Shown one piece after another: positions 1-64,000 of a stretch of DNA of 64,000 nucleotides. Under the pieces are notes generated by a model. It was not told where the DNA came from. It did not search any database and saw only the letters and a program-made list of their open reading frames with translations. Each line of letters opens with the position of its first letter. The first letter of the stretch is position 1. The DNA comes from Flavobacterium phycosphaerae (GTDB taxonomy: Bacteria > Bacteroidota > Bacteroidia > Flavobacteriales > Flavobacteriaceae). The position numbers were made by a program, and so were the translations under genes. Where the stretch lies: positions 1,270,501-1,334,500 of the forward strand of contig NZ_JAAATZ010000001.1 of NCBI RefSeq assembly GCF_010119235.1, read 5' to 3'.

Positions 1-35
1 CTAAAAATCGTCTTAAAATTCAAAATAAATTCAAC

Positions 36-1013
36 ATGGCTACTATCGAACCCATTTTAAAAGAAAACAAAGATCGCTTCGTGATTTTTCCTATCAAACA
101 CCAAGACATTTGGGAATGGTACAAAAAAATGGAAGCCAGTTTCTGGACTGCCGAAGAAATTGATTTACACCAAGATTTGTCGGATTGGAATAACAAATTG
201 AATAACGACGAAAAATACTTCATCAAACATATTTTGGCTTTCTTCGCCGCTTCTGACGGAATTGTGAATGAAAATCTAGCCGAAAACTTTGTAAACGAAG
301 TACAATATCCGGAAGCCAAATTTTTCTACGGCTTTCAAATCATGATGGAAAACATTCACAGCGAAACGTATTCGTTGTTAATCGATACGTATGTAAAAGA
401 CGAAGCCGAAAAAAGTGAATTATTCCACGCCATTGAAGTCTTTCCGGCCATCAAGAAAAAAGCCGATTGGGCTTTAAAATGGATTTCTTCCGACTCGTTT
501 GCCGAAAGATTAATCGCGTTTGCTGCCGTAGAAGGTATTTTCTTCTCGGGCGCATTCTGCTCGATTTACTGGTTGAAAAAACGTGGATTAATGCCGGGGC
601 TTACTTTTTCTAACGAGTTAATCTCCCGTGACGAAGGGGTTCACTGCGATTTCGCCGTGCACTTACACAACCACCACTTGATACACAAAGTATCCAAAGC
701 GCGTATCACCGAAATTATTACCGATGCCTTAAACATCGAAAGAGAGTTCATTACCGAGTCACTTCCGGTAAGTTTAATCGGGATGAACGCCACTTTGATG
801 ACACAATATTTAGAATTTGTTGCCGACAGATTATTGGTAGAATTGGGTTGCAAACGAGTATACAACTCTTCCAATCCGTTCGATTTCATGGAGATGATTT
901 CATTGCAAGGAAAAACCAATTTCTTCGAAAAACGTGTAGCCGAATACCAAAAAGCCGGAGTTATGAATTCCGATTCAGAATCTAGCAAAATTAGTTTCGA
1001 CGCCGATTTTTAA
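36..1013 (+). CDS. nrdB: Class Ia ribonucleotide reductase small subunit (R2)
   Basis: 325 residues. The R2 subunit holds a diiron centre and tyrosyl radical and, with NrdA, reduces ribonucleotides to deoxyribonucleotides in the cytoplasm. Visible signatures are the E-N-I-H-S-E-T-Y block near residue 105-112, which carries iron ligands and the predicted radical tyrosine as in eukaryote-like R2, the [12 protein letters not shown] helix near residue 167, and RDEGVH near residue 200. The C-terminus ends FDADF, the tail that docks into R1. The ATG at 36 is the natural start; only 35 bases lie upstream, so its promoter is outside the window. nrdA follows on the same strand after a 219-base gap containing a dispersed repeat and a hairpin. 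Length is normal for the family. Confidence 0.97.
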
Positions 1014-1037
1014 CAGCGAATCGTTCGGGCATTTTAG

Positions 1038-1127
1038 GGAATCCATTTTCCCGCTGTACGTTCCAATCTTTTTTAGATTTCCCCTATAGGGCAATCCAAA
1101 AAAGGATTTCCACTTCCATCAGGGCTA
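1038..1127 (-). repeat. Dispersed intergenic hairpin element, copy A
   Basis: Between nrdB and nrdA lies a non-coding block whose two arms reappear at 51917-51974 on the other strand. Read on the minus strand, the left arm (1127-1103) begins TAGCCCTGATGG and ends AAATCCT; the right arm (1069-1049) begins AGATTG and ends ACAGCGGGA, followed by GGATTCC. The 33-base tip between the arms contains the perfect palindrome CCCTATAGGG (1082-1091) flanked by complementary T and A runs, so it should fold as a long imperfect hairpin. From memory, similar blocks recur in other Flavobacterium intergenic regions. Function unknown. Confidence 0.6.
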
Positions 1128-1182
1128 GGAAGTAAAGCATGGCGCTAAAACAATCATTAGCATAAATAATCACAAATAACCC

Positions 1183-1211
1183 AAAAACAGAGAAGGGATT
1201 GTCTGTTTTTT
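1183..1211 (+). promoter_or_regulatory. Terminator-like hairpin just upstream of nrdA
   Basis: AAAAACAGA (1183-1191) pairs perfectly with TCTGTTTTT (1202-1210) around a 10-base loop, followed by one more T, ending 21 bases before the nrdA start codon. It could partly terminate nrdB transcription or form a leader structure for nrdA. No exact TAnnTTTG promoter box was seen between the hairpin and nrdA. Confidence 0.5.
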
Positions 1212-1232
1212 AACCACTTAAAACAAAAGCGT

Positions 1233-3668
1233 ATGTATGTAGTAAAAAGAGACGGCCACAAAGAGCCGGTAATGTTCGACAAAATCACGGATAGAATTAA
1301 AAAACTATGTTATGGTTTAAACGATTTGGTAGACGCTGTTAAAGTGGCAATGAGAGTTATTGAAGGATTGTACGATGGAGTTACCACTTCAGAATTGGAT
1401 AATCTGGCCGCAGAAACTGCAGCTTCCATGACCATCGCGCATCCTGATTATGCACAATTAGCGGCAAGAATAGCCATTTCTAACTTGCACAAAAACACCA
1501 ACAAATCGTTCTCAGAAACCATGAACGAAATGTACCATTATGTAAATCCAAGAACCAACCAAGCTGCCCCATTGCTTTCTGAAGAAGTACACAATGTGAT
1601 TCAAGCCAATGCCGAGTTTTTAAACTCCCACATCATCTACAACCGTGATTTTAACTACGATTACTTTGGTTTCAAAACCTTAGAGCGTTCATATTTGTTA
1701 AAAATTAACGGCAAAATCGTTGAGCGCCCACAACAAATGTTGATGCGTGTCGCTGTTGGAATTCACTTAAACGATTTGGAAGCGGTAATTGAAACGTACG
1801 ACTTAATGTCGAAAAAATTCTTTACGCACGCCACGCCAACGTTATTCAACGCCGGTACGCCAAAACCACAAATGTCCTCGTGTTTCTTACTATCCATGAA
1901 AGACGACAGTATTGACGGAATTTATGATACTTTGAAATCAACTGCGAAAATCTCGCAATCTGCGGGAGGAATCGGGTTGTCAATTCACAATGTTCGCGCG
2001 ACAGGGTCATACATTCGTGGCACCAACGGAACTTCGAACGGAATTGTTCCGATGTTGCGTGTGTTTAATGACACGGCACGTTATGTTGATCAAGGAGGCG
2101 GAAAACGTAAAGGAAGTTTCGCTATCTACTTAGAAACTTGGCATGCCGATATTTTCGATTTCTTAGATTTGAAAAAGAACACCGGAAAAGAAGAAATGCG
2201 CGCCCGTGATTTATTCTTCGCGATGTGGACCTCCGATTTATTCATGAAACGCGTTGAAGAAGACACCAATTGGACGTTAATGTGTCCGAACGAATGTCCC
2301 GGATTGTATGATGTTTACGGCGATGAATTCGAAGCTTTATATACTTCATACGAAGCACAAGGCAAAGGAAGAAAAACAGTTAGAGCACGTGAACTTTGGG
2401 AAAAAATCCTGGAATCACAAATCGAAACGGGAACGCCATACATGTTGTACAAAGACGCAGCAAACCGTAAATCGAACCAAAAGAATTTGGGAACGATTCG
2501 TTCGTCAAACCTTTGTACCGAAATTATGGAATACACTTCGGATGACGAAATTGCGGTATGTAATTTGGCTTCGATTTCGTTACCAATGTTCGTTGAAAAC
2601 AACCAATTCAATCACGAATTGTTATTCAACGTAACCAAACGAGTAACCAGAAACTTAAACAAAGTAATCGACCGAAATTACTATCCGGTAAAAGAAGCCG
2701 AAAACTCTAACATGCGCCACCGTCCGGTAGGATTGGGCGTGCAAGGTTTGGCAGATGCCTTCATCTTATTGAGAATGCCGTTCACCAGCGATGAAGCTAA
2801 AAAATTAAATCAGGAAATATTCGAAACCCTATACTTTGCTGCTGTAACCGCTTCGATGGAAATGGCCAAAGAAGAAGGATCCTATTCAACCTTTAAAGGC
2901 TCTCCAATTTCAGAAGGGCTATTCCAACACAATCTTTGGAACATCAAAGACGAGGAATTGTCAGGAAGATGGGATTGGGCAAGTTTGAGAAAAGAGGTGG
3001 TAAAACACGGAGTTCGCAATTCGTTATTGGTAGCGCCAATGCCAACGGCTTCTACTTCGCAAATCCTTGGAAACAATGAAGCTTTCGAACCATACACGTC
3101 TAACATTTACACTCGTCGTGTATTGTCGGGAGAGTTTATTGTGGTAAACAAACATTTGCTGAACGACTTAGTAGAAAGAGGTCTTTGGAACGAAGACTTG
3201 AAACAAGAAATCATGCGCCACAACGGATCGGTACAAAACATCGAAAGAATCCCTGCAGATTTGAAAGAACTATACAAAACGGTTTGGGAAATGTCGATGA
3301 AAGACATCATCGATATGAGCCGTCACAGAGGATATTTTATTGACCAATCGCAGTCGTTAAACCTGTTTATGCAGGATGCCAATTATGCGAAACTAACGTC
3401 AATGCACTTCTACGCCTGGAAAAGCGGCTTAAAAACGGGAATGTATTATCTAAGAACCAAATCAGCAGTTGATGCCATCAAGTTTACTTTAAATAACGAT
3501 AAAAAAGCAGAACCAACCCTTACCGATAAACCGGTAGCGACAGCCGTTGAAGTAGTAGCGCCTGTTGAAAACGGAGAAATGACTGCCGAAGATTTTGCCG
3601 CCATGGTAGAACGCGCGCGCAACGCTGCCGGAAACGGTGGAGACGACTGCGAAATGTGTGGATCGTAA
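1233..3668 (+). CDS. nrdA: Class Ia ribonucleotide reductase large subunit (R1)
   Basis: 811 residues. This is the catalytic R1 subunit that reduces ribonucleoside diphosphates using the NrdB radical. An N-terminal ATP-cone allosteric domain (about residues 1-90) precedes the R1 barrel. The barrel contains the active-site cysteines in the [13 protein letters not shown] segment and the NLCTEI segment, and the [10 protein letters not shown] loop. The extreme C-terminus, CEMCGS, is the shuttle cysteine pair rereduced by thioredoxin or glutaredoxin. The residues before it are alanine-, valine- and glutamate-rich, a flexible arm. Start is the ATG opening [11 protein letters not shown], the usual N-terminus. 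A strong terminator follows. Regulation may involve the upstream hairpin; no NrdR box was confidently identified. Confidence 0.97.
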
Positions 3669-3687
3669 TCAGCATAAAAACAAATAA

Positions 3688-3719
3688 AAAACAGCCATCA
3701 AATGATGGCTGTTTTTTTT
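3688..3719. terminator. Terminator after nrdA
   Basis: ACAGCCATCA and TGATGGCTGT form a perfect 10-bp stem around an AA loop, flanked by A-run and T-run, so it can work in both directions. It ends nrdA and also the convergent glycosyltransferase gene. Confidence 0.9.
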
Positions 3720-3724
3720 ATAGT

Positions 3725-5275
3725 TTACTTTCTTTCCTTTAATTTCTTGGCCCAAAAAACACTGGTATTCCAATGGTTTTTAAAAGCGGTGTAATAACCA
3801 AACGGATTTTTCAGGCTTTGTCTTCCATAAAATTTGAAAAACAATACGGTCTTATAGCCATTGATTTCTTCCTGGGTTTCGTGAAGTAATTTATACAGCA
3901 TTACGGTGGGAGCAGGTTTGGGCTGATATGTTTCGTTTTGCCATTCAAACTCAAACTTGGTACGAAAACCACCCATGGGCGCTTTGAGATGTAATAATTT
4001 CGGTTTCGAAAAAAAGACCACATCTGTTCCTGAATTGCGTATCTTTTTTCCAAAATCGGTGTCTTCTCCGTAACCAAATTCAAAGCCTTTACTAAATCGG
4101 ATGTCGGTAAGCACTTCACGGGCTACAAAGCTGCTGCAGGTACCAAAACTAATCCATTGGAAAGGCTGAAATTCGGTAAACGTTTCACCTTCCTGCAAAC
4201 AAGAGAGGGTCAACGCTTTCTGGTCATAATTTTTACAATTCAACAAACAGTCCTTCAAAAAATCAGCCTCAATTCGAATGTCATCATCGGCAAAGAAAAC
4301 CCATTGGCTTTTCAATTGATCTAAAGCAATATTTCGGGCATTGCAAGCGCCTAATTGGTGTGTAAAGGTATGTGATATGGTGAACGGCCAAGATTCTGCA
4401 GTAAGATAATCCAAGTCTGACGCCGCTGTCGGATCGCCATTTTGTTCAATGATAATGACGTTTTTAGGAAGCTGGCTTTGGTTTTTTAAATCGAGCAACA
4501 CATCATAAAGGTATTTTTTTCTTCCAATGGTCGGAATCAAAACATCAATAGTGTCTTCAGCAGTAATTCCGGAATGTTGTACAAAAGGCACTTTGGCAAG
4601 ATCATATTGTCCAACCGCAGTTTTTTTATCCTTGAGCGAAAAAAGAAACGGCAACAAAGGCAGCTTTTTTTCATACACCAAAAAATCCAACAGCAACAAG
4701 AAAATCCAACGGGTTCGATAATGCGTTTTGACAAATTTAAAAAGGGTATAACGCGAAGCTTTGGGTGGCTTTACATTAGGTAAAATTAAATTACCTCGGA
4801 GCAATTGAGGCTCTGAATAACAAAATAAGCCTAAGGGCATGTACTTCTTAGCCAATGAATTTAAAAAGTAATCCAAATCAGCGGAAGGCTTGCCGGAAAC
4901 TTTGGCGTTTAAAAAAACCGACGCATGAGCATAACCCACAGCACTCGACATCAGCCAGCTAGGATAAGTGCGAGCTTTGTTGATGTTGATAAAAACACTG
5001 TTGTCAACATAACCAATAGCCTTAGTTAAATAATCATTCGGGTAAGGATTGAACGAAAAAAGCGTATTGACATACGTTTCCTTTTTTTGAATGAAATCAA
5101 TGTTTAATTGAGTTTCAAAAGCAACATGGCACCAAACAATTTTTTCTTCGGGGTAGGTTGCCGCCAGATTTAGTAACGCTGAGGCAATAGTATTGTTTTT
5201 AGAAAAAGAAATCGTCAACCCTTTTGAGGAACTGACTTTGGTAACCGATTTGTTGTTATGGAAAAGTACAATCAT
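3725..5275 (-). CDS. Family 2 glycosyltransferase
   Basis: 516 residues from the ATG at 5275. A GT-A fold glycosyltransferase domain occupies the C-terminal half: it opens DVLIPTIGRKKYL (about residue 243), has the metal/nucleotide DDD motif in FFADDDIR, and the acceptor-side GYGEDTDFG segment. It should transfer a sugar from a nucleotide-sugar to a surface glycan or protein; the acceptor cannot be read. The N-terminal roughly 235 residues are unlike a standard GT2 and I do not recognise them. A longer frame opens with TTG at 5299, but a promoter -7 box lies inside that extension (5282-5289), so the ATG at 5275 is preferred. It is monocistronic between two terminator or promoter boundaries. 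Confidence 0.85.
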   Translation of the reverse strand: MIVLFHNNKSVTKVSSSKGLTISFSKNNTIASALLNLAATYPEEKIVWCHVAFETQLNIDFIQKKETYVNTLFSFNPYPNDYLTKAIGYVDNSVFININKARTYPSWLMSSAVGYAHASVFLNAKVSGKPSADLDYFLNSLAKKYMPLGLFCYSEPQLLRGNLILPNVKPPKASRYTLFKFVKTHYRTRWIFLLLLDFLVYEKKLPLLPFLFSLKDKKTAVGQYDLAKVPFVQHSGITAEDTIDVLIPTIGRKKYLYDVLLDLKNQSQLPKNVIIIEQNGDPTAASDLDYLTAESWPFTISHTFTHQLGACNARNIALDQLKSQWVFFADDDIRIEADFLKDCLLNCKNYDQKALTLSCLQEGETFTEFQPFQWISFGTCSSFVAREVLTDIRFSKGFEFGYGEDTDFGKKIRNSGTDVVFFSKPKLLHLKAPMGGFRTKFEFEWQNETYQPKPAPTVMLYKLLHETQEEINGYKTVLFFKFYGRQSLKNPFGYYTAFKNHWNTSVFWAKKLKERK

Positions 5276-5281
5276 AAGGCT

Positions 5282-5313
5282 CAAATATAGCCAAAGCAAA
5301 AAAAGAGGGCAAA
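5282..5313 (-). promoter_or_regulatory. Promoter of the GT2 gene, leaderless type
   Basis: On the minus strand TTTG (5313-5310) is followed after 20 bases by TATATTTG (5289-5282), a perfect match to the Bacteroidota sigma-A consensus. Only six bases separate the -7 box from the ATG at 5275, so the transcript should begin at or very near the start codon. Confidence 0.8.
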
Positions 5314-5341
5314 TTTAATTGCCAAAAGATAAAGCACATCG

Positions 5342-5372
5342 TTTGAGGACTGTTTGCTTTTAATTACCTTTG
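5342..5372 (+). promoter_or_regulatory. Promoter of the small-protein/RDD/GNAT operon
   Basis: TTTG (5342-5345), 19-base spacer, TACCTTTG (5365-5372): a perfect Bacteroidota promoter, placed 19 bases before the ATG at 5392. Confidence 0.8.
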
Positions 5373-5391
5373 AATTCAAAATAAAAAAGCA

Positions 5392-5613
5392 ATGGCAAAG
5401 GAAAAAGGAGTCTATACCGGCATTATCGAAAAAGACGAAAACGGCAATTATTTCTGTGGGGAATACTTATTGGATTATAAATATACAGAAGCCGGTTTTA
5501 AACTGGGTGACGAAATCAATATCAAATCGGTCATTGCCAACCCAAGCGATAAGAGCTATAACCAGTATCCGAAGAAATCAAGAAATTTCTTTTTGGCCAA
5601 TCAAAAAGAATAA
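5392..5613 (+). CDS. Small conserved-looking hypothetical protein
   Basis: 73 residues, charged and soluble, with no signal peptide or membrane segment. I do not recognise a named family. The sequence reads as a compact beta-rich fold (GVYTGIIEKDENGNYFCGEY, then a GDEINIKSV turn) with a basic C-terminus. Support for it being real is a perfect promoter 19 bases upstream, a proper ATG, and a stop only four bases before the next ATG. It is the first gene of a three-gene operon with an RDD membrane protein and an acetyltransferase. Confidence 0.75.
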   Translation: MAKEKGVYTGIIEKDENGNYFCGEYLLDYKYTEAGFKLGDEINIKSVIANPSDKSYNQYPKKSRNFFLANQKE

Positions 5614-5617
5614 CAAA

Positions 5618-6121
5618 ATGGAATCACAAAAGCCATTTACCGTTACCGAAGAACTTTTAGCCTCGCACGCCCAACGGTTTCTAAACTGGTTGATTGATAT
5701 GTGTATGCAAGTAATCTTGTTATTCATTATTCTGGTTTTTGTTATCGCATTTGCCGAGGCTAACAGCAATAAAGCCATCCAAAATTACTTGATGAATATG
5801 AATACTATTGGGCAGTACACCCTTACCAGTAGTATAGTTTTACTGTATTACAATATTTTTGAAATTGCTTTTGCCCGAACTATCGGTAAATTCATCACCC
5901 AAACCATAGTGGTGGATGAAAACGGAAATACACCCGATCATCAAACCATTTTAGTGCGGTCGTTATGCCGATTGATACCGCTTTACGGTTTCTCTTTACT
6001 GGGAATGCCGCCCAGAGGTTGGCACGACAGCCTTTCAAAAACCTATGTGGTCAACAAAAAAACCTTAGATCAAAAGAAGCAACTTTTTTACTCGTTGCAA
6101 CAAACAAATTCAAACAAATAA
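5618..6121 (+). CDS. RDD family membrane protein
   Basis: 167 residues from the ATG at 5618. The family is named for conserved R and D residues in its membrane helices; here the AQRFLNWLIDM segment near residue 19 carries the first set. Two hydrophobic helices follow (VILLFIILVFVIAF and the IVLLYYNIFEIAF region), and the R-S-L-C-R-L-I-P-L-Y-G-F segment near residue 121 is the second RDD-type motif. It is an inner-membrane protein of unknown transport or structural role. The longer open frame upstream is out of register with the small protein gene and is not used. It sits between the 73-residue gene and the GNAT gene. Confidence 0.85.
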   Translation: MESQKPFTVTEELLASHAQRFLNWLIDMCMQVILLFIILVFVIAFAEANSNKAIQNYLMNMNTIGQYTLTSSIVLLYYNIFEIAFARTIGKFITQTIVVDENGNTPDHQTILVRSLCRLIPLYGFSLLGMPPRGWHDSLSKTYVVNKKTLDQKKQLFYSLQQTNSNK

Positions 6122-6122
6122 C

Positions 6123-6572
6123 ATGATAAAGCTTGTAAGAACAACTTCGGATAATAAAGAATTCGGAGATTTGGTCATCCAACTCGATGCTTATTTGAGA
6201 ATTCTAGACGGAGAAGACCACGAATTTTATGCTCAATTCAACAAAACCAGTTTGCTCAAAAACGCTTTGATTTGTTATGAAAATGATGTTGCTGTGGGCA
6301 TTGGTGCGTACAAAGAATACGATTCGGAAACCGCCGAAATCAAACGAATGTATACGTTGCCAGAATACCGTGGAAAAGGCATCGCCAAAGCCATTTTAGC
6401 AGCATTAGAACTTTGGGCCAAAGAAGAGAACTACAATAATGCCATCCTCGAAACCGGATACCTGCAAAAAGACGCCATCGGATTGTATCAAAAATTGGGA
6501 TACAAAATCATTGATAATTTTGGTCAGTATGTCGGTGTTGAGAATAGTGTTTGTATGAAGAAAAACATTTAA
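6123..6572 (+). CDS. GNAT family N-acetyltransferase
   Basis: 149 residues. The acetyl-CoA binding motif A is clear: KRMYTLPEYRGKGIAKAILAALE, with the R-G-K-G-I-A loop at about residues 80-85, preceded by the usual beta strand VGIGAYKEYD. The C-terminal GLYQKLGYKIIDNFGQY segment is the typical motif B end. It transfers an acetyl group from acetyl-CoA to an amine; the substrate cannot be inferred. It follows the RDD gene with a one-base gap and so is translated in the same operon. Confidence 0.9.
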   Translation: MIKLVRTTSDNKEFGDLVIQLDAYLRILDGEDHEFYAQFNKTSLLKNALICYENDVAVGIGAYKEYDSETAEIKRMYTLPEYRGKGIAKAILAALELWAKEENYNNAILETGYLQKDAIGLYQKLGYKIIDNFGQYVGVENSVCMKKNI

Positions 6573-6576
6573 AACG

Positions 6577-6612
6577 TATATTTGGTTTCAAATCCTAATT
6601 CCTTAATCCTAA
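6577..6612 (+). promoter_or_regulatory. dgt promoter and adjoining heptamer repeats
   Basis: TATATTTG (6577-6584), just after the GNAT stop, is a perfect -7 box; TTTG at 6550-6553 is a possible -33 box with a longer 23-base spacer. It is followed by AATCCTAATTCCTTAATCCT-like heptamers (6590-6612), the same repeat word seen at 17850-18025. Confidence 0.6.
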
Positions 6613-6618
6613 ATCACC

Positions 6619-7953
6619 ATGACCTGGGAACAACTTTTATCTTTAAAACGCCAAGGCGATACCAGCAAAAGATTACGCATCGAACAAGATGACACCCGCT
6701 TGGGCTTTGAAGTCGATTACGATCGCATCATCTTTTCGTCTGCTTTCAGAAGTTTACAAGATAAAACCCAAGTGATTCCGTTGTCTAAAACCGACTTTGT
6801 ACACACGCGTTTGACTCACAGTTTAGAAGTATCGGTAGTAGGACGATCTATCGGGCGATTGGTAGGTAAAAAAATCATTGAAAAATACCCTTATTTGAAA
6901 GAAGTGCACGGCTACCACATGAACGATTTCGGAGCTATAGTAGCTGCCGCTGCTTTGGCACATGATATTGGTAATCCGCCTTTTGGGCACTCCGGAGAAA
7001 AGGCTATAGGCGAATATTTTTCCATCGGGAAAGGCCAACAATACAAAGACCAATTAACGCCCAAACAATGGCAGGATTTGATTGATTTTGAAGGAAATGC
7101 CAATGGTTTTTCAGTGCTTACAAGCTCGCGTCCCGGCATTGAAGGCAGCTTGCGCTTGTCGTATGCTACCTTGGGAGCGTTTACCAAATATCCGAAAGAA
7201 AGTTTGCCCAAAAAGCCCACCAAAAATATAGCGGATAAGAAATACGGTTTCTTCCAGTCGGATGTGGCTTTCTTTAAAGAAGTAGCTGAAGAGTTGGGCA
7301 TGATTTCCAATAAAACCGGCAATGATGTGGGTTATGAGCGCCATCCGTTGGCGTTTTTAGTCGAAGCTGCCGATGATATTTGCTACACCATTATCGATTT
7401 TGAAGACGGTATCAATTTAGGCTTGGTTTCCGAAGATTTTGCTTTAGAATATTTAATCAAATTGGTAAAAGATACCATTGATACGGCCAAATACCAAACC
7501 TTAACAACCAAGGAAGACCGAATCAGTTACTTGCGAGCGTTGGCTATCGGCAATTTAATCAATGATGCCGTAAAGGTTTTTATTGAAAACGAAGAAGCCA
7601 TTTTGCAAGGTAAATTTCATTTTGCTTTGACCGATAAGAGCAAGTACAAAGCGCAAATGGATGACATCATTAAACTAAGTGTAAAGAATATTTACCAGAG
7701 TCGAGAAGTGATTGAAAAAGAACTTTCGGGCTACCAAATCATCAATAATTTACTCGATAAATTCATCACGGCCTACAACAATACGTATAGCGGTAATGCT
7801 ACGAATTACGATAAATTGTTGATGAAAATCCTTCCGGAAAAGCACCATTTGGAGAAAGAAAGTTTGTACGACCGATTGCTTCATATCTGTCATTTCATCT
7901 CCATGCTAACGGATGGTAAAGCGGTGCAGTTAAACAAAATCGTAACGGCTTAA
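6619..7953 (+). CDS. dgt: dNTP triphosphohydrolase (dGTPase family, HD domain)
   Basis: 444 residues. It hydrolyses deoxynucleoside triphosphates to deoxynucleosides and triphosphate, balancing dNTP pools. The HD-domain metal ligands are visible: H in the RLTHSLEVS segment (residues about 72-80), H and D in AHDIGNPPFGH (about 113-123), and D in the EAADDICY segment (about 250). The N-terminal SSAFRSLQDKTQV motif is typical of the dGTPase family. Length matches the type found in Bacteroidota. Its stop overlaps the stop of the convergent dxs gene by four bases, so there is no room for a terminator between them. It lies close to ribonucleotide reductase, the opposing enzyme of dNTP supply. Confidence 0.92.
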   Translation: MTWEQLLSLKRQGDTSKRLRIEQDDTRLGFEVDYDRIIFSSAFRSLQDKTQVIPLSKTDFVHTRLTHSLEVSVVGRSIGRLVGKKIIEKYPYLKEVHGYHMNDFGAIVAAAALAHDIGNPPFGHSGEKAIGEYFSIGKGQQYKDQLTPKQWQDLIDFEGNANGFSVLTSSRPGIEGSLRLSYATLGAFTKYPKESLPKKPTKNIADKKYGFFQSDVAFFKEVAEELGMISNKTGNDVGYERHPLAFLVEAADDICYTIIDFEDGINLGLVSEDFALEYLIKLVKDTIDTAKYQTLTTKEDRISYLRALAIGNLINDAVKVFIENEEAILQGKFHFALTDKSKYKAQMDDIIKLSVKNIYQSREVIEKELSGYQIINNLLDKFITAYNNTYSGNATNYDKLLMKILPEKHHLEKESLYDRLLHICHFISMLTDGKAVQLNKIVTA

Positions 7954-9743
7954 TCTTCTTCCTCTTCTTCTAAGAGTCCGGAGAAAAGTGATTTTAAGCC
8001 ATCTACATCAATGTTGCAAAATTGTTGCAGCTCATCAACGGTACCGTGTTCTATAAAGTAATCGGGCACCCCGCAAAGGAAGATTTCATTGACATAATCG
8101 TTCTTGGCCGAGAATTCTAATACGGCACTACCAAAACCGCCGGTGGTAACCCCATCTTCTACGGTAATAATAGTCGCAAATTTATCGCAGATTTTGTGTA
8201 ATTTCTTTTCGTCTAACGGTTTGATAAAGCCAAAATCATAATGGGCAATTTCGTTTGACTCCTCCAATTCGTTGAGCGCAGTAGTTACATTGTGTCCAAT
8301 GGTACCGGTGGATAAAACGGCTATCTTCTTTCCTTTTTTGAGTTTGTGGGCTTTCCCGATTTCGATTTTCTGGAAATCAGCGGGGAATTTCCAATCGCTG
8401 TTTTTTCCTCTTCCTCTCGGGTACCGAATGGCTATCGGATGTTTTAATCCTAAAGAAGCGGTGTATAAAATATTTTGCAAATCCATTTCGTCTTTCGGCG
8501 CATAGATAATCATATTCGGAATGCAGCGCAAATAAGCTATGTCGAACACCCCGTGATGCGTTGCTCCGTCTTCACCCACTAATCCGGCTCGGTCTAAACA
8601 AAAGATTACCGGCAAATTCTGCAAAGCCACATCGTGAATCACTTGGTCGTAGGCCCGTTGTAAAAAGGTAGAATAAATGCTGCAAAAAACCACCATCCCT
8701 TGCGTGGCCATTCCGGCTGAAAGTGTCACAGCATGCTGCTCTGCAATTCCAACATCAAACGCCCTTTCGGGGAAAGCATCCATCATAAATTTCATCGAAC
8801 TTCCCGAAGGCATAGCCGGTGTGATACCAATAATCTTCGGATTGTTTTTAGCTAATTCTACTAAAGTTAATCCAAACACATCCTGAAATTTAGGGGCTAA
8901 ATTGTCGGTGGCTTGTTTGATCAATTCTCCGGTAGAGGCATCAAATTTTCCTGGAGCATGGTATTTTACTTGATCCTCTTCGGCTTGCTGCAATCCTTTG
9001 CCTTTGGTGGTAATGATATGTAAAAACTTAGGGCCTTTTACAGTCTTAAGTCGTTCTAATTCTTTGATTAAAGTGGGTAAATCATGACCGTCAATCGGAC
9101 CTGAATAATCAAAATTCAGCGACTTAATCATGTTGTTCTGCTTAGGGTTTTTGCCTTCTTTAACAGCGGTTAAATAATTTTTCAAGGCGCCCACACTAGG
9201 GTCAATACCAATAGCGTTATCATTTAAAATAACCAATAAATCAGCCTTGGTTACGCCGGCATGATTGAGACCTTCAAACGCCATTCCGCTGGCAATGGAT
9301 GCATCGCCTACTACGGCAATATGGTGTTTGTTTTCGCCCTTGAGTTGCGAAGCCAATGCCATGCCCAATGCGGCTGAAATAGCGGTTGAGGAATGCCCAA
9401 CGCCAAAGGTGTCATAAACGCTTTCATTCCGTTTCGGAAAACCCGAAATCCCACCCAGTTGACGGTTGGTGTCAAACTTAGTTCTTCTTTCGGTTAAAAT
9501 TTTATGCCCGTAAGCTTGATGGCCTACATCCCAAACTAATAAATCATGGGGAGTGTCAAAAACATAATGCAAAGCAATCGTCAATTCTACCACACCCAAG
9601 GAAGCTCCAAGATGGCCTTCTTTTACCGATACAATGTCGATGATAAAACTGCGCAACTCTTTAGCCAATTCAGGCAATTGCGAAACGCTTAGTTTTCGTA
9701 AGTCAGTGGGGTTGACTATATGTTCTAGCAATTTTTTTGACAT
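7950..9743 (-). CDS. dxs: 1-deoxy-D-xylulose-5-phosphate synthase
   Basis: 597 residues. A thiamine-diphosphate enzyme that condenses pyruvate and glyceraldehyde 3-phosphate, the first step of the MEP isoprenoid pathway. Visible features are the N-terminal EGHLGASLGVVELT and WDVGHQAYGHK motifs, the ThDP-binding GDASIASGMAFEGLNHAG block (about residues 146-163) ending in NDN, the central AEQHAVT segment with the catalytic glutamate, and the DRAGLVGEDGATHHG motif near residue 405. The C-terminal transketolase-like domain is complete. The polypeptide is slightly short for Dxs but ends in an acidic EEEEED tail. It is divergent from tadA and its promoter box lies four bases from the ATG. Confidence 0.96.
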   Translation of the reverse strand: MSKKLLEHIVNPTDLRKLSVSQLPELAKELRSFIIDIVSVKEGHLGASLGVVELTIALHYVFDTPHDLLVWDVGHQAYGHKILTERRTKFDTNRQLGGISGFPKRNESVYDTFGVGHSSTAISAALGMALASQLKGENKHHIAVVGDASIASGMAFEGLNHAGVTKADLLVILNDNAIGIDPSVGALKNYLTAVKEGKNPKQNNMIKSLNFDYSGPIDGHDLPTLIKELERLKTVKGPKFLHIITTKGKGLQQAEEDQVKYHAPGKFDASTGELIKQATDNLAPKFQDVFGLTLVELAKNNPKIIGITPAMPSGSSMKFMMDAFPERAFDVGIAEQHAVTLSAGMATQGMVVFCSIYSTFLQRAYDQVIHDVALQNLPVIFCLDRAGLVGEDGATHHGVFDIAYLRCIPNMIIYAPKDEMDLQNILYTASLGLKHPIAIRYPRGRGKNSDWKFPADFQKIEIGKAHKLKKGKKIAVLSTGTIGHNVTTALNELEESNEIAHYDFGFIKPLDEKKLHKICDKFATIITVEDGVTTGGFGSAVLEFSAKNDYVNEIFLCGVPDYFIEHGTVDELQQFCNIDVDGLKSLFSGLLEEEEED

Positions 9744-9747
9744 GCCA

Positions 9748-9777
9748 CAAAGGTAACGAATTGAAATTGTATTTTTG
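9748..9777. promoter_or_regulatory. Divergent dxs/tadA promoters, both leaderless type
   Basis: On the minus strand TACCTTTG (9755-9748) lies four bases before the dxs ATG (9743). On the plus strand TATTTTTG (9770-9777) lies four bases before the tadA ATG (9782). Both match the Bacteroidota -7 box, neither has a clear -33 box, and both place the start of transcription at about the start codon. Confidence 0.65.
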
Positions 9778-9781
9778 TTTT

Positions 9782-10225
9782 ATGGAAAACCCTTTCACCG
9801 ACGAATATTTTATGAAGAAAGCCCTGCAGGAAGCCGAATTGGCTTTTGAAAAAGGGGAAATACCGGTGGGTGCTGTTATCGTTATTGATAATAAAGTAAT
9901 TGCCAGAAGCCATAACCTAACGGAGATGCTTAATGATGTAACCGCGCATGCCGAAATGCAAGCCATTACTTCGGCAGCCAATTTCATTGGTGGGAAATAT
10001 TTAAAGGGTTGTACGCTTTATGTTACTTTAGAACCTTGTCAGATGTGTGCCGGAGCGTTGTATTGGAGTCAGATTTCCAAAGTAGTTTTCGGGGCCACTG
10101 ATGACCAGCGGGGATTTGAACAATTGGGTACTAAGCTGCATCCGAAAACCCAAGTAGTTAAAGGAATTTTAGCTCAGGAAGCCGCTGATTTGATGCTTCT
10201 TTTTTTTGCTTCCAGAAGAAAATAA
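9782..10225 (+). CDS. tadA: tRNA-specific adenosine deaminase
   Basis: 147 residues from the ATG at 9782. It deaminates adenosine-34 to inosine in tRNA. The zinc-deaminase signature is complete: HAEMQAI (zinc histidine and catalytic glutamate, about residues 57-63) and PCQMCAGAL (two zinc cysteines, about 88-96). The N-terminal FMKKALQEAELAFEKGEIPVGAV helix is typical of TadA. A longer frame starting at 9737 runs into the dxs promoter region and adds a nonconserved extension; the promoter position favours 9782. Confidence 0.93.
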   Translation: MENPFTDEYFMKKALQEAELAFEKGEIPVGAVIVIDNKVIARSHNLTEMLNDVTAHAEMQAITSAANFIGGKYLKGCTLYVTLEPCQMCAGALYWSQISKVVFGATDDQRGFEQLGTKLHPKTQVVKGILAQEAADLMLLFFASRRK

Positions 10226-10310
10226 TTCAGCTGTAAAGAATCAAATAAGGTTATACTAAATTGCAGTTTTCTTCGTTATATACTTTGTAAACCAACACCA
10301 TAGAAACAAA

Positions 10311-11063
10311 ATGGATAAAATTAAATCGTCGGTAATTATTGGAGTAGCCATAATTATCACTGCTTGGATTTTTGGGAAATCATTCCGCGACCGAAATGAA
10401 AACTTAGATTCTATATCCGTCATCGGGCTGGGTACTAAGGATTTTGTTTCCGATGAAATTTTGTGGTCAGGTCAATTCAGTGCCAACAGTACTGATATTA
10501 AAACGGCTTACAACAAAATCGTTTCCGACCAAAAGACGGTGACAGATTTCTTTTTGAATAAGGGATTTAAAGCTAACGAATTTAGTTTCGGGGCCGTTAA
10601 TTTTCAGAAGAAATTCCGAGAAGTACGCAGCGAAGACAGCGAAAACAGAACTCGTTACGAACAAGTTTTTGAAGGCTATGAAGCTACACAGACCATTTCG
10701 TTTTCGGCCAAAAAGAATCCCGATTTGATGAAACGAATTGAAAGTGTTTCCAGCAAAACTTCTGAATTGGTGAACTCAGGCATTGAATTGTCGTCAAACA
10801 CCATGCAGTATACTTATTCTGATTTACCCAGTTTAAAGCAAAGCCTTATTGAAAAAGCAACCAAAGACGCCAGTGAGAGGGCCAATAAAATTGTAAAAAC
10901 CGCTGATGGCCGTATTGGCAAACTCAAAAATGCCAGCATGGGAGTTTTCCAAATCACCGGGCAAGGCTCTACGGAAGAAGACAGTTATGGTGGGATTAAC
11001 GACACTTACAGTAAAAACAAAACCGCCCGAATTACGGTGCGGTTGGAATATGAGTTAGAATAA
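10311..11063 (+). CDS. SIMPL domain-containing protein (DUF541)
   Basis: 250 residues. An N-terminal hydrophobic helix (VIIGVAIIITAWIFG, residues 8-22) anchors or exports the protein. The rest is a SIMPL (DUF541) domain, recognised by the ISVIGLGTKDFVSDE opening, the repeated strand-helix units and the ASERANKIV segment followed by the GKLKNASMGVFQI strand. Proteins of this family are periplasmic or outer-membrane associated and form channel-like oligomers in some relatives, but their function is unknown. It stands alone, with a bidirectional terminator immediately after its stop. Confidence 0.85.
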   Translation: MDKIKSSVIIGVAIIITAWIFGKSFRDRNENLDSISVIGLGTKDFVSDEILWSGQFSANSTDIKTAYNKIVSDQKTVTDFFLNKGFKANEFSFGAVNFQKKFREVRSEDSENRTRYEQVFEGYEATQTISFSAKKNPDLMKRIESVSSKTSELVNSGIELSSNTMQYTYSDLPSLKQSLIEKATKDASERANKIVKTADGRIGKLKNASMGVFQITGQGSTEEDSYGGINDTYSKNKTARITVRLEYELE

Positions 11064-11092
11064 AAAAGCCCCGAGGAATCGGGGCTTTTTTA
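11063..11092. terminator. Bidirectional terminator
   Basis: AAAAAAGCCCCGA and TCGGGGCTTTTTT pair around a GGAA-type loop, with A and T runs on both sides. It serves the SIMPL gene and the convergent T9SS cargo gene. Confidence 0.9.
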
Positions 11093-11093
11093 T

Positions 11094-12791
11094 TTATTCT
11101 TTTATAAACTTACTCGTAGCACTTCCTTTATCGCTCTGTACTTTGATAAAGTAACTTCCGGTTTTCAATCCTGAAACATCTATAGTTTCAGTTGGATTAG
11201 TAGTCACTTGAACCACTTGACCAAGGATATTGTATATACTAACAGAACTGATTGCCATAGTTTGTTTGGAGGTAATAGTCAACTTGTCTTTAGTCGGCAC
11301 CGGCGATAAGCTAAAAACGGTACCAAAATCAAAATCAGAATCTCCTAAAGTTTGAACGGTGGTAGTATAAGTATTGGTGGTAATCGGTAAATTATAATCA
11401 AAATAAATATCGGCACTATTGCTAAAGGTATTCCCAACAACCAAAGTTGGTTTCGTTTTGATTTTAAAAGCTACATACCCGTCATTGTTAGCATCGTCAA
11501 AAGGCAGGTTGATGTTTTCAAATATGAACTCAACATTATTGGTATTTGTAATTTTTGTAGTGAATAATCCACTGCCTGATATAGGTCTTAATGAGGAGAT
11601 ATCAAACTTACTGGTATCAATCATATCACGAATTACTATATTTTCAGCATTTGCCGTTCCGCTATTTTCAAAACGAATAACATAGTGTACATAATCGCCA
11701 ACCTTAGCCGGTGAGATGCTGGTACCTTCTAAACAGGTTTTATCATTTGGATCGATGGCACCAATTACGGTTTGGTTTAGAGTGGCACTATTATTTGTTG
11801 GTGTTTCATCTGTAGCTCCGCTGATAGAGGCAGTATAAGTTAATACATCGCCTACAATGATTGGAGGCGTTTCTGCTGGCGAATTGATATTCATCTTTAC
11901 CAGAATCTCTTTGGTTTCAAAAGGCAGTAAATTTCCAAAAACCCAGTTTAAGGTATTGGAGCTCTGACTATCAGTTGTTGGGGTTGCTCCTACTAAATCC
12001 ATCACAGCATCATTGAAACTTAAACTAACTGTGCCATTTTGAACCGTTGTTCCTTTGTTTTTATATATTATTTTATATTCAGCATCAAAGCCCGGGCGAG
12101 CGTTTGAAATAGGAACAAAACTTACTTCTAAATCGTTATGTGTGCCGTTTGGAGAAATACAAAAATCCTGGACAAACAAATTACTTACCGTCGATAAAGA
12201 TACACTGGCACTCGGAGGAGTGACAGTAAAATAAGAGGGGTTTTCAAGAAAAGGCGTAAAACTATTGTTGCCGGCATTGACATCATAGTAAGTATAAAAT
12301 CCAGATTGATCCGTAATTAGATTCCCGGTGATTGAACTATTAGTAAACGTTATCTTTTGGTTTGGTACATAGGGATCAGAAGTATCGCAACCATTACTGT
12401 TACTGTCATAGCGAATGTTACCTTTTATACTGTAGGTGTATGCATTGTTTACGGTAAAGCCATCAGTTAAAGTCATGTCATAAGCGCCATCAGTATCATA
12501 CACATGTACATTATACAGACCGGGAATAGCATAGCCGGCTATGGGTAAATAAACATACAAGTCATTTGAATTATTTCCAAAATAAAATGAAGTGGGCAAC
12601 ACATTAGAAAATTGATCAATAAAGGACACATTTAATGTTGTACTGGTCTCATAAAAATCAACATCTTGAGCTGTAATGGTAACATAAAGATTTTGACCTC
12701 GATTTCCATTATTTGGGGTCACCGATATAATAGACTGACCTATCATAAAATTGTAAAAAAAGAAGGCGAAAAGGAGTGGTAGTTTTTTCAT
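11094..12791 (-). CDS. T9SS surface protein with DUF7619-type domain
   Basis: 565 residues from the ATG at 12791. A signal peptide (MKKLPLLFAFFFYNFMIGQ) is followed by beta-sandwich repeats, including an SD-repeat-like segment with GNIRYDSNSNGCD. Then comes the AIDPNDKTCLEG ... VGDYVHYVIRFENSGTANAENI region typical of the DUF7619 domain in secreted Bacteroidota proteins. The last about 75 residues (LSPVPTKDKLTI ... GSYFIKVQSDKG) are a type A T9SS sorting domain, so the protein should be secreted through T9SS and cell-surface attached. It starts two bases after the stop of the Wzy-like gene, so the two are translated as a unit. A TTG six bases upstream is a less likely start. Confidence 0.85.
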   Translation of the reverse strand: MKKLPLLFAFFFYNFMIGQSIISVTPNNGNRGQNLYVTITAQDVDFYETSTTLNVSFIDQFSNVLPTSFYFGNNSNDLYVYLPIAGYAIPGLYNVHVYDTDGAYDMTLTDGFTVNNAYTYSIKGNIRYDSNSNGCDTSDPYVPNQKITFTNSSITGNLITDQSGFYTYYDVNAGNNSFTPFLENPSYFTVTPPSASVSLSTVSNLFVQDFCISPNGTHNDLEVSFVPISNARPGFDAEYKIIYKNKGTTVQNGTVSLSFNDAVMDLVGATPTTDSQSSNTLNWVFGNLLPFETKEILVKMNINSPAETPPIIVGDVLTYTASISGATDETPTNNSATLNQTVIGAIDPNDKTCLEGTSISPAKVGDYVHYVIRFENSGTANAENIVIRDMIDTSKFDISSLRPISGSGLFTTKITNTNNVEFIFENINLPFDDANNDGYVAFKIKTKPTLVVGNTFSNSADIYFDYNLPITTNTYTTTVQTLGDSDFDFGTVFSLSPVPTKDKLTITSKQTMAISSVSIYNILGQVVQVTTNPTETIDVSGLKTGSYFIKVQSDKGSATSKFIKE

Positions 12792-12793
12792 TT

Positions 12794-14779
12794 TCAATTG
12801 ATTAATGATTGGATGTATACATCGAAGGTAGTATTATTTTTTCTGTAATCAAAATATAATGCCAACAAGTCTGCTTCCGTTTTTATTTTTGATTGTAGGT
12901 AACGGTTTAGATTTGGATTATTTAGGCTTGTAAGTATTATGTTTAATTTTTTCTCCACAATAGGCATTAGTATTTGCTTATATGAGGCATTTTTAGAAGT
13001 CGTATTGCATTGGTCTATAGTTTCAAACGCCTTTTCATACGCTGCACTGTTATAGTATGTTGCCGCTAAATTTATCCGAGCATCTTCATATTTAGGAGAA
13101 ATAGCTAATGCTTCTTTGTAGTGCTTTATTCCATCGGTAATGCTTCCGTTTTTTATATAGGCAGAACCTAAATCATTATTAACGACGATGTTGTTTGGGT
13201 TGACTTTATACGCCTCCCTAAAAGAACTCAAACCCTCACTAAAATTGCCATTATTATAGTAGGATTTGCCAATATGCCAAGCTAAAGTAAACGCATAATT
13301 ATCAGTTGAAAAAAGGTCACTTTTGGCTTTATTAAACTCAAAAGCAGCAGTGGTATTATCGGATTTCTTTTCCGCTTCTAAAGCTGTAAATAAATGTTTT
13401 TCACCATTGATTCTGTATAATATGATGGTCAAAGAGTATACTAATAAAATAAAGCTGAATAGGTGAAGCCAATGCGAGGAAACTTTAAATCCTTTAATGC
13501 TCTTCACTTTTAAAAATCGGGCATTGATGATGGCAAATACCACTAACAAAAGGATTTGATGCTCAACTCGGGTTAAAGGAAAATCAAAAAAAGCAATGAT
13601 TAGATAAGAAATAATAAAAACCAGCAAATAACCCGCATTTTTCCGCTCATTACTTTCCGCTTCATTTTTCGAAAGCCAATAGGCTTGATATAGTAATGTT
13701 GTAAAAAGACCCAGATAACATAGAAACCCAAAAATCCCTATCTCTGAAAGTACCAACAAAAAGTCATTGTGAGGATTGCTCACCACCATTCGACCATTTA
13801 AAATAGCGGGATCAGAAAAGTGATGCAATCCATATTTCGGATAAGTGCTCACCCAATTTCCAACACCAATTCCGGTAAATAAGTTATCTTGAATGATATA
13901 AATGGCTTGTTGCCAATATTCTACCCTGAAGAAAAAAGTGCCTGATGAAAACAATCTGTAAAAATATTGGATTCTTATATCTGATGAAGAATGAAAATCA
14001 CCTTTAATTGAAAGCAGATACCAAACACCAATACCTGCCACTGCCATAATTGAGGCTAGCAACCAAAGGAGCTTTTTCCAGGAAAATTTACTTCTGTAAT
14101 GAAGTAACAGTACTAAAAACAAATAAATGCTCAATGCTATTAATACCGTTCGTGTTCTTAAAAGCAAAAGCAGAATGATGGTGAGAATAATGGCAATAAT
14201 AGAAACTGCTTTTATCTTTTTTGATCTTGAAATTCCAATGAAATAAAACGGTATGCAAAAAAATAAAATGGAGGATAAAAAATTCTTGTTGCCAAATGTG
14301 CCACTCATAAAATCTACCTGCCTGAATATATTTTGGCCATTGATAGTTTTGTTGATAAAAGCCAGCAAGGCAATGGTTATGGATAACAAACCGAATAGGA
14401 TTACGCTTGATTTTATGCGGTCAACCTCAATTAAATCATTCAATATTGAATGCCTGATAAGCATAAAAAACACCAAAAAGATTAAATATTTGGCAAATGC
14501 AGCGTGACTTAAATCGGGGATTTGAGATTTTGAAAAAGAGTATGAACAAAAAATAATAAAGCCTAAAAACAATATAACGGTCTTGTCTACGGTGAAAAAG
14601 GGATTAGTTTTTTGTTGTGCTATTAAAAATGATAGGGCAAAAAATAAAAAAACAAGGGTTAATAACTGTCTTGCTAATAAGAAAGGATCTAATATTGAAC
14701 TAAAAAAAACAAAAGGAAGTAAAACAAAGTACAGTAATACAATGAGATTGAAACTTTTGTTTTTAGTAAATAAATCCAT
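12794..14779 (-). CDS. O-antigen ligase/polymerase-like membrane protein with TPRs
   Basis: 661 residues from the ATG at 14779. The first about 440 residues are a polytopic inner-membrane domain with a Wzy_C-type loop: a periplasmic segment containing GIGVGNWVSTYPKYG and the NPHNDFLLVLSEIGIFG motif characteristic of O-antigen ligases and polymerases. The C-terminal about 200 residues are tetratricopeptide repeats (NNGNFSEGLSSFREAY, NGSITDGIKHYKEAL, NSAAYEKAFETI). Fusions of this kind occur in oligosaccharide polymerases and protein O-glycosylation ligases. The co-translated downstream gene encodes a T9SS cargo, which suggests but does not prove that this enzyme glycosylates surface proteins. 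The TTG at 14806 is inside the promoter, so the ATG is used. Confidence 0.85.
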   Translation of the reverse strand: MDLFTKNKSFNLIVLLYFVLLPFVFFSSILDPFLLARQLLTLVFLFFALSFLIAQQKTNPFFTVDKTVILFLGFIIFCSYSFSKSQIPDLSHAAFAKYLIFLVFFMLIRHSILNDLIEVDRIKSSVILFGLLSITIALLAFINKTINGQNIFRQVDFMSGTFGNKNFLSSILFFCIPFYFIGISRSKKIKAVSIIAIILTIILLLLLRTRTVLIALSIYLFLVLLLHYRSKFSWKKLLWLLASIMAVAGIGVWYLLSIKGDFHSSSDIRIQYFYRLFSSGTFFFRVEYWQQAIYIIQDNLFTGIGVGNWVSTYPKYGLHHFSDPAILNGRMVVSNPHNDFLLVLSEIGIFGFLCYLGLFTTLLYQAYWLSKNEAESNERKNAGYLLVFIISYLIIAFFDFPLTRVEHQILLLVVFAIINARFLKVKSIKGFKVSSHWLHLFSFILLVYSLTIILYRINGEKHLFTALEAEKKSDNTTAAFEFNKAKSDLFSTDNYAFTLAWHIGKSYYNNGNFSEGLSSFREAYKVNPNNIVVNNDLGSAYIKNGSITDGIKHYKEALAISPKYEDARINLAATYYNSAAYEKAFETIDQCNTTSKNASYKQILMPIVEKKLNIILTSLNNPNLNRYLQSKIKTEADLLALYFDYRKNNTTFDVYIQSLIN

Positions 14780-14803
14780 AAAAATTAAATTTTTAAAGCT
14801 TTT

Positions 14804-14843
14804 CAAAATTACATTTAATAAGAATATCTTTTAAATATATTTG
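14804..14843. promoter_or_regulatory. Divergent promoter boxes for the two Wzy-like genes
   Basis: Minus strand TAATTTTG (14811-14804) lies 24 bases before the ATG at 14779. Plus strand TATATTTG (14836-14843) lies 17 bases before the ATG at 14861. Both are exact TAnnTTTG matches; -33 boxes are not clear. Confidence 0.6.
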
Positions 14844-14860
14844 TTTTATAATACATTTCG

Positions 14861-16186
14861 ATGAACGAGAAACAACAAATAAACCTAACATTACTTCACA
14901 TAGCCATAGGTGCTTTACTGGTATTTAATCATCAGTGGTCTAAGGGTTATCTGTTTTTAATTGTTTTAGCAGGCGCTTATCTTGTCATTAAAAACAAAAA
15001 CAGCAACAACGAAGTACTTTATGTCATAGCCTACATCGCCGGGAGTGAAGTTTTTTTCAGAGCAACTAATGGGAATCCGGTTCATGAGTTTGGCAAGTAC
15101 TCGATGTTGTTTTTTACTTTTTTAGGGTTTTACTACAGCGGTTTTCCCAAAATAAAAAATCCCTATTGGATTTATTTAGTATTGCTTTTGCCTTCCGTTT
15201 TTCTGTCGTTTATGTATTTAGACGGTAACCTAAGGAGGAAAATTTGCTTCGAAATACTAGGCCCCATTTGCATGGGCTTTTTAGCTTTATATACCTATAA
15301 AAGAAAAATTTCAGCAGCACAAATCAACATGGTTTTAAATTTAATAGCACTTCCTATACTCACTTCGTGTATTTATTTAATTTTAAAATACCCACAAAAC
15401 GGTCATAAGATTTACTCGCATAATTCTAATTTTTATTTTTCAGGCAATTACGCTCCTAATCAGATGGCAACAGTATTAGGCCTTGGTATGTTTATTTATT
15501 TACTTAAAATAGTAATCGAATCAGATAATAGAAAAATCCTTTATCCCAATATAATTATATTCTGCCTCATTTTTCACAGAGGATTGCTGACTTTTTCCCG
15601 TGGAGGTATTGTAACCGGGGTCATCGTAGCGTTGATATTTTTTTTGGCGCTTTATATAAGTAGAAATGGATATTACAATTTGAAAAGGAAAGTAAGTTTG
15701 TTATTGTTTGCAGTCATATCAATTTTTGGGCTTACATCCTATCAAACAGACAATTCTTTGTTTAAGAGATATGCAGATTTAGAAATATTGGAATCTCATA
15801 AAGTCACAACAAGAGGCAGGTATATAGAGATTAAATCGGATATTGAAAATTTTACTGAAAAGCCAATCATAGGCACAGGTCCCGGAATTAGTAGAGAGGT
15901 CAGAAAATCCAATTATGGTAGAGACATTACAACCCACAATGAAATAACTAGGTTGTTATCAGAACATGGTGTTTTAGGTTTGTTAGCATTATTAATCTTG
16001 ATTTTTTTCCCACTCCGATTTTATTATAATGATTTGCGAAACTTTTATTTGCTGCCTTTCTTTATTTTTTGGGTGCTAACCATAAACCATTCGGCCACAC
16101 GTACCATTGCGCCATTATTCCTCTATGCACTAACGCTCTTGCAAATTAATTTTGAAAAGAAAGAAGTTGGTGTTGATGGTAAATAA
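14861..16186 (+). CDS. O-antigen ligase/polymerase-like membrane protein
   Basis: 441 residues, about eleven hydrophobic segments and little else, an inner-membrane protein. The FSRGGIVTGVIVALIF segment (about residue 245) and the large periplasmic loop with PIIGTGPGISREVRKSN and TTHNEITRLLSEHGVLGLLALL match the Wzy_C signature. It therefore probably polymerises or ligates a lipid-linked glycan. Unlike its divergent neighbour it has no TPR domain. It has its own promoter and terminator, so it is expressed separately from the neighbouring pair. The glycan and acceptor are unknown. Confidence 0.82.
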   Translation: MNEKQQINLTLLHIAIGALLVFNHQWSKGYLFLIVLAGAYLVIKNKNSNNEVLYVIAYIAGSEVFFRATNGNPVHEFGKYSMLFFTFLGFYYSGFPKIKNPYWIYLVLLLPSVFLSFMYLDGNLRRKICFEILGPICMGFLALYTYKRKISAAQINMVLNLIALPILTSCIYLILKYPQNGHKIYSHNSNFYFSGNYAPNQMATVLGLGMFIYLLKIVIESDNRKILYPNIIIFCLIFHRGLLTFSRGGIVTGVIVALIFFLALYISRNGYYNLKRKVSLLLFAVISIFGLTSYQTDNSLFKRYADLEILESHKVTTRGRYIEIKSDIENFTEKPIIGTGPGISREVRKSNYGRDITTHNEITRLLSEHGVLGLLALLILIFFPLRFYYNDLRNFYLLPFFIFWVLTINHSATRTIAPLFLYALTLLQINFEKKEVGVDGK

Positions 16187-16223
16187 TTACTTTAAAACTT
16201 CCCGCATTATAATTTAACCCCAC

Positions 16224-16260
16224 AAAAAAACCGCCAGTCTTTCGAAAGGCGGTTTTCTTT
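16224..16260. terminator. Bidirectional terminator
   Basis: AAACCGCC pairs with GGCGGTTT around a 12-base loop that itself contains CTTTCGAAAG. A and T runs flank both sides. It lies between the convergent Wzy-like gene and rng. Confidence 0.88.
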
Positions 16261-16262
16261 AT

Positions 16263-17806
16263 TTATTCCTTAATCTCATTTCCTTGGTTGTCAAAAAAAT
16301 GATATTCAAGATACGTGTAAGCGTCACGTGGTATGATTTTCACCCATTTCTTATGCTCGAAAAACCATTTCGAACGTAAGGATGGAAAACCTTTTTTAAG
16401 GTATGCTGCCACAAAAGGATGAACATTTAATTTCACACCACTGTGGTCTTTGATAATTTTTTCAAGCGAAAAAGCAATCTTATCAATAATCTGAATCGGT
16501 GCATCTACATCACCGGCCAGGTTGTTAGGATTTTCTTCCCTTGTCTCGATATTTACTTCAGGTCTTACCCTTTGACGAGTAATTTGAACCAAGCCAAATT
16601 TACTTGGCGGTAATATCTTGTGTTTGGCTTTATCATCGCTCATTTCTTCTCTAAGGAAGTTGAACAACACTTGACGATTGTCTGAATTTTGCATATCGAT
16701 AAAATCGACTACAATAATACCTCCCATATCCCTCAAACGCAATTGTCTTGCAATCTCGGCAGCGGCAATCATATTTACTTCCAACGCGGTGTCTTCTTGG
16801 TTGGTGGCTTTGTTTGAACGGTTCCCGCTGTTCACGTCAATAACGTGTAATGCTTCGGTATGTTCAATAATCAAATAAGCCCCTTTACTCATCGAAACGG
16901 TGCGTCCGAAGGAAGTTTTGATTTGTCGCTCAATGTGGTATTTCTCAAACAATGGCGTGTCTTTCGACTGATAAAGTTTAACGATTTTTTGTTTGTCAGG
17001 AGCTATTTCGGCTAAATAGTCCCGGGTTTGTTGGTACAACTCTTCATCATCTATTTGAATACTGGTAAAAGTATCGTTGAATACGTCTCTCAGGATAGAA
17101 GAGGCTTTGTTAAGCTCTCCCAAAATCTTGGACGGATGATGAGCAGTTGGTAATTTTTTACACATTGCAGTCCATCTATTCATTAAGTTCTGCAAATCTT
17201 TTTCTAATTCGGCTACGTTTTTGCCTTCGGCTACTGTTCTCACAATAACCCCAAACCCCTTTTGTTTGATAGCCTGTACCAGTTTCTTAAGTCGGTCTTT
17301 TTCTTCTTTCGATTCTATTTTTGAGAAATAGAAACACGATCTGAAAAAGGAACCAAAACCACATAACGACCCGCGAACGAAAGCTCAGAGCTTATTCTCG
17401 GACCTTTTGTAGAAATAGGTTCTTTGACTACTTGAACCAGTACTGATTGATTGGCACTCAGAATATCTGATATAGCACCGTTTTTATCAATCTCTTTCTC
17501 AAACTGGAAGTTTTTTAGGGAGAAATCTTTTAGTTTACCTGCGCTTACAAGTTTTATGAATTTCAAATAAGAAGCTAAGTTAGGACCCAAGTCATGATAA
17601 TGTAAAAAGGCATCTTTTTCATAGCCTACATTTACAAAAGCAGCATTAAGTCCGGCAACAGGCTTTCTGATTTTAGCAATAAAAATATCGCCTACCTGAA
17701 AGTTGCTGGTTTCTTCTTCTTTGTGTAATTCAATTAGTTTTCCATCTTTTAATAAGGCAAAATCTACAGCATCTTCACCACTACGGATGATTAATTCTTT
17801 ATTCAT
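16263..17806 (-). CDS. rng: Ribonuclease E/G family protein, frameshifted by one base
   Basis: Two adjoining frames together make one RNase G. The N-terminal part (from the ATG at 17806) has the S1-type RNA-binding region KIRKPVAGLNAAFVNVGYEKDAFLHYHDLG. It ends prematurely at ISQK-stop. The rest resumes in another frame with IESKEEKDRLKKL and contains the RNase E/G catalytic segment (IDVNSGNRSNK ... GGIIVVDFIDM), whose two aspartates bind magnesium. The break is a run of five T on the plus strand (17318-17322); a sixth would restore a 514-residue protein, the usual Bacteroidota size. RNase G matures rRNA and degrades mRNA. The break is probably a sequencing error (see findings). Confidence 0.9.
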
Positions 17807-17830
17807 GTTGTAAATTTTTATCCATATTTT

Positions 17831-18025
17831 CAATTAAGGATTAAGGATTTCTGGATTAAGGATTTTGTAATTCCTAATTCCTAATTCCTAATTCCTAAAT
17901 CAACAATAGGGATGGATTAAACATTTTAAACAGGTATTGTTTTACCCGACGAATAAAGATTTAGGATTTAGGATTTTTAGATTTAGGATTTTAATTCCTA
18001 ATTCCCATTTCCTAATTCCTGAATC
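17831..18025. repeat. Heptamer inverted-repeat tract
   Basis: The stretch upstream of rng is built from degenerate tandem copies of AATTCCT and of its complement-like AGGATT(A/T), arranged as two successive inverted arrays (17836-17899 and 17960-18025). Each array can fold on itself. No gene or promoter box was seen in it. Related words occur at 6590-6612, and a similar arrangement with AATTACG at 53080-53140. Confidence 0.7.
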
Positions 18026-18056
18026 AAAATTCAATTTCAATGAACGTTTAAAAAAA

Positions 18057-18082
18057 GAAAAGTAGTTTAGAACTACTTTTTC
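18057..18082 (-). terminator. Terminator of the hup/basic-protein operon
   Basis: AAAAGTAGTT and AACTACTTTT form a perfect 10-bp stem with a 3-base loop, followed on the minus strand by a T-rich run. The stop codon of the 30-residue gene (18073-18075) lies inside the stem. Confidence 0.8.
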
Positions 18083-18165
18083 TTTTTGTGTCGGTTAGCT
18101 CTCGCTCTCTTTTTACGTTTGTGAGTAGCTACCTTATGTCTCTTTCTTTTTTTACCACTTGGCAT
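18073..18165 (-). CDS. 30-residue highly basic protein, probably ribosome-associated
   Basis: An ATG at 18165 opens a 30-codon frame beginning MPSGKKRKRHKVATHKRKKR and ending with a lysine run. About two thirds of the residues are K, R or H. It starts 32 bases after the stop of hup and ends inside a terminator stem, so it is a proper operon gene and not a chance frame. From memory, near-identical short peptides occur at this place in many Bacteroidota genomes. The composition (extended, lysine/arginine-rich, no hydrophobic core) resembles tiny ribosomal proteins such as bTHX. A ribosomal role is inference; whether it corresponds to the bL38 protein described in the F. johnsoniae ribosome cannot be decided from sequence here. 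Confidence 0.75.
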   Translation of the reverse strand: MPSGKKRKRHKVATHKRKKRARANRHKKKK

Positions 18166-18197
18166 AAGTTAGGTTTTTTGTGATTAATAAATAAGTT

Positions 18198-18491
18198 TTA
18201 TACTGCTACTTCAGTATTTGTTTTTACTGATTCTACAAATACTTTTGCAGGTTTGAATGCCGGAATATTGTGAGCAGGAATTTTGATGGTTGTGTTTTTA
18301 GAAATGTTTCTTCCTGTTTTTTCAGCTCTTGTTTTGATAATGAAACTACCAAAACCTCTTAAATAAACATTGTCTCCTGTTTCTAAAGAAGTTTTTACTT
18401 CTTCCATAAACGCTTCAACAGTGGCTTGAACATCTCCTTTTTCAAGACCTAATTTTTCTGAAATTTTCGCTACGATATCTGCTTTCGTCAT
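18198..18491 (-). CDS. hup: HU/IHF-family DNA-binding protein
   Basis: 97 residues from the ATG at 18491. Small dimeric nucleoid protein: helical N-terminus MTKADIVAKISEKLGLEKGD, then the DNA-binding beta arm containing GFGSFIIKTRAEKTGRNISKNTTIKIPAHNIPAFKPAK, which matches the HU signature closely (GFG-F, R-GRNP-like with ISK replacing the usual P region). It bends DNA and compacts the nucleoid. A longer frame to 18536 adds residues that overlap the promoter and is rejected. The 30-residue basic gene follows in the same transcript. Confidence 0.92.
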   Translation of the reverse strand: MTKADIVAKISEKLGLEKGDVQATVEAFMEEVKTSLETGDNVYLRGFGSFIIKTRAEKTGRNISKNTTIKIPAHNIPAFKPAKVFVESVKTNTEVAV

Positions 18492-18533
18492 TTTCTTTCG
18501 TATTTTAATATTATGTGTAATTTTTTGAGGTTG

Positions 18534-18607
18534 CAAATATAGGAATTAAAAAAACAATATTTCAAGCATAATCTATTAAATTTTAATCACATAAAGATTT
18601 ATTTTTG
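18534..18607. promoter_or_regulatory. Divergent hup/mutY promoters
   Basis: Minus strand: TTG (18565-18563), 21-base spacer, TATATTTG (18541-18534), then a 42-base leader to hup. Plus strand: TATTTTTG (18600-18607), 17 bases before the mutY ATG. Confidence 0.65.
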
Positions 18608-18624
18608 CAGACCACATTTTAGCT

Positions 18625-19710
18625 ATGAAATTTCCCAACTTATTAATTCAATGGTACTTACAGCATAAGCGTGATTTGCCTTGGCGGCATAATACAAATC
18701 CGTACACGATTTGGCTTTCCGAAATTATGCTTCAACAAACTCGAGTAGCACAAGGATTGCCTTATTTTTTGCGTTTCACCGAACGCTTTCCAACGGTTTT
18801 TGAATTGGCAAACGCTTCTGAAGAAGAAGTACTGAAACTGTGGCAAGGTTTGGGTTATTATTCCCGAGCACGTAATTTGCATAAAACGGCTCAACAAGTA
18901 GCGTTTGAATACAACGGAGTATTTCCGAAATCCTATAAAGAGTTACTCCTTTTAAAAGGTATTGGCGAGTATACCGCAGCAGCCATTGCTTCTTTTGCTT
19001 ATAACGAAAATGTTCCTGTGGTAGACGGAAATGTTTTCAGGGTTTTATCGCGTTATTTTGATGTGGATACGGATATCGCTTCGGCCGGAGCCAAAAAAGA
19101 ATTCACACAATTAGCTGCTGAATTGCTGCCCAAAGGCAAAGCCAATCTTTTCAATCAAGCTATAATGGAGTTTGGTGCCCTACAATGTGTACCCAAAAGT
19201 CCCGATTGTCAAAACTGTATTTTCAACGACAGTTGTGCCGGTTTGCAAAAGAAAAAAGTAGCACAGCTCCCGGTCAAATCGAAGAAATTGAAAGTGAGAG
19301 AACGGTTTTTTAATTATTTGGTTTTTTCAGATGAACAGGCTAATACTATTATTCAACAGCGAACTCAAAAAGGAATTTGGCACAATTTATATGAATTCCC
19401 ATTACTCGAAACCGAAACCGCTACAACCGATGCTGCTATTTTAACATTAATTCAAAATCAAAGTTTTGTTAGTAATGCTATTACCCAAATTGAGTTGGGT
19501 TCTCCGGAAACGATTGTTCACAAATTGTCGCACCAACATTTGAATATCAAGTTTTGGAAAGTAACGGTAACGGGTCGTCTTGAAAACGGAATCTCTTGGG
19601 AATCAATGCAAAAAATGCCATTTCCGATTGTGATTTTTAATTTTATTGAAAAAGATTCGTTTCAGATTTCAAAAAAAGTAGTAAATTTGAAAGACCCGAA
19701 GCGCAACTGA
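18625..19710 (+). CDS. mutY: A/G-specific adenine DNA glycosylase
   Basis: 361 residues. It removes adenine mispaired with 8-oxoguanine. The N-terminal catalytic domain shows LPWRHNTNPYTIWLSEIMLQQTRV, the helix-hairpin-helix GIGEYTAAAI (about residues 112-121) followed by the catalytic aspartate in VVDGNVFRVLSRYF. The [4Fe-4S] cysteine set is C-x6-C-x2-C-x5-C in CVPKSPDCQNCIFNDSC (about 191-207). The C-terminal NUDIX-like domain that reads 8-oxoG is present (residues about 230-345). It leads the conserved mutY-ssb-gldE-gldD gene order of gliding Bacteroidota. Confidence 0.95.
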   Translation: MKFPNLLIQWYLQHKRDLPWRHNTNPYTIWLSEIMLQQTRVAQGLPYFLRFTERFPTVFELANASEEEVLKLWQGLGYYSRARNLHKTAQQVAFEYNGVFPKSYKELLLLKGIGEYTAAAIASFAYNENVPVVDGNVFRVLSRYFDVDTDIASAGAKKEFTQLAAELLPKGKANLFNQAIMEFGALQCVPKSPDCQNCIFNDSCAGLQKKKVAQLPVKSKKLKVRERFFNYLVFSDEQANTIIQQRTQKGIWHNLYEFPLLETETATTDAAILTLIQNQSFVSNAITQIELGSPETIVHKLSHQHLNIKFWKVTVTGRLENGISWESMQKMPFPIVIFNFIEKDSFQISKKVVNLKDPKRN

Positions 19711-19751
19711 ATTGTTTGGAGCGCAGCGGAATAAAAACAAATGCAGAAAAG

Positions 19752-20189
19752 ATGAATGGTACTTTAAATAAAGTTATGTTAATTGGTCATCTTGGTGATG
19801 ATGTCAAGATGCATTATTTTGAAGGAGGAAATTGCATCGGTCGTTTCCCATTGGCAACTAACGAAGTTTATATTAACAAACAAACTAACGAGAGAATTGC
19901 TTCTACCGAATGGCATAATTTGGTGGTAAGAAACAAAGCCGCAGAGATTTGTGAAAAATATTTATCCAAAGGCGATAAAATATATATTGAAGGCCGAATT
20001 AAATCACGCCAATGGCAAGCCGAAGACGGTACTACAAAATATACTACTGAAATTCAAGTTACCGAATTCACTTTTTTAACCACTAAAAAAGAAGTAGAAG
20101 GTTTAAAAACACCCCAGAATTTAGAACCTAAAAACACTGGTATAGAAGCCCCAAGTGCTGCAAGTCCTGAAAATGATTTGCCGTTTTAA
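19752..20189 (+). CDS. ssb: Single-stranded DNA-binding protein
   Basis: 145 residues from the ATG at 19752. OB-fold SSB: opens MNGTLNKVMLIGHLGDDVKM, with TEWHNLVVRNKAAEICEKYLSKGDKIYIEGRI in the core. After about residue 110 there is a disordered spacer rich in P, E and S, and the protein ends NDLPF, the C-terminal tip that recruits repair and replication partners. A frame that opens earlier at 19716 adds 12 residues of unlikely sequence. It follows mutY by about 40 bases and precedes gldE. Confidence 0.95.
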   Translation: MNGTLNKVMLIGHLGDDVKMHYFEGGNCIGRFPLATNEVYINKQTNERIASTEWHNLVVRNKAAEICEKYLSKGDKIYIEGRIKSRQWQAEDGTTKYTTEIQVTEFTFLTTKKEVEGLKTPQNLEPKNTGIEAPSAASPENDLPF

Positions 20190-20214
20190 TATTGTTTAAC
20201 TAACCCAATACCCC

Positions 20215-21510
20215 TTGGACCCGGAGCCCAGTCTTACCTTTTTAGCGTCAGTTGATACCAATTTACTCTTTGGAAGTATTGGAATTGCTTTTTTCTTGTT
20301 TTCTTCAGCTATGGTTTCTGCCGCAGAAGTAGCTCTTTTTTCGCTTACCCAAAAAGATATCAAAACGTTGTTCGAAGAAGACACCGTCAAAGCCAATTTG
20401 ATTTCAAAATTACTGCAACGTCCCAAAAAACTTTTAGCCACTATCTTAATAGCCAATAATTTCAGTCATATAGGTGTGGTTATTATTTTTTCCTTTGTTG
20501 GTAATAATCTTTTTGCAGCCATAACATCACCCTTATTGAAGTTTTTAGTTGAGGTACTTTTGGTAACCTTCCTTATTTTACTGTTTGGTGAAGTACTACC
20601 CAAAGTATACGCAAGCAGAAACAACATCAAATTTTCAAAATTTATAGCCAATCCTATTTTGGTCTTGGACAAATTGTTGTCTCCAATCAGTTTGCCCATG
20701 CGGGCAGTGACGGTTTTTTTGCATGAAAAACTCGGGAAGCAAAGAACCAATATATCCGTAGATCAATTGTCACAGGCTTTGGAGTTGACGTCAACAGATG
20801 ACACCAGTTCAGAAGAACAAAAAATCCTGGAAGGCATCGTTTCTTTTGGGAACACCGATACTAAACAAGTCATGAGTCCGAGGATTGATGTTTTTGCTTT
20901 GGAAATTGAAGAAACTTTTGCCGAAATTTATCCCAAAATAATTGACAAAGGCTATTCCCGAATTCCGGTATACCGCGAAAGCATAGATCAAATTGAAGGC
21001 GTGTTGTTCGTGAAAGACTTGATTCCACACATTCACAAAAAAGAATTCGAGTGGAATAAATTGATGCGACAGCCGTTCTTTGTGCCCGAAAATAAAAAAC
21101 TGGATGATTTGCTTAAAGATTTTCAGCGGTTGAAAAGCCATTTGGCGATAGTGGTAGACGAATACGGAGGAACCTCGGGTTTGGTGTCCTTAGAAGATGT
21201 AATCGAAGAAATTGTGGGTGATATCTCGGACGAGTTTGATGATGAGAACATCAATTTTTCACAGATAGACGATAAGAATTTCCTCTTTGAAGGCAAAATT
21301 AATTTAAAAGATTTCTACAGAATTGTTGATGTAGACGAAGATACGTTTGAAGACCGAAAAGGGGAGGCGGAAACTTTGGCCGGATTCATTTTGGAACTGT
21401 TGGGAAACTTTCCGAAAAAAGGGCAAAAAATTCATTTTTCGAATGTATATTTCACCGTTGAAGGCGTAGACAAAAAAAGAATAAAACAACTCAAAGTAAC
21501 ACTTGAATAA
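20215..21510 (+). CDS. gldE: Gliding motility-associated protein GldE (CNNM/CBS family)
   Basis: 431 residues. An N-terminal DUF21/CNNM membrane domain (four hydrophobic segments between residues about 15 and 165, including FFLFSSAMVSAAEVALFSL) is followed by a pair of CBS domains with MSPRIDVFAL and GYSRIPVYRES. After these the DEYGGTSGLVSLEDVIEEIVGDI block and a C-terminal CorC/HlyC domain close the protein. Homologues are magnesium or cobalt efflux type proteins; in F. johnsoniae GldE overlaps functionally with GldD in gliding. The start codon is TTG at 20215, supported by the following DPEP residues, which I recall as the usual beginning of GldE. gldD follows immediately. Confidence 0.93.
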   Translation: MDPEPSLTFLASVDTNLLFGSIGIAFFLFSSAMVSAAEVALFSLTQKDIKTLFEEDTVKANLISKLLQRPKKLLATILIANNFSHIGVVIIFSFVGNNLFAAITSPLLKFLVEVLLVTFLILLFGEVLPKVYASRNNIKFSKFIANPILVLDKLLSPISLPMRAVTVFLHEKLGKQRTNISVDQLSQALELTSTDDTSSEEQKILEGIVSFGNTDTKQVMSPRIDVFALEIEETFAEIYPKIIDKGYSRIPVYRESIDQIEGVLFVKDLIPHIHKKEFEWNKLMRQPFFVPENKKLDDLLKDFQRLKSHLAIVVDEYGGTSGLVSLEDVIEEIVGDISDEFDDENINFSQIDDKNFLFEGKINLKDFYRIVDVDEDTFEDRKGEAETLAGFILELLGNFPKKGQKIHFSNVYFTVEGVDKKRIKQLKVTLE

Positions 21511-21518
21511 TTTAAGCA

Positions 21519-22084
21519 ATGAAAAAATAATAATTGGGGGTTTTTCAATAGCATTCCTTTTGACAATGATCATAGGTTGCAAAGATGATGTGTTGCCAAA
21601 ACCTGCAAGCCAGCTCCGATTGGATTATCCAGTAGCCAAATATGCTTCGTTTAGTAATCATTGCCCAATTGAATTTGAAATCAATGAAGATGCAGTCATT
21701 AAGGAAGACAAAAATTGCGAGTTTTCAATTCATTACCCCAAAATGAAGGCAACCATCTACCTTACCTATAAAACGGTTAACAATGATATAGACAATTTGT
21801 TGCGAGATGCCCAAAACCTGACCTATAAGTTGCATACTTTAAAAGCAGATGAAATTATAGAATTACCTTTTATCAACAAAGAGAAAAGGGTTTTTGGTAC
21901 TTTTTATGATGTTACCGGTAATGCGGCAACCAACTCTCTTTTTTATGCGACCGACAGTATTAAGCATTTTGTAACGGGTTCCGTTTACTTTTATGCCAAG
22001 CCCAATTATGATTCAATATTGCCGGCAGAAAGTTATGTTAAAAATGACATGCAGCATTTGATGGAAACCATTAAGTGGAAATAA
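21519..22084 (+). CDS. gldD: Gliding motility lipoprotein GldD, start frameshifted
   Basis: GldD is an outer-membrane lipoprotein needed for gliding and surface-protein secretion in Flavobacterium. The frame reads through PLPKPxSQLRLDYP-like residues (DVLPKPASQLRLDYP), ARYASF-type and ending METIKWK, typical GldD. The annotated start is unclear: an ATG at 21519 reads M-K-K then stops, because the A run (21522-21527) has six bases. With seven, the N-terminus becomes MKKIIIGGFSIAFLLTMIIG followed by the lipobox cysteine, a textbook lipoprotein signal. The only in-frame alternative as sequenced is a TTG at 21503 inside gldE. With the added base the protein has 188 residues. A sequencing error is likely. 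Confidence 0.9.
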
Positions 22085-22112
22085 AAAAAGGAACTCATTG
22101 AGTTCCTTTTTA
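22085..22112. terminator. Terminator after gldD
   Basis: AAAAAGGAACTCA and TGAGTTCCTTTTT pair with almost no loop, directly after the gldD stop. A and T runs make it bidirectional; it also serves the convergent metal-binding lipoprotein gene. Confidence 0.9.
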
Positions 22113-22130
22113 GTATAAATTGAAATAGTA

Positions 22131-22514
22131 TTAAGCTTTGTTATTTGTCTTTACATTTGACACTTTGTAAGTAGCGCCATCGCCGGTAGATTCAACGGCC
22201 TGAACCAATTTTTCAGGAGTAAGTACCGAAGCATCAAAGTTAATAGTAGCTTCTTTTTTGTCAAAATCAACAGTGGCTTTTTGCACACCGTCCATTTTTG
22301 ATAATTTTTCTTCAATGGTTTTGGCACAACCAATGGCACAAGTCATTCCGTCAATTTTGAAACTGGCGGTTTCCGGTTTTACCGCTACGGTTTGTTTTTT
22401 TTCTGTTGCTGTAGTTTCCTTAGTTTCAGCTGTAGGTTTGCTGGCTGTGTCTTTACAACTTAACAACATAGTTGAAGCAAGACCGCAGGCTAATAGTGAT
22501 TTGGTGAAATTCAT
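22131..22514 (-). CDS. Lipoprotein with heavy-metal-associated (HMA) domain
   Basis: 127 residues. A lipoprotein signal (MNFTKSLLACGLASTMLLSC) puts the protein in the envelope. After a T/E/K-rich linker (residues 22-50) an HMA domain follows: FKIDGMTCAIGCAKTIEEKLSKMDGVQKATVDFDKKEATINFD. The metal site reads C-A-I-G-C, with three rather than two residues between cysteines, a variant I have seen in flavobacterial homologues. It probably binds a soft metal such as copper in the periplasm; which one is not determined. It is convergent with gldD and has its own promoter box at 22565-22572. Confidence 0.85.
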   Translation of the reverse strand: MNFTKSLLACGLASTMLLSCKDTASKPTAETKETTATEKKQTVAVKPETASFKIDGMTCAIGCAKTIEEKLSKMDGVQKATVDFDKKEATINFDASVLTPEKLVQAVESTGDGATYKVSNVKTNNKA

Positions 22515-22564
22515 AATTCTTAAGTTTATATGTCTTTATTTGTAAAATCTCTTATAATCTGGAA

Positions 22565-22572
22565 CAAAATTA
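22565..22572 (-). promoter_or_regulatory. Promoter -7 box of the HMA lipoprotein gene
   Basis: TAATTTTG on the minus strand, 50 bases before the ATG at 22514. No clear -33 box. Confidence 0.45.
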
Positions 22573-22634
22573 GTGAAAAATAAAATCGTTAGTTCTTAAA
22601 AAAAGTACAAAATTTGGAGTGTAAAAATCTGCCT

Positions 22635-23501
22635 ATGAAATCACAACAGTTGAAATGGTTCATCTTAATCGTACTGGCTCTTATTTGGGGGAGCTCTTTT
22701 ATATTGATAAAAAAAGGATTAATTGGTTTGAATCCATTTCAGTTGGGCTCGTTGCGCATTATCTTTTGTGCTGTATTTCTTTTGATTGTTGGTTTTAAAA
22801 GTTTAGCGGCTATTCCACAACGTCAATGGAAATACGTTGCGTTGACTTCGTTGTTCGGAACCTTTGTACCGGCGTATCTTTTTGCCATAGCTGAAACTAA
22901 AGTGAGTAGTTCGGTTTGTTCTATATTGAATTCGTTGACGCCTTTGAATACCTTAATTTTAGGTTCAATAGTTTTTGGATTGAATTTCAAAAGAAGCCAG
23001 TTTGCGGGTGTTTTAATTGGATTGCTCGGAACAGCGGTTTTGATTTTCAGTGGCGATACGCAGCAAGGAAGTGAGAATTACTACTATGCTGTTTTAGTAT
23101 TGGTTGCTACTATTTGTTATGCAACGAATGTGAATTTGATTAAAAAATATTTGTCTGATGTAAAACCCTTGAGCATTACTACGGGCAACTTTGTAGTGAT
23201 GTTGGTTCCGGCTGTTGTTATTTTATTTTGTACTGATTTCAGTGCTAAAGTGAACTTACCGGTTACACAACACGCTATGTTGTTTGTGCTGATTTTGGGC
23301 GTTGTAGGAACGGGAGTGGCTAATGTTATCTTTTATAAACTAATACAAATTTCTTCTCCGGTCTTTGCTTCTTCGGTTACTTATTTGATTCCGATAGTGG
23401 CTTGTTTGTGGGGCATGCTGGATAACGAAATGTTGACCCCGTTGCAGTTTTTCGGAGCGTTTATTATTTTGGTCGGTGTTTATTTGGCGAATAAGAAATA
23501 A
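22635..23501 (+). CDS. DMT superfamily (EamA) transporter
   Basis: 288 residues from the ATG at 22635. Two EamA halves, each about five helices: the first begins FILIVLALIWGSSFILIKKGL, the second VLVATICYATNVNLIKKYL. About ten transmembrane segments in total. Members export metabolites such as amino acids or nucleosides, but substrate cannot be read from sequence. A TTG at 22614 gives seven extra residues and is less likely. The gene ends in its own terminator. Confidence 0.88.
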   Translation: MKSQQLKWFILIVLALIWGSSFILIKKGLIGLNPFQLGSLRIIFCAVFLLIVGFKSLAAIPQRQWKYVALTSLFGTFVPAYLFAIAETKVSSSVCSILNSLTPLNTLILGSIVFGLNFKRSQFAGVLIGLLGTAVLIFSGDTQQGSENYYYAVLVLVATICYATNVNLIKKYLSDVKPLSITTGNFVVMLVPAVVILFCTDFSAKVNLPVTQHAMLFVLILGVVGTGVANVIFYKLIQISSPVFASSVTYLIPIVACLWGMLDNEMLTPLQFFGAFIILVGVYLANKK

Positions 23502-23502
23502 A

Positions 23503-23531
23503 AAAAGTCCCGAGTAATCGGGACTTTTTAT
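23503..23531. terminator. Bidirectional terminator
   Basis: AAAAGTCCCGA and TCGGGACTTTT pair around GTAA, with A and T runs on both sides. Shared by the EamA gene and the convergent M16 operon. Confidence 0.9.
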
Positions 23532-23552
23532 TTAAGCTATAGGGAGATTCAA

Positions 23553-25607
23553 TTATTGAAAATCTACATCAGAAACCCCTTCATTGATTTTTGCTTCAGA
23601 AATTTTAATATCTAATTCGATACCAACATTCATAATCGTGTTGAAAGGAATTTTCACTCCTTTTACTTCTCTGTAATCATTGAAATAACTAACACGGCTT
23701 GATTTTTTACCGCTTTCGTCTTCGTCAGAAGTAGCTTCGGCTGTTTTTAAACCTGATTTTACATCAAAGTAATAAGTAGTATCTCCGTCAACAACAGCAT
23801 AGGCATCGTTACCATTGATTGGCTCAACAGCAGTAACTTTAACTCCGGCTTTGTTTGTCAATAAAGTTTCGTTGAATAAAACAGCGCTTTCTTTTGCTTT
23901 TGCTAATTCTTCTCCTTCTAAAACTTTTTTCTGACCTTGTTGTGCCATGTAGGCAGTATTACCGTTCACCACTTGTTTCATGATGCTCATTCCTTGCATT
24001 GATAATTCTACCAACATTTTACCTTTAGCATCTGACTTTGATTTATAATCCAAAGGCATTGGAGCTTGTGGTATTTTAGTAGTACCTACCGTTGAAATAG
24101 ATTTTACAGTTTTAAGTGCTTTATCACCACCAATTGCTTTTACATAACCATCAATAATTGATTTTACAGTTACTCCGGCAGGAACCGGTTTTTTCATAGC
24201 CGGTTTTTCGGTTGGATTACCAAATTTGTCAAAGTAGAACATTGGAATTTTTAATTTTTCCAATCCTGCTATTACTTCAGAACCTTTTCCGGTTACTACG
24301 ATTCTTAAGTTATCAGCTAAGAAATATTTGTTAGCCACTCTCATGATATCATCAACTGTAACAGCGTTGATGTTTTTGATGTAGTTTTCATAGAAATCAG
24401 CCGGTAAACCTTCAGTCTCAATGTTTAAAGCATAACGCGCTACGGTTGCCGGTTTTTCTACCTGCATTACGAAGCGTCCGATGTAACCTGCTTTTACGCT
24501 ATTTAACATTTCGTCAGATACTTTTTCAGTTCTGATTCGGCCTAATTCTTTTATAGCTTCTACTACAGCACTGTCAGTAACTGCATTTCTTACCTGAGAA
24601 TTTGCTTTGAATTGACTGAACGCGTATTTGTCGAAACCTACACTTGAGCGAGCTCCGTAAGTCCAGCCGTGTTTCTCTCTTAAGTTCATGTTCAAATAAC
24701 TGTTGAAGTCACCACCGTATACTTGGTTAGCCAAGATTACCGGGAAGAAATCAGGATCTGACATTTTTAAGTTTACCGTGTTAATCAACGAAATTTCAGA
24801 TTGAACGGCGTTTGGCATGTCTACAAAGTTGATTTGAGTGTATTGTACATTGCTTGGATTTGAGTACTCTAATCTTGGCGCTGTAGCTTTTACCCATGAA
24901 CCAAATAGTTTTTCAACCATTTTTTTCACGTCTTTTGTTTTCACATCTCCAACGACTACTAAATAAGCGTGCTCAGGAACGAAATAGGTTCTGTAGTTGT
25001 CTTTTACGTCTCTCAAAGAAACATTGTTGATTGTTTCTTCTGATAAATATTCACCTTTTGGGTGGTTTTTACCAAATGACAATACGTTTTCCACTCTTCC
25101 GGCTACTACAGGAACGCTTTTTTCTTGTGTTTTTAACCCTTCGATTAATTTGTCTTTTTCTTTATCAAATTCTTCTTGAGTAAAGTTAGGCGTTAAAGCC
25201 CCTTCTGCCATTAATTCAAGGATTCTTCCAGAGTATTTTGATAATCCGCTGGCGGAAGCTCCTGAAGAATAAAAGTTGATGTTGGCTCCAAGAAAATCGA
25301 TTTCTTCGTTGAAAGCGTCTTTTGATGTTTTGACAGAACCATTTCCTATTAAGCTGCTGGTTAAATCATCTACTCCTTTTTTATTGCCTTCGGCATAAGG
25401 AGCATTGTCAATAGATAAGCTAAAAGAAACTCTTGGTAGTTTATGGTTTTCAACCACTAACACTTTTAATCCGTTTGGTAACGAAAAAGTTTCCGGTTTT
25501 TTGATATTAAGAACCGGTGATGGGCCTGGTTTTGGTTGTGATCTGTCTTGTGCTTGCATGATTAAAGTTAAAAACAAGCTTGATAATACTATAATTGATT
25601 TTTTCAT
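23553..25607 (-). CDS. M16 peptidase-like subunit (no HXXEH) with C-terminal extension
   Basis: 684 residues from the ATG at 25607. A signal peptide (MKKSIIVLSSLFLTLIMQAQ) exports it to the periplasm. The first about 450 residues have the two-lobed M16 fold, but where the active subunit has HXXEH this protein reads VDDLTSSLIGNGS, so it is predicted to be non-catalytic and to support the neighbouring active subunit. Residues about 490-684 form a separate beta-rich domain (YVKAIGGDKALKTVKSISTVG, MLVELSMQGMSIMKQVVNGNTAYM, YREVKGVKIPFNTIMNVG) that resembles the LolA/outer-membrane lipoprotein-sorting fold. It begins 10 bases after the stop of the active M16 gene. Confidence 0.85.
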   Translation of the reverse strand: MKKSIIVLSSLFLTLIMQAQDRSQPKPGPSPVLNIKKPETFSLPNGLKVLVVENHKLPRVSFSLSIDNAPYAEGNKKGVDDLTSSLIGNGSVKTSKDAFNEEIDFLGANINFYSSGASASGLSKYSGRILELMAEGALTPNFTQEEFDKEKDKLIEGLKTQEKSVPVVAGRVENVLSFGKNHPKGEYLSEETINNVSLRDVKDNYRTYFVPEHAYLVVVGDVKTKDVKKMVEKLFGSWVKATAPRLEYSNPSNVQYTQINFVDMPNAVQSEISLINTVNLKMSDPDFFPVILANQVYGGDFNSYLNMNLREKHGWTYGARSSVGFDKYAFSQFKANSQVRNAVTDSAVVEAIKELGRIRTEKVSDEMLNSVKAGYIGRFVMQVEKPATVARYALNIETEGLPADFYENYIKNINAVTVDDIMRVANKYFLADNLRIVVTGKGSEVIAGLEKLKIPMFYFDKFGNPTEKPAMKKPVPAGVTVKSIIDGYVKAIGGDKALKTVKSISTVGTTKIPQAPMPLDYKSKSDAKGKMLVELSMQGMSIMKQVVNGNTAYMAQQGQKKVLEGEELAKAKESAVLFNETLLTNKAGVKVTAVEPINGNDAYAVVDGDTTYYFDVKSGLKTAEATSDEDESGKKSSRVSYFNDYREVKGVKIPFNTIMNVGIELDIKISEAKINEGVSDVDFQ

Positions 25608-25617
25608 TGTTGTAAGT

Positions 25618-26946
25618 TTATTTGTTTTCAGCTTTGTCTTTGGCAGGTACATAATCCAAGATCAAACGTTGATTTGGGTTAAGGTATTTTTTAGCAGTAG
25701 CTCTGATTTCTTCACGAGTGATAGAACGGTACATGTCGATTTCAGTATTGATTAGGTTTACATCGCCATACAATAAGTAGTATGTAGCTAAGTTTTCGGC
25801 AACACCTTCAATGTTAGAATTGCTGTCAACGTAGTTGTTTTCGTTGATGTTTTGTAGTTTTTGGAAATCTTTTTCAGAAATCAAGTCGGTTTGTAATTTT
25901 ACGATTTCTTCGTCGATTTCTTTGATTAAATCATTTGAAGTGAAATCACCTTGCGGCATTCCGTAAAGAATGTACTGACCGTAATCTTCTTGGCTGTAGC
26001 TGAACGCTCCGATTTGCAATGCCATTTTCTTATCGTCAACAATTTTCTTGTATAATTTAGAGCTTTTTCCGTCGCTTAAATACGTAGAAATCATGTCTAA
26101 GATACGAGCATCACGAGATTTCATAGATGGTGTTCTGTAAGCCGCCACTACCATTGGTTTTTGGATGTTCGGGTCTTCGTAAGTAGCATGAATCGTTTCG
26201 GTGATTGGTGCTTCTACAAAAGTTTGTTTTTTCAATTCAACGCCTCTTGGGATTGGTCCGAAATATTTTTCAACCCATCCTTTAGTTTGAGCGATGTCGA
26301 TTTGACCGGCTACTACTAAAACGGCATTGTTAGGCGAATAGAATTTTTTGTTGAAATCTTGGAACTCTTTTAAAGTTGCAGCATCTAAGTGATCCATAGA
26401 ACCGATAGTTGCCCAACGGTAAGGGTGTACTTTGAACATGTTTTTCTTTACTTCGGCAATCAATTGACCGTATGGTTGATTGTCAACGCGTAGTCTTTTT
26501 TCTTCTTTAACTACTTCGTTTTGGGTATCTACTCCAATTTGGTTGATTACCGGGTGCATTAATCTTTCAGATTCCATCCACAAGCCCAGTTCAGTGTTGT
26601 TAGAAGGGAATACTTCAAAATAATACGTTCTGTCTTCTGAAGTGTTGGCATTGTTGGTTCCTCCGTTTGACGTAACGGTTTTCATCCATTCTCCTCTTTT
26701 GATGTTTTCGGTTCCTTCGAACAATAAGTGTTCAAAAAAGTGAGCGAAACCTGTTCTTTCCGGATTTTCATCTTTAGAACCTACGTGATACATAACTGAG
26801 GTAATTACAACCGGTGCAGACGGGTCATTGTGTAAAATAACATGTAGACCGTTTGGTAAATCGTACTCCTCAAAAGCTACCTTTTGGGCATTAGCTATTC
26901 CTCCAAGCATAAGCATTGAACTTAAAGCGATTAGTGATTTTTTCAT
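25618..26946 (-). CDS. M16 family zinc metallopeptidase, active subunit
   Basis: 442 residues. A signal peptide MKKSLIALSSMLMLGGIANAQ is followed by an M16 domain with the zinc site HFFEH (inverted HXXEH, about residues 68-72) in GFAHFFEHLLFEGTEN and the third ligand glutamate in NEVVKEEKR about 75 residues later. The second, inactive lobe follows. It should degrade peptides in the periplasm. It precedes and is co-transcribed with the inactive partner, the standard heterodimer arrangement. A perfect 14-bp palindrome lies 32 bases upstream of its start. Confidence 0.92.
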   Translation of the reverse strand: MKKSLIALSSMLMLGGIANAQKVAFEEYDLPNGLHVILHNDPSAPVVITSVMYHVGSKDENPERTGFAHFFEHLLFEGTENIKRGEWMKTVTSNGGTNNANTSEDRTYYFEVFPSNNTELGLWMESERLMHPVINQIGVDTQNEVVKEEKRLRVDNQPYGQLIAEVKKNMFKVHPYRWATIGSMDHLDAATLKEFQDFNKKFYSPNNAVLVVAGQIDIAQTKGWVEKYFGPIPRGVELKKQTFVEAPITETIHATYEDPNIQKPMVVAAYRTPSMKSRDARILDMISTYLSDGKSSKLYKKIVDDKKMALQIGAFSYSQEDYGQYILYGMPQGDFTSNDLIKEIDEEIVKLQTDLISEKDFQKLQNINENNYVDSNSNIEGVAENLATYYLLYGDVNLINTEIDMYRSITREEIRATAKKYLNPNQRLILDYVPAKDKAENK

Positions 26947-26977
26947 AAAAAATTGAAATTTTTTCGTTGATTGTTCA

Positions 26978-26991
26978 GTTAGTTAACTAAC
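26978..26991. promoter_or_regulatory. Perfect 14-bp palindrome upstream of the M16 operon
   Basis: GTTAGTTAACTAAC reads identically on both strands, 32 bases upstream of the M16 start codon. A candidate operator; no recognised regulator is adjacent. Confidence 0.4.
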
Positions 26992-27097
26992 CTTAAATTT
27001 TGTTACACCAAAGGTATCTTTTTTTCTTTATTTCTATAAAAATATTTCGGTTGGCTAAGGGCTTGATTTTTAAGATAAAACTTTTTTTGCTGAAGAC

Positions 27098-27127
27098 TTG
27101 TGTGTGTGATAAATAGTCGTATATTTG
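27098..27127 (+). promoter_or_regulatory. rplU-rpmA promoter
   Basis: TTG (27098-27100), 19-base spacer, TATATTTG (27120-27127), giving a leader of about 30 bases before rplU. Confidence 0.75.
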
Positions 27128-27160
27128 CGGACTTAAAAAAATTAACTAAACATTATTGTT

Positions 27161-27580
27161 ATGTACGCAATCGTAGAGATAGCAGGGCAACAATTTAAAG
27201 TAAGCAAAGACTTAAAGGTTTATGTTCACCGTTTGGCTAATGAAGAAGGATCAAAAGTTTCTTTTGATAAAGTTCTTTTATTAGACGACAATGGTAACAT
27301 TACTTTAGGCGCCCCAGCTATAGAAGGTGCTTCAGTAGAAGCCAAAGTGTTACAACACTTAAAAGGAGACAAAGTAATCGTTTTCAAAAAGAAAAGAAGA
27401 AAAGGTTACAAGAAAAGAAACGGTCACAGACAGTGTCTTACTCAAATTGTAATTGAAAGTATCAGCGCTACCGGTGGTAAAAAAGCGGCTAAAGCTGAGA
27501 AAGCTACAGAACCAAAAGCTGAAAAAGCAGCAGAGCCAAAAGCTCCGAAAGCAAAAAAAGCAGAAACTACAGAAGAATAA
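27161..27580 (+). CDS. rplU: 50S ribosomal protein L21 (bL21)
   Basis: 139 residues. The N-terminal about 100 residues are canonical L21: MYAIVEIAGQQFKVSKDLKVYVHRL, then the basic loop FKKKRRKGYKKRNGHRQ that contacts 23S rRNA. The C-terminal about 40 residues are a repetitive K/A/E/P tail (AEKATEPKAEKAAEPKAPKA) of low complexity, an extension common in Bacteroidota L21. First gene of the standard rplU-rpmA operon; the 24-base gap to rpmA has no terminator. Confidence 0.97.
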   Translation: MYAIVEIAGQQFKVSKDLKVYVHRLANEEGSKVSFDKVLLLDDNGNITLGAPAIEGASVEAKVLQHLKGDKVIVFKKKRRKGYKKRNGHRQCLTQIVIESISATGGKKAAKAEKATEPKAEKAAEPKAPKAKKAETTEE

Positions 27581-27604
27581 TTAACATTTAAAAACTAAAA
27601 CGTC

Positions 27605-27865
27605 ATGGCTCACAAGAAAGGTGTCGGTAGTTCTAAGAATGGTAGAGAATCAGAATCGAAACGTTTAGGCGTTAAGATTTATGGTGGTCAAGCTGCAATT
27701 GCTGGTAATATCATCGTTAGACAAAGAGGTTCAAAACACAACCCGGGAGAAAACGTTTACATGGGTAAAGATCATACTTTACATGCAAAGGTTGACGGGA
27801 TTGTAAAATTCCAGAAAAAAGGAGATAACAAGTCATTTGTTTCTATCCTTCCGTTCGAGGCATAA
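27605..27865 (+). CDS. rpmA: 50S ribosomal protein L27 (bL27)
   Basis: 86 residues. [29 protein letters not shown] is the usual L27 N-terminus that reaches towards the peptidyl-transferase centre. The sequence starts directly with the mature-type MAHKKG, without the cleaved N-terminal extension found in Firmicutes. It ends in a terminator. Confidence 0.98.
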
Positions 27866-27887
27866 GAACATACTCTTATCAAAATAC

Positions 27888-27916
27888 AAAACCCGCTCAG
27901 TGATGAGCGGGTTTTT
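27888..27916. terminator. Terminator after rpmA
   Basis: AAACCCGCTCA and TGAGCGGGTTT pair around GTGA, followed by a T run; also faces the convergent hypothetical gene. Confidence 0.9.
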
Positions 27917-27930
27917 TGTTTTGGGGTTTT

Positions 27931-28641
27931 TTAGATTTTCAATCCTTTGACGAGGTTGTACTCTTGGGAGTCGATGCCGTATTGTGATAAGACCATATCC
28001 TTAATTCTTTTGGCTGTAGCGGAGAGTTGTTTGAAGCCGTCTCTTCGGGTGGCGATTAAGGGTTTATAAACGGCCAATTTTTGGGATACATTGTTTGTGG
28101 CGTTGGTTGCACTTGATAACAAACTTTGCAGTTTTGAAATTTTTATGCTTTCATTGATTGGGGCATACTCTGGGCCAAAATTGGTTAAGAGTGTTATCAT
28201 ATCACCGAAGTAGACTAGTTGGCTACCAAATGATTTTTCGGAGCGGCTGATGGTGTTTTCTGTGGAGTTTTCGGTGATGGTTATTCTTCTTCCTTGTCCT
28301 CTTATTTTTAGTATCAAGGTTTTTATGTCGTGGTATTGCTGGGAAGTGGCTCCTAATCTGGCGCTGATATTGGCGCGTATGGGAGGGAGTAGTTTTGAAA
28401 TGGAATTGGCTTCTTTTTCGAATAAGCGGCGTCTGTCGAGTGCTGCTTTTGAATAGTCGTGATGTTTTGAGGTGTGTTGTTCCTGCACTACACGCAGTGC
28501 ATTGGTTTGTGCCTGGAAAGCTGTAGCGGTAAGGGCTTCATCCCCAGGGTCATAACCGGATAGCGTGTTGAGGAATTCAATTAGTTTTTCTCCTTCTGTT
28601 AAACGTGAGCTAAATGAAGCTTTTGAGTTTGAATGTTTCAT
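27931..28641 (-). CDS. Hypothetical helical protein
   Basis: 236 residues, no signal peptide or membrane segment, basic, strongly helical with several coiled-coil-like stretches (KLIEFLNTLSG, AALDRRRLFEKEANSISKLLPPIR, KLQSLLSSATNATNNVSQKL). I recognise no named domain. Proteins of this general look are found singly in Flavobacterium genomes but I cannot assign a function. It lies between the rpmA terminator and a minisatellite, with a proper ATG at 28641. The third codon positions look like its neighbours. Confidence 0.65.
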   Translation of the reverse strand: MKHSNSKASFSSRLTEGEKLIEFLNTLSGYDPGDEALTATAFQAQTNALRVVQEQHTSKHHDYSKAALDRRRLFEKEANSISKLLPPIRANISARLGATSQQYHDIKTLILKIRGQGRRITITENSTENTISRSEKSFGSQLVYFGDMITLLTNFGPEYAPINESIKISKLQSLLSSATNATNNVSQKLAVYKPLIATRRDGFKQLSATAKRIKDMVLSQYGIDSQEYNLVKGLKI

Positions 28642-28747
28642 GATTTCTATTTTTTATGAATTAATAATGCAATTGAGAAATCAAGTAGCATGCCAAAAAT
28701 GTAAGAAACAACCCTCTTAAGATGAATTTAAGAATTGACTATTAGGA

Positions 28748-28978
28748 GGTTATGGAATAGCAATCGTAATTATAAAGGTAGCGGATGCTTTTACAAAAGT
28801 AGCTTCCGTTATTATAAAAGTAGCCGATGAAGTTACGAGGGTAGCAAGTATCATTACAAGAGTAGCCAGTGTTGTTATAAGTGTAGTAAGAGCAGTTATG
28901 GGAGTAGCAGGTCTTGTTATAGGAGTAGCAATAGGAGTTACAGGAGTAGCAGGTGTAGTTACAAATTGGCACTCAGCC
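28748..28978 (+). repeat. 21-bp minisatellite, about ten degenerate units
   Basis: Units start every 21 bases at 28748, 28769, 28790, 28811, 28832, 28853, 28874, 28895, 28916, 28937, with a decayed unit at 28958. The consensus is GTTA(T/C)A-rGrGTAGCA followed by seven less conserved bases. Because 21 is divisible by three, frames stay open on both strands, giving seven-residue repeats such as VTGVAGV. The rest of the 498-base gap (28642-29139) holds no recognised gene, only a terminator and a REP-like hairpin at its right end. No frame has a good start codon with a plausible length, so I treat it as non-coding. Confidence 0.8.
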
Positions 28979-29072
28979 TTTATGGGTGTTGGGATTGGGG
29001 TGGTTTTTTGGGATGAAAAATGCACGGAGTGTAAAACCGTGTTATCGGAGTCGAAATGACAAAGATGGGAAC

Positions 29073-29107
29073 AAAAAACCCTCACAGTGCTGCGAGGGTT
29101 TTTTTAT
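29073..29107 (-). terminator. Terminator after ahcY
   Basis: On the minus strand AAACCCTC and GAGGGTTT form the outer stem, with further pairing of CAG and CTG inside, followed by a T run. Confidence 0.85.
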
Positions 29108-29115
29108 TATTTGGG

Positions 29116-29133
29116 TTCCCGCCTTCGCGGGAA
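29116..29133. repeat. REP-like hairpin
   Basis: TTCCCGC and GCGGGAA pair perfectly around CTTC, followed by TGACA. Palindromes of this kind are widely dispersed in bacterial intergenic regions. A related word, GTCGAAATGACAAA, lies at 29051-29063. Confidence 0.6.
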
Positions 29134-29139
29134 TGACAG

Positions 29140-30456
29140 TTAGTATCTGTAGTACTCAGGTTTGAATGGTCCTTGCACTTCTACACCAATGTAAGCGGCT
29201 TGCTCATCATTTAGAGTTTCTAACTCAACGCCTAATTTGGCTAAGTGTAAGGCAGCTACTTTTTCATCTAAATGTTTTGGTAACATATACACTTCGTTTT
29301 TGTATGCTGCAGAGTTGGTCCACAATTCGATTTGTGCTAACGTTTGGTTAGTAAATGAATTACTCATTACAAAACTTGGGTGACCTGTAGCACAACCTAA
29401 GTTAACCAAACGACCTTCTGCAAGGATGATGATATCTTTTCCTGCGATAGTATATTTATCAACTTGAGGTTTGATTTCTACTTTAGATGCACCATGGTTT
29501 TTGTTTAACCAAGCCATATCGATTTCGTTATCAAAGTGACCAATGTTACAAACGATAGTTTTGTCTTTCATTTGCTCGAAGTGGCTACCCATTACGATAT
29601 CTTTATTTCCTGTGGTGGTGATGATGATATCAGCATTTCCAACAACAGTATTTAATTTTTTCACTTCAAAACCGTCCATAGCAGCTTGTAAAGCACAGAT
29701 TGGATCGATTTCGGTAACAGTTACGATAGAACCGGCACCACGGAAAGAAGCTGCAGTTCCTTTACCTACGTCACCGTAACCACAAACTACTACTCTTTTA
29801 CCAGCCAACATTACATCAGTCGCTCTTCTTATAGCATCAACAGCTGATTCTTTACAACCGTATTTGTTATCGAATTTTGATTTAGTAACCGAGTCGTTTA
29901 CGTTGATAGCCGGCATGAATAAAGTCCCGTTTTTCATTCTTTCGTATAAACGGTGAACTCCGGTTGTAGTTTCTTCTGATAATCCTTTGATGCCAGGGAT
30001 CAATTCCGGGTAACGGTCGAATACCATATTGGTTAAATCACCACCGTCATCTAATATCATGTTCAATGGTTTTCTGTCTTCGCCAAAGAATAAAGTTTGC
30101 TCAATACACCAGTCGAAAGACTCTTCGTCAAGACCTTTCCAAGCGTATACTTGAATTCCGGCAGCAGCGATAGCAGCAGCAGCTTGATCCTGAGTAGAGA
30201 AAATGTTACAAGAAGACCAAGTAACTTCGGCTCCTAAAGCAATTAAAGTCTCAATTAAAACGGCCGTTTGGATGGTCATGTGAAGACATCCTGCAATACG
30301 CGCTCCTTTTAAAGGTTGGCTTGCTCCATACTCAGCACGAAGTGCCATTAATCCCGGCATTTCGGCTTCTGCCAATTCAATTTCTTTTCTTCCCCAAGCT
30401 GCCAAGTTAATGTCTTTAACTTTGTAAGCTACAAAAGGTAATGTTTGTGTACTCAT
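29140..30456 (-). CDS. ahcY: Adenosylhomocysteinase
   Basis: 438 residues. It reversibly hydrolyses S-adenosylhomocysteine to adenosine and homocysteine, clearing the product inhibitor of methyltransferases. Signatures are the N-terminal [16 protein letters not shown], the [15 protein letters not shown] segment, and the NAD-binding [17 protein letters not shown] motif (about residues 227-243). The C-terminus, PFKPEYYRY, with the conserved K and Y that touch NAD, is complete. It is monocistronic with its own promoter (30491-30498) and terminator. Confidence 0.97.
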
Positions 30457-30490
30457 CTATTATGTATATTTGTTTTTTATAATTGTGGCG

Positions 30491-30498
30491 CAAAATTA
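30491..30498 (-). promoter_or_regulatory. ahcY promoter -7 box
   Basis: TAATTTTG on the minus strand, 34 bases before the ATG. No clear -33 box. Confidence 0.5.
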
Positions 30499-30596
30499 CA
30501 ACATAGGATAGAATTAAAAAAACGTTTTTTACTTTTTTATGAATTGTTAAGCCTCTTAAATTTCTGAAAAACAAATAGATAATTTAAAAATTACTC

Positions 30597-31226
30597 ATGC
30601 CGCTACTAAGAATCACTGCGTTAAATAGTCATACCCAATTGTTGGTGTGGAAAATAACGGAAACTTTTGAAGCACTTTTTAGTAGTGTTGCCTTAAAGGA
30701 TGTTTCTTTGGCGCGGTTGGATGGTATGAAGTCGGAGAGTCACCAAAAAGGGTTTTTGGGTGTGAGGCGATTATTAATGGAAGCCGGGTATACCGATTTT
30801 GATTTGTACTATGATGAATTCGGGAAGCCACATTTGAAAGATGGAAGGCACATTTCGATATCGCATTCTAATGATTTTTCGGTTATTGTATTGAGTGAAG
30901 AAAACATTGGAGCGGATTTGGAAATCTTGAAAGAGAAGACGTTGAAACTCGCGCCGCGATTCATGGATATTTCCCATCTGCATCATTTATCAGAAGAAGA
31001 CCGCTTGAGAAAAGCCACGGTGGTTTGGGGGATTAAGGAGTCGGTTTTTAAAATTAAAAACGAAGTTGGGATTAGCTTTAAGGATCATATTTTTGAAGAC
31101 GATTTTAATTTGGAAGACCGGCAATGCGGTGTGTCGTTGCAATTTAATAATACAACAGAACGGTTTGATATTGTTTTTGATTTTATTGAAGACTATGTTT
31201 TTGTTTGTGCTTTCGAGAAAAAATAA
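30597..31226 (+). CDS. 4'-phosphopantetheinyl transferase family protein
   Basis: 209 residues. It transfers the phosphopantetheine arm of CoA to a carrier-protein serine. The Sfp-type motifs are visible: ISISHSNDFSVIVLSEENIGADLEI, with the magnesium-binding D in GADLE (about residues 98-103), and WGIKESVFK (about 143-151) with the conserved glutamate and lysine. In this region the Sfp homologue may activate fatty-acid or other carriers. Its stop overlaps the start of pcrB in TAATG, so the two genes are coupled. Confidence 0.88.
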   Translation: MPLLRITALNSHTQLLVWKITETFEALFSSVALKDVSLARLDGMKSESHQKGFLGVRRLLMEAGYTDFDLYYDEFGKPHLKDGRHISISHSNDFSVIVLSEENIGADLEILKEKTLKLAPRFMDISHLHHLSEEDRLRKATVVWGIKESVFKIKNEVGISFKDHIFEDDFNLEDRQCGVSLQFNNTTERFDIVFDFIEDYVFVCAFEKK

Positions 31227-31978
31227 TGAGAAACCTTTATCTGCAAATACTTGAAGCTAAGGCCAGAGGTCAAAAGCTATTAGCGATACTTTTGGATCCT
31301 GATAAATTGGCTGTGGATTCGATTTCTGATTTAGCCATAAAAATAAATCAATCGCCGGCGACACATATTTTAGTGGGCGGCAGCTCTTTTGAAGGGAGTC
31401 ATTTAGCGGAGATTGTTATTTTGTTAAAACAAAAAACGACTTTACCGATACTGTTGTTTCCCGGAAATCCATCACAAATCACGGCAGAAGCCGATGGTAT
31501 TTTATTTTTACAATTGCTCTCCGGAAGAAACCCTGACTATCTTATTGAGCATCAAATTGACGCGGTGCCTATTTTGGAAAAAACGAACTTAGAAATCATA
31601 TCTACCGGTTATATTTTAATAGAAAGCGGGAGTGAAACTGCAGTGGAACTGGTAACTCAAACGAAACCCTTAGATCGAAATAATTTTGATTATGTGGCAC
31701 AAACCGCCAAAGCAGGAGAATATGTCGGAAACAAACTAATTTATCTCGAAGCCGGTAGCGGAGCGCAACAAGCCGTTCCTTTAGCTATGATTGCCAAGGT
31801 GGCTGAGCGGATTTCGGTTCCGCTTATTGTAGGTGGTGGTATTCGTTCTAAAGCAGGTGTTGAAGAGGCATTTACTGCTGGTGCTGATATAGTTGTTATA
31901 GGGACCGCCTTTGAAAATGACAGTGCTTTTTTTGAAAATGATTGGAGTACCTCCCAAATCCCGAATTCCAAATGTTAG
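31226..31978 (+). CDS. pcrB: Geranylgeranylglyceryl-phosphate synthase family
   Basis: 250 residues from the ATG at 31226. A TIM-barrel prenyltransferase that links sn-glycerol-1-phosphate to a polyprenyl diphosphate. Visible motifs are AILLDPDKL with substrate aspartate, HILVGGSSFEG, TGYILIESGSETAVE, YLEAGSGA and PLIVGGGIRSKAGVEEAF (phosphate-binding). Flavobacterial members of the family make geranylgeranylglyceryl phosphate, an archaeal-type ether lipid building block; the chain length here is not read from sequence. The tail ending IPNSKC overlaps the pnuC start by seven bases. It lies in one operon from the phosphopantetheinyl transferase to arfB. Confidence 0.9.
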   Translation: MRNLYLQILEAKARGQKLLAILLDPDKLAVDSISDLAIKINQSPATHILVGGSSFEGSHLAEIVILLKQKTTLPILLFPGNPSQITAEADGILFLQLLSGRNPDYLIEHQIDAVPILEKTNLEIISTGYILIESGSETAVELVTQTKPLDRNNFDYVAQTAKAGEYVGNKLIYLEAGSGAQQAVPLAMIAKVAERISVPLIVGGGIRSKAGVEEAFTAGADIVVIGTAFENDSAFFENDWSTSQIPNSKC

Positions 31979-32589
31979 AATTCCTGTTTTCACAATATAA
32001 AAACTATCCGACTTATGAAATTGTGTTGGAGGTTACGGCCATCTTATTTGGATTGCTGAGTGTTTGGTTTGCCAAAAAAGACAACCTGTGGGTATTTCCG
32101 ACGGGGATTATCAATACAGCGATTTATGTGTATTTGCTTTGGAAATGGTCTTTGTTGGGCGATATGATGATTAACTTTTACTATGTGGTGATGAGTATTT
32201 ACGGATGGTACCATTGGACCCGTAAGAAAGATGATGTAGTAGAGTTCCCAATTTCGCGAATGACTTTGCCGGAAAAGAAATGGTCGCTGGGCATTTTTGT
32301 GATAACGATACTTTTTGTAGTGGCAGTTTACACAATTTTTGATAAATTTACCCATTGGACATCTTATGTCGATACGTTGGTTACCGGAATTTTCTTTGTG
32401 GGGATGTGGCTCATGGCCAAAAGAAAAATCGAAAACTGGCTGTTGTGGATTATTGGAGATATAATTTCCATCCCGATGTATTATGTCAAAGGTTATTCTT
32501 TTACGAGTATCCAATATTTAATTTTTACCCTTATTGCCGTTTTTGGCTATTTAGAATGGAAAAGAATTTTACAACAAAAGACAGTTTAA
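31972..32589 (+). CDS. pnuC: Nicotinamide/thiamine-type transporter PnuC family
   Basis: 205 residues from the ATG at 31972. Seven or eight membrane helices with PnuC signature features: the LWVFPTGIINTAIYVYLLWKWSLLGDM segment, W-rich GWYHWTRKKDD, and the C-terminal ENWLLWIIGDIISIPMYYVKGY block that forms the binding pocket. PnuC imports nicotinamide riboside; the related PnuT imports thiamine. Because a TPP riboswitch-controlled TonB receptor lies 2.2 kb downstream on the same strand, thiamine uptake is a real possibility, but it is an inference. The upstream longer frame is rejected because it lies inside pcrB. Confidence 0.88.
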   Translation: MLEFLFSQYKNYPTYEIVLEVTAILFGLLSVWFAKKDNLWVFPTGIINTAIYVYLLWKWSLLGDMMINFYYVVMSIYGWYHWTRKKDDVVEFPISRMTLPEKKWSLGIFVITILFVVAVYTIFDKFTHWTSYVDTLVTGIFFVGMWLMAKRKIENWLLWIIGDIISIPMYYVKGYSFTSIQYLIFTLIAVFGYLEWKRILQQKTV

Positions 32590-34148
32590 CTATCACACAC
32601 GGATTTTCAGAGGCTGATTTTGAGCAAATCAAATCGCATGGTATTTCATTAGCTAAAATTGCCGAGGAATTGGCCTTGTTTGAATCGGGGATTCCTAAGA
32701 TTACTTTGGCTAAACCGGCATTAGTTGATGATGGGATTCTTAAATACAGCATTGCAGAATTTCAACAGTTTGCAGGTTTGTTTGACTCGAAAAAGAGTGA
32801 TTTAAAACTAAAAAAATTCGTTCCGGCCTCAGGTGCTGCCAGCCGAATGTTCAAATTTTTGAATGAGTTCCTGAATGATTTCGACCACGAAAACGAAACG
32901 ATTAACGCTTACATCAACCGAAGAAAAGATAAAAACCTGCCGACTTTCCTGGCCGGGATTGAAAAATTCCCATTTTACGAACAGGTTAAATCGAAATTGA
33001 AATTGCTTCATGACGATTACTACGAAATGGAAGGGCATGAGAAGAGCTATCATTTTATAAAAATCATGCTGTCGCCAGAGCATTTTGATTTTGCCAACAA
33101 ACCCAAAGGCGTATTAGATTTTCATAAATACAACGATCATATTGCCACTCCGGTGGAAGAGCATTTGAACGAATGTGCTTTTTATGCGGCTTCTAATTCG
33201 GTTTCGCATCTGCACTTTACAGTTTCAGACCACCATGAAGATTTGTTTGAAAAAATTATTAATGAGGTCAAACAAAAGGTAGAGGAAGCTTCCAAAACCA
33301 CGCTTCATGTCACTTATTCGCATCAGGATAAAAGTACCGATACTATTGCCGTGAATACTAACAATGAGCCTTTTCGCAATGAAAACGGAACATTAGTTTT
33401 TCGTCCGGGCGGCCACGGTGCTTTGATAAACAATTTGAATGAACTGGATGCGGATGTTATTTTTATTAAAAACATTGACAATGTCATTCAGGACCATATT
33501 CAGGAAATCACCTTGTATAAAAAGGGATTGGCCGGAATTTTGCTGGATTTGCAACAACAGATTTTCGAGATATTAGCAGCGATAGAGCATCAAAAAATCG
33601 AAGATATTCATATCGAAAAAATCATTGATTTTATGCAGCAAAAGCTGAATATTGACATTATTGAAGGCTTTTCAAAGTATACACTCGAAAACAAAATCGA
33701 CTTCATCAAAGAACAACTCAACCGACCAATTCGTGTGTGCGGAATGGTAAAAAATGAAGGTGAACCGGGTGGCGGGCCGTTTTGGGTTCGTGATGCCAAA
33801 GGGCATTTGTCATTGCAAATTGTAGAAAGCTCTCAAGTAGACACACACAATCACGAACAGGCTCAAATCTTGGCCGAATCAACGCATTTCAATCCGGTAG
33901 ATTTAGTTTGTGCTACCAAAAATTATAAAGGCACTAAATTCGATTTAAGCCAATTTATAGATCACAAAACCGGTTTTATCGTTAGCAAAAACAAAAGTGG
34001 TAAAGAATTAAAAGCCTATGAATTGCCCGGACTTTGGAATGGCGCCATGGCCAAGTGGATTACGGTTTTTGTAGAAGTACCTTTGGTGACTTTCAATCCG
34101 GTAAAAACGGTAAACGACTTATTAAAACCGGCTCACCAACCTCAATAA
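32556..34148 (+). CDS. DUF4301 family protein
   Basis: 530 residues from the ATG at 32556. It overlaps pnuC by 34 bases. I recognise it as the DUF4301 family, proteins common in Bacteroidota, from KKFVPASGAASRMFKFL (a likely nucleotide or phosphate loop), RVCGMVKNEGEPGGGPFWVRDAKG (about residues 395-418) and GLWNGAMAKWITVFVEVPL. Its closing residues VKTVNDLLKP are followed by a coupled arfB start. No signal peptide or membrane segment. The GAASR and GEPGGGPFW motifs look like a nucleotidyltransferase-type fold, but the activity is not established. Gene order next to pnuC suggests a role in cofactor salvage. Confidence 0.8.
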   Translation: MEKNFTTKDSLTITHGFSEADFEQIKSHGISLAKIAEELALFESGIPKITLAKPALVDDGILKYSIAEFQQFAGLFDSKKSDLKLKKFVPASGAASRMFKFLNEFLNDFDHENETINAYINRRKDKNLPTFLAGIEKFPFYEQVKSKLKLLHDDYYEMEGHEKSYHFIKIMLSPEHFDFANKPKGVLDFHKYNDHIATPVEEHLNECAFYAASNSVSHLHFTVSDHHEDLFEKIINEVKQKVEEASKTTLHVTYSHQDKSTDTIAVNTNNEPFRNENGTLVFRPGGHGALINNLNELDADVIFIKNIDNVIQDHIQEITLYKKGLAGILLDLQQQIFEILAAIEHQKIEDIHIEKIIDFMQQKLNIDIIEGFSKYTLENKIDFIKEQLNRPIRVCGMVKNEGEPGGGPFWVRDAKGHLSLQIVESSQVDTHNHEQAQILAESTHFNPVDLVCATKNYKGTKFDLSQFIDHKTGFIVSKNKSGKELKAYELPGLWNGAMAKWITVFVEVPLVTFNPVKTVNDLLKPAHQPQ

Positions 34149-34549
34149 TGGAAACGGATAAAATCATTTCGGAACTGAGTTTTAAAGCCGTCAGGAGTTC
34201 CGGCGCGGGCGGTCAAAACGTCAACAAAGTTTCTTCTAAAGTGGTGCTGACTTTTAATTTAACCGCTTCAAAAGCATTGACCGAAGAAGAAAAAGCGTTG
34301 CTGATGCATAAATTAGCTACCAAATTATCTTCTGAAAACTTGTTGATTTTAAACTGTGACGAAGACCGAAGCCAACTCAAAAACAAAGAAATCGTTATCA
34401 AACGCTTTTTAGCATTGATTAAAACGGCTCTGATTATTCAGAAGAAAAGAAAAGCAACCCGTATTCCGCGGTCGGTGATTGAAAAACGAATTAAAGCCAA
34501 GCGCAATCTCTCGGAAATCAAACAGAACAGGCGAAAACCTCAAATTTAA
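34148..34549 (+). CDS. arfB: Alternative ribosome-rescue peptidyl-tRNA hydrolase ArfB
   Basis: 133 residues from the ATG at 34148, coupled in TAATG to the DUF4301 stop. The GGQ motif that releases the nascent chain is present in SSGAGGQNVNKVSSKV (about residues 20-35). The C-terminal lysine- and arginine-rich tail (KKRKATRIPRSVIEKRIKAKRN) is the segment that reads the empty mRNA channel of stalled ribosomes. Length is normal for ArfB (YaeJ). A longer frame starting at 34034 lies inside DUF4301 and is rejected. Confidence 0.92.
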   Translation: METDKIISELSFKAVRSSGAGGQNVNKVSSKVVLTFNLTASKALTEEEKALLMHKLATKLSSENLLILNCDEDRSQLKNKEIVIKRFLALIKTALIIQKKRKATRIPRSVIEKRIKAKRNLSEIKQNRRKPQI

Positions 34550-34581
34550 AATTTAACTAGGAACTTTGAACTAAAGAGTTA

Positions 34582-34589
34582 TATCTTTG
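34582..34589 (+). promoter_or_regulatory. Promoter box upstream of the TPP riboswitch
   Basis: TATCTTTG, an exact -7 match, about 10 bases before the riboswitch begins. TTTG at 34565 is too close to be a standard -33 box. Confidence 0.5.
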
Positions 34590-34597
34590 CACCGTCT

Positions 34598-34669
34598 CAA
34601 AGGGGTGCTCAAATCACGAGCTGAGATTATACCCAATGAACCTGGGCGGGTAATGCTGCCAAGGGAAAA
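34598..34669 (+). promoter_or_regulatory. TPP riboswitch (THI element)
   Basis: All core words of the thi-box are present in order: AGGGGTGCT (34601-34609), GCTGAGATTATACCC (34619-34633; pyrimidine sensor CTGAGA at 34621-34626), TGAACCTG, GGGTAATGCTGCCAAGGG. It should bind thiamine pyrophosphate in the leader of the TonB receptor gene. Ligand-bound RNA should switch the gene off. Confidence 0.95.
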
Positions 34670-34670
34670 A

Positions 34671-34704
34671 TGACAAAAACGAAGTGCACGTCGTTGTGTT
34701 GTCA
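34671..34704 (+). promoter_or_regulatory. Second hairpin after the TPP riboswitch
   Basis: TGACAA (34671-34676) pairs with TTGTCA (34699-34704), with a further ACGA/TCGT stem inside. It begins where the riboswitch ends and may be part of the expression platform. There is no T run after it, so it is not an intrinsic terminator. Confidence 0.45.
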
Positions 34705-34749
34705 TAGGAACATCAATTTTAATTTTAACAAAGAGTAATTGCCCCTTTT

Positions 34750-34771
34750 ATTCGTAACCTTATTTACGAAT
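34750..34771 (+). promoter_or_regulatory. Start-codon-sequestering hairpin of the TonB gene
   Basis: ATTCGTAA (34750-34757) pairs perfectly with TTACGAAT (34764-34771) around six bases. The last two bases of the stem are the A and T of the ATG (34770-34772), so folding would mask the start codon. Confidence 0.6.
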
Positions 34772-36890
34772 GAAAACTTTATTCCATTTACCAAGCACGA
34801 AGACAGCACTGTTTGCTTTATGCTTTTTGCCTGCACTTCTCTTTTCACAAGAAAAAGTACAGGACACCACCAAAGTCAATCAACTAGATGAAGTTTTGGT
34901 TTCGGCGGTTCGAGTGACCACTAAAACGCCGGTTTCGTTCAGCAATTTGAACAAAGAAGAAATCAAATCGAGAAACCTTGGACAGGACATTCCTATTTTA
35001 ATGAACTTTATGCCGTCGGTCGTGACTACTTCTGATGCCGGAAACGGTGTGGGCTATACCGGGATTCGTGTTCGTGGCAGCGACGCGACGCGTGTTAACA
35101 TCACCATCAATGGCATTCCGTATAATGATGCGGAAAGCAGTGGGACCTATTGGGTAAATATGCCCGATTTTGCTTCTTCAGTCGAAAGTTTACAATTGCA
35201 GCGTGGCGTAGGAACTTCTACTAATGGTGCCGGTGCTTTTGGAGCGAGTTTGAATATGCTTACCGATTCTTATTCGAAACAAAGTTCAGGAGAGATTTCA
35301 AATTCGGGAGGGAGTTTTAATACCCGAAAAAGCACCGTTAAATTCAGTACCGGTTTGCTGAATGATCATTTTGAATTGGCCGGAAGATTATCAAATATTA
35401 ATTCACACGGTTATATTGACAGAGCTTCTTCTGATTTGAAATCTTATTTTCTGCAAGGAACGTATGTGGGAAAAACGTCCATAATCAAAGCTTTGGTCTT
35501 TGGCGGAACCGAAAAAACATACCAATCCTGGAATGGTATTGATGGCGAAACTTTACATACGGACAGAACCTTCAACTCGGCCGGGATGTTTACCGATGAA
35601 TTTGGTAATACCCGATTTTACAGCAATGAAACCGATAACTATCAGCAAGACCATTTTCAATTGCATTGGAATGAAAAGCTAACTGCGCATTGGAGTACTA
35701 CTATTGCATTGCATTACACCAAAGGCAAAGGGTATTATGAAAATTATAAAGAAGACGCTGATTTTGCCGACTACGGCTTAACTCCCGTTGCTTCGGAAAC
35801 CACTACGGATTTGATTCGACAAAAATGGTTAGACAATGATTTTTACGGAACTACTTTTTCGGCCAATTACAAAAAAGACAAACTCGATTTAATTGTTGGA
35901 GGCGGTTGGAACAAATATGAAGGCTTGCATTATGGGAAAGTGATTTGGGCAAGGTTTGCTTCAACCGGTGAATTGGGAGATCATTATTATGATGATATTG
36001 GTTTGAAAACCGACGGGAATATATTTGTAAAAGCCAATTATCAATTGACTAAACAATGGAGCCTGTTTGGTGATTTGCAATACCGAAATGTGAGCTATAA
36101 AATAGCCTCAGGAGCAGTTACTTATGTGAATGACCATTTTAAATTCTTGAATCCTAAAGCCGGTTTGAATTATAGTGCCAATGCTGAAAACACTTTCTAT
36201 TTTTCTTATGCCAAAGCCAATCGTGAACCAAACCGAACCGATTATGAAGGGGGTAATGCCCAATCGGAAAAACTGGATGACTTTGAATTGGGTTGGCGGT
36301 ATGATGCAGCGAAGGTCAAAATCAATACCAATATTTATTATATGGCCTATAAAGACCAGTTAATCTTAACCGGAAACTTAGATGATGTCGGGAATCCCAT
36401 TCGCTCAAACAGTGAAAAAAGTTACCGTTTAGGATTGGAGGTTGATGCTACTTTTGCCCTTTCTGCTAAGTTTATCATTCGTCCAAATTTCACCATTAGC
36501 CAAAATAAAAATTTGGATTTAAATGTTTCGGGAGAAAATGTAGGAACTAAAGCGATAGCTTATTCACCGGGGTTAATTGCCGGAAATGTTTTGGTATACA
36601 AGCCAATGGCCGGAATGCAAATTTCGTGGTTTTCTAAATTTGTCGGGGAGCAATATATGAACAACATTGAATTGTCTTCGGCTAAACTGCCCGATTATTT
36701 TGTAAATGATTTGAATGTGACTTATGAAATTAAACCCAAATCGATTTTTAAATCGGTAGTTTTAACCGGTTTGGTGAATAATATTTTAGACAAACAGTAT
36801 GTTTCCAATGGGTATATGTGGGATGTTTATCCTTACTACTATCCGCAGGCCGGTATCAACTTCTTGGCCGGATTGACCCTGAAGTTTTAA
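34770..36890 (+). CDS. TonB-dependent outer-membrane receptor, TPP-regulated
   Basis: 706 residues. Signal peptide (MKTLFHLPSTKTALFALCFLPALLFSQ), then a TonB-box-like TKVNQLDEVLVSAVRV segment, an N-terminal plug (RSRNLGQDIPILMNFMPSVVTTSDAGNGVGYTGIRVRGSDATRVNITINGIPYND, about residues 65-130) and a large beta barrel ending in a typical final strand (FLAGLTLKF). A TPP riboswitch directly upstream makes thiamine or a thiamine precursor the likely substrate, imported across the outer membrane with TonB energy. It is separated from the pnuC-arfB operon by its own promoter. Terminator follows. Confidence 0.92.
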   Translation: MKTLFHLPSTKTALFALCFLPALLFSQEKVQDTTKVNQLDEVLVSAVRVTTKTPVSFSNLNKEEIKSRNLGQDIPILMNFMPSVVTTSDAGNGVGYTGIRVRGSDATRVNITINGIPYNDAESSGTYWVNMPDFASSVESLQLQRGVGTSTNGAGAFGASLNMLTDSYSKQSSGEISNSGGSFNTRKSTVKFSTGLLNDHFELAGRLSNINSHGYIDRASSDLKSYFLQGTYVGKTSIIKALVFGGTEKTYQSWNGIDGETLHTDRTFNSAGMFTDEFGNTRFYSNETDNYQQDHFQLHWNEKLTAHWSTTIALHYTKGKGYYENYKEDADFADYGLTPVASETTTDLIRQKWLDNDFYGTTFSANYKKDKLDLIVGGGWNKYEGLHYGKVIWARFASTGELGDHYYDDIGLKTDGNIFVKANYQLTKQWSLFGDLQYRNVSYKIASGAVTYVNDHFKFLNPKAGLNYSANAENTFYFSYAKANREPNRTDYEGGNAQSEKLDDFELGWRYDAAKVKINTNIYYMAYKDQLILTGNLDDVGNPIRSNSEKSYRLGLEVDATFALSAKFIIRPNFTISQNKNLDLNVSGENVGTKAIAYSPGLIAGNVLVYKPMAGMQISWFSKFVGEQYMNNIELSSAKLPDYFVNDLNVTYEIKPKSIFKSVVLTGLVNNILDKQYVSNGYMWDVYPYYYPQAGINFLAGLTLKF

Positions 36891-36898
36891 TAAAATCA

Positions 36899-36927
36899 AA
36901 AGCCAGTCGATTATGACTGGCTTTTTT
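36899..36927. terminator. Bidirectional terminator
   Basis: AAAGCCAGTC and GACTGGCTTT pair around GATTAT, followed by a T run; shared by the TonB receptor gene and the convergent lipoprotein gene. Confidence 0.9.
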
Positions 36928-37346
36928 TAATTGTATACTACTAGTGAATTTCCTGAAACCTGTACATTGTATTGTTTCATCGGATATTGCTGTCCGGCAC
37001 TTTGCCCGGTAAACAATAGGTAGGCTTTATCATCACACACACACTTTGCTTCAACGCCGGTTACTTGCATGGGACTCGAGCAAGAATCGAATGTCTGATT
37101 AGGGCAGGCCAAATCAAATGCTACAAAGCCACTCCCGGTATTAAAAATCACAATCCCTCGAGCACCATAAAAAGGAGATACATAGTGACCACTGGCAAAA
37201 GTCAATGAACTATATTCAGGCAAACTCAGATTTATTTGCAAATTAATCGGGTAATTCGGGATATTGGGATTGTTGTTGTTGATACTACCGCTTTCACAAC
37301 CAAAGGCAAAAAGGGTTAAAAACAACAAAGCTAAAATCTTTTTCAT
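36927..37346 (-). CDS. Small lipoprotein, Rieske-like cysteine pattern
   Basis: 139 residues from the ATG at 37346. A lipoprotein signal (MKKILALLFLTLFAFGC) is followed by an N-rich linker (SINNNNPNIPNYP). The globular part contains ACPNQTFDSCSSPM and EAKCVCDDKAYLLFTGQ, a spacing of cysteines that loosely recalls Rieske-type 2Fe-2S domains, but the histidine ligands are absent. I therefore do not claim an iron-sulfur cluster. It is probably an envelope lipoprotein of unknown function. It has its own promoter adjacent to the start codon; the TTG at 37352 is rejected because it lies in that promoter. Confidence 0.75.
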   Translation of the reverse strand: MKKILALLFLTLFAFGCESGSINNNNPNIPNYPINLQINLSLPEYSSLTFASGHYVSPFYGARGIVIFNTGSGFVAFDLACPNQTFDSCSSPMQVTGVEAKCVCDDKAYLLFTGQSAGQQYPMKQYNVQVSGNSLVVYN

Positions 37347-37349
37347 GTT

Positions 37350-37381
37350 CAAATTTATTTGAAATACTATAGGTAAACAAA
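37350..37381 (-). promoter_or_regulatory. Promoter of the small lipoprotein gene, leaderless type
   Basis: On the minus strand TTTG (37381-37378), 20-base spacer, TAAATTTG (37357-37350), then only three bases to the ATG at 37346. Perfect consensus. Confidence 0.8.
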
Positions 37382-37446
37382 TTTAAATTAATTAACTTTG
37401 ACAAACGTTAATATGCGTTAACAAAATTTGAAATAAATTAAAATAG

Positions 37447-37454
37447 TATCTTTG
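37447..37454 (+). promoter_or_regulatory. greA promoter box
   Basis: TATCTTTG, an exact -7 box. The transcript should start near 37458 and immediately enter the hairpin at 37462. TTTG at 37428 is a possible but short-spaced (15 bases) -33 box. Confidence 0.6.
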
Positions 37455-37461
37455 CAAAAAG

Positions 37462-37486
37462 AAATCCCGTTGCGATGGGATTTTTT
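37462..37486 (+). terminator. Terminator-like hairpin in the greA leader
   Basis: AAATCCC (37462-37468) pairs with GGGATTT (37477-37483) around an eight-base loop and is followed by three more T, before C. It lies between the greA promoter and start codon, so it could attenuate greA or release a short RNA of about 30 bases. Confidence 0.6.
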
Positions 37487-37509
37487 CTATTTATATAAAA
37501 CAGGAAAAC

Positions 37510-37986
37510 ATGAGTACAGTATCGTATTATACCGCAGAAGGATTAAAGAAATTGAAAGACGAGTTAGATCAACTTAAAAGTATAGAAAGACCCAAAGCTT
37601 CACAAGCTATTGCCGAAGCCAGAGATAAAGGCGACTTATCTGAAAATGCAGAATATGACGCCGCCAAAGAAGCACAAGGGATGTTGGAGATGAGAATTGC
37701 CAAAATGGAAGAAGTGTATTCAAATGCAAGATTGATTGATGAATCACAGCTTGATTTATCAAAAGCTTTGGTGCTTTCTAATGTAAAAATTAAGAACCAA
37801 GCTAACGGGATGGAAATGAAGTATACTTTGGTAGCCGAAAGCGAAGCAGATTTAAAATCCGGAAAAATATCGGTGAGCTCACCAATCGGAAAAGGATTGT
37901 TGGGTAAAAGAGTGGGTGAAGTTGCTGAAATCAGTGTTCCTAACGGAAAATTAAATTTCGAAATATTAGAAATATCCAGAGACTAA
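37510..37986 (+). CDS. greA: Transcription elongation factor GreA
   Basis: 158 residues. Cleaves backtracked RNA in stalled RNA polymerase. The N-terminal coiled coil holds the acidic tip (ARDKGDLSENAEYDAAKEAQG, about residues 36-56) with the D and E that position the catalytic metal. The C-terminal globular domain ends PIGKGLLGKRVGEVAEISVPNG, the RNAP-binding part. The leader has a terminator-like hairpin. A HIT-family gene starts three bases after its stop. Confidence 0.96.
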   Translation: MSTVSYYTAEGLKKLKDELDQLKSIERPKASQAIAEARDKGDLSENAEYDAAKEAQGMLEMRIAKMEEVYSNARLIDESQLDLSKALVLSNVKIKNQANGMEMKYTLVAESEADLKSGKISVSSPIGKGLLGKRVGEVAEISVPNGKLNFEILEISRD

Positions 37987-37988
37987 TC

Positions 37989-38378
37989 ATGGCTAGTATT
38001 TTCACTAAAATAATCAATGGAGAAATTCCTTGTTACAAAGTAGCGGAAGACGAAAAATACATCGCTTTTTTAGATGTAAATCCCAACGCGAAAGGCCATA
38101 CACTTTGTGTTCCGAAACAGGAAATCGATAAGATTTTTGATATGGACGAAACACTTTATTTGGGCTTGATGCAATTCGCAAGAAAAGTGGCCAAAGCCAT
38201 TGAGAAAACAGTTCCGTGCAAGCGAATAGGAATGGCAGTTATCGGGCTGGAAGTGCCACATACGCATGTACATTTAATTCCGCTTCATGATATGGATGAT
38301 ATGCGTTTTCAGCGCAAAGTTACTTTGACTAAAGAAGATTTTGAAGCTTTAGCCGCTGCTATTGCACAAAATTTATAG
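37989..38378 (+). CDS. HIT family nucleotide hydrolase
   Basis: 129 residues. The histidine triad is visible as HTHVHLIP (about residues 94-101), with the preceding VIGLEVPHTHVH. Upstream SIFTKIINGEIPCYKVAEDEKYIAFLDVNPNAKGHTLCVPKQE is the standard HIT N-terminus. These enzymes hydrolyse nucleoside phosphoramidates or dinucleoside polyphosphates. It is co-transcribed with greA (gap of two bases). Confidence 0.94.
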   Translation: MASIFTKIINGEIPCYKVAEDEKYIAFLDVNPNAKGHTLCVPKQEIDKIFDMDETLYLGLMQFARKVAKAIEKTVPCKRIGMAVIGLEVPHTHVHLIPLHDMDDMRFQRKVTLTKEDFEALAAAIAQNL

Positions 38379-38450
38379 TTTACTACAACCTTAAAATAAG
38401 TTTCGTTAATTTAGTTAATTAAATTAGTGGAACTTTTTTATTTGATGTTT

Positions 38451-39589
38451 ATGAAAAAAACGCTGCAACTTTTTATTTTATTGTTTTCCAATTTTCTTTT
38501 CAGTCAATATGAAATGATTGATAAAAAAATGGATGACATGCCAAAGCAGTATGAAAACAGTATCACAGCCATTGCTGATTACATCAATCAAAATTTCACA
38601 TCGGAGGAGGACAAAATCAGAGCTGCTTTTTATTGGACAACCAGTACTATAAGTTATGACGTGGCTAGCATGTATAAGCCCAAAATTCAAACTACCGAAG
38701 AAAAAATAAACAGCGCTTTAAAAACCAAAAAGGGAGTTTGCATGCACTATGCCGAAGTTTTCAATGCAATAGTCAATCAAATGGGTATGAAATCATATGT
38801 GGTTGACGGCTATACCAAACAGTTCGGCAAAATAGCCCGATTGTCCCATTCGTGGAATGTTTGTACTATAAACGGAAAGTGGTATTTGTTTGATCCCACT
38901 TGGGGCTCCGGCTATGTGAATGAAGAGGTGTTTTATAAAAAACAGAACGATGCTTATTTTAAACCCAGCGCAGCCGACTTTTTAAAAACACACATGCCCT
39001 TTGATTATATGTGGCAGCTCAATGAAAAACCCATTGCCAATGATGATTTTTATAATGATATTACGGAGTCTGTTGACAGCAGCACTTCTTATGATTTTGC
39101 GGCCGCCATCAACGAATTTGAAACTTTGTCTGAACCCGACAAAATGAGTAAGCAACTAGAGCGGATGGAAAAAACCGGATTAAAAAATGATTTCATCAAA
39201 GAGAAATATAATGCCTTGAAAAGAATTTGGAAGGGTATAAAAACAACAGCAGTATTCCAAAATTACAGTTAATCGTCTCCGAATTTAACCTGGCCAATAA
39301 ATTGCTGAATGATTTTATTCTTTACCGAAACAGTAGGTTTACACCCATGCTTTCAGATCAAAAAATTAAAGAAAAAGTACAAACTCCTTATGATAAATGG
39401 TTGTTTTGTCAACAGGAATTGGCTAAAATTGTTGATGTCAGCAAAGAAAATCTGCTAAATTTCAATTCGCTAAAAAAGGCAGTAGCTTTTGCCCAAAAAA
39501 GATTTGATGCCCAATTGAATTTTGTAAACGACTATCTTTCCAAAAGTCCGGCAGAAAGAGCCAAAGCTTTTATGGTAAAACGCAAATAG
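38451..39589 (+). CDS. Secreted transglutaminase-like protein, frameshifted
   Basis: Two adjoining frames make one protein. The first, from the ATG at 38451, has a signal peptide (MKKTLQLFILLFSNFLFSQ) and a transglutaminase-like core: GVCMHYAEVFNAI with the catalytic cysteine, LSHSWNVCTINGKWYLFDPTWG with histidine and aspartate. It ends KRIWKG-stop after a break at TTT (39226-39228), where a fourth T restores the continuous frame KRILEGYKNNS. The second part (to 39589) is a helical tail. The restored protein has 379 residues and is probably periplasmic. Function is unknown; Cys-His-Asp are all present. Confidence 0.82.
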
Positions 39590-40743
39590 TTAGTTAGTTG
39601 CTTTTTTAAACGAAACCTGCATCGTAGTGCCTTTGCCTATTTCGGAATGCAGTACTTTGATTTTGCCTTTATGGTATTCTTCTACTATTCTTTTGGTCAA
39701 TGAAAGGCCTAAGCCCCAACCTCTTCTTTTGGTAGTAAAGCCGGGTTCAAAAACGCGCTTGTACTGATTTTTAGGAATCCCTTTTCCGGTATCAGTCACT
39801 AAAATTTTTACCAAATGATTATCCTCTTCAATAACAACAGATAACTTTCCTCTACCTTTCATAGCGTCGATAGCATTTTTGACTAAATTCTCCACGGTCC
39901 AACTGTGCAAGGCTACATTCAGAGAAACCATAACGGGTTTTTTAGGTGCTTTAAAAGAAAACTCTACTTGTTTTGAAAAGCGCGATCGTAAATAGTCAAA
40001 GGATAGTTCCGTTTCTTCCACAATGTTTTTGACTTCCAGTACAGGCTCTGAACCAATTTTTGAAAAACGATCGGTTATGGTTTGTAAACGAGTAATGTCT
40101 TTTTCAATTTCATGCACGGTGGTGGCATCCACATTATCGGCTTTCATGATTTCCAGCCAACCAATCAAAGACGATAAAGGAGTTCCGATTTGATGCGCCG
40201 TTTCTTTTGCCATTCCGGCCCAAAGCTTATTCTGAGTGGCCATTTTGGTGCTTTTGTAGAAATTATATACTACAGCACCAAACAAGAAGATAATTAATAA
40301 TAGAGCAACAGGATAATACTTTAGTTTGGTTAGTAAGGAGGAATCGCCATAATACAAACTATGCGCTTTGCCCTCAGCTATCTGCATGATAATAGGTTCA
40401 TTCTGGTTTTTTAATTTTTGTAAAAATGCCGTTAGTTTAACCTTGTCTTTTAAAATGTCATTATCAATATTAATCGTGTTGATTATCGAATCCTTTTCGG
40501 TTACTATAATAGGGATAGTGGCTTCTGTGATAATTTGAAACGGAAGCTCTAAATCAACATTAGCTTCAGGATCGGCACTGTTGATTTTTTTTGAGCCAGC
40601 GCCCAATTCTGCATTTTAACGCGTTCCTCATTTTTAAAGATTTGAAAAAAAGAATAAGTATTCCACAATATCAGGCTCACTATGACAAATGAGGCCAAAA
40701 TGATAATCCAACGGGTAATGTTTCTCTTCTCCGAAAACTGCAT
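39590..40743 (-). CDS. Sensor histidine kinase, frameshifted
   Basis: From the ATG at 40743 the frame has one N-terminal membrane helix (WIIILASFVIVSLILW), then a periplasmic region, with a second helix (YPVALLLIIFLFGAVVYNFY) before the catalytic part. The first frame ends QKKSTVP-type because the A run read on the minus strand has eight bases (plus-strand T 40575-40582); nine would continue as QKKINSADPEAN into the long frame, giving 384 residues. H-box AKETAHQIGTPLSSLIGWLE (catalytic His), N-box NLVKNAIDAM, and G-boxes DTGKGIPKNQYK and RRGWGLGLSLTKRI are all present. No response regulator is adjacent. Probably a sequencing error. Confidence 0.9.
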
Positions 40744-40935
40744 GTAGTTTATTTTGGTTTAAAAGTAATGAAAAAATGATAATTGCTAAAGTTCGCTCGG
40801 GAATGATGAAAAAAGAAGAATCATTTTCTTGTTTACTAGAGAAAACTTTTGATTGTCTTGGTTTTATAAAAAATAATATTGCTTCAATAGTAAATTTATT
40901 ATATTTACGAATCAATTCAATTAAAACTATAATTT

Positions 40936-43718
40936 ATGAAAAAATTACTTTACTGGCTTTTCTCTTTTTGGCCGTTTTCTCAAAAGGATACGCTCAACTT
41001 TCGGAAGGATTCGAAGGAGCTACTTTTCCACCACCGGGTTGGACAAGCTTTATTGGTGAGAATGGTTTTGGGACTAATGCTAATTGGGATTTAACTACTG
41101 ATCCAACTTATGTGTCTTCAGGCTCCCAAGCAGCTTATGTAAGCTATGAATCAGGAAGCGGAGGTGTTAACGAAGACTGGTTGGTTACACCACAGTTTAC
41201 CGTAACAGCCCCTAATGTTTTATTGGCTTTTTATGAATCACAAAACTATTCATTTAATTATGGTACAGAATATACCATAAGAGTATCAACAACTTCGGCT
41301 ACGGATATTTCTTCGTTTGTCACGATTGATACTAAAACGGAAGACGATTTGCCAGTAGATTTAATGACACAAAGAGCAGTAGATTTAAGTGCTTATCTTG
41401 GCCAAACAATCTATGTTGCTTTTGTCATGTCACAAGATGATGGGGATGATTGGGCGATTGATGATGTTTCATTACAAGCAGATGTAGATGCTCCAAATTG
41501 TGCCACTATGACTTTTCCTGCCGATGAAGCTACCGGTATAGCCGTTGGACCTGAAGTTACCTTAACATGGGATGCTCCAACTACCGGAGATGCACCGGCC
41601 AGCTATGATGTGTTGTTTGGAGACACTTTACCATTAACATCGATTGATAACTTTTACGGGAATTATACCACAACATCGGCAAACATTGTTTTGACGGCTT
41701 ATGATACCACTAGTTATTGGGCAGTTATTCCTAAAAACTTAGCGGGAGAGGCTATCGGTTGCAGTACCTTCAGTTTTACTACACAATCGCCTTCAGGCTC
41801 AGCTTGTACTAGTGCGCCTTATGGGCAATATCCTCTGGATGTTGTTTATACACCTCAAGTTTGTGACGGGGCAACAGAAGAAAATCTGACTGAATTTGCA
41901 GATGGTTATGCCGGAGAATATTCATCAATGAATGTGACTAACGGACTTACTTATCAGTTCATAAGTTCAGTGGCTACTGATTATATTACTATCAGTTCTG
42001 CTGATGCTTCTATTGTGTACGCTTCAGGAACTACACCGGTTTCTTGGACAGCAAGTTCTGATACCGAAATTCGTTTTTATACACATATAGATAATGCTTG
42101 CGGAAGTGAGCAAGAACTTAGAAACCGTTCTATAATTTGCAGCGGGTCTACAGCTACCATTCCTGATTGTGCTGTAATGACATACCCTGCCGATGGGGCT
42201 AATGATATTCCTCTTAATCAGGCGGTTACTTTTACATGGGAGCCGGCTCCAACCGGTGATGCTCCTGTTAGCTATGATTTATATGGTGGTGCTGCATTGC
42301 CATTAACTTCAGCTGATTTTGTTGCTAATTATACAACTACTTCCGCTGATTTTATTTTTGACACCTATAACACTACTATTTATTGGATGATTGTTGCTAA
42401 AAACTTAGCTGGTGAAGCTGTTGGATGTACACCATTTACTTTTACTACGGTAATGTCACCTGGTTATTGTTTAGATGCGCCTAGTGGTGAATATCCATTT
42501 GGGGATATTTTCACAAATGACATTTGTGATGGTGCAACAGCACAAGAAATAGTTCCAGATGGTTATGCAGGGGAGTATTCTAGTGTTGCGGTAACCGCTG
42601 GGTATACCTATGAATTCAGCAGTTCTATTGCTACCGACTTTATTACCATTAGTGATGTTGACGGTACGGTTTCTTTAGTTTCCGGAATAACTCCGGTTAC
42701 CTATACAGCTACAGCCGATGAAGTAGTACGTTTCTATACCCATGCTGACGATCAGTGTGCTGCCAATACTGATTTTAGATCAAGATTGGTAATGTGTAGC
42801 GGAGCAACCATTTCAGCACCTGACTGTGCTACCATGACTTTTCCGGCAGATGAAGCCATTGATGTACCGGTTAACACACCTGTTACTTTTACATGGGACG
42901 CACCAACTACCGGAGACGCTCCTGATAGTTATGATGTTTACGGAGGTATAGCACTGCCGTTAACAGCAGCAGATTTTATTGCTAATTTCACTACAACTTC
43001 TGCCGATTTCACTTTAACGACTTTCAATACCACATTCTATTGGATGGTAGTACCTAAAAATTTAGGAGGTGAAGCTACAGGTTGTGCCACCTTTAGTTTT
43101 ACTACTATGGCCTCTCCGGGTTATTGTTTAGATGCATTTGTTGATCCATGGCCAACAGATACATATACAGTAAATTCATGTGACGGGACAACAGTTGAAG
43201 ATATTACACCTGATGGTGATGGATATTCAGGAGAGTATTCAAATGTTAACGTTACCGCCGGATTTACCTATGAATTCAGCAGTTCAATAGCTACCGATTG
43301 GATTACGCTTAGTACAGATGATGGAGCTACAGCCGCCGCTTATGGGGCTAGTCCATTAACTTGGACAGCAACAGCTGATGGTGTGGTTCGTTTCTATACT
43401 CATACAGATGACCAATGCGGAACGGATAATCTGGAAAGATACCGCTCTATAGTATGTCAAGGAGATTTAGCAACGCCAACATTTGGCACCACTAATTTCA
43501 AAGTGTATCCAAATCCTGTAAAAGACGTTTTGAATTTATCTTCAGAGAAAAACATTACCAAAGTTCAAGTCACCAACCTTTTAGGTCAAGTGATATTGAC
43601 TAAATCACTAAATGCCACTCAAGGGCAGATAGATGTTGCTAATTTAGCTTCAGGAACTTACATGGTTAAAGTCACTTCAGATGATTTAGTAAAAACAATT
43701 AAAGTAATCAAAGAATAA
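40936..43718 (+). CDS. Large modular T9SS surface protein, start frameshifted
   Basis: 927 residues when one A is added to the run at 40939-40944: the N-terminus then reads MKKITLLAFLFLAVFSKGYAQ, a normal signal peptide. As sequenced the ATG frame leads into a different reading. Residues about 22-180 match a choice-of-anchor J domain (FEGATFPPPGWTSF, NEDWLVTPQF, DDWAIDDVSL). Then come three tandem copies of a fibronectin-like unit (begin DCATMTFPADEA or variants at about 41494, 42163, 42823) paired with a second unit (GYAGEYSSxxVT, YEFSSSIATDxITIS, RFYTHxDxQC). The last about 75 residues form a type A T9SS sorting domain ending KTIKVIKE. It is a secreted adhesin-like or enzyme-carrier protein. 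Confidence 0.87.
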
Positions 43719-43742
43719 TTAATTCACATTTGATAGAAGAAG

Positions 43743-43771
43743 AAAGTCCTGCTTATGCGGGACTTTTTTTA
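43743..43771 (+). terminator. Terminator after the modular T9SS gene
   Basis: AAAGTCCTGC and GCGGGACTTT pair (one G-T pair) around TTAT, followed by a run of T. Confidence 0.85.
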
Positions 43772-43840
43772 ACTTATTTGTTTAAATTTAGGCTTCAGAA
43801 TACAACAGTTATTTAGCTATTTTTACCAAAACAAAAAACA

Positions 43841-44716
43841 ATGCTCAGCTTCGAACCCCATACCCTTTCCCCCGCACAATTACAAGGCTACCTGCAAAGC
43901 GCCGTAGCACCAAGACCTATTGCTTTTGCCAGCACGATGGATGAAAACGGCAAGCCCAATTTGTCCCCTTTTAGTTTTTTTAACGTTTTTAGTTCCAATC
44001 CGCCCATACTGGTTTTTTCTCCGGCCAGACGTGTCAGAAACAATACCACCAAACACACGCTTGAAAACTGCCAAGCAACCAAACAAGTGGTAATTAATGT
44101 GGTGAATTATGACATAGTGCAACAAGCCTCATTATCGAGCACTGAATATCCTGATGGGGTAAACGAGTTTTTAAAATCAGGCTTAACCATGTTGCCATCG
44201 GATATGGTAAAACCCTATCGCGTGGCCGAAAGTCCGGTGCAACTGGAATGCAAAGTCAACGAAATTATTGCTTTAGGAAATCAAGGAGGTGCGGGTAACT
44301 TAATCATTTGTGAAGTACTCAAAATTCACATTCATGAAACCATTTTGGACGAAAAAGGAGCGATAGACCAAAGCAAGATTGATTTGGTTTCCCGTTTAGG
44401 AGGTAATTGGTATTCTCGTTCCAATCAAGGACTGTTTGAAGTCGAAAAACCGCTGTCCACATTGGGCATTGGAGTAGATATGATTCCCGATTTTATCAAG
44501 AAAAGTCCCGTTTTTGATGGGAATGATTTAGGTAAATTAGGAAATGTGGAAGCCTTGCCAACACAAGAAGAAATTACTATATTTGTACAACAAAATTTTG
44601 CTGTAAAAGGTGTTTTAAGTTCAGACGATGAACAAAAAATACACCAAAAAGCAAAAGAATATTTGAATACTAACGAAGTACTATCTGCCTGGAAAGTACT
44701 TTTAGCAAAACAATAA
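43841..44716 (+). CDS. Flavin reductase family protein
   Basis: 291 residues. FMN-binding split-barrel fold: APRPIAFASTMDENGKPNLSPFSFFNVFSSNPPILVFSP at residues about 22-61 is the typical motif of flavin reductase/flavoredoxin domains, followed by NCQATKQVVINVVNYD. It reduces flavin or uses it as cofactor. The C-terminal about 90 residues are an extra helical part. Gene order puts a DUF3127 gene two bases after its stop, so they form one transcript. Confidence 0.85.
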   Translation: MLSFEPHTLSPAQLQGYLQSAVAPRPIAFASTMDENGKPNLSPFSFFNVFSSNPPILVFSPARRVRNNTTKHTLENCQATKQVVINVVNYDIVQQASLSSTEYPDGVNEFLKSGLTMLPSDMVKPYRVAESPVQLECKVNEIIALGNQGGAGNLIICEVLKIHIHETILDEKGAIDQSKIDLVSRLGGNWYSRSNQGLFEVEKPLSTLGIGVDMIPDFIKKSPVFDGNDLGKLGNVEALPTQEEITIFVQQNFAVKGVLSSDDEQKIHQKAKEYLNTNEVLSAWKVLLAKQ

Positions 44717-44718
44717 TT

Positions 44719-45096
44719 ATGGAAGTTACCGGAAAAATTAAAGTGATTAATCCTGAGCAACAAGTAAGTGCCAGTTTTAGAAAAAGAGAATTAGTTGTGG
44801 CTACAGAAGAGCAATACCCACAGTTTATCAGCATCAATTTTGTACAAGATAAATGTGATTTGTTAAACAACTATAATGCAGGTGAAGCGGTAAAAGTTTC
44901 TATTAACCTGAGAGGAAGAGAATGGGTAAATCCACAAGGAGAAACCAAATATTTTAACGATATTCAAGGTTGGAGAATCGAAAAACTTCAAGCAGAAGCA
45001 CCAGCTGCTCCTGGAATGGCTCCAATGCCACCGGCAGAAGCTTTTGCACCGGCAACCAACTTTAACGAAGAAGAGCACGACGATTTGCCTTTCTAG
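44719..45096 (+). CDS. DUF3127 protein with SSB-like acidic tail
   Basis: 125 residues. The first about 90 residues are the DUF3127 domain, predicted as an OB-like beta barrel (MEVTGKIKVINPEQQVSASFRKRELVVATEEQYPQF ... AVKVSINLRGREWVNPQGETKYFNDIQGWRIEKL). A flexible A/P/M-rich linker then leads to the terminus EEEHDDLPF. That ending resembles the C-terminal tip of this genome's SSB (NDLPF). It may bind DNA or replication partners, but this is inference. It is co-transcribed with the flavin reductase gene. Confidence 0.85.
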   Translation: MEVTGKIKVINPEQQVSASFRKRELVVATEEQYPQFISINFVQDKCDLLNNYNAGEAVKVSINLRGREWVNPQGETKYFNDIQGWRIEKLQAEAPAAPGMAPMPPAEAFAPATNFNEEEHDDLPF

Positions 45097-45119
45097 TAAA
45101 TAGAATTAGAAAAAGAATA

Positions 45120-45160
45120 AAGAGTCAGAAGTTAGAATTGTTTTCTAGTTTCTGACTTTT
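45120..45160 (+). terminator. Terminator after the DUF3127 gene
   Basis: AGTCAGAA pairs with TTCTGACT, extended by AG/CT pairs, and is followed by TTTTTT. It separates this operon from aat. Confidence 0.75.
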
Positions 45161-45218
45161 TTGCTAAATCAATCTTCATCTAGCTTGGTATTTTACAGTT
45201 CATAAATCCTGTTTTTCA

Positions 45219-45860
45219 ATGCATTTCCTAACGAAAGATTTATACTTTCCGCCCGTAGACGAAGCTTCTTATGAAGGAGTCCTCGCTGTTGGTGGTGATT
45301 TGTCTACCGAGCGTTTGCTATTGGCTTATCGGAATGGTATTTTTCCGTGGTTTAACGAAGATGAACCCATACTTTGGTGGGCACCGCCGGAACGCATGGT
45401 GGTTGTTCCGTCCTTGTACAAAGTTTCCAAAAGCATCCGAAATCTATTGAATCAAAATAAATTTCAAGTTACATTCAATCAAAACTTCCGAGAAGTAATT
45501 ATGAATTGCCAGCAAATTGAACGCGTAGGACAAGAAGGAACATGGATAACCGATGATATTATTGCTTCCTATACAAAATTGCACGAAATGGGTTTTGCCC
45601 AATCGGTTGAGGTATGGCAAAATGGGGAACTAGTTGGCGGTTTGTACGGCATCGACTTAGGCCATATATACTGTGGCGAAAGTATGTTTTCAAAAGTGTC
45701 TAATGCTAGCAAAATTGCTTTTGTAACGCTAATTCAACACCTGAAAGAGAAGGATTATAAACTTTTAGATTGCCAAGTTCATAACGACCATTTAGAAAAA
45801 CTGGGTGCGTTTGAAATCTCAAGAGAGGTATTTATGAAAGTACTTAAATCGGCTACTTGA
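45219..45860 (+). CDS. aat: Leucyl/phenylalanyl-tRNA-protein transferase
   Basis: 213 residues. Adds leucine or phenylalanine to N-terminal arginine or lysine of proteins, marking them for ClpAP/ClpS degradation (N-end rule). Signatures are LYFPPVDEASYEGVLAVGGDLSTERLLLAYRNGIFPWF, WWAPPERMVVVP (residues about 51-62) and FSKVSNASKIAFVTLIQHL with the fold's catalytic region. Length is normal. Confidence 0.95.
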   Translation: MHFLTKDLYFPPVDEASYEGVLAVGGDLSTERLLLAYRNGIFPWFNEDEPILWWAPPERMVVVPSLYKVSKSIRNLLNQNKFQVTFNQNFREVIMNCQQIERVGQEGTWITDDIIASYTKLHEMGFAQSVEVWQNGELVGGLYGIDLGHIYCGESMFSKVSNASKIAFVTLIQHLKEKDYKLLDCQVHNDHLEKLGAFEISREVFMKVLKSAT

Positions 45861-45863
45861 GTG

Positions 45864-46424
45864 CTATTTTCTTTTCCAACAAGCTTCCACATGATCGTTT
45901 ACCATTCCCGTTGCTTGCATGTGTGCATAAACAACTGTTGAGCCCACAAATTTAAATCCGCGTTTTTTCAAGTCTTTACTGATTTCATCCGAAAGTGGTG
46001 TGGTTGCTTTAACATCGCTCATCATTTTAACATTGTTTTCAATAGGCTTTCCACCGGTAAATCCCCAGATGTATTTCGAAAAACTGCCGAATTCCTGTTG
46101 TACATTCATAAAAGCAATAGCATTGGCAATCGTGCCTTTTATTTTCAGACCATTGCGAATGATGCCGGCATCCTGCATCAGCTCGGCTACTTTTTCATCA
46201 GTGTATTGTGCTACTTTTTTATAATCAAACTGGTCAAAGGCCTTGCGGAAATTGTCTCTTTTTTTCAAAATGGTGTACCAGCTCAATCCGGCCTGAAACG
46301 TTTCGAGTACTAAAAATTCAAACAATTTGTCGTCATCATAAACCGGATTTCCCCATTCGTTATCATGATAATCACGATACATATCGTCTTTCTCGCACCA
46401 AGCGCAACGTATTTTATTTTCCAT
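45864..46424 (-). CDS. tag: DNA-3-methyladenine glycosylase I
   Basis: 186 residues from the ATG at 46424. Removes 3-methyladenine from DNA. It opens MENKIRCAWCEKDDMYRDYHDNEWG, with the zinc-binding cysteines and histidine of the Tag family, then LFEFLVLETFQAGLSWYTILKKRDNFRKAF with the catalytic glutamate. The C-terminal GFKFVGSTVVYAHMQATGMVNDH segment has the second zinc-ligand set (H and C in AHMQATGMVNDHVEAC). It overlaps the preceding transporter gene by eleven bases. The frame reaching 46445 adds residues of no clear use. Confidence 0.93.
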   Translation of the reverse strand: MENKIRCAWCEKDDMYRDYHDNEWGNPVYDDDKLFEFLVLETFQAGLSWYTILKKRDNFRKAFDQFDYKKVAQYTDEKVAELMQDAGIIRNGLKIKGTIANAIAFMNVQQEFGSFSKYIWGFTGGKPIENNVKMMSDVKATTPLSDEISKDLKKRGFKFVGSTVVYAHMQATGMVNDHVEACWKRK

Positions 46425-47064
46425 CTTTGGCAATGTATTTATCAATTAAATTATGGCCCAAATAAATCATCGGGGTCATCAAAACGGCAATGGCAAGTTT
46501 AATCGAATAGCCGGTCATAGCCGAAAGGAAAAAGGTTTTAGTATCCATGATGCCGGGCAACCAAAAAGCAATGCCGAGAACAATAAAACTGTCAAATAAT
46601 TGTGAAATCACAGTGGAACCGGTACTTCGCAGCCAAATCATTTTGTGTCCTGTTTTTCTTTTAAAAAAATGAAAAATGCTAACGTCAATTAACTGGGAAA
46701 TTAAAAAAGCTGTTATGCTTCCCACAATGATTAATTGGCTTTGCCCAAAAACGGCATTAAACTGAGCGGTAGAAACGGTGCTGATTCCTGTAGATGGAAT
46801 TTTCATCGCAAAAAATAAAACTATGAATGTATAAGCAATCAAACAGGCTGTGATTATAGAGAGCTTACGAACTCCTTTTTCACCAAAATACTCGTTGATT
46901 AAATCGGTAGTGACAAAAACAATTGGCCAAGGAAGAATTCCAATACTCATAACGGCCGGACCCACATCAATCAATTTCCCCCCAATCAGCTCGGCTACTA
47001 CGGCATTGGTAATAAATATACCGGCCAAAACAACATATACGGTATCTTTCCTAGATTGAAACAT
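46414..47064 (-). CDS. yhhQ: Queuosine-precursor transporter (YhhQ/VUT family)
   Basis: 216 residues from the ATG at 47064. About six membrane helices. Family features are KDTVYVVLAGIFITNAVVAELIGGK, LINEYFGEKGVRKL with conserved E/F/G, and FFKRKTGHKMIWLRSTGSTVISQLFDSFIVLGIAF. YhhQ imports 7-cyano-7-deazaguanine or queuine-type precursors for tRNA modification. Gene tag follows with overlap. Promoter box at 47089. The TTG at 47070 is less likely. Confidence 0.9.
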   Translation of the reverse strand: MFQSRKDTVYVVLAGIFITNAVVAELIGGKLIDVGPAVMSIGILPWPIVFVTTDLINEYFGEKGVRKLSIITACLIAYTFIVLFFAMKIPSTGISTVSTAQFNAVFGQSQLIIVGSITAFLISQLIDVSIFHFFKRKTGHKMIWLRSTGSTVISQLFDSFIVLGIAFWLPGIMDTKTFFLSAMTGYSIKLAIAVLMTPMIYLGHNLIDKYIAKDGK

Positions 47065-47088
47065 AAGCAATAAATTTTACGGTACTTT

Positions 47089-47096
47089 CAAAGATA
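47089..47096 (-). promoter_or_regulatory. Promoter -7 box of yhhQ-tag
   Basis: TATCTTTG on the minus strand, 24 bases before the ATG at 47064. Confidence 0.5.
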
Positions 47097-47106
47097 AATT
47101 ATTTTA

Positions 47107-47134
47107 CAAAAAAACCCCGTTAAAAACGAGGTTT
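47107..47134 (-). terminator. Terminator after the FISUMP lipoprotein gene
   Basis: On the minus strand AAACCTCGTT pairs with AACGGGGTTT (one mismatch) around a TTT loop, followed by T residues. Confidence 0.75.
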
Positions 47135-47161
47135 AAGATTTTTAAAATATTTTTTGACCAA

Positions 47162-48523
47162 TTAGTCTTTAACTAATCTTATAGAAAAACCATAATTTTT
47201 ATGGATTGGCGCTCTGGAAATAGTGGCGTTATTGTTAAACAATCCGACACACCAAGAGCTGCTTAAGTTGTATTCATCTGAAGCCCACCAATAGCCCAAA
47301 GTTCCGATGCTGTTGAAGGTTCCGTCAGGTAAACAATTCCCTCCCGGTAAAGCAGTAAAGCCACTCGAATTAACAGCGCCTGTATTTGGACTTTGCCAAT
47401 GTGCAGAACCTGTTTCTTTTAACAGACCACCCACTGTATCAGTACCGCCAAGGTAATTGGTTAATGAACTCCAGTTGCTGTTAGTTGGGATATGCCATCC
47501 GTTTGGCGCTAATTTTTTTCTTAAAGAAGCGTCTGTTTTTGAAGCATTATTCCAGATTCCTGCTACTGCATACCAATTGTATAATTTGGCATACACCACG
47601 CCATAGCTGGTTTGGTAAGCATAATAACACCAAGCTCCGGTAGTTAAGGCTGCCCAATCCGTAGCACTTTGCACTTGTGGAATTGGAGTCCCATCCGTAT
47701 ATTTTGTAACATTTAAATTGGAAGTAGTCCATTCGTTATTACTCAAAATTACAGAACCATAATGATTGCCGTCTATATCGTTTACACCATTACCAATGGT
47801 ATAAAGCAAAGGACTTGTAGTAAACGAAAACTCAGCACCATAACCGGTTCCATGTGAGTTGGTAGCATAAGCTTTGATGTAGTAGGTAGTATCCGGCAAT
47901 AAATTAGTTACATTGCTAATGAATGACCCTAAGCCAATTCCGTTAGAAGAAATCCCGGTATTGATTAGTATGGTTGGATCAGTATTTAAACTCCAAACCA
48001 CCCCACGACTGGTAACCGGTGATGCTCCCGAACTGGTTACTGAACCTCCTGAAACCGCTGAATTAGTGGTAACATCGGTTAGTGCTGTAGTTGTGATAAC
48101 CGGTAAATCAGCAGGATTAACAAGGGTTTTAAAAGTTACTTCATTACCATAAGCAGTACCATAAGCATTGGTAGCATAAGCTCGTAAATAATAAGTTGTA
48201 TTCGGATTTAAATTCAATACAGCGCTGTCAAAAGCTCCTGCTCCCGGACCGTCTAAAGTTTTAGTGGCCAATTGGATGGTAGGTGTTGGTAGTATGCTCC
48301 AAACTACTCCTCTCAGAGTTACCGGTGAACCTCCGTCAGTAGTAATGTTACCACCGGCAGCTGCCGTATTCATAGTTATAGCTGTAATTGTATTGGTAAC
48401 CAAAGTCGGCACCGTAGGATGTATAGAAATATCCGGAACCGGATTGGCATATTCACTATCCGTAGAACAATTAGTGAATGAAATGATAGTCAATACTGCT
48501 AATAAGTGTTTAATGTATTTCAT
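47162..48523 (-). CDS. FISUMP-domain lipoprotein
   Basis: 453 residues. Lipoprotein signal MKYIKHLLAVLTIISFTNC. Two fibronectin-like repeats follow (residues about 40-130 and 140-230, each with TTxITxTTAxxGGxITTDGG-like and YYLRAYATNAYGTAYGNEVTF or YYIKAYATNSHGTGYGAEFSF). The C-terminal about 200 residues are the FISUMP domain (major paralogous domain, TIGR02145) seen as DGNHYGSVILSNNEWTTSNLNVTKYTDG ... GWHIPTNSNWSSLTNYLGG ... GYWWASDEY. This domain is common in surface proteins of Bacteroidota and Fibrobacter. Role unknown, probably cell-surface binding. Confidence 0.87.
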   Translation of the reverse strand: MKYIKHLLAVLTIISFTNCSTDSEYANPVPDISIHPTVPTLVTNTITAITMNTAAAGGNITTDGGSPVTLRGVVWSILPTPTIQLATKTLDGPGAGAFDSAVLNLNPNTTYYLRAYATNAYGTAYGNEVTFKTLVNPADLPVITTTALTDVTTNSAVSGGSVTSSGASPVTSRGVVWSLNTDPTILINTGISSNGIGLGSFISNVTNLLPDTTYYIKAYATNSHGTGYGAEFSFTTSPLLYTIGNGVNDIDGNHYGSVILSNNEWTTSNLNVTKYTDGTPIPQVQSATDWAALTTGAWCYYAYQTSYGVVYAKLYNWYAVAGIWNNASKTDASLRKKLAPNGWHIPTNSNWSSLTNYLGGTDTVGGLLKETGSAHWQSPNTGAVNSSGFTALPGGNCLPDGTFNSIGTLGYWWASDEYNLSSSWCVGLFNNNATISRAPIHKNYGFSIRLVKD

Positions 48524-48669
48524 AAACGTAGGAATTTATAATTTGTGACTATTTACCTTTCAGGCATCAATTCTCCGGAAAAATAAAATTGCAAACAAAA
48601 ATAGAAAAATAAATGATTAATCATCCGTTTGTTTAAATAAAAGACTAAGGATTCAACCCCTTTTTTAAT

Positions 48670-48677
48670 TACTTTTG
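48670..48677 (+). promoter_or_regulatory. Promoter -7 box of the M3 peptidase gene
   Basis: TACTTTTG immediately before the first ATG (48678). It implies that the transcript starts after that ATG, so the ATG at 48696 is the real start. Confidence 0.55.
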
Positions 48678-48695
48678 ATGAAATACATATCACTA

Positions 48696-50813
48696 ATGAA
48701 AAAAATAATTTTAACCTTGATTATGAGTGTTCCCTTAGTAACTGTAAATGCTCAAACCAATCCGAATCCGCTTTTGAATAATTGGACCGGTCCCTATGGT
48801 GGTGTTCCGGCGTTTACGGAGTATAAATTGAAAGATTTTAAACCGGCTATCGAAACGGCGATTCGTGAAAAATTGAAGGAAATTGATAAAATTGCCAACA
48901 ATCCTAAGCCGCCAACGTTTACCAATACCATCGTTGCCATGGAAAAAACAGGTAAAAACCTGAGTCAGATTTCTACGGTTTTCGGGATTTACGGTTCTAA
49001 TATGAATAGTCCCGAATTTGAACCTATTGAAACCGAAATGACGCCTAAGTTTTCTGAATTAAGCAATAAAATTTATCAGAATTCAAAATTATTTGCCCGA
49101 ATCTCTAAAGTGTACAATGCGCCCGAAAAGAAAAAACTGACCGGTGAGCAACAGCGTTTGGTGTGGTTGTATTACAATAATTTTGTTAGAGAAGGAGCCA
49201 AGCTGGATGCCAAAAGTAAAACACGTGTTGGAAAAATAAACCAAGAATTAGCCGGACTGTTTACTAAATTCGGTCAAAACCAATTAGCTGACGAAGGCAA
49301 TTATTACTTAGAGTTAAAGACCGAAGCTGATTTTGACGGTTTGCCAAAAGAACTAAAAGATGCCGCTATGGCTGAGGCCAAAGAAAGAAACTTGGCCTTT
49401 ATGGGTTGTATTGCCAATACGCGTTCTTCCATTGAGCCGTTTTTAACTTTTTCCAATCGAAGAGATTTAAGAGAAAAAGCATTTCAAATTTTTGTCAACC
49501 GCGGGGATAATGATAATGCCAATAACAACAATGCTACTTTGGTTCAGATTTTGAAACTTCGTGCCGAAAAAGCTAAATTACTTGGATTTAAATCGTTTGC
49601 CGATTGGAGTTTGTCTAACACGATGGCGCAAAAACCTGAGAGAGCAATGGAGTTAATGCTGTCGGTTTGGAATCCTGCCGTTGAAAAAGTGCACCAAGAT
49701 GTAGCCGAGATGCAAAAAATGGTTGATGCTGAAGGAGGTAAGTTTACCATTGCCCCATGGGATTACCGTTATTATTCTGAAAAAGTCAGAAAGGCAAAAT
49801 ATGATTTAGACCAAAATGATGTTAAGCCTTATCTTCAGTTAGAAAAGTTACGCGAAGGTATGTTTTGGGTAGCGGGAGAGATTTTTAATTTAAGTTTCAA
49901 ACAAGTCTATAATGTGCCGGTGTGGCATCAAGATGTGCGCGTTTTTGAAGTGAGTAACAAACTTACCAATAAAGTAGTTGGGGTTTGGTATTTTGATCCC
50001 TACGCCCGCAAAGGAAAACGTTCCGGTGCTTGGATGAATGCCCATAGAGAGCAAAGCAAAGTCAACGGCGATGTCATTACGATAGTGTCCAACAATTGTA
50101 ATTTCATTAAAGGAAACGACAACGAACCCATTTTGATTTCTTGGGAAGATGCCAGTACGTTATTCCACGAATTTGGTCATGCGTTGCACGGCTTGAATTC
50201 AAATGTGACTTACCCTAGTTTGTCGGGAACCAATGTGCCAAGGGATTATGTCGAATTCCCTTCTCAAATTTTAGAACGATGGTTAGCTACTTCAGAAGTG
50301 CTGAATAAATTCGCTTTGCACTATAAAACCGGTGAGCCAATGCCAATGTCTTTGGTAAACCGTATTGAAAAAGCAGCTACTTTTAACGAAGCCTTTTCAA
50401 CCGTTGAAACCATTTCCAGTGCTTTGGTGGATATGAAATTGCACATGCTGGAAAACCCCAGCATTGATCCGAAACAATTTGAAAAAGAAACCTTGACGGC
50501 CTTGAATATGCCAAAAGAAATTGTGATGCGCCACCGTATTCCTCAGTTTGGGCATATTTTCTCAAGTGATGATTATGCTGCGGGCTACTACGGTTATTTA
50601 TGGGCCGATGTGATTAGTGCTGATGCTACAGAAGCCTTTACCGTTGACGGCAAAGGATTGTATGATAAAGACGTGGCCAAACGACTATATGATAATGTAT
50701 TCAGCATAGGAAACACGGTTGACCCCGAGATTGCTTATAAAAAATTCAGAGGACGTGAGGCCAATTCTGATGCGTTAATGCGCGCTCGTAATTTCCCGAT
50801 TACTAAGAAATAA
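48696..50813 (+). CDS. M3 family metallopeptidase (peptidyl-dipeptidase)
   Basis: 705 residues from the ATG at 48696. A signal peptide MKKIILTLIMSVPLVTVNAQ precedes the M3 domain. The zinc motif is HEFGHALHG (HEXXH, about residues 489-497) in LFHEFGHALHGLNSNVTYPSLSGTNVPRDYVEFPSQILERW. A further glutamate 24-28 residues later is the third ligand. It cleaves C-terminal dipeptides in the periplasm, as Dcp does. Earlier ATGs at 48678 or 48675 are excluded by the promoter position. A strong terminator follows. Confidence 0.93.
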   Translation: MKKIILTLIMSVPLVTVNAQTNPNPLLNNWTGPYGGVPAFTEYKLKDFKPAIETAIREKLKEIDKIANNPKPPTFTNTIVAMEKTGKNLSQISTVFGIYGSNMNSPEFEPIETEMTPKFSELSNKIYQNSKLFARISKVYNAPEKKKLTGEQQRLVWLYYNNFVREGAKLDAKSKTRVGKINQELAGLFTKFGQNQLADEGNYYLELKTEADFDGLPKELKDAAMAEAKERNLAFMGCIANTRSSIEPFLTFSNRRDLREKAFQIFVNRGDNDNANNNNATLVQILKLRAEKAKLLGFKSFADWSLSNTMAQKPERAMELMLSVWNPAVEKVHQDVAEMQKMVDAEGGKFTIAPWDYRYYSEKVRKAKYDLDQNDVKPYLQLEKLREGMFWVAGEIFNLSFKQVYNVPVWHQDVRVFEVSNKLTNKVVGVWYFDPYARKGKRSGAWMNAHREQSKVNGDVITIVSNNCNFIKGNDNEPILISWEDASTLFHEFGHALHGLNSNVTYPSLSGTNVPRDYVEFPSQILERWLATSEVLNKFALHYKTGEPMPMSLVNRIEKAATFNEAFSTVETISSALVDMKLHMLENPSIDPKQFEKETLTALNMPKEIVMRHRIPQFGHIFSSDDYAAGYYGYLWADVISADATEAFTVDGKGLYDKDVAKRLYDNVFSIGNTVDPEIAYKKFRGREANSDALMRARNFPITKK

Positions 50814-50817
50814 GACC

Positions 50818-50857
50818 AACAAAAAACCCGATTCAACTGAATCGGGTTTTTTTATTA
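50818..50857. terminator. Bidirectional terminator
   Basis: AAAAAACCCGATTCA and TGAATCGGGTTTTTT pair around three bases. Shared by the M3 gene and the convergent LRR protein gene. Confidence 0.9.
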
Positions 50858-51831
50858 TTCTTTTATCACTTTGGCATTTTTGATGACTCCGCCACCTTCA
50901 AGTTGTATCAAATAAACCCCTTTGGGCAAACCACTCAAATCAACACTATTGTCACCCTGCACACAGTCAAAAGAGTTGATGACTAACTGACCAAGCTGAT
51001 TAACCACCGAAATAGTAGTAAACAGGCCTTTAGGATTACTAAAGAAAACCTTTCCATTAGTAGGGTTAGGCGCTAGGGCAAGAGTAGTTGTCTCCGGCTC
51101 ATTGGTGCTCAACGAACAATCAGTAACAATACTTATAGGCTGTGTTATGCCACAGTTAGTTATAAAATTCTGTGCGGGTACCACTTCATTATCATCTACA
51201 CAAATTGAGGTAAGATTAGGGTTGTTCCAGCAACCGTTATAAGCGGTCTGTGTAAAGGTTTGCGCGTGGTTATTTCTAATGTTAATCCAGCTCAAATTGG
51301 GGTTTTCGTAACACCTCAATTGCTCAAAAAATGATTGTTGCTAAAGTCCAGATGCGTTAATGGATTTTGATCAATAATAAGTATTTTAAGAGCGACTAAT
51401 GTTGAAAAATCTACTTCTGTCAATTGATTACCTTCCAAAAGGAGAAACCACAAATTACTCAATCCATTCAGGTTTACAGTGGTTAGATGATTGCCTCCTA
51501 ATCCTAGTGTTTGAAGATTGGTTAAACTTGCTAAATTAGCAGTTAGAAGATTATTATTTACAATAGTTATGTCAAATATATTTGTAAAATATGCTATTCC
51601 TGTTAAGTCAACGATGTTTCCAGCTGTGATTGAAATAGTATAAACTGTTAAAGCTTCGCTTTGCTCTATCTCTCCATCATTATTGGCATCAATTTTTACA
51701 CCCCCTGCAATATAATTATTGGTGTCCGCTTGAAGTAATTTGGCTTTAAAGGCTAGGTCAGGAAAATTAATGACCTGCGCATTCAAGGCACTCAATGTTA
51801 AAACCAATACGGTTATTAGTATTCTTTTCAT
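50855..51831 (-). CDS. LRR-type T9SS protein, frameshifted
   Basis: Two frames make one secreted protein. From the ATG at 51831: signal peptide MKRILITVLVLTLSALNAQ, then leucine-rich-repeat-like segments (LTNLQTLGLGGNHLTTVNLNGLSNLWFLLLEGNQLTEVDFSTL). The frame stops at FLSN-stop, because AA (plus strand 51318-51319) should be AAA; with it the reading continues SNLRCYENPNLSWINI into the second part. That part ends in a type A T9SS sorting domain (LALAPNPTNGKVFF ... PKGVYLIQLEGGGVIKNAKVIKE). The restored protein has 325 residues. Probably a surface LRR protein; sequencing error likely. Confidence 0.85.
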
Positions 51832-51916
51832 TTTAATTCATTCGATAAAGTAAAAATAACTATTTCTATTTGATGATTACTCGTTTTATTATCCTGAACA
51901 AGAAAATCGTGAATCA

Positions 51917-51974
51917 TAGCCCCGATGGGAATGAAAATCCTCGAAGAGATTGTAATGGACAGCGGGAGAGGGAT
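51917..51974 (+). repeat. Dispersed intergenic hairpin element, copy B
   Basis: The same arms as at 1038-1127 but reading on the plus strand: TAGCCCCGATGG at 51917 to AAATCCT (ending 51941), then a five-base tip, then AGATTG (51947) to ACAGCGGGA (ending 51967), then GAGGGAT. The tip is short where copy A has a 33-base hairpin. It lies between the tsf terminator and the LRR gene. Confidence 0.6.
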
Positions 51975-52005
51975 GAAGAAAAGCAATATAGTTCTGCTTC
52001 TAAAA

Positions 52006-52042
52006 ACAAAAAACCCGATTCGTACTGAACCGGGTTTTTTTA
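52006..52042 (-). terminator. Terminator after tsf
   Basis: On the minus strand AACCCGGTTC and GAATCGGGTT pair around a five-base loop, followed by a T run. The other direction also has T-rich flanks. Confidence 0.85.
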
Positions 52043-52060
52043 TACTTGTTAAGGATTTAA

Positions 52061-53029
52061 TTATCCTAAAGTTACTCTTTTGAAACCTGTAATTTCAACG
52101 TTGAAACCTTTAACATAATCGCCTACTTTTTTACTGTCATCTTTGATGAAGTTTTGATCTAATAAGGCTTTCTCTTGGTCTAAAGTAGTGTTATCAGAGA
52201 TGAAACGTTGTACTTTTCCAGGAAGAATTTTGTCCCAAATTTGCTCTGGTTTGCCTTCCGCTTTTAATTCAGCTTTAGCATCTTCTTCTGCTTGTTTGAT
52301 CACTTCTTCAGTTAATTGAGAGTAAGAGATATATTTAGGAACGTTTTTCAATGTTTTTCCTAAACGTTTTGCTTCTTCATTTTCTTTTTCGATTACTGCG
52401 ATACGAGCTGCCAATTCAGAAGCAACGAAAGCAGGATCAAAATCTTTATAAGATAAGGTATCAGCTCCCATTGAAGCAACTTGCATAGAAACATCTTTAG
52501 TTAGTGTTTCAGCGTTGTCAATTTTTGCAGAAATAGCCGTTAAAGCAGCAATTTTGTTTACGTGAACGTAAGATCCAACAAAAGCGCCTTCTAAGATTTC
52601 AAAACCACCGATTTCGATTTTCTCACCGATAACACCGGTTTGCTCAATTAATTTTTCAGCTACAGTGATTCCGTTGAAATCAGAAGCTAAAAATTCTTCT
52701 TTTGAAGAGAAATTGATTGCTTTTTCAACTAAAGCTTTGGCTAAAGCTACGAAAGCTTCATTTTTACCTACGAAGTCAGTTTCGCAGTTCAAAGTGATGA
52801 TCGCTCCTTTAGTGTTGTCAGCATTGATGAAAGAAACAGCAGCTCCTTCAGAAGACTCACGGTCAGAACGATTAGCCGCCACTTTTTGCCCTTTTTCTCT
52901 AAGGTTTTGTATAGCTTTATCGAAATCGCCTTCCGCTTCAACTAAAGCTTTTTTACAGTCCATCATTCCGGCACCTGTAACTTGTCTTAATTTGTTTACG
53001 TCTGCAGCAGTGATTGTGATTGTTGACAT
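52061..53029 (-). CDS. tsf: Translation elongation factor Ts
   Basis: 322 residues. Exchanges GDP for GTP on EF-Tu. It opens MSTITITAADVNKLRQVTGAGMMDCKKALVEAEGDFDKAI (UBA-like domain with signature L-R-x-x-T-G-A-G-M-M-D-C-K-x-A-L), then CETDFVGKNEAFVALA, the conserved TDFV loop that displaces magnesium in EF-Tu. Last gene of rplM-rpsI-rpsB-tsf. A 120-base gap with inverted repeats lies between rpsB and tsf. Confidence 0.97.
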   Translation of the reverse strand: MSTITITAADVNKLRQVTGAGMMDCKKALVEAEGDFDKAIQNLREKGQKVAANRSDRESSEGAAVSFINADNTKGAIITLNCETDFVGKNEAFVALAKALVEKAINFSSKEEFLASDFNGITVAEKLIEQTGVIGEKIEIGGFEILEGAFVGSYVHVNKIAALTAISAKIDNAETLTKDVSMQVASMGADTLSYKDFDPAFVASELAARIAVIEKENEEAKRLGKTLKNVPKYISYSQLTEEVIKQAEEDAKAELKAEGKPEQIWDKILPGKVQRFISDNTTLDQEKALLDQNFIKDDSKKVGDYVKGFNVEITGFKRVTLG

Positions 53030-53079
53030 AATATTTTATTTTTTTAATTAAAAATCTCTTTTAAAAGTAAATTACGAAT

Positions 53080-53140
53080 TACGAGTTTCAAATTACGAGT
53101 TAAAATAATCCGTAATTCTTAATTCATAATTCGTAATTAT
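53080..53140. repeat. Short inverted repeat tract between rpsB and tsf
   Basis: AATTACGAATTACGAG (53080-53095) has a near-perfect complement in ATAATTCGTAATT (53126-53138), with AAATTACGAG repeated in between. It is the same kind of tract as at 17831-18025, in a transcribed spacer. Confidence 0.6.
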
Positions 53141-53149
53141 TTTTTTGTT

Positions 53150-53958
53150 TTATTCTTCAGTCTTAGTTTCTGTAGCTTCTACTTCAGGAGCCGCTTCAAC
53201 AGCCGGTGCTTCAACAGCAGCAACTACTTCTACAGTTTCTTCAGCATCAACTTCAGGAGCAGCATCAGAAGTTCTGTTAGCTAATCCGTCTTTTACAGCG
53301 TCAGTTACTAAAGATAAAATTTTATCAATTGATTTTGAAGCATCATCATTGGCTGGGATAACGTAATCTACTTCACGTGGATCAGAGTTAGTATCAACCA
53401 TGGCGAAAACTGGAATGTTTAATTTTTGTGCTTCTTTGATTGCGATGTGTTCCGCTTTGATATCTACCACGAAAAGTGCAGCAGGTAATCTTGACATATC
53501 AGCGATAGAACCTAAGTTCTTCTCTAATTTGGCACGAAGACGATCAACTTGTAATCTTTCTTTTTTAGACAAAGTCATGAAAGTACCATCTTTTTTCATT
53601 TTATCAATAGAAGCCATTTTTTTAACGGCTTTACGGATAGTAACGAAGTTGGTTAACATACCACCTGGCCATCTTTCAGTGATGTAAGGCATGTTACAAG
53701 CTAATGCTTTTTCAGATACGATATCTTTTGCTTGTTTTTTGGTAGCTACGAAAAGTATTTTTCTACCAGATGCTGCAATTTTTTTCATGGCTTCATTAGC
53801 CTCTTCAATTTTGGCAGCGGTTTTGTATAGGTTGATAATGTGAATTCCATTACGCTCCATATAGATGTAAGGGCCATGTTCGGATCCCACTTACGAGTCA
53901 TGTGTCCGAAGTGAACACCTGCTTCTAATAATTCTTTAACGTCAATTTTGTTTGCCAT
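53150..53958 (-). CDS. rpsB: 30S ribosomal protein S2 (uS2), frameshifted
   Basis: The start is the ATG at 53958 ([29 protein letters not shown]). The frame then goes wrong because GGG on the plus strand (53871-53873) should be GGGG; with it the reading is [20 protein letters not shown], the canonical S2 continuation, and the downstream frame (to 53150) carries the rest, including [26 protein letters not shown], and [35 protein letters not shown]. The restored protein has 269 residues, with an acidic A/E-rich C-terminal tail. S2 is essential and single copy, so a real frameshift is implausible and a sequencing error is the best explanation. Confidence 0.95.
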
Positions 53959-53988
53959 TGTGTAATAGTTTACGTTCCGTGTTATAGC

Positions 53989-54025
53989 AATTTTCAAGTA
54001 GTCACTTGCGTTTGTCTTGAAAATT
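53989..54025 (-). promoter_or_regulatory. rpsB leader hairpin
   Basis: AATTTTCAAG (plus 53989-53998) pairs perfectly with CTTGAAAATT (54016-54025) around a 17-base loop, within the 176-base spacer between rpsI and rpsB. Candidate ribosomal-protein leader structure; no exact promoter box was seen in this spacer. Confidence 0.5.
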
Positions 54026-54134
54026 TAGATGCTAAACTAATTCCCTTTTTACAAGGAATATCGACAACTTTGTTTTAAATTCTAATTTAATTGTAAAAAA
54101 TAATCTGAAAATATATTCTGGTAAATACCGAATA

Positions 54135-54521
54135 TTAACGTTTCGAGAATTGGAATCTCTTTCTCGCTTTTTTCTGACCGAATTTTTTACGTTCTACCAT
54201 TCTTGGATCTCTGGTTAGTAATCCTTCTGGTTTTAGGATGCTTCTGTTTTCATCCCCTACTTCACACATTGCTCTAGCAATAGCCATTCTCACAGCTTCT
54301 GCTTGACCTGTTGAACCACCACCGTATACATTTACTTTTACGTCAAAGTTGTCAGCGTTGTTTGTCATAGACATTGGCTGTAATACTTTGTACTGTAAAG
54401 TAGCTGTTGGGAAGTAGTTGTTGAATTCTCTTTTGTTAACGGTAATTTTTCCAGTTCCTTCTGAAACGTAAACACGTGCTACTGCACATTTTCTTCTACC
54501 GATTTTGTGAATAACTCCCAT
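54135..54521 (-). CDS. rpsI: 30S ribosomal protein S9 (uS9)
   Basis: 128 residues. [37 protein letters not shown] is the normal S9 N-terminus. The C-terminus RMVERKKFGQKKARKRFQFSKR has the basic tail whose last residues reach the P-site tRNA. Its ATG overlaps the rplM stop by one base (TAATG). Confidence 0.97.
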   Translation of the reverse strand: MGVIHKIGRRKCAVARVYVSEGTGKITVNKREFNNYFPTATLQYKVLQPMSMTNNADNFDVKVNVYGGGSTGQAEAVRMAIARAMCEVGDENRSILKPEGLLTRDPRMVERKKFGQKKARKRFQFSKR

Positions 54522-54976
54522 TACTTAAGATCGTTTAGGTTAACTGTTTTAGGTTTTTGAGCTCCTTGTTTGTGCTCAGTTCCTACAACAACATTTAAAT
54601 TTCTGAAAAGTTCTGCTCCTAATTTGTTTTTAGGTAACATTCCTTTCACTGCTTTCTCCACTAGTAAAGCAGGGTTTTTTGATTGCAAAACCTTTGCAGT
54701 CAAACTTCTTTGCCCACCTGGGTAACCTGTGTGTCTGATGTACGTTTTGTCATCCAACTTGTTACCGGTAAGGTTGATTTTCTCTGCGTTGATAACAATT
54801 ACGTTATCTCCACAGTCGACGTGAGGGGTGTAACTTGGCTTGTATTTTCCTCTCAAAAGCATCGCAACTTTTGAAGCAAAACGACCTAAGTTATGACCTT
54901 CAGCATCTACAATGATCCACTCTTTTCCAGAAGTGGCCTTGGTTGTAGATTGTGTCTTGTAGCTTAATGCGTCCAT
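54521..54976 (-). CDS. rplM: 50S ribosomal protein L13 (uL13)
   Basis: 151 residues. [67 protein letters not shown] is typical L13, followed by [15 protein letters not shown] and GMLPKNKLG. First gene of the translation cluster, with a perfect promoter and a 44-base leader that includes TCCC..GGGA. rpsI is coupled by TAATG. Confidence 0.97.
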
Positions 54977-55019
54977 AATATTTTTTTAATTAAACATTCC
55001 ATTCCCAATAAAGGGAGTG

Positions 55020-55050
55020 CAAAAGTACAATTATTTATTAATAAAGCAAA
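55020..55050 (-). promoter_or_regulatory. rplM-rpsI promoter
   Basis: On the minus strand TTTG (55050-55047), 19-base spacer, TACTTTTG (55027-55020). Perfect consensus. The 5' leader to rplM contains a short hairpin TCCC/GGGA. Confidence 0.8.
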
Positions 55051-55211
55051 TACGATTTTTTAAATTTTTTTATAAAGCGACTAGTTTTGCTTAAAATCCT
55101 TTAAATGAATGCACTTAACAACCCAAAAGCAACTTGATTTTGAGGCCATAAAACCAAAGTTTTTCCCCCATTTGCGCTCAACTTTGATTTCGATGTGCCG
55201 AGGGACAGAAA

Positions 55212-55219
55212 TATTTTTG
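55212..55219 (+). promoter_or_regulatory. Promoter -7 box of the LacI regulator
   Basis: TATTTTTG, 27 bases before the ATG at 55247. TTTG at 55183 lies 25 bases upstream, slightly too far for a standard -33 box. Confidence 0.5.
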
Positions 55220-55246
55220 CTATTTTTACGCTTTAACCCGGATAAA

Positions 55247-56272
55247 ATGAAATCGAAAGCGACATTAAAACAAATTGCCAAAGAACTAGGCGTTTCTGTT
55301 TCCACTGTTTCCAAAGCACTAAATGGAAGCCCTGAAATCAGTGAGCCTACTAAGCAACGCGTACAAGAATATGCCAAATTGAAAAATTATAAGCCGAATG
55401 TGATTGGTTTGAGCCTTAAGAACAGGAGAACCAAAACGATAGGTGTTATTATTCCGAATATATTAAACTCTTTTTTTGCTAAAGTATTCAGCGGTATTGA
55501 AAAGGTGGCTGATGCCAAAGGGTATAAAGTAATTACTTGTATCTCGAATGAATCTTTAGAAAAAGAAATCAATGCGCTCGAAATGCTGAGTAACGGAACT
55601 ATAGACGGTTTTATTCTTTCCATTGCGGAGGAATCTCAAAAGATGCATAAGTTCAATCACTTTACCACCATCATCAACGAAGGTACTCCAATAGTAATGT
55701 TTGACCGCATAGCCGATGAGGTAAATTGCGATAAAGTAGTGGTGGATGATTTTGAATCGGCCGTTAATGCTACTGAACATTTAATCAAAACTGGTTGCCG
55801 AAAAATTGCGTTACTCTCTACCATCGATAATTTAAGTGTTGGCAAACTCAGAGAAAAAGGGTTTTACAAAGCCATAGAAAGCAAAGGGGTTGCCGTTGAT
55901 AAAAACCTGATTATTCTAACAGACAACACAGACGATTTCGATAAAAAAGCGGCTGATTTTTTTACCAAATACAAGCCCGATGGTGTGTTTGCTCTTGACG
56001 AACATTCTTCTATTGCGGCAATGAAATTGGGGCTAAAGGCAGGTTTGAAAATCCCCGAAGACTTATCCATCATTGGTTTTGCCGATGGCGTTTGGTCGCG
56101 CCGTATGACTCCGAGCTTATCAACGGTCAGTCAACACGGTCCCGAAATTGGTGAAGTGGCAGCACAATTGTTAATTGATAAATTGGAAAGTCAGGAAGAA
56201 ACGTTCACCTTTTCAACAACTACCGTTAAAACCGAATTGCGACAAAGAGAATCTACAAAGAAGTTAGTTTAA
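55247..56272 (+). CDS. LacI family transcriptional regulator
   Basis: 341 residues from the ATG at 55247. A DNA-binding helix-turn-helix plus hinge, MKSKATLKQIAKELGVSVSTVSKALNGSPEISEPTKQRVQEYAKLKNYKPN, precedes a periplasmic-binding-protein-like effector domain (TIGVIIPNILNSFFAKVFSGIEKVADAKGY, GFILSIAEES, PIVMFDRIAD, RKIALLSTIDN, PDGVFALDEHSSIAAMKLG, SIIGFADGVWSRRMTPSLSTV). Sugar-type effector is likely but not identified. The longer open frame to 55109 adds residues upstream of the promoter and is rejected. It ends 20 bases inside the convergent methyltransferase gene. Confidence 0.94.
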   Translation: MKSKATLKQIAKELGVSVSTVSKALNGSPEISEPTKQRVQEYAKLKNYKPNVIGLSLKNRRTKTIGVIIPNILNSFFAKVFSGIEKVADAKGYKVITCISNESLEKEINALEMLSNGTIDGFILSIAEESQKMHKFNHFTTIINEGTPIVMFDRIADEVNCDKVVVDDFESAVNATEHLIKTGCRKIALLSTIDNLSVGKLREKGFYKAIESKGVAVDKNLIILTDNTDDFDKKAADFFTKYKPDGVFALDEHSSIAAMKLGLKAGLKIPEDLSIIGFADGVWSRRMTPSLSTVSQHGPEIGEVAAQLLIDKLESQEETFTFSTTTVKTELRQRESTKKLV

Positions 56273-56914
56273 AAATATAATTGGTTTCCACCCATTCCTT
56301 TTTTTCCAGAACCAAAGTAAAAGCTATGGCATTTTTTAAGGCTATGGCTTTTATTTTTTCTATTGCACAATCCTGTGAAAGTATCATAAAGCAATTAGTG
56401 TCAATGGTTATATGATTGGGCAGTTGTTGGAAGAGTTTTTCAAAGTAATCAAAATTTTCGCCGCAAAACCAAGCTTGCTCTTTTACATTTTGGGCGGTTT
56501 TGGGATAATAGGGCGGATTGATAACGATGTAATCAAAAGGTTGGCTTTCTATACTTTGAAACAAATCAGAATAAACAGCTTTCAGGGTTAAATTATTTTT
56601 AGAAGCGTTAGTTTCCAAAAAATCCAAAGCAATTTGATTAATGTCTGAAGCGGTGACTACTGCTTTTTCTTTGCTGCCAAAAGCGAAATAATACCACTAC
56701 CACAACCCAATTCTAAAAAGGTCTTGTTTTTCAATTCGGATTCTTTTATGAAATCCAATAAAATTTTGGTGCTTAATGTCAGTTGTGGCGGAAAAACATC
56801 AGGGTGTATTTTGATTTGGATACCGTCATAGGTATAGTTCCTGGGTTTGGAATAGTAGGCATTCAAACCCAATTTCAAAAAAGGATGTGTTATTTTCTTT
56901 AAAAATGTTCTCAT
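56253..56914 (-). CDS. Small class I methyltransferase, frameshifted
   Basis: Two frames make one 220-residue protein. The first, from the ATG at 56914, holds the SAM-binding FLELGCGSGIISLLAAKKK motif, then stops because the A run on the minus strand has five bases (plus T 56664-56668); six would restore AAKKKAVVTASDINQIALDFLETNASKNN. The second part has the substrate/catalytic NPPYYP motif (FDYIVINPPYYPKT), the [N/D]PPY signature of N6-adenine or glutamine methyltransferases such as HemK/PrmC. The substrate is not known. It directly abuts the radical SAM gene and is the last gene of the long operon. Likely sequencing error. Confidence 0.88.
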
Positions 56915-58438
56915 CTATTCTGAATAAAATCCTTCAATCTCCGGCTGTCGGTATTTCCAAAGTTTGTGTAATGCTTTTATTTCGTATGGATAATGATAGA
57001 ATCCTGTTTTGTAACGAAAACTGGAAACCGATTGCAGGATGGTTTTCTTAAATCCGCGTATCCTAAAATCAGAAACCGTCGGGTAATAACCGTTCAACAC
57101 TGTTTCAAAATTTTTAATAGTATCAATCATATAAGGCTTTAACCAAGGTGTCAAAGGATTTTTGCGCAAATCAAAGTTTTCCCAACTCGGCGATATCCAG
57201 TCTTCCAACTGCTGCGGAAACGAAAACCCGGCATCAAGAATTTGTTGGTACAGTTCGGAACCTTCTGTAGGCACCGGACTAAAAAGGTAAATGATAATCT
57301 CAGCATTCGGGTTGATGACTTTAATTTCTTTGATGAAATTGATGTCCCACAAAATCTGATCATACACTTCTTTCTCGGTTTTAGCCGGCATGCCTAGTAC
57401 AAAAGAAAGTTCCGGAATAATATCAGCGTTTTTCATTCGGAGGACAAAATCCTTTATCATTTGACCGGTTTGGGTTCCGCCTTTGTTCATTTGCTTAAGC
57501 ACGGCATCGTTACCGGTCTCGGCACCCAAAAAAATCATCTTGCAGCCGGCTTTTCGCATTAACTTCAGTTCGGCATCGCTATACATATTAATAGTATCAA
57601 TACGGCCTTCGCCCCAATAACTGAGGTTGTCATCCATAATCAGTTCCGAGAATTCAAGGACCCTTTTTTTGGAAGTAAAGAAATTATTGTCGTGAAATTC
57701 AACGGCGTCAATGTTGTATTGGTCTTTGAAATATTTCACGTCTTCATAAATTCGGGCAGCTGACATGCCTTTCCATTTGGCATTGTAAATCGGAACAACA
57801 GCACAAAACGAACAAGAAAACGGACAGCCCATACTAGAGTGATAGGACAGGGTTTTATTTCCCATAAAAGTTTTGGCCAAATACTGTTGCACTGGATAAA
57901 ACGAGTTCAAGTAGTCATACGGAAACTTCGGCAAGGTGTCTTGATCAAGCAAAGCTTCTACGGCTGTTTTGATAATTTCACCTTTCTTGTCTTTATAAAT
58001 GAGATTCTTAATCAGGAAAATGGTTTCCTTGTTGTTTTCTTCCAAAGCAGTAATCAATGAAGGAAACGCCACATCGCCGGGACCGTTAATTATATAGTCA
58101 ACAACATTAGATTCTAAGGAAACTTTATACTGATTGGCTGCAAAATAGCCGCCCCAAACAGTGATGGTTTCCGGATACAATTCTTTTATTTTTTTGGTAA
58201 ACGGAATCGCTTGACGCAACTGAGGTCCGGGCATTACGGTTGAACCAAAGTATTTGAATTCGCCCGTTTTTAAATAATTTTCAATGGTTTGCCAAGGATC
58301 TTTTTCCAAATTGCCATCCACAAAAACATACTCATAGTGGCCATGAACAGAAGCGCCCACCTGCAAAATAGAATTGGGTATACGGTGCTTGCAGTTGGCA
58401 CTTTTGGGATTGAAGAGGATGATTTTTGAATTATTCAT
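56915..58438 (-). CDS. B12-binding-type radical SAM protein
   Basis: 507 residues. An N-terminal cobalamin-binding-like domain (about residues 1-155; VWGGYFAANQYKVSLESNVVDYIINGPGDVAFPSL) precedes the radical SAM core with the [4Fe-4S] motif CPFSCSFC (about residues 210-217). Further core segments EFHDNNFFTSKKRV and MIFLGAETGNDAVLKQMNKG are typical. No DxHxxG histidine is seen, so cobalamin may bind base-off or be absent. C-terminal about 100 residues are extra. Such enzymes methylate or rearrange unactivated carbons. It overlaps the arylsulfotransferase-like gene by eight bases. Its partner methyltransferase abuts its stop. Confidence 0.87.
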   Translation of the reverse strand: MNNSKIILFNPKSANCKHRIPNSILQVGASVHGHYEYVFVDGNLEKDPWQTIENYLKTGEFKYFGSTVMPGPQLRQAIPFTKKIKELYPETITVWGGYFAANQYKVSLESNVVDYIINGPGDVAFPSLITALEENNKETIFLIKNLIYKDKKGEIIKTAVEALLDQDTLPKFPYDYLNSFYPVQQYLAKTFMGNKTLSYHSSMGCPFSCSFCAVVPIYNAKWKGMSAARIYEDVKYFKDQYNIDAVEFHDNNFFTSKKRVLEFSELIMDDNLSYWGEGRIDTINMYSDAELKLMRKAGCKMIFLGAETGNDAVLKQMNKGGTQTGQMIKDFVLRMKNADIIPELSFVLGMPAKTEKEVYDQILWDINFIKEIKVINPNAEIIIYLFSPVPTEGSELYQQILDAGFSFPQQLEDWISPSWENFDLRKNPLTPWLKPYMIDTIKNFETVLNGYYPTVSDFRIRGFKKTILQSVSSFRYKTGFYHYPYEIKALHKLWKYRQPEIEGFYSE

Positions 58439-59906
58439 TAAAGTTAATATTGTATTTCAAAGCTCTGTAAGAGTAAGTAAAACTGTTGGGATTATTGCTG
58501 AAACTTATGTCTAATACAATGTTGCCATTGGCATCAACTTCTGTAATGTCTGATTTGCTGGCATTAATCTGTGATGTTATGTTGCCGCCCCAACCGATAA
58601 AATAGTTCCCGTTAGGCATTTTTTGAACGGAACCCATTATGTCAGAATATCGGCCGATGTCTTTGTATTCATAAACCAAATCGGCAGTCAAATTTACTTC
58701 GTCAAGGGCAAATTCTGCGATACGTGTTTGTTTCGGATTTTTGGTTACACCATTATCAAACAACAGTAAATGACCATTAGGAAGCATAGTTGCATGATGA
58801 GGGTGAGAAATGATTTCATTTTCAGTCAGATTAAAATCATCACTGCTACCGCCAAAACGCCACATAATAGCTCCCGTGTTTCGGTTTACTTTATAAACCT
58901 GATTGGTGTGTCGGGCAGAAATGATGAAATTATTATCGTTTGGGTCAATGTTAATTGAATTGAAATGGAAATAATCTACCTTCGGACTAGTAGCATATTG
59001 AGCATAATAAATAGGGTCTGTCGCGCTCAACAATTCGGTATGGTCTGCGGTATTCCATTCAAATAGAACCTGATTGTTTTGTATTTCCTGAAATACAAAC
59101 TCACCTAAATTTACCGAATTACTTCCGCCAAAAGCTGTCATATCTACATTTTCCCGAGTAATATAAGCCGGAAGAATATAGTGATTGTCATCCAGATAAA
59201 GGCAATCATGATTGTCAGTCGGATAATTTCCATGGTTATTATTCGGAAGTAAATCCAGCTGTTTTATTTCTTCAAATTTTTCATTCATTACTACAATTTT
59301 ACCTATGTCGTTTACATTATAACTGAATCTTTTTTGGTTGTTACCGATGTCAAAATATTTGAAATTAATTACTCCGGGATACGGCAGTCTCTTGTAATAA
59401 ACCGGATATCCATCATTGTTCAGGATAGCAATATAACTGTAGTCGTAAGTTATAACCGGTGATAAATCAAACAGATTTATAAGGATATATCCCTCTGAAG
59501 GATTGTTTTTGGTTATCACATTAATTTTAGGCATGTCCGCCGGAAGATAATGAATGGTATAGGTTACGGTGGTATCAGTATGATATCCGGATTTGATAAT
59601 AATATTTTCCCCAGGTTGCAATTTGACAGTTGTGATTTTGCTCAACACTTTTACATTGTTTATGTAGATGTTTTTAGTTGGGTCAAAGTCATCCAGGGTT
59701 ATCTCAATAGGGTTTAGTGTGTTGATAGAAGTGATATAGTAATCCTTGATTTCGGGATTAAATGCCGGATATATTTCACCGGTTGCTATTTTTATAGCAG
59801 TTAGTTTGTTATCGGGATCAACGTATTCGTTGTTGGAACATGAAAATAAAAAAAGAACCCAACAAATGGATAAGGTAAAAACAGTGATTTTTTTTGCTAG
59901 TTCCAT
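58431..59906 (-). CDS. Arylsulfotransferase (ASST)-like lipoprotein
   Basis: 491 residues. A lipoprotein signal (MELAKKITVFTLSICWVLFLFSC) is followed by a beta-sandwich of about 100 residues and an ASST-type beta propeller. Signs are HDCLYLDDNHYILPAYI, FHFNSINIDPNDNNFIISARHTNQVYKVNRNTGAIMWRFGG, HPHHATMLPNGHLLLFDNG and GSVQKMPNGNYFIGWGG. ASST enzymes transfer sulfate between aryl groups through a histidine, and several H residues are present here. Whether this member is active on aryl sulfates is unknown; being a lipoprotein next to glycan genes suggests it acts on an extracellular product. Confidence 0.82.
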   Translation of the reverse strand: MELAKKITVFTLSICWVLFLFSCSNNEYVDPDNKLTAIKIATGEIYPAFNPEIKDYYITSINTLNPIEITLDDFDPTKNIYINNVKVLSKITTVKLQPGENIIIKSGYHTDTTVTYTIHYLPADMPKINVITKNNPSEGYILINLFDLSPVITYDYSYIAILNNDGYPVYYKRLPYPGVINFKYFDIGNNQKRFSYNVNDIGKIVVMNEKFEEIKQLDLLPNNNHGNYPTDNHDCLYLDDNHYILPAYITRENVDMTAFGGSNSVNLGEFVFQEIQNNQVLFEWNTADHTELLSATDPIYYAQYATSPKVDYFHFNSINIDPNDNNFIISARHTNQVYKVNRNTGAIMWRFGGSSDDFNLTENEIISHPHHATMLPNGHLLLFDNGVTKNPKQTRIAEFALDEVNLTADLVYEYKDIGRYSDIMGSVQKMPNGNYFIGWGGNITSQINASKSDITEVDANGNIVLDISFSNNPNSFTYSYRALKYNINFNE

Positions 59907-59909
59907 AGA

Positions 59910-61067
59910 TTAGTTTTTAATTGACTTGAATAAAACTAAAACAACAAGTTGAGTAACCGCACTGCCCAATAACGCTCCCGTGATACCCCAATGCATTTGT
60001 AAAAAAAGAGAACTCAACAATGCATTCATGATTACTCCGATAAAAAGGTATTTTACAACCGTTTTTTCCCGATGTTGTTTAAACAAATTTACAATATCTA
60101 ATCCATAAACATATGACGGATAAATATATAGGAAAGCAATCAAGTAAAAAAAGAAGGGTAAATGGGTTTTTAAATACCATTCGACTATAAAAAATATACA
60201 AAATAAGGCTGCGGGAACTATTAGTAAACCTATTAACGCCATAGATTTCTTAGATTTTGCAATCACATCATCCGTGTTCCTATAAATCATTTTGGTGAAA
60301 GGAGCATACACAAATGTTGCTACCGACATGCTAAAAACCAATAAACTATTAATGATTTGATAATCGGCCGTGATAATAGTGTCACCAAATTTCTCGATAA
60401 TATAGACATCAATTTTGGAAACTAAAAACCCCATTACCGACAATACAAAGAAAGAAAAGGAAGCTTTAAAAAAAGATATTTTGACAACCGCCTTTTTCAT
60501 CAAAAAATAACTTCTAAATACTATGAAATACAGTAAGCCCTTTAGTAATTGATAACTGCTGTAGAGTACCAGAAGGATATAAACACTAATGTTTTCTTTT
60601 AGCAAGTAGAAAGTAACTCCAAAAACAAAAAAACTAATGACTTCAATCAGTATGGAAGCATTGAACTTTTTTTGGTAAAGTACCAATGCCTCAACAGAAT
60701 GATTTAAGTACCTTCCTAAAAGCCAAATCAAAACCCAAAACCCAAAAGAAATAGGAAAAAAGAACAGTCCAATCACTGAAAACAATATGACCAAAGGAAA
60801 TCGAGTGGTTATGTTTTCCGAAAAATTAGTTGCTATTTCTCTTGGATACATGCTGAACTGACGGAGCAAGTACTCCTTATTTCCCCAATTGATGATTTGT
60901 ACCGCCAATAATGAATACAGAAATAAAGAAACGAAAGAGCCCCAAATCATTTTAGAAGAGTAATGAATAACCAAAAACGGAATAACGGCACTAAATACAG
61001 AAATCAATATTTGGCGAATGGTATTGTTGGTGATTAAACCAAATCTTTTGAGTGACTTGTTTTTCAA
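59910..61067 (-). CDS. Polysaccharide flippase-like membrane protein
   Basis: 385 residues, about ten to eleven hydrophobic segments, including FLVIHYSSKMIWGSFVSLFLYSLLAVQIINWGNKEYLL at the N-terminus. This matches the Wzx/MviN-type polysaccharide exporter pattern, with a Q-x-x-N-W-G-N-K motif; it is short for a 14-helix flippase. It would move lipid-linked glycan across the inner membrane. The start is TTG at 61067, in a TTGA overlap with the GT87 stop; no ATG is suitably placed. It follows the GT87 gene and precedes the ASST-like gene by three bases. Confidence 0.75.
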   Translation of the reverse strand: MKNKSLKRFGLITNNTIRQILISVFSAVIPFLVIHYSSKMIWGSFVSLFLYSLLAVQIINWGNKEYLLRQFSMYPREIATNFSENITTRFPLVILFSVIGLFFFPISFGFWVLIWLLGRYLNHSVEALVLYQKKFNASILIEVISFFVFGVTFYLLKENISVYILLVLYSSYQLLKGLLYFIVFRSYFLMKKAVVKISFFKASFSFFVLSVMGFLVSKIDVYIIEKFGDTIITADYQIINSLLVFSMSVATFVYAPFTKMIYRNTDDVIAKSKKSMALIGLLIVPAALFCIFFIVEWYLKTHLPFFFYLIAFLYIYPSYVYGLDIVNLFKQHREKTVVKYLFIGVIMNALLSSLFLQMHWGITGALLGSAVTQLVVLVLFKSIKN

Positions 61068-62617
61068 TGTAATTCTGTTTTTCTTAACGTATAAAACCCA
61101 ATACCTCTGCCTAAATCAGAAAGATAAATGACGATATTGTTATCAATCAGTATCGGCTTAAGTTTGTGACTCCGATCAAAAGTCAGTTGTTTAGTGTTAT
61201 AAAATACTTGGTTGTTTTTTATGTCTAAATGTTTAAAAGAGAAAAAGCCACAAGGGATTGATTTCTTTTCTCTTCCGTTTTCATCCCAAAAGTAATACGT
61301 TAATAAGTTGTTTTCTATTTTGTAATCATAAATCAAAATCGGGCTTTTTTGCAGCAATGTTACTGAATTCTCGGAGTCTTTTTTTTGGAAAACCAATACT
61401 AAAATCATAGAAGAAATAGCAAGCAGAGCCACCATTTTCCAACGGATAGTTTTGTAAAAAAACGAAATCAGTATTCCGAAAAATAGCAACAATCCCAACA
61501 ATCTCAAATAAGAAAACGGAAATGTATTGTCAATAAAAATGGATAAAGGGAGATTATTTATCAAAAACAACAAGCTGATACAGACCGCTTTCTTGATGGT
61601 TGCTATTTCGCTTTTCAATAAAGCCAAAAAAGGGAAAAGCAACAAAATTAAGGTATAGGTGCTTCCGTAGGGAGAAAGCAGAATCATAGTCAAAATCCAA
61701 TAAGCCAAAACATAAAGCAAATTAGGCACTCTTTTGGAAATGAAAAAGCCAATAATCAATAGTCCCACTTTAAAAGACACCATAAGGGCTGTAAACAAAA
61801 TAGGTTGATTACCAATTGCTCCCGGATTTTCAACGGCATCAAACACCAGAAGTTGTTTCAAAAACATAAAAACCGATTGGTAGTTAGTTACAAAGGCTGT
61901 CGCGATTTCACCTTGGGAAGCTTTTGGCAACACTTCTTTAAGATAGAAAACCCAAATGTCAAACCCGGTGAATAAAAGAGACATCCCGAAAAGCAATAAG
62001 CTAGACAGAATCAAATAAAACAAAGGTTTCCATTCTTTTTTAAATAGTAAAAGAAACACGAGTAACACCGGAAATACTTTTAGTAAAATGGCCAAACTCC
62101 AAAACAAAGCCATGGTTTTCCAACGTTTTTTTTCATACTCCAGCCAGCCTTCCGCCAATAGGAAAAATAATAAAAAGTAAACTTGTCCAAACAGCAATTC
62201 GTTTTTTATCGGAACCAAAAACAACAACGGAATCAGTAATGCGTAGTTTGAATTTAGTTTGTAATGCGAAAACAATCGAACAATTGAAATCACAAATAAA
62301 ACAATCGAAAGAATATTGAAAAGCAGCTTGGCTTTGGCTACAGCCAAAAAAGAAAAAAGAGCAAACAGCACCGCCAGAAAAGGAGTGTTGGGAGCATAGC
62401 TGGCAAAAATATGTTGATGACCCAAATCAGCAATCGCTTTGTTGAATTCGTAGGGGAAATAAATCGTGGAGTTGAAATGTCCTTCTGCTAAAAAATGTCC
62501 GCCGAAATAGTAATTGGCAAAATCATGAATGGGAAAGGTCATCGCTTTGAACAAATAAAAACCACAGAGCAAAAGCAGTGGAAGGAAACCATAATATTTG
62601 AGCAAAGCCTTTTTCAT
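61064..62617 (-). CDS. GT87-like (DUF2029) membrane glycosyltransferase
   Basis: 517 residues. Multi-helical membrane protein of the GT-C class: the N-terminal FPIHDFANYYFGGHFLAEG loop carries the D-x-x-x-Y-Y catalytic region, followed by about ten hydrophobic segments with ILLKVFPVLLVFLLLFKKEWKP and YLALLKSE. The DUF2029/GT87 family uses polyprenyl-phosphate-mannose. C-terminal about 90 residues are a globular non-membrane domain. It overlaps its neighbours by four bases on both sides (ATGA and TTGA), showing tight coupling with the GT2 and the flippase. Confidence 0.85.
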   Translation of the reverse strand: MKKALLKYYGFLPLLLLCGFYLFKAMTFPIHDFANYYFGGHFLAEGHFNSTIYFPYEFNKAIADLGHQHIFASYAPNTPFLAVLFALFSFLAVAKAKLLFNILSIVLFVISIVRLFSHYKLNSNYALLIPLLFLVPIKNELLFGQVYFLLFFLLAEGWLEYEKKRWKTMALFWSLAILLKVFPVLLVFLLLFKKEWKPLFYLILSSLLLFGMSLLFTGFDIWVFYLKEVLPKASQGEIATAFVTNYQSVFMFLKQLLVFDAVENPGAIGNQPILFTALMVSFKVGLLIIGFFISKRVPNLLYVLAYWILTMILLSPYGSTYTLILLLFPFLALLKSEIATIKKAVCISLLFLINNLPLSIFIDNTFPFSYLRLLGLLLFFGILISFFYKTIRWKMVALLAISSMILVLVFQKKDSENSVTLLQKSPILIYDYKIENNLLTYYFWDENGREKKSIPCGFFSFKHLDIKNNQVFYNTKQLTFDRSHKLKPILIDNNIVIYLSDLGRGIGFYTLRKTELH

Positions 62618-63360
62618 AAATTTTTATAAATAGAAAAACGCATCAGTTGGGTTCGTTGTAAAAAATAAGCAACGGAAACCCGCAAAACCCCCAAACCGTA
62701 AGTGATACTTCGTCTAAAATTGATGGAACTGGCTTCTTCAAAATACTTGGCCGGACACGAGATTTCACCAATTCGGGCTTTGATAAAACAACATTGAGCT
62801 ATGATTTCATTGTCAAAGACAAAATCATCCGAGTTGTTATTAAAGTCGATTTGCTGCAAAATTTTAGCATCAAAACAACGATAACCGGTATGGTATTCGG
62901 ATATTTTTTGATTCATCAATATGTTTTGAATAAAAGTCAAAACCCTATTAGAAATATATTTATACAACGGCATGCCGCCTTTGAGTGCGCCTTTACTTAA
63001 AATGCGAGAGCCTAAAACCACCTCATACAAATCATTCGCCACCAAAGTACACATGGCCGGAATAAGCTTGGGTGTATACTGGTAATCAGGATGCAACATC
63101 ACAATAATGTCCGCATTAAGCTCCAAGGCTTTCTGGTAACATGATTTTTGATTGGCCCCATAGCCTTTGTTTTTGTCGTGGGCAATTATGTGTTTAATGC
63201 CAATTTTTTGGGCAACTTGAATTGTTTCGTCGTTGCTAAAATCATCGGTCAAAATAACTTCATCTACCACATCAAACGGAATTTCTTCAACCGTTTTTTG
63301 AAGTGTTTTGGCCGCATTGTAGGCAGGCAGTACGACGATTATTTTTTTGTTATTGATCAT
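62614..63360 (-). CDS. Family 2 glycosyltransferase (polyprenyl-phosphate type)
   Basis: 248 residues. Opens MINNKKIIVVLPAYNAAKTLQKTVEEIPFDVVDEVILTDDFSNDETI, the GT-A fold with the D-D-x-S motif, then IIAHDKNKGYGANQKSCYQKALELNADIIVMLHPDYQYTPKLIPAM. This matches dolichol/polyprenyl-phosphate mannose or glucosyltransferases. It would make the polyprenyl-phosphate sugar donor used by the downstream GT87 protein. It overlaps the upstream CXXCH gene by 11 bases and the GT87 start in ATGA. Confidence 0.9.
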   Translation of the reverse strand: MINNKKIIVVLPAYNAAKTLQKTVEEIPFDVVDEVILTDDFSNDETIQVAQKIGIKHIIAHDKNKGYGANQKSCYQKALELNADIIVMLHPDYQYTPKLIPAMCTLVANDLYEVVLGSRILSKGALKGGMPLYKYISNRVLTFIQNILMNQKISEYHTGYRCFDAKILQQIDFNNNSDDFVFDNEIIAQCCFIKARIGEISCPAKYFEEASSINFRRSITYGLGVLRVSVAYFLQRTQLMRFSIYKNL

Positions 63361-64000
63361 TTAGATGATTGACTTCTTGAGTTGAGGCTTCTCGAACACT
63401 TGTAGAAACAGATAAACCTTGAAACGGCGCTAAATTTTCTAAATCCTTACGATCGTATAAAGTGCCTAAAAACGGAAATTCACTATAGGTGTGAGTAGGT
63501 AAATTGGCTAATTTGGATTGAACTTCACTCAAAGACATGCTCCATTCCAGACTTAAGCGTTCGGCTGAAGGTTCCATAAACGAAATATACAACAACTCGG
63601 TTAAAGTGTGTTGCTGAGTTTGTGAAAAATCAACACCATCAGTTAAGGCTAATTTATTTGCCCGATTGCTCTCACGGTAATTAATTAAAGTATTTTGCAA
63701 ATCGGCAGGATTTAAATAGCCCGAATAATTGTCTTGCGGTTGAAACAGTTGTTGAATGACCGATTCATGACACCACAGGCACTTGGCAGGTTTTCCTGCA
63801 GCCGAATGCGAGGAGTCGGCATTGTTTTTACGATTGCCATTGACATCAAAAATTCCGAAACGCAATTGTCCGTTTGGCAATAATTCAAGGGTTTCATATT
63901 CATAAATTTCACCCGTAACCGGATCAACTTCTTCGGCAAGAAACACTTGGTTGAATCCGTTTTGTTCCGAAAACTGGATGATGCGATGTTCTAATGAAAC
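63350..64000 (-). CDS. CXXCH-motif hypothetical protein, 5' end outside the window
   Basis: Partial: the frame is open through the right edge, giving 216 visible codons and no visible start. The sequence DSSHSAAGKPAKCLWCHESVIQQLFQPQ contains a CLWCH heme-binding-type motif (C-x-x-C-H). Otherwise I recognise no domain; the visible region is hydrophilic with helical stretches. It is the first seen member of the seven-gene overlapping operon, overlapping the GT2 start by eleven bases. Being a possible c-type cytochrome among glycan genes is unusual; the heme claim rests on a single motif. Confidence 0.65.
   Translation of the reverse strand, partial: VSLEHRIIQFSEQNGFNQVFLAEEVDPVTGEIYEYETLELLPNGQLRFGIFDVNGNRKNNADSSHSAAGKPAKCLWCHESVIQQLFQPQDNYSGYLNPADLQNTLINYRESNRANKLALTDGVDFSQTQQHTLTELLYISFMEPSAERLSLEWSMSLSEVQSKLANLPTHTYSEFPFLGTLYDRKDLENLAPFQGLSVSTSVREASTQEVNHLNDQ

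What the first reader, a model, noticed from the sequence alone, without database searches (positions are those of the whole stretch)
16263..56914. Eight genes each broken by one missing base in a homopolymer run
rng (17318-17322), gldD (21522-21527), transglutaminase (39226-39228), histidine kinase (40575-40582), modular T9SS protein (40939-40944), LRR protein (51318-51319), rpsB (53871-53873) and methyltransferase (56664-56668) all lack exactly one base in a run. In every case one added base restores a multiple of three and family-like residues at the joint. All eight are contractions and none are expansions, and one is the essential rpsB. This is the signature of long-read consensus error, so annotation built on the raw sequence will miscall at least eight genes as pseudogenes or split genes.
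Basis: partly seen in the sequence, partly recalled or inferred. Interest (0 to 1): 0.8.

Follow-up and report, generated by a model that had tools for sequence, protein, structure and literature searches.

The report
One-base sequencing slips across Flavobacterium genes
Eight neighbouring genes in this Flavobacterium genome each look broken by one missing base, but the same kind of slip also turns up elsewhere in the genome, even in genes a cell cannot live without, so these are almost certainly reading errors in the assembled sequence and not biology.

Summary
All eight genes read as one base short against their relatives. Six (rng, transglutaminase, histidine kinase, LRR protein, rpsB, methyltransferase) are split into two frames where relatives have one open frame. 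In two (gldD, the T9SS protein) only the start codon is out of frame; gldD is the weakest case. Position-chosen stretches of the same genome compared with F. aquatile show four more -1 breaks in 67.7 kb of aligned coding sequence, one of them in metG. Reverse comparisons leave 0 real breaks in 106.5 kb of F. aquatile and 1 in 131.5 kb of five other congeners. rpsB is single-copy; the four broken genes tested show no relaxed selection; the sites lie at or near short homopolymers. This matches a published nanopore assembly error profile (false deletions after runs of 2-8). Biological interest is low. Practically, annotation of this assembly may miscall some 50-450 genes, by extrapolation from four events.

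The parts
16263..17833 (-). rng (RNase E/G family) split into two frames; joint at the T5 run 17318-17322
   Evidence: 6 of 6 congeners carry one open frame across it; DNA alignment of the same 6 congeners puts a 1-base gap at the run; Pfam RNase_E_G on the C-terminal piece
21503..22084 (+). gldD: body intact, start codon ATG out of frame by one at the A6 run 21522-21527
   Evidence: TIGR03512 over residues 18-193; 6 of 6 congeners align to the body; congener starts compared by eye
38427..39589 (+). transglutaminase-like protein split; joint between about 39197 and 39272 (T3 39226-39228 or A5 39239-39243)
   Evidence: single ORFs in 3 of 6 congeners span both pieces, net -1; joint residues compared; Transglut_core
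39590..40767 (-). sensor histidine kinase split; joint at the T8 run 40585-40592
   Evidence: 6 of 6 congeners, net -1; residues at the joint compared by eye; run coordinates
40936..43718 (+). T9SS-sorted surface protein; start codon and signal peptide out of frame by one at the A6 run 40939-40944
   Evidence: homologues P0003-P0005 begin at this point in frame; Por_Secre_tail
50855..51831 (-). LRR protein with T9SS sorting tail, split; joint at the A6 run 51326-51331
   Evidence: 4 of 41 loci examined span it as one frame, all -1; the five closest congeners have open frames of 339, 343, 232, 369 and 329 aa against 173 here
53150..53982 (-). rpsB (ribosomal protein S2), single copy, split near codon 29; joint at 53871-53873
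   Evidence: S2 model split over two frames, these two being its only matches in the genome; 6 of 6 congeners; 22 of 22 congener loci that hold the gene are intact, a 23rd does not hold it
56253..56914 (-). small methyltransferase (MTS domain) split; joint at 56664-56674
   Evidence: 19 of 41 loci examined place the shift here; 18 of 22 congeners with a match have frames of 217-268 aa against 147 here; half-profile matches on each piece

Best explanation
The eight breaks are consensus errors of a long-read assembly. The basecaller or consensus step under-called the length of short homopolymers by one base, shifting the reading frame, while the living cell carries intact genes. Shown: net -1 at each site, intact frames in relatives, recurrence elsewhere in the genome, rarity in congeners. 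Inferred: that reads would support intact frames, and that long reads were used.
For: Net -1 in all eight and in all four real breaks found outside the window. A run of A/T >=5 or G/C >=3 lies at or within about 6 bases of all 12 joints; 29% of coding positions sampled in the window lie that near one (seven joints placed by DNA alignment, five by eye). Single-copy rpsB and metG are hit. The four broken genes tested (rng, rpsB, kinase, metG) keep dN far below dS, as do seven intact genes. Same-method controls: 0 real in 106.5 kb of F. aquatile, 1 in 131.5 kb of five other congeners; 8 of 9 events fall in this genome, binomial p = 0.0005, or 4 of 5 and p = 0.01 with the window left out. Kastor (PMC12007338, passages): in a MinION assembly most indel errors were false deletions, tied to homopolymers of 2-8, most after 4-5, more often A/T. 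Homopolish (PMC8011154, passages): uncorrected homopolymer indels shift frames and inflate pseudogene counts.
Against: No reads were seen and the sequencing method is unknown. Long runs are not clearly depleted (A/T runs of 8 at 17 per 100 kb against 29 in F. aquatile, which by my own estimate, no call, is about what the higher GC predicts), so there is no blanket length cap. Not every long-read error profile is one-sided: in Homopolish's table unpolished drafts have far more false insertions than deletions, and deletions prevail only after some polishers. dS to F. aquatile is high or saturated, so very recent real mutations would not show in dN/dS. The five-congener control reuses one region, so its 131.5 kb are not independent genes.
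Confidence: 0.93

Rival explanations
1. Real, recent slippage mutations in the sequenced cells (a mutator or a decaying genome): the DNA does carry the breaks.
For: Slippage also favours runs; one congener carries a -1 of its own in an EamA transporter gene.
Against: Single-copy rpsB and metG are broken (essential by general knowledge); 12 of 12 are contractions; the extrapolated number of fresh breaks could hardly coexist in a viable cell; the scans showed no second frame change in the split genes, and constraint is normal in the four genes tested.
Confidence: 0.04
2. Phase variation: a subset (the start-codon A6 tracts of gldD and the T9SS protein, and the LRR surface protein) are real on/off switches captured in the off state.
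For: Tracts directly after ATG and surface or secreted products fit the usual gene classes (general knowledge); two of six congeners also have an A tract of 7-8 just after the gldD start.
Against: Tracts of 6 are short for phase variation (general knowledge); the same defect hits rng, rpsB, a methyltransferase and metG; four of six congeners lack such a tract at the gldD start.
Confidence: 0.02
3. The cell reads through by transcriptional slippage or programmed frameshifting, so the sequence is right and the genes still work.
For: Known in AT-rich symbionts with long A tracts (recalled, from no call).
Against: Runs here are 3-8, shorter than the tracts I recall for efficient slippage; congeners have plain open frames at the same sites; no shared motif across the 12 genes was evident by eye, though none was sought by a tool; rpsB would depend on it.
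Confidence: 0.01

Closest known systems
Gene-fragmenting indel errors in long-read assemblies (Kastor, PMC12007338; Homopolish, PMC8011154)
   Same: False single-base deletions at homopolymers of 2-8, mostly A/T, breaking many unrelated genes across one genome (passages read).
   Different: Here technology and reads are unknown, and the rate, about 6 (1.6-15) per 100 kb of aligned coding sequence outside the window, cannot be tied to a named chemistry.
Phase-variable homopolymer tracts
   Same: Single-base changes in a run switch a frame.
   Different: Short tracts, essential genes included, one direction only, and intact congeners.

Membership tests
Long-read consensus indel error | Net single-base contraction that breaks a frame | tested here: met
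   8 of 8 in the window and 4 of 4 real sites outside are net -1; gldD rests on start positions only
Long-read consensus indel error | Located in homopolymers | tested here: met
   12 of 12 joints at or within about 6 bases of A/T>=5 or G/C>=3; background 29%. Seven joints placed by DNA alignment, five by eye; placement ambiguous for transglutaminase, methyltransferase and rpsB
Long-read consensus indel error | Indifferent to gene function, essential genes included | tested here: met
   single-copy rpsB; metG
Long-read consensus indel error | Spread through the genome and above the rate in relatives | tested here: met
   4 in 67.7 kb aligned outside the window, in 4 of the 9 stretches (of 16 taken) that gave aligned sequence; 0 real in 106.5 kb of F. 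aquatile; 1 in 131.5 kb of five congeners
Long-read consensus indel error | Highly contiguous assembly typical of long reads | tested here: met
   two contigs, 3,273,945 and 32,649 bases
Long-read consensus indel error | Raw or accurate reads disagree with the consensus at the sites | not testable with these tools
   no reads held
Phase-variable homopolymer genes | Long tracts confined to contingency genes | tested here: not met
   runs of 3-8 and housekeeping genes hit
Phase-variable homopolymer genes | Mixed tract lengths in the population | not testable with these tools
   no reads held
True pseudogenes | Relaxed constraint or further lesions | tested here: not met
   dN much below dS in pieces of rng, rpsB, kinase and metG, as in seven intact genes; the other genes were not tested and very recent loss would not show

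The most novel reading that the evidence does not exclude
The sequence is correct and this Flavobacterium tolerates single-base frameshifts throughout its genome, essential genes included, by efficient slippage or frameshifting at short homopolymers.
Probability: 0.01. Interest if true: 0.9.

Novelty: not a real feature. Interest (0 to 1): 0.08.

Why it matters
As biology it does not matter. As data quality it does: this genome scores as 99.79% complete, yet by extrapolation from four events (my arithmetic, about 3 Mb of coding sequence assumed) some 50-450 of its genes may be split, misstarted or called pseudogenes. Any claim of gene loss, fission or pseudogenes based on it should be checked against relatives first.

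Tried and rejected
A +1 candidate at L071:6899 was dropped: it lies in front of the start of what I recognise by eye as rplX, not inside a gene. Apparent breaks in congeners were sorted as follows. L052:4651, L055:3376, L058:10664 and L066:322 come from one ORF antisense to the M16 peptidase genes (query at window + 25398; the real genes are on the minus strand); judged by coordinates. L132:3760 is the echo of this genome's own metG break; judged by coordinates. L062:2882, L065:4718 and L067:9182 come from the upstream extension of the RF-1 ORF that overlaps the DUF4301 gene; judged by coordinates, not aligned one by one. L052:13312 comes from an ORF whose target frames hold stops. L064:8731 (EamA, G017) was kept as real.

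Long-run depletion: looked for a missing tail of long homopolymers and saw none beyond what GC would explain by my own estimate.

rng as a recurrent break: 7 of the 120 homologues listed (2062 found) are short, 326-432 aa. All 7 are in frame with a full-length homologue from their first residue, so I take them as contig-edge or start-call truncations; their contigs could not be read.

Single-frame tblastn matches across the methyltransferase break (first five shown) looked like counter-evidence. The three that I opened are extensions through stops with poor identity on the far side, each beside a 75-82% identical match in the other frame.

A same-species comparison was not found: the rpsB homologue listed first, P0241, is 236 of 240 and 27 of 29 identical on the two pieces, and the rng homologue listed first is 96% identical.

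A search for papers holding Flavobacterium, nanopore, frameshifted and homopolymer returned none. One search gave a listing only.

Full report
What was checked. The window is C1:1270501-1334500 of a two-contig, 3.31 Mb genome. The genus is Flavobacterium: of 19 named loci found with a window protein, 7, including the four listed first, are Flavobacterium, and the same-genus genome G013 is Flavobacterium aquatile, judged from a contig of 603,587 bases shared by P0167 and G013 C5. Syntenic stretches of six congeners were taken and their 324 ORFs compared with the window by tblastn.

Six internal breaks. rng, the histidine kinase and rpsB are each one open frame in 6 of 6 congeners and two frames here. 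The transglutaminase is one frame in the 3 of 6 congeners that matched it. In all four the net difference is one missing base. Of 41 further loci examined, many not holding these genes, 4 span the LRR joint, all -1, and 19 span the methyltransferase joint, 18 with -1 and one with -4, which is the same frame. Of 22 congeners that matched the methyltransferase piece (199 genomes searched, this one included), 18 have frames of 217-268 aa against 147 here; the other four matched shorter, partial or unrelated frames. The five closest LRR congeners have frames of 339, 343, 232, 369 and 329 aa against 173 here. For rpsB, 21 of 23 congener loci showed an intact frame by motif; of the other two, one is intact by alignment and one does not contain the gene.

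Two misframed starts. gldD and the T9SS protein have intact bodies. What is displaced is the start codon: the ATG followed by six A is one base out of frame with the rest. The T9SS homologues P0003-P0005 begin exactly there in frame, and P0002 reads the segment in frame after a longer start. For gldD the evidence is the position of congener start codons, compared by eye, and is weaker; two of the six congeners also have a tract of 7-8 A near that start. Calling these two genes broken is fair only for the start.

The kinase joint is at T8 40585-40592 and the LRR joint at A6 51326-51331. The transglutaminase joint is not fixed. In rpsB the seven congener matches shown have a different base within the run, so a lost G is only one possibility.

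Is it the genome or the window? Sixteen 20-kb stretches chosen by position (15 of C1, up to 2.32 Mb, and one of C2) were compared with 63 stretches, 1.25 Mb, of F. aquatile. Nine of the 16 gave aligned coding sequence. One search gave nine sites in this genome; one, in front of rplX, was dropped. Of the eight left, four are in the window and four outside, all -1: an FG-GAP/UnbV T9SS protein (L069), a PorV2-like protein just under its curated cut-off (L070), metG (L074) and a GlgE-like protein (L081). Aligned coding sequence was 36.8 kb in the window and 67.7 kb outside, giving 5.9 (1.6-15.1) per 100 kb outside, or very roughly 50-450 genome-wide. The outside sample is the fair one, since the window was picked for its breaks; the method misses breaks near gene ends, such as gldD and the T9SS protein.

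Controls. The reverse comparison gave 2 apparent sites in 106.5 kb of F. aquatile, both judged echoes by coordinates, and 7 in 131.5 kb of the other five congeners, 6 judged echoes and 1 real (an EamA gene in G017). Comparing the five with F. aquatile gave one more apparent site, dropped. With the window counted, 8 of 9 real events fall in this genome (binomial p = 0.0005); without it, 4 of 5 (p = 0.01). The five-congener stretches cover one shared region, so they are not independent.

Why error and not biology. rpsB has no second copy and is essential by general knowledge; so is metG. Pieces of the four broken genes tested are as constrained as intact genes (dN 0.007-0.18 with dS from 0.29 to saturated; intact dN 0.06-0.28). 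All 12 breaks are contractions. All 12 lie at or within about 6 bases of a short run, where 29% of sampled coding positions would; part of this is built in, because five of the joints were placed by eye with the run in mind. Published assessments describe this pattern: in a MinION assembly most indel errors were false deletions, tied to runs of 2-8, peaking after 4-5, more in A/T (PMC12007338, passages), and systematic indels in homopolymers shift frames and multiply pseudogene calls (PMC8011154, passages). The latter also shows that unpolished drafts can be dominated by insertions instead, so one-sidedness depends on the pipeline. Long runs are not clearly depleted here, so the fault is sporadic.

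Verdict. Observation confirmed with corrections; interpretation supported at about 0.93. It is an assembly artefact of a well-known kind, useful as a warning to annotators and of little biological interest.

Noticed in passing
L064:8731 (G017, congener): A real-looking -1 break in an EamA transporter gene of one congener, the only one kept in the control comparisons.
   Followed up: partly
window 17830-18030: Dense short direct repeats of 'aattcctaattcc' and 'ttaaggatt' type upstream of rng (read by eye).
   Followed up: no
window 1007-1135 and 23480-23535: Stretches with many scattered short matches in F. aquatile and other congeners, perhaps terminator-like or dispersed palindromic repeats.
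   Followed up: no
window 53069-53144: Stretch between tsf and rpsB that recurs at several other places in G013, on both strands.
   Followed up: no
P0122, P0123, P0182, P0237: Four of seven short metagenomic rng homologues begin at residues 149-157 of the full-length protein; in frame, so probably start calls or contig ends, but clustered.
   Followed up: partly
window 27931-29085: Two ORFs (236 and 111 aa) without Pfam match, in a stretch where the six congeners searched show no DNA match; named loci do match 27934-28653 as protein.
   Followed up: no
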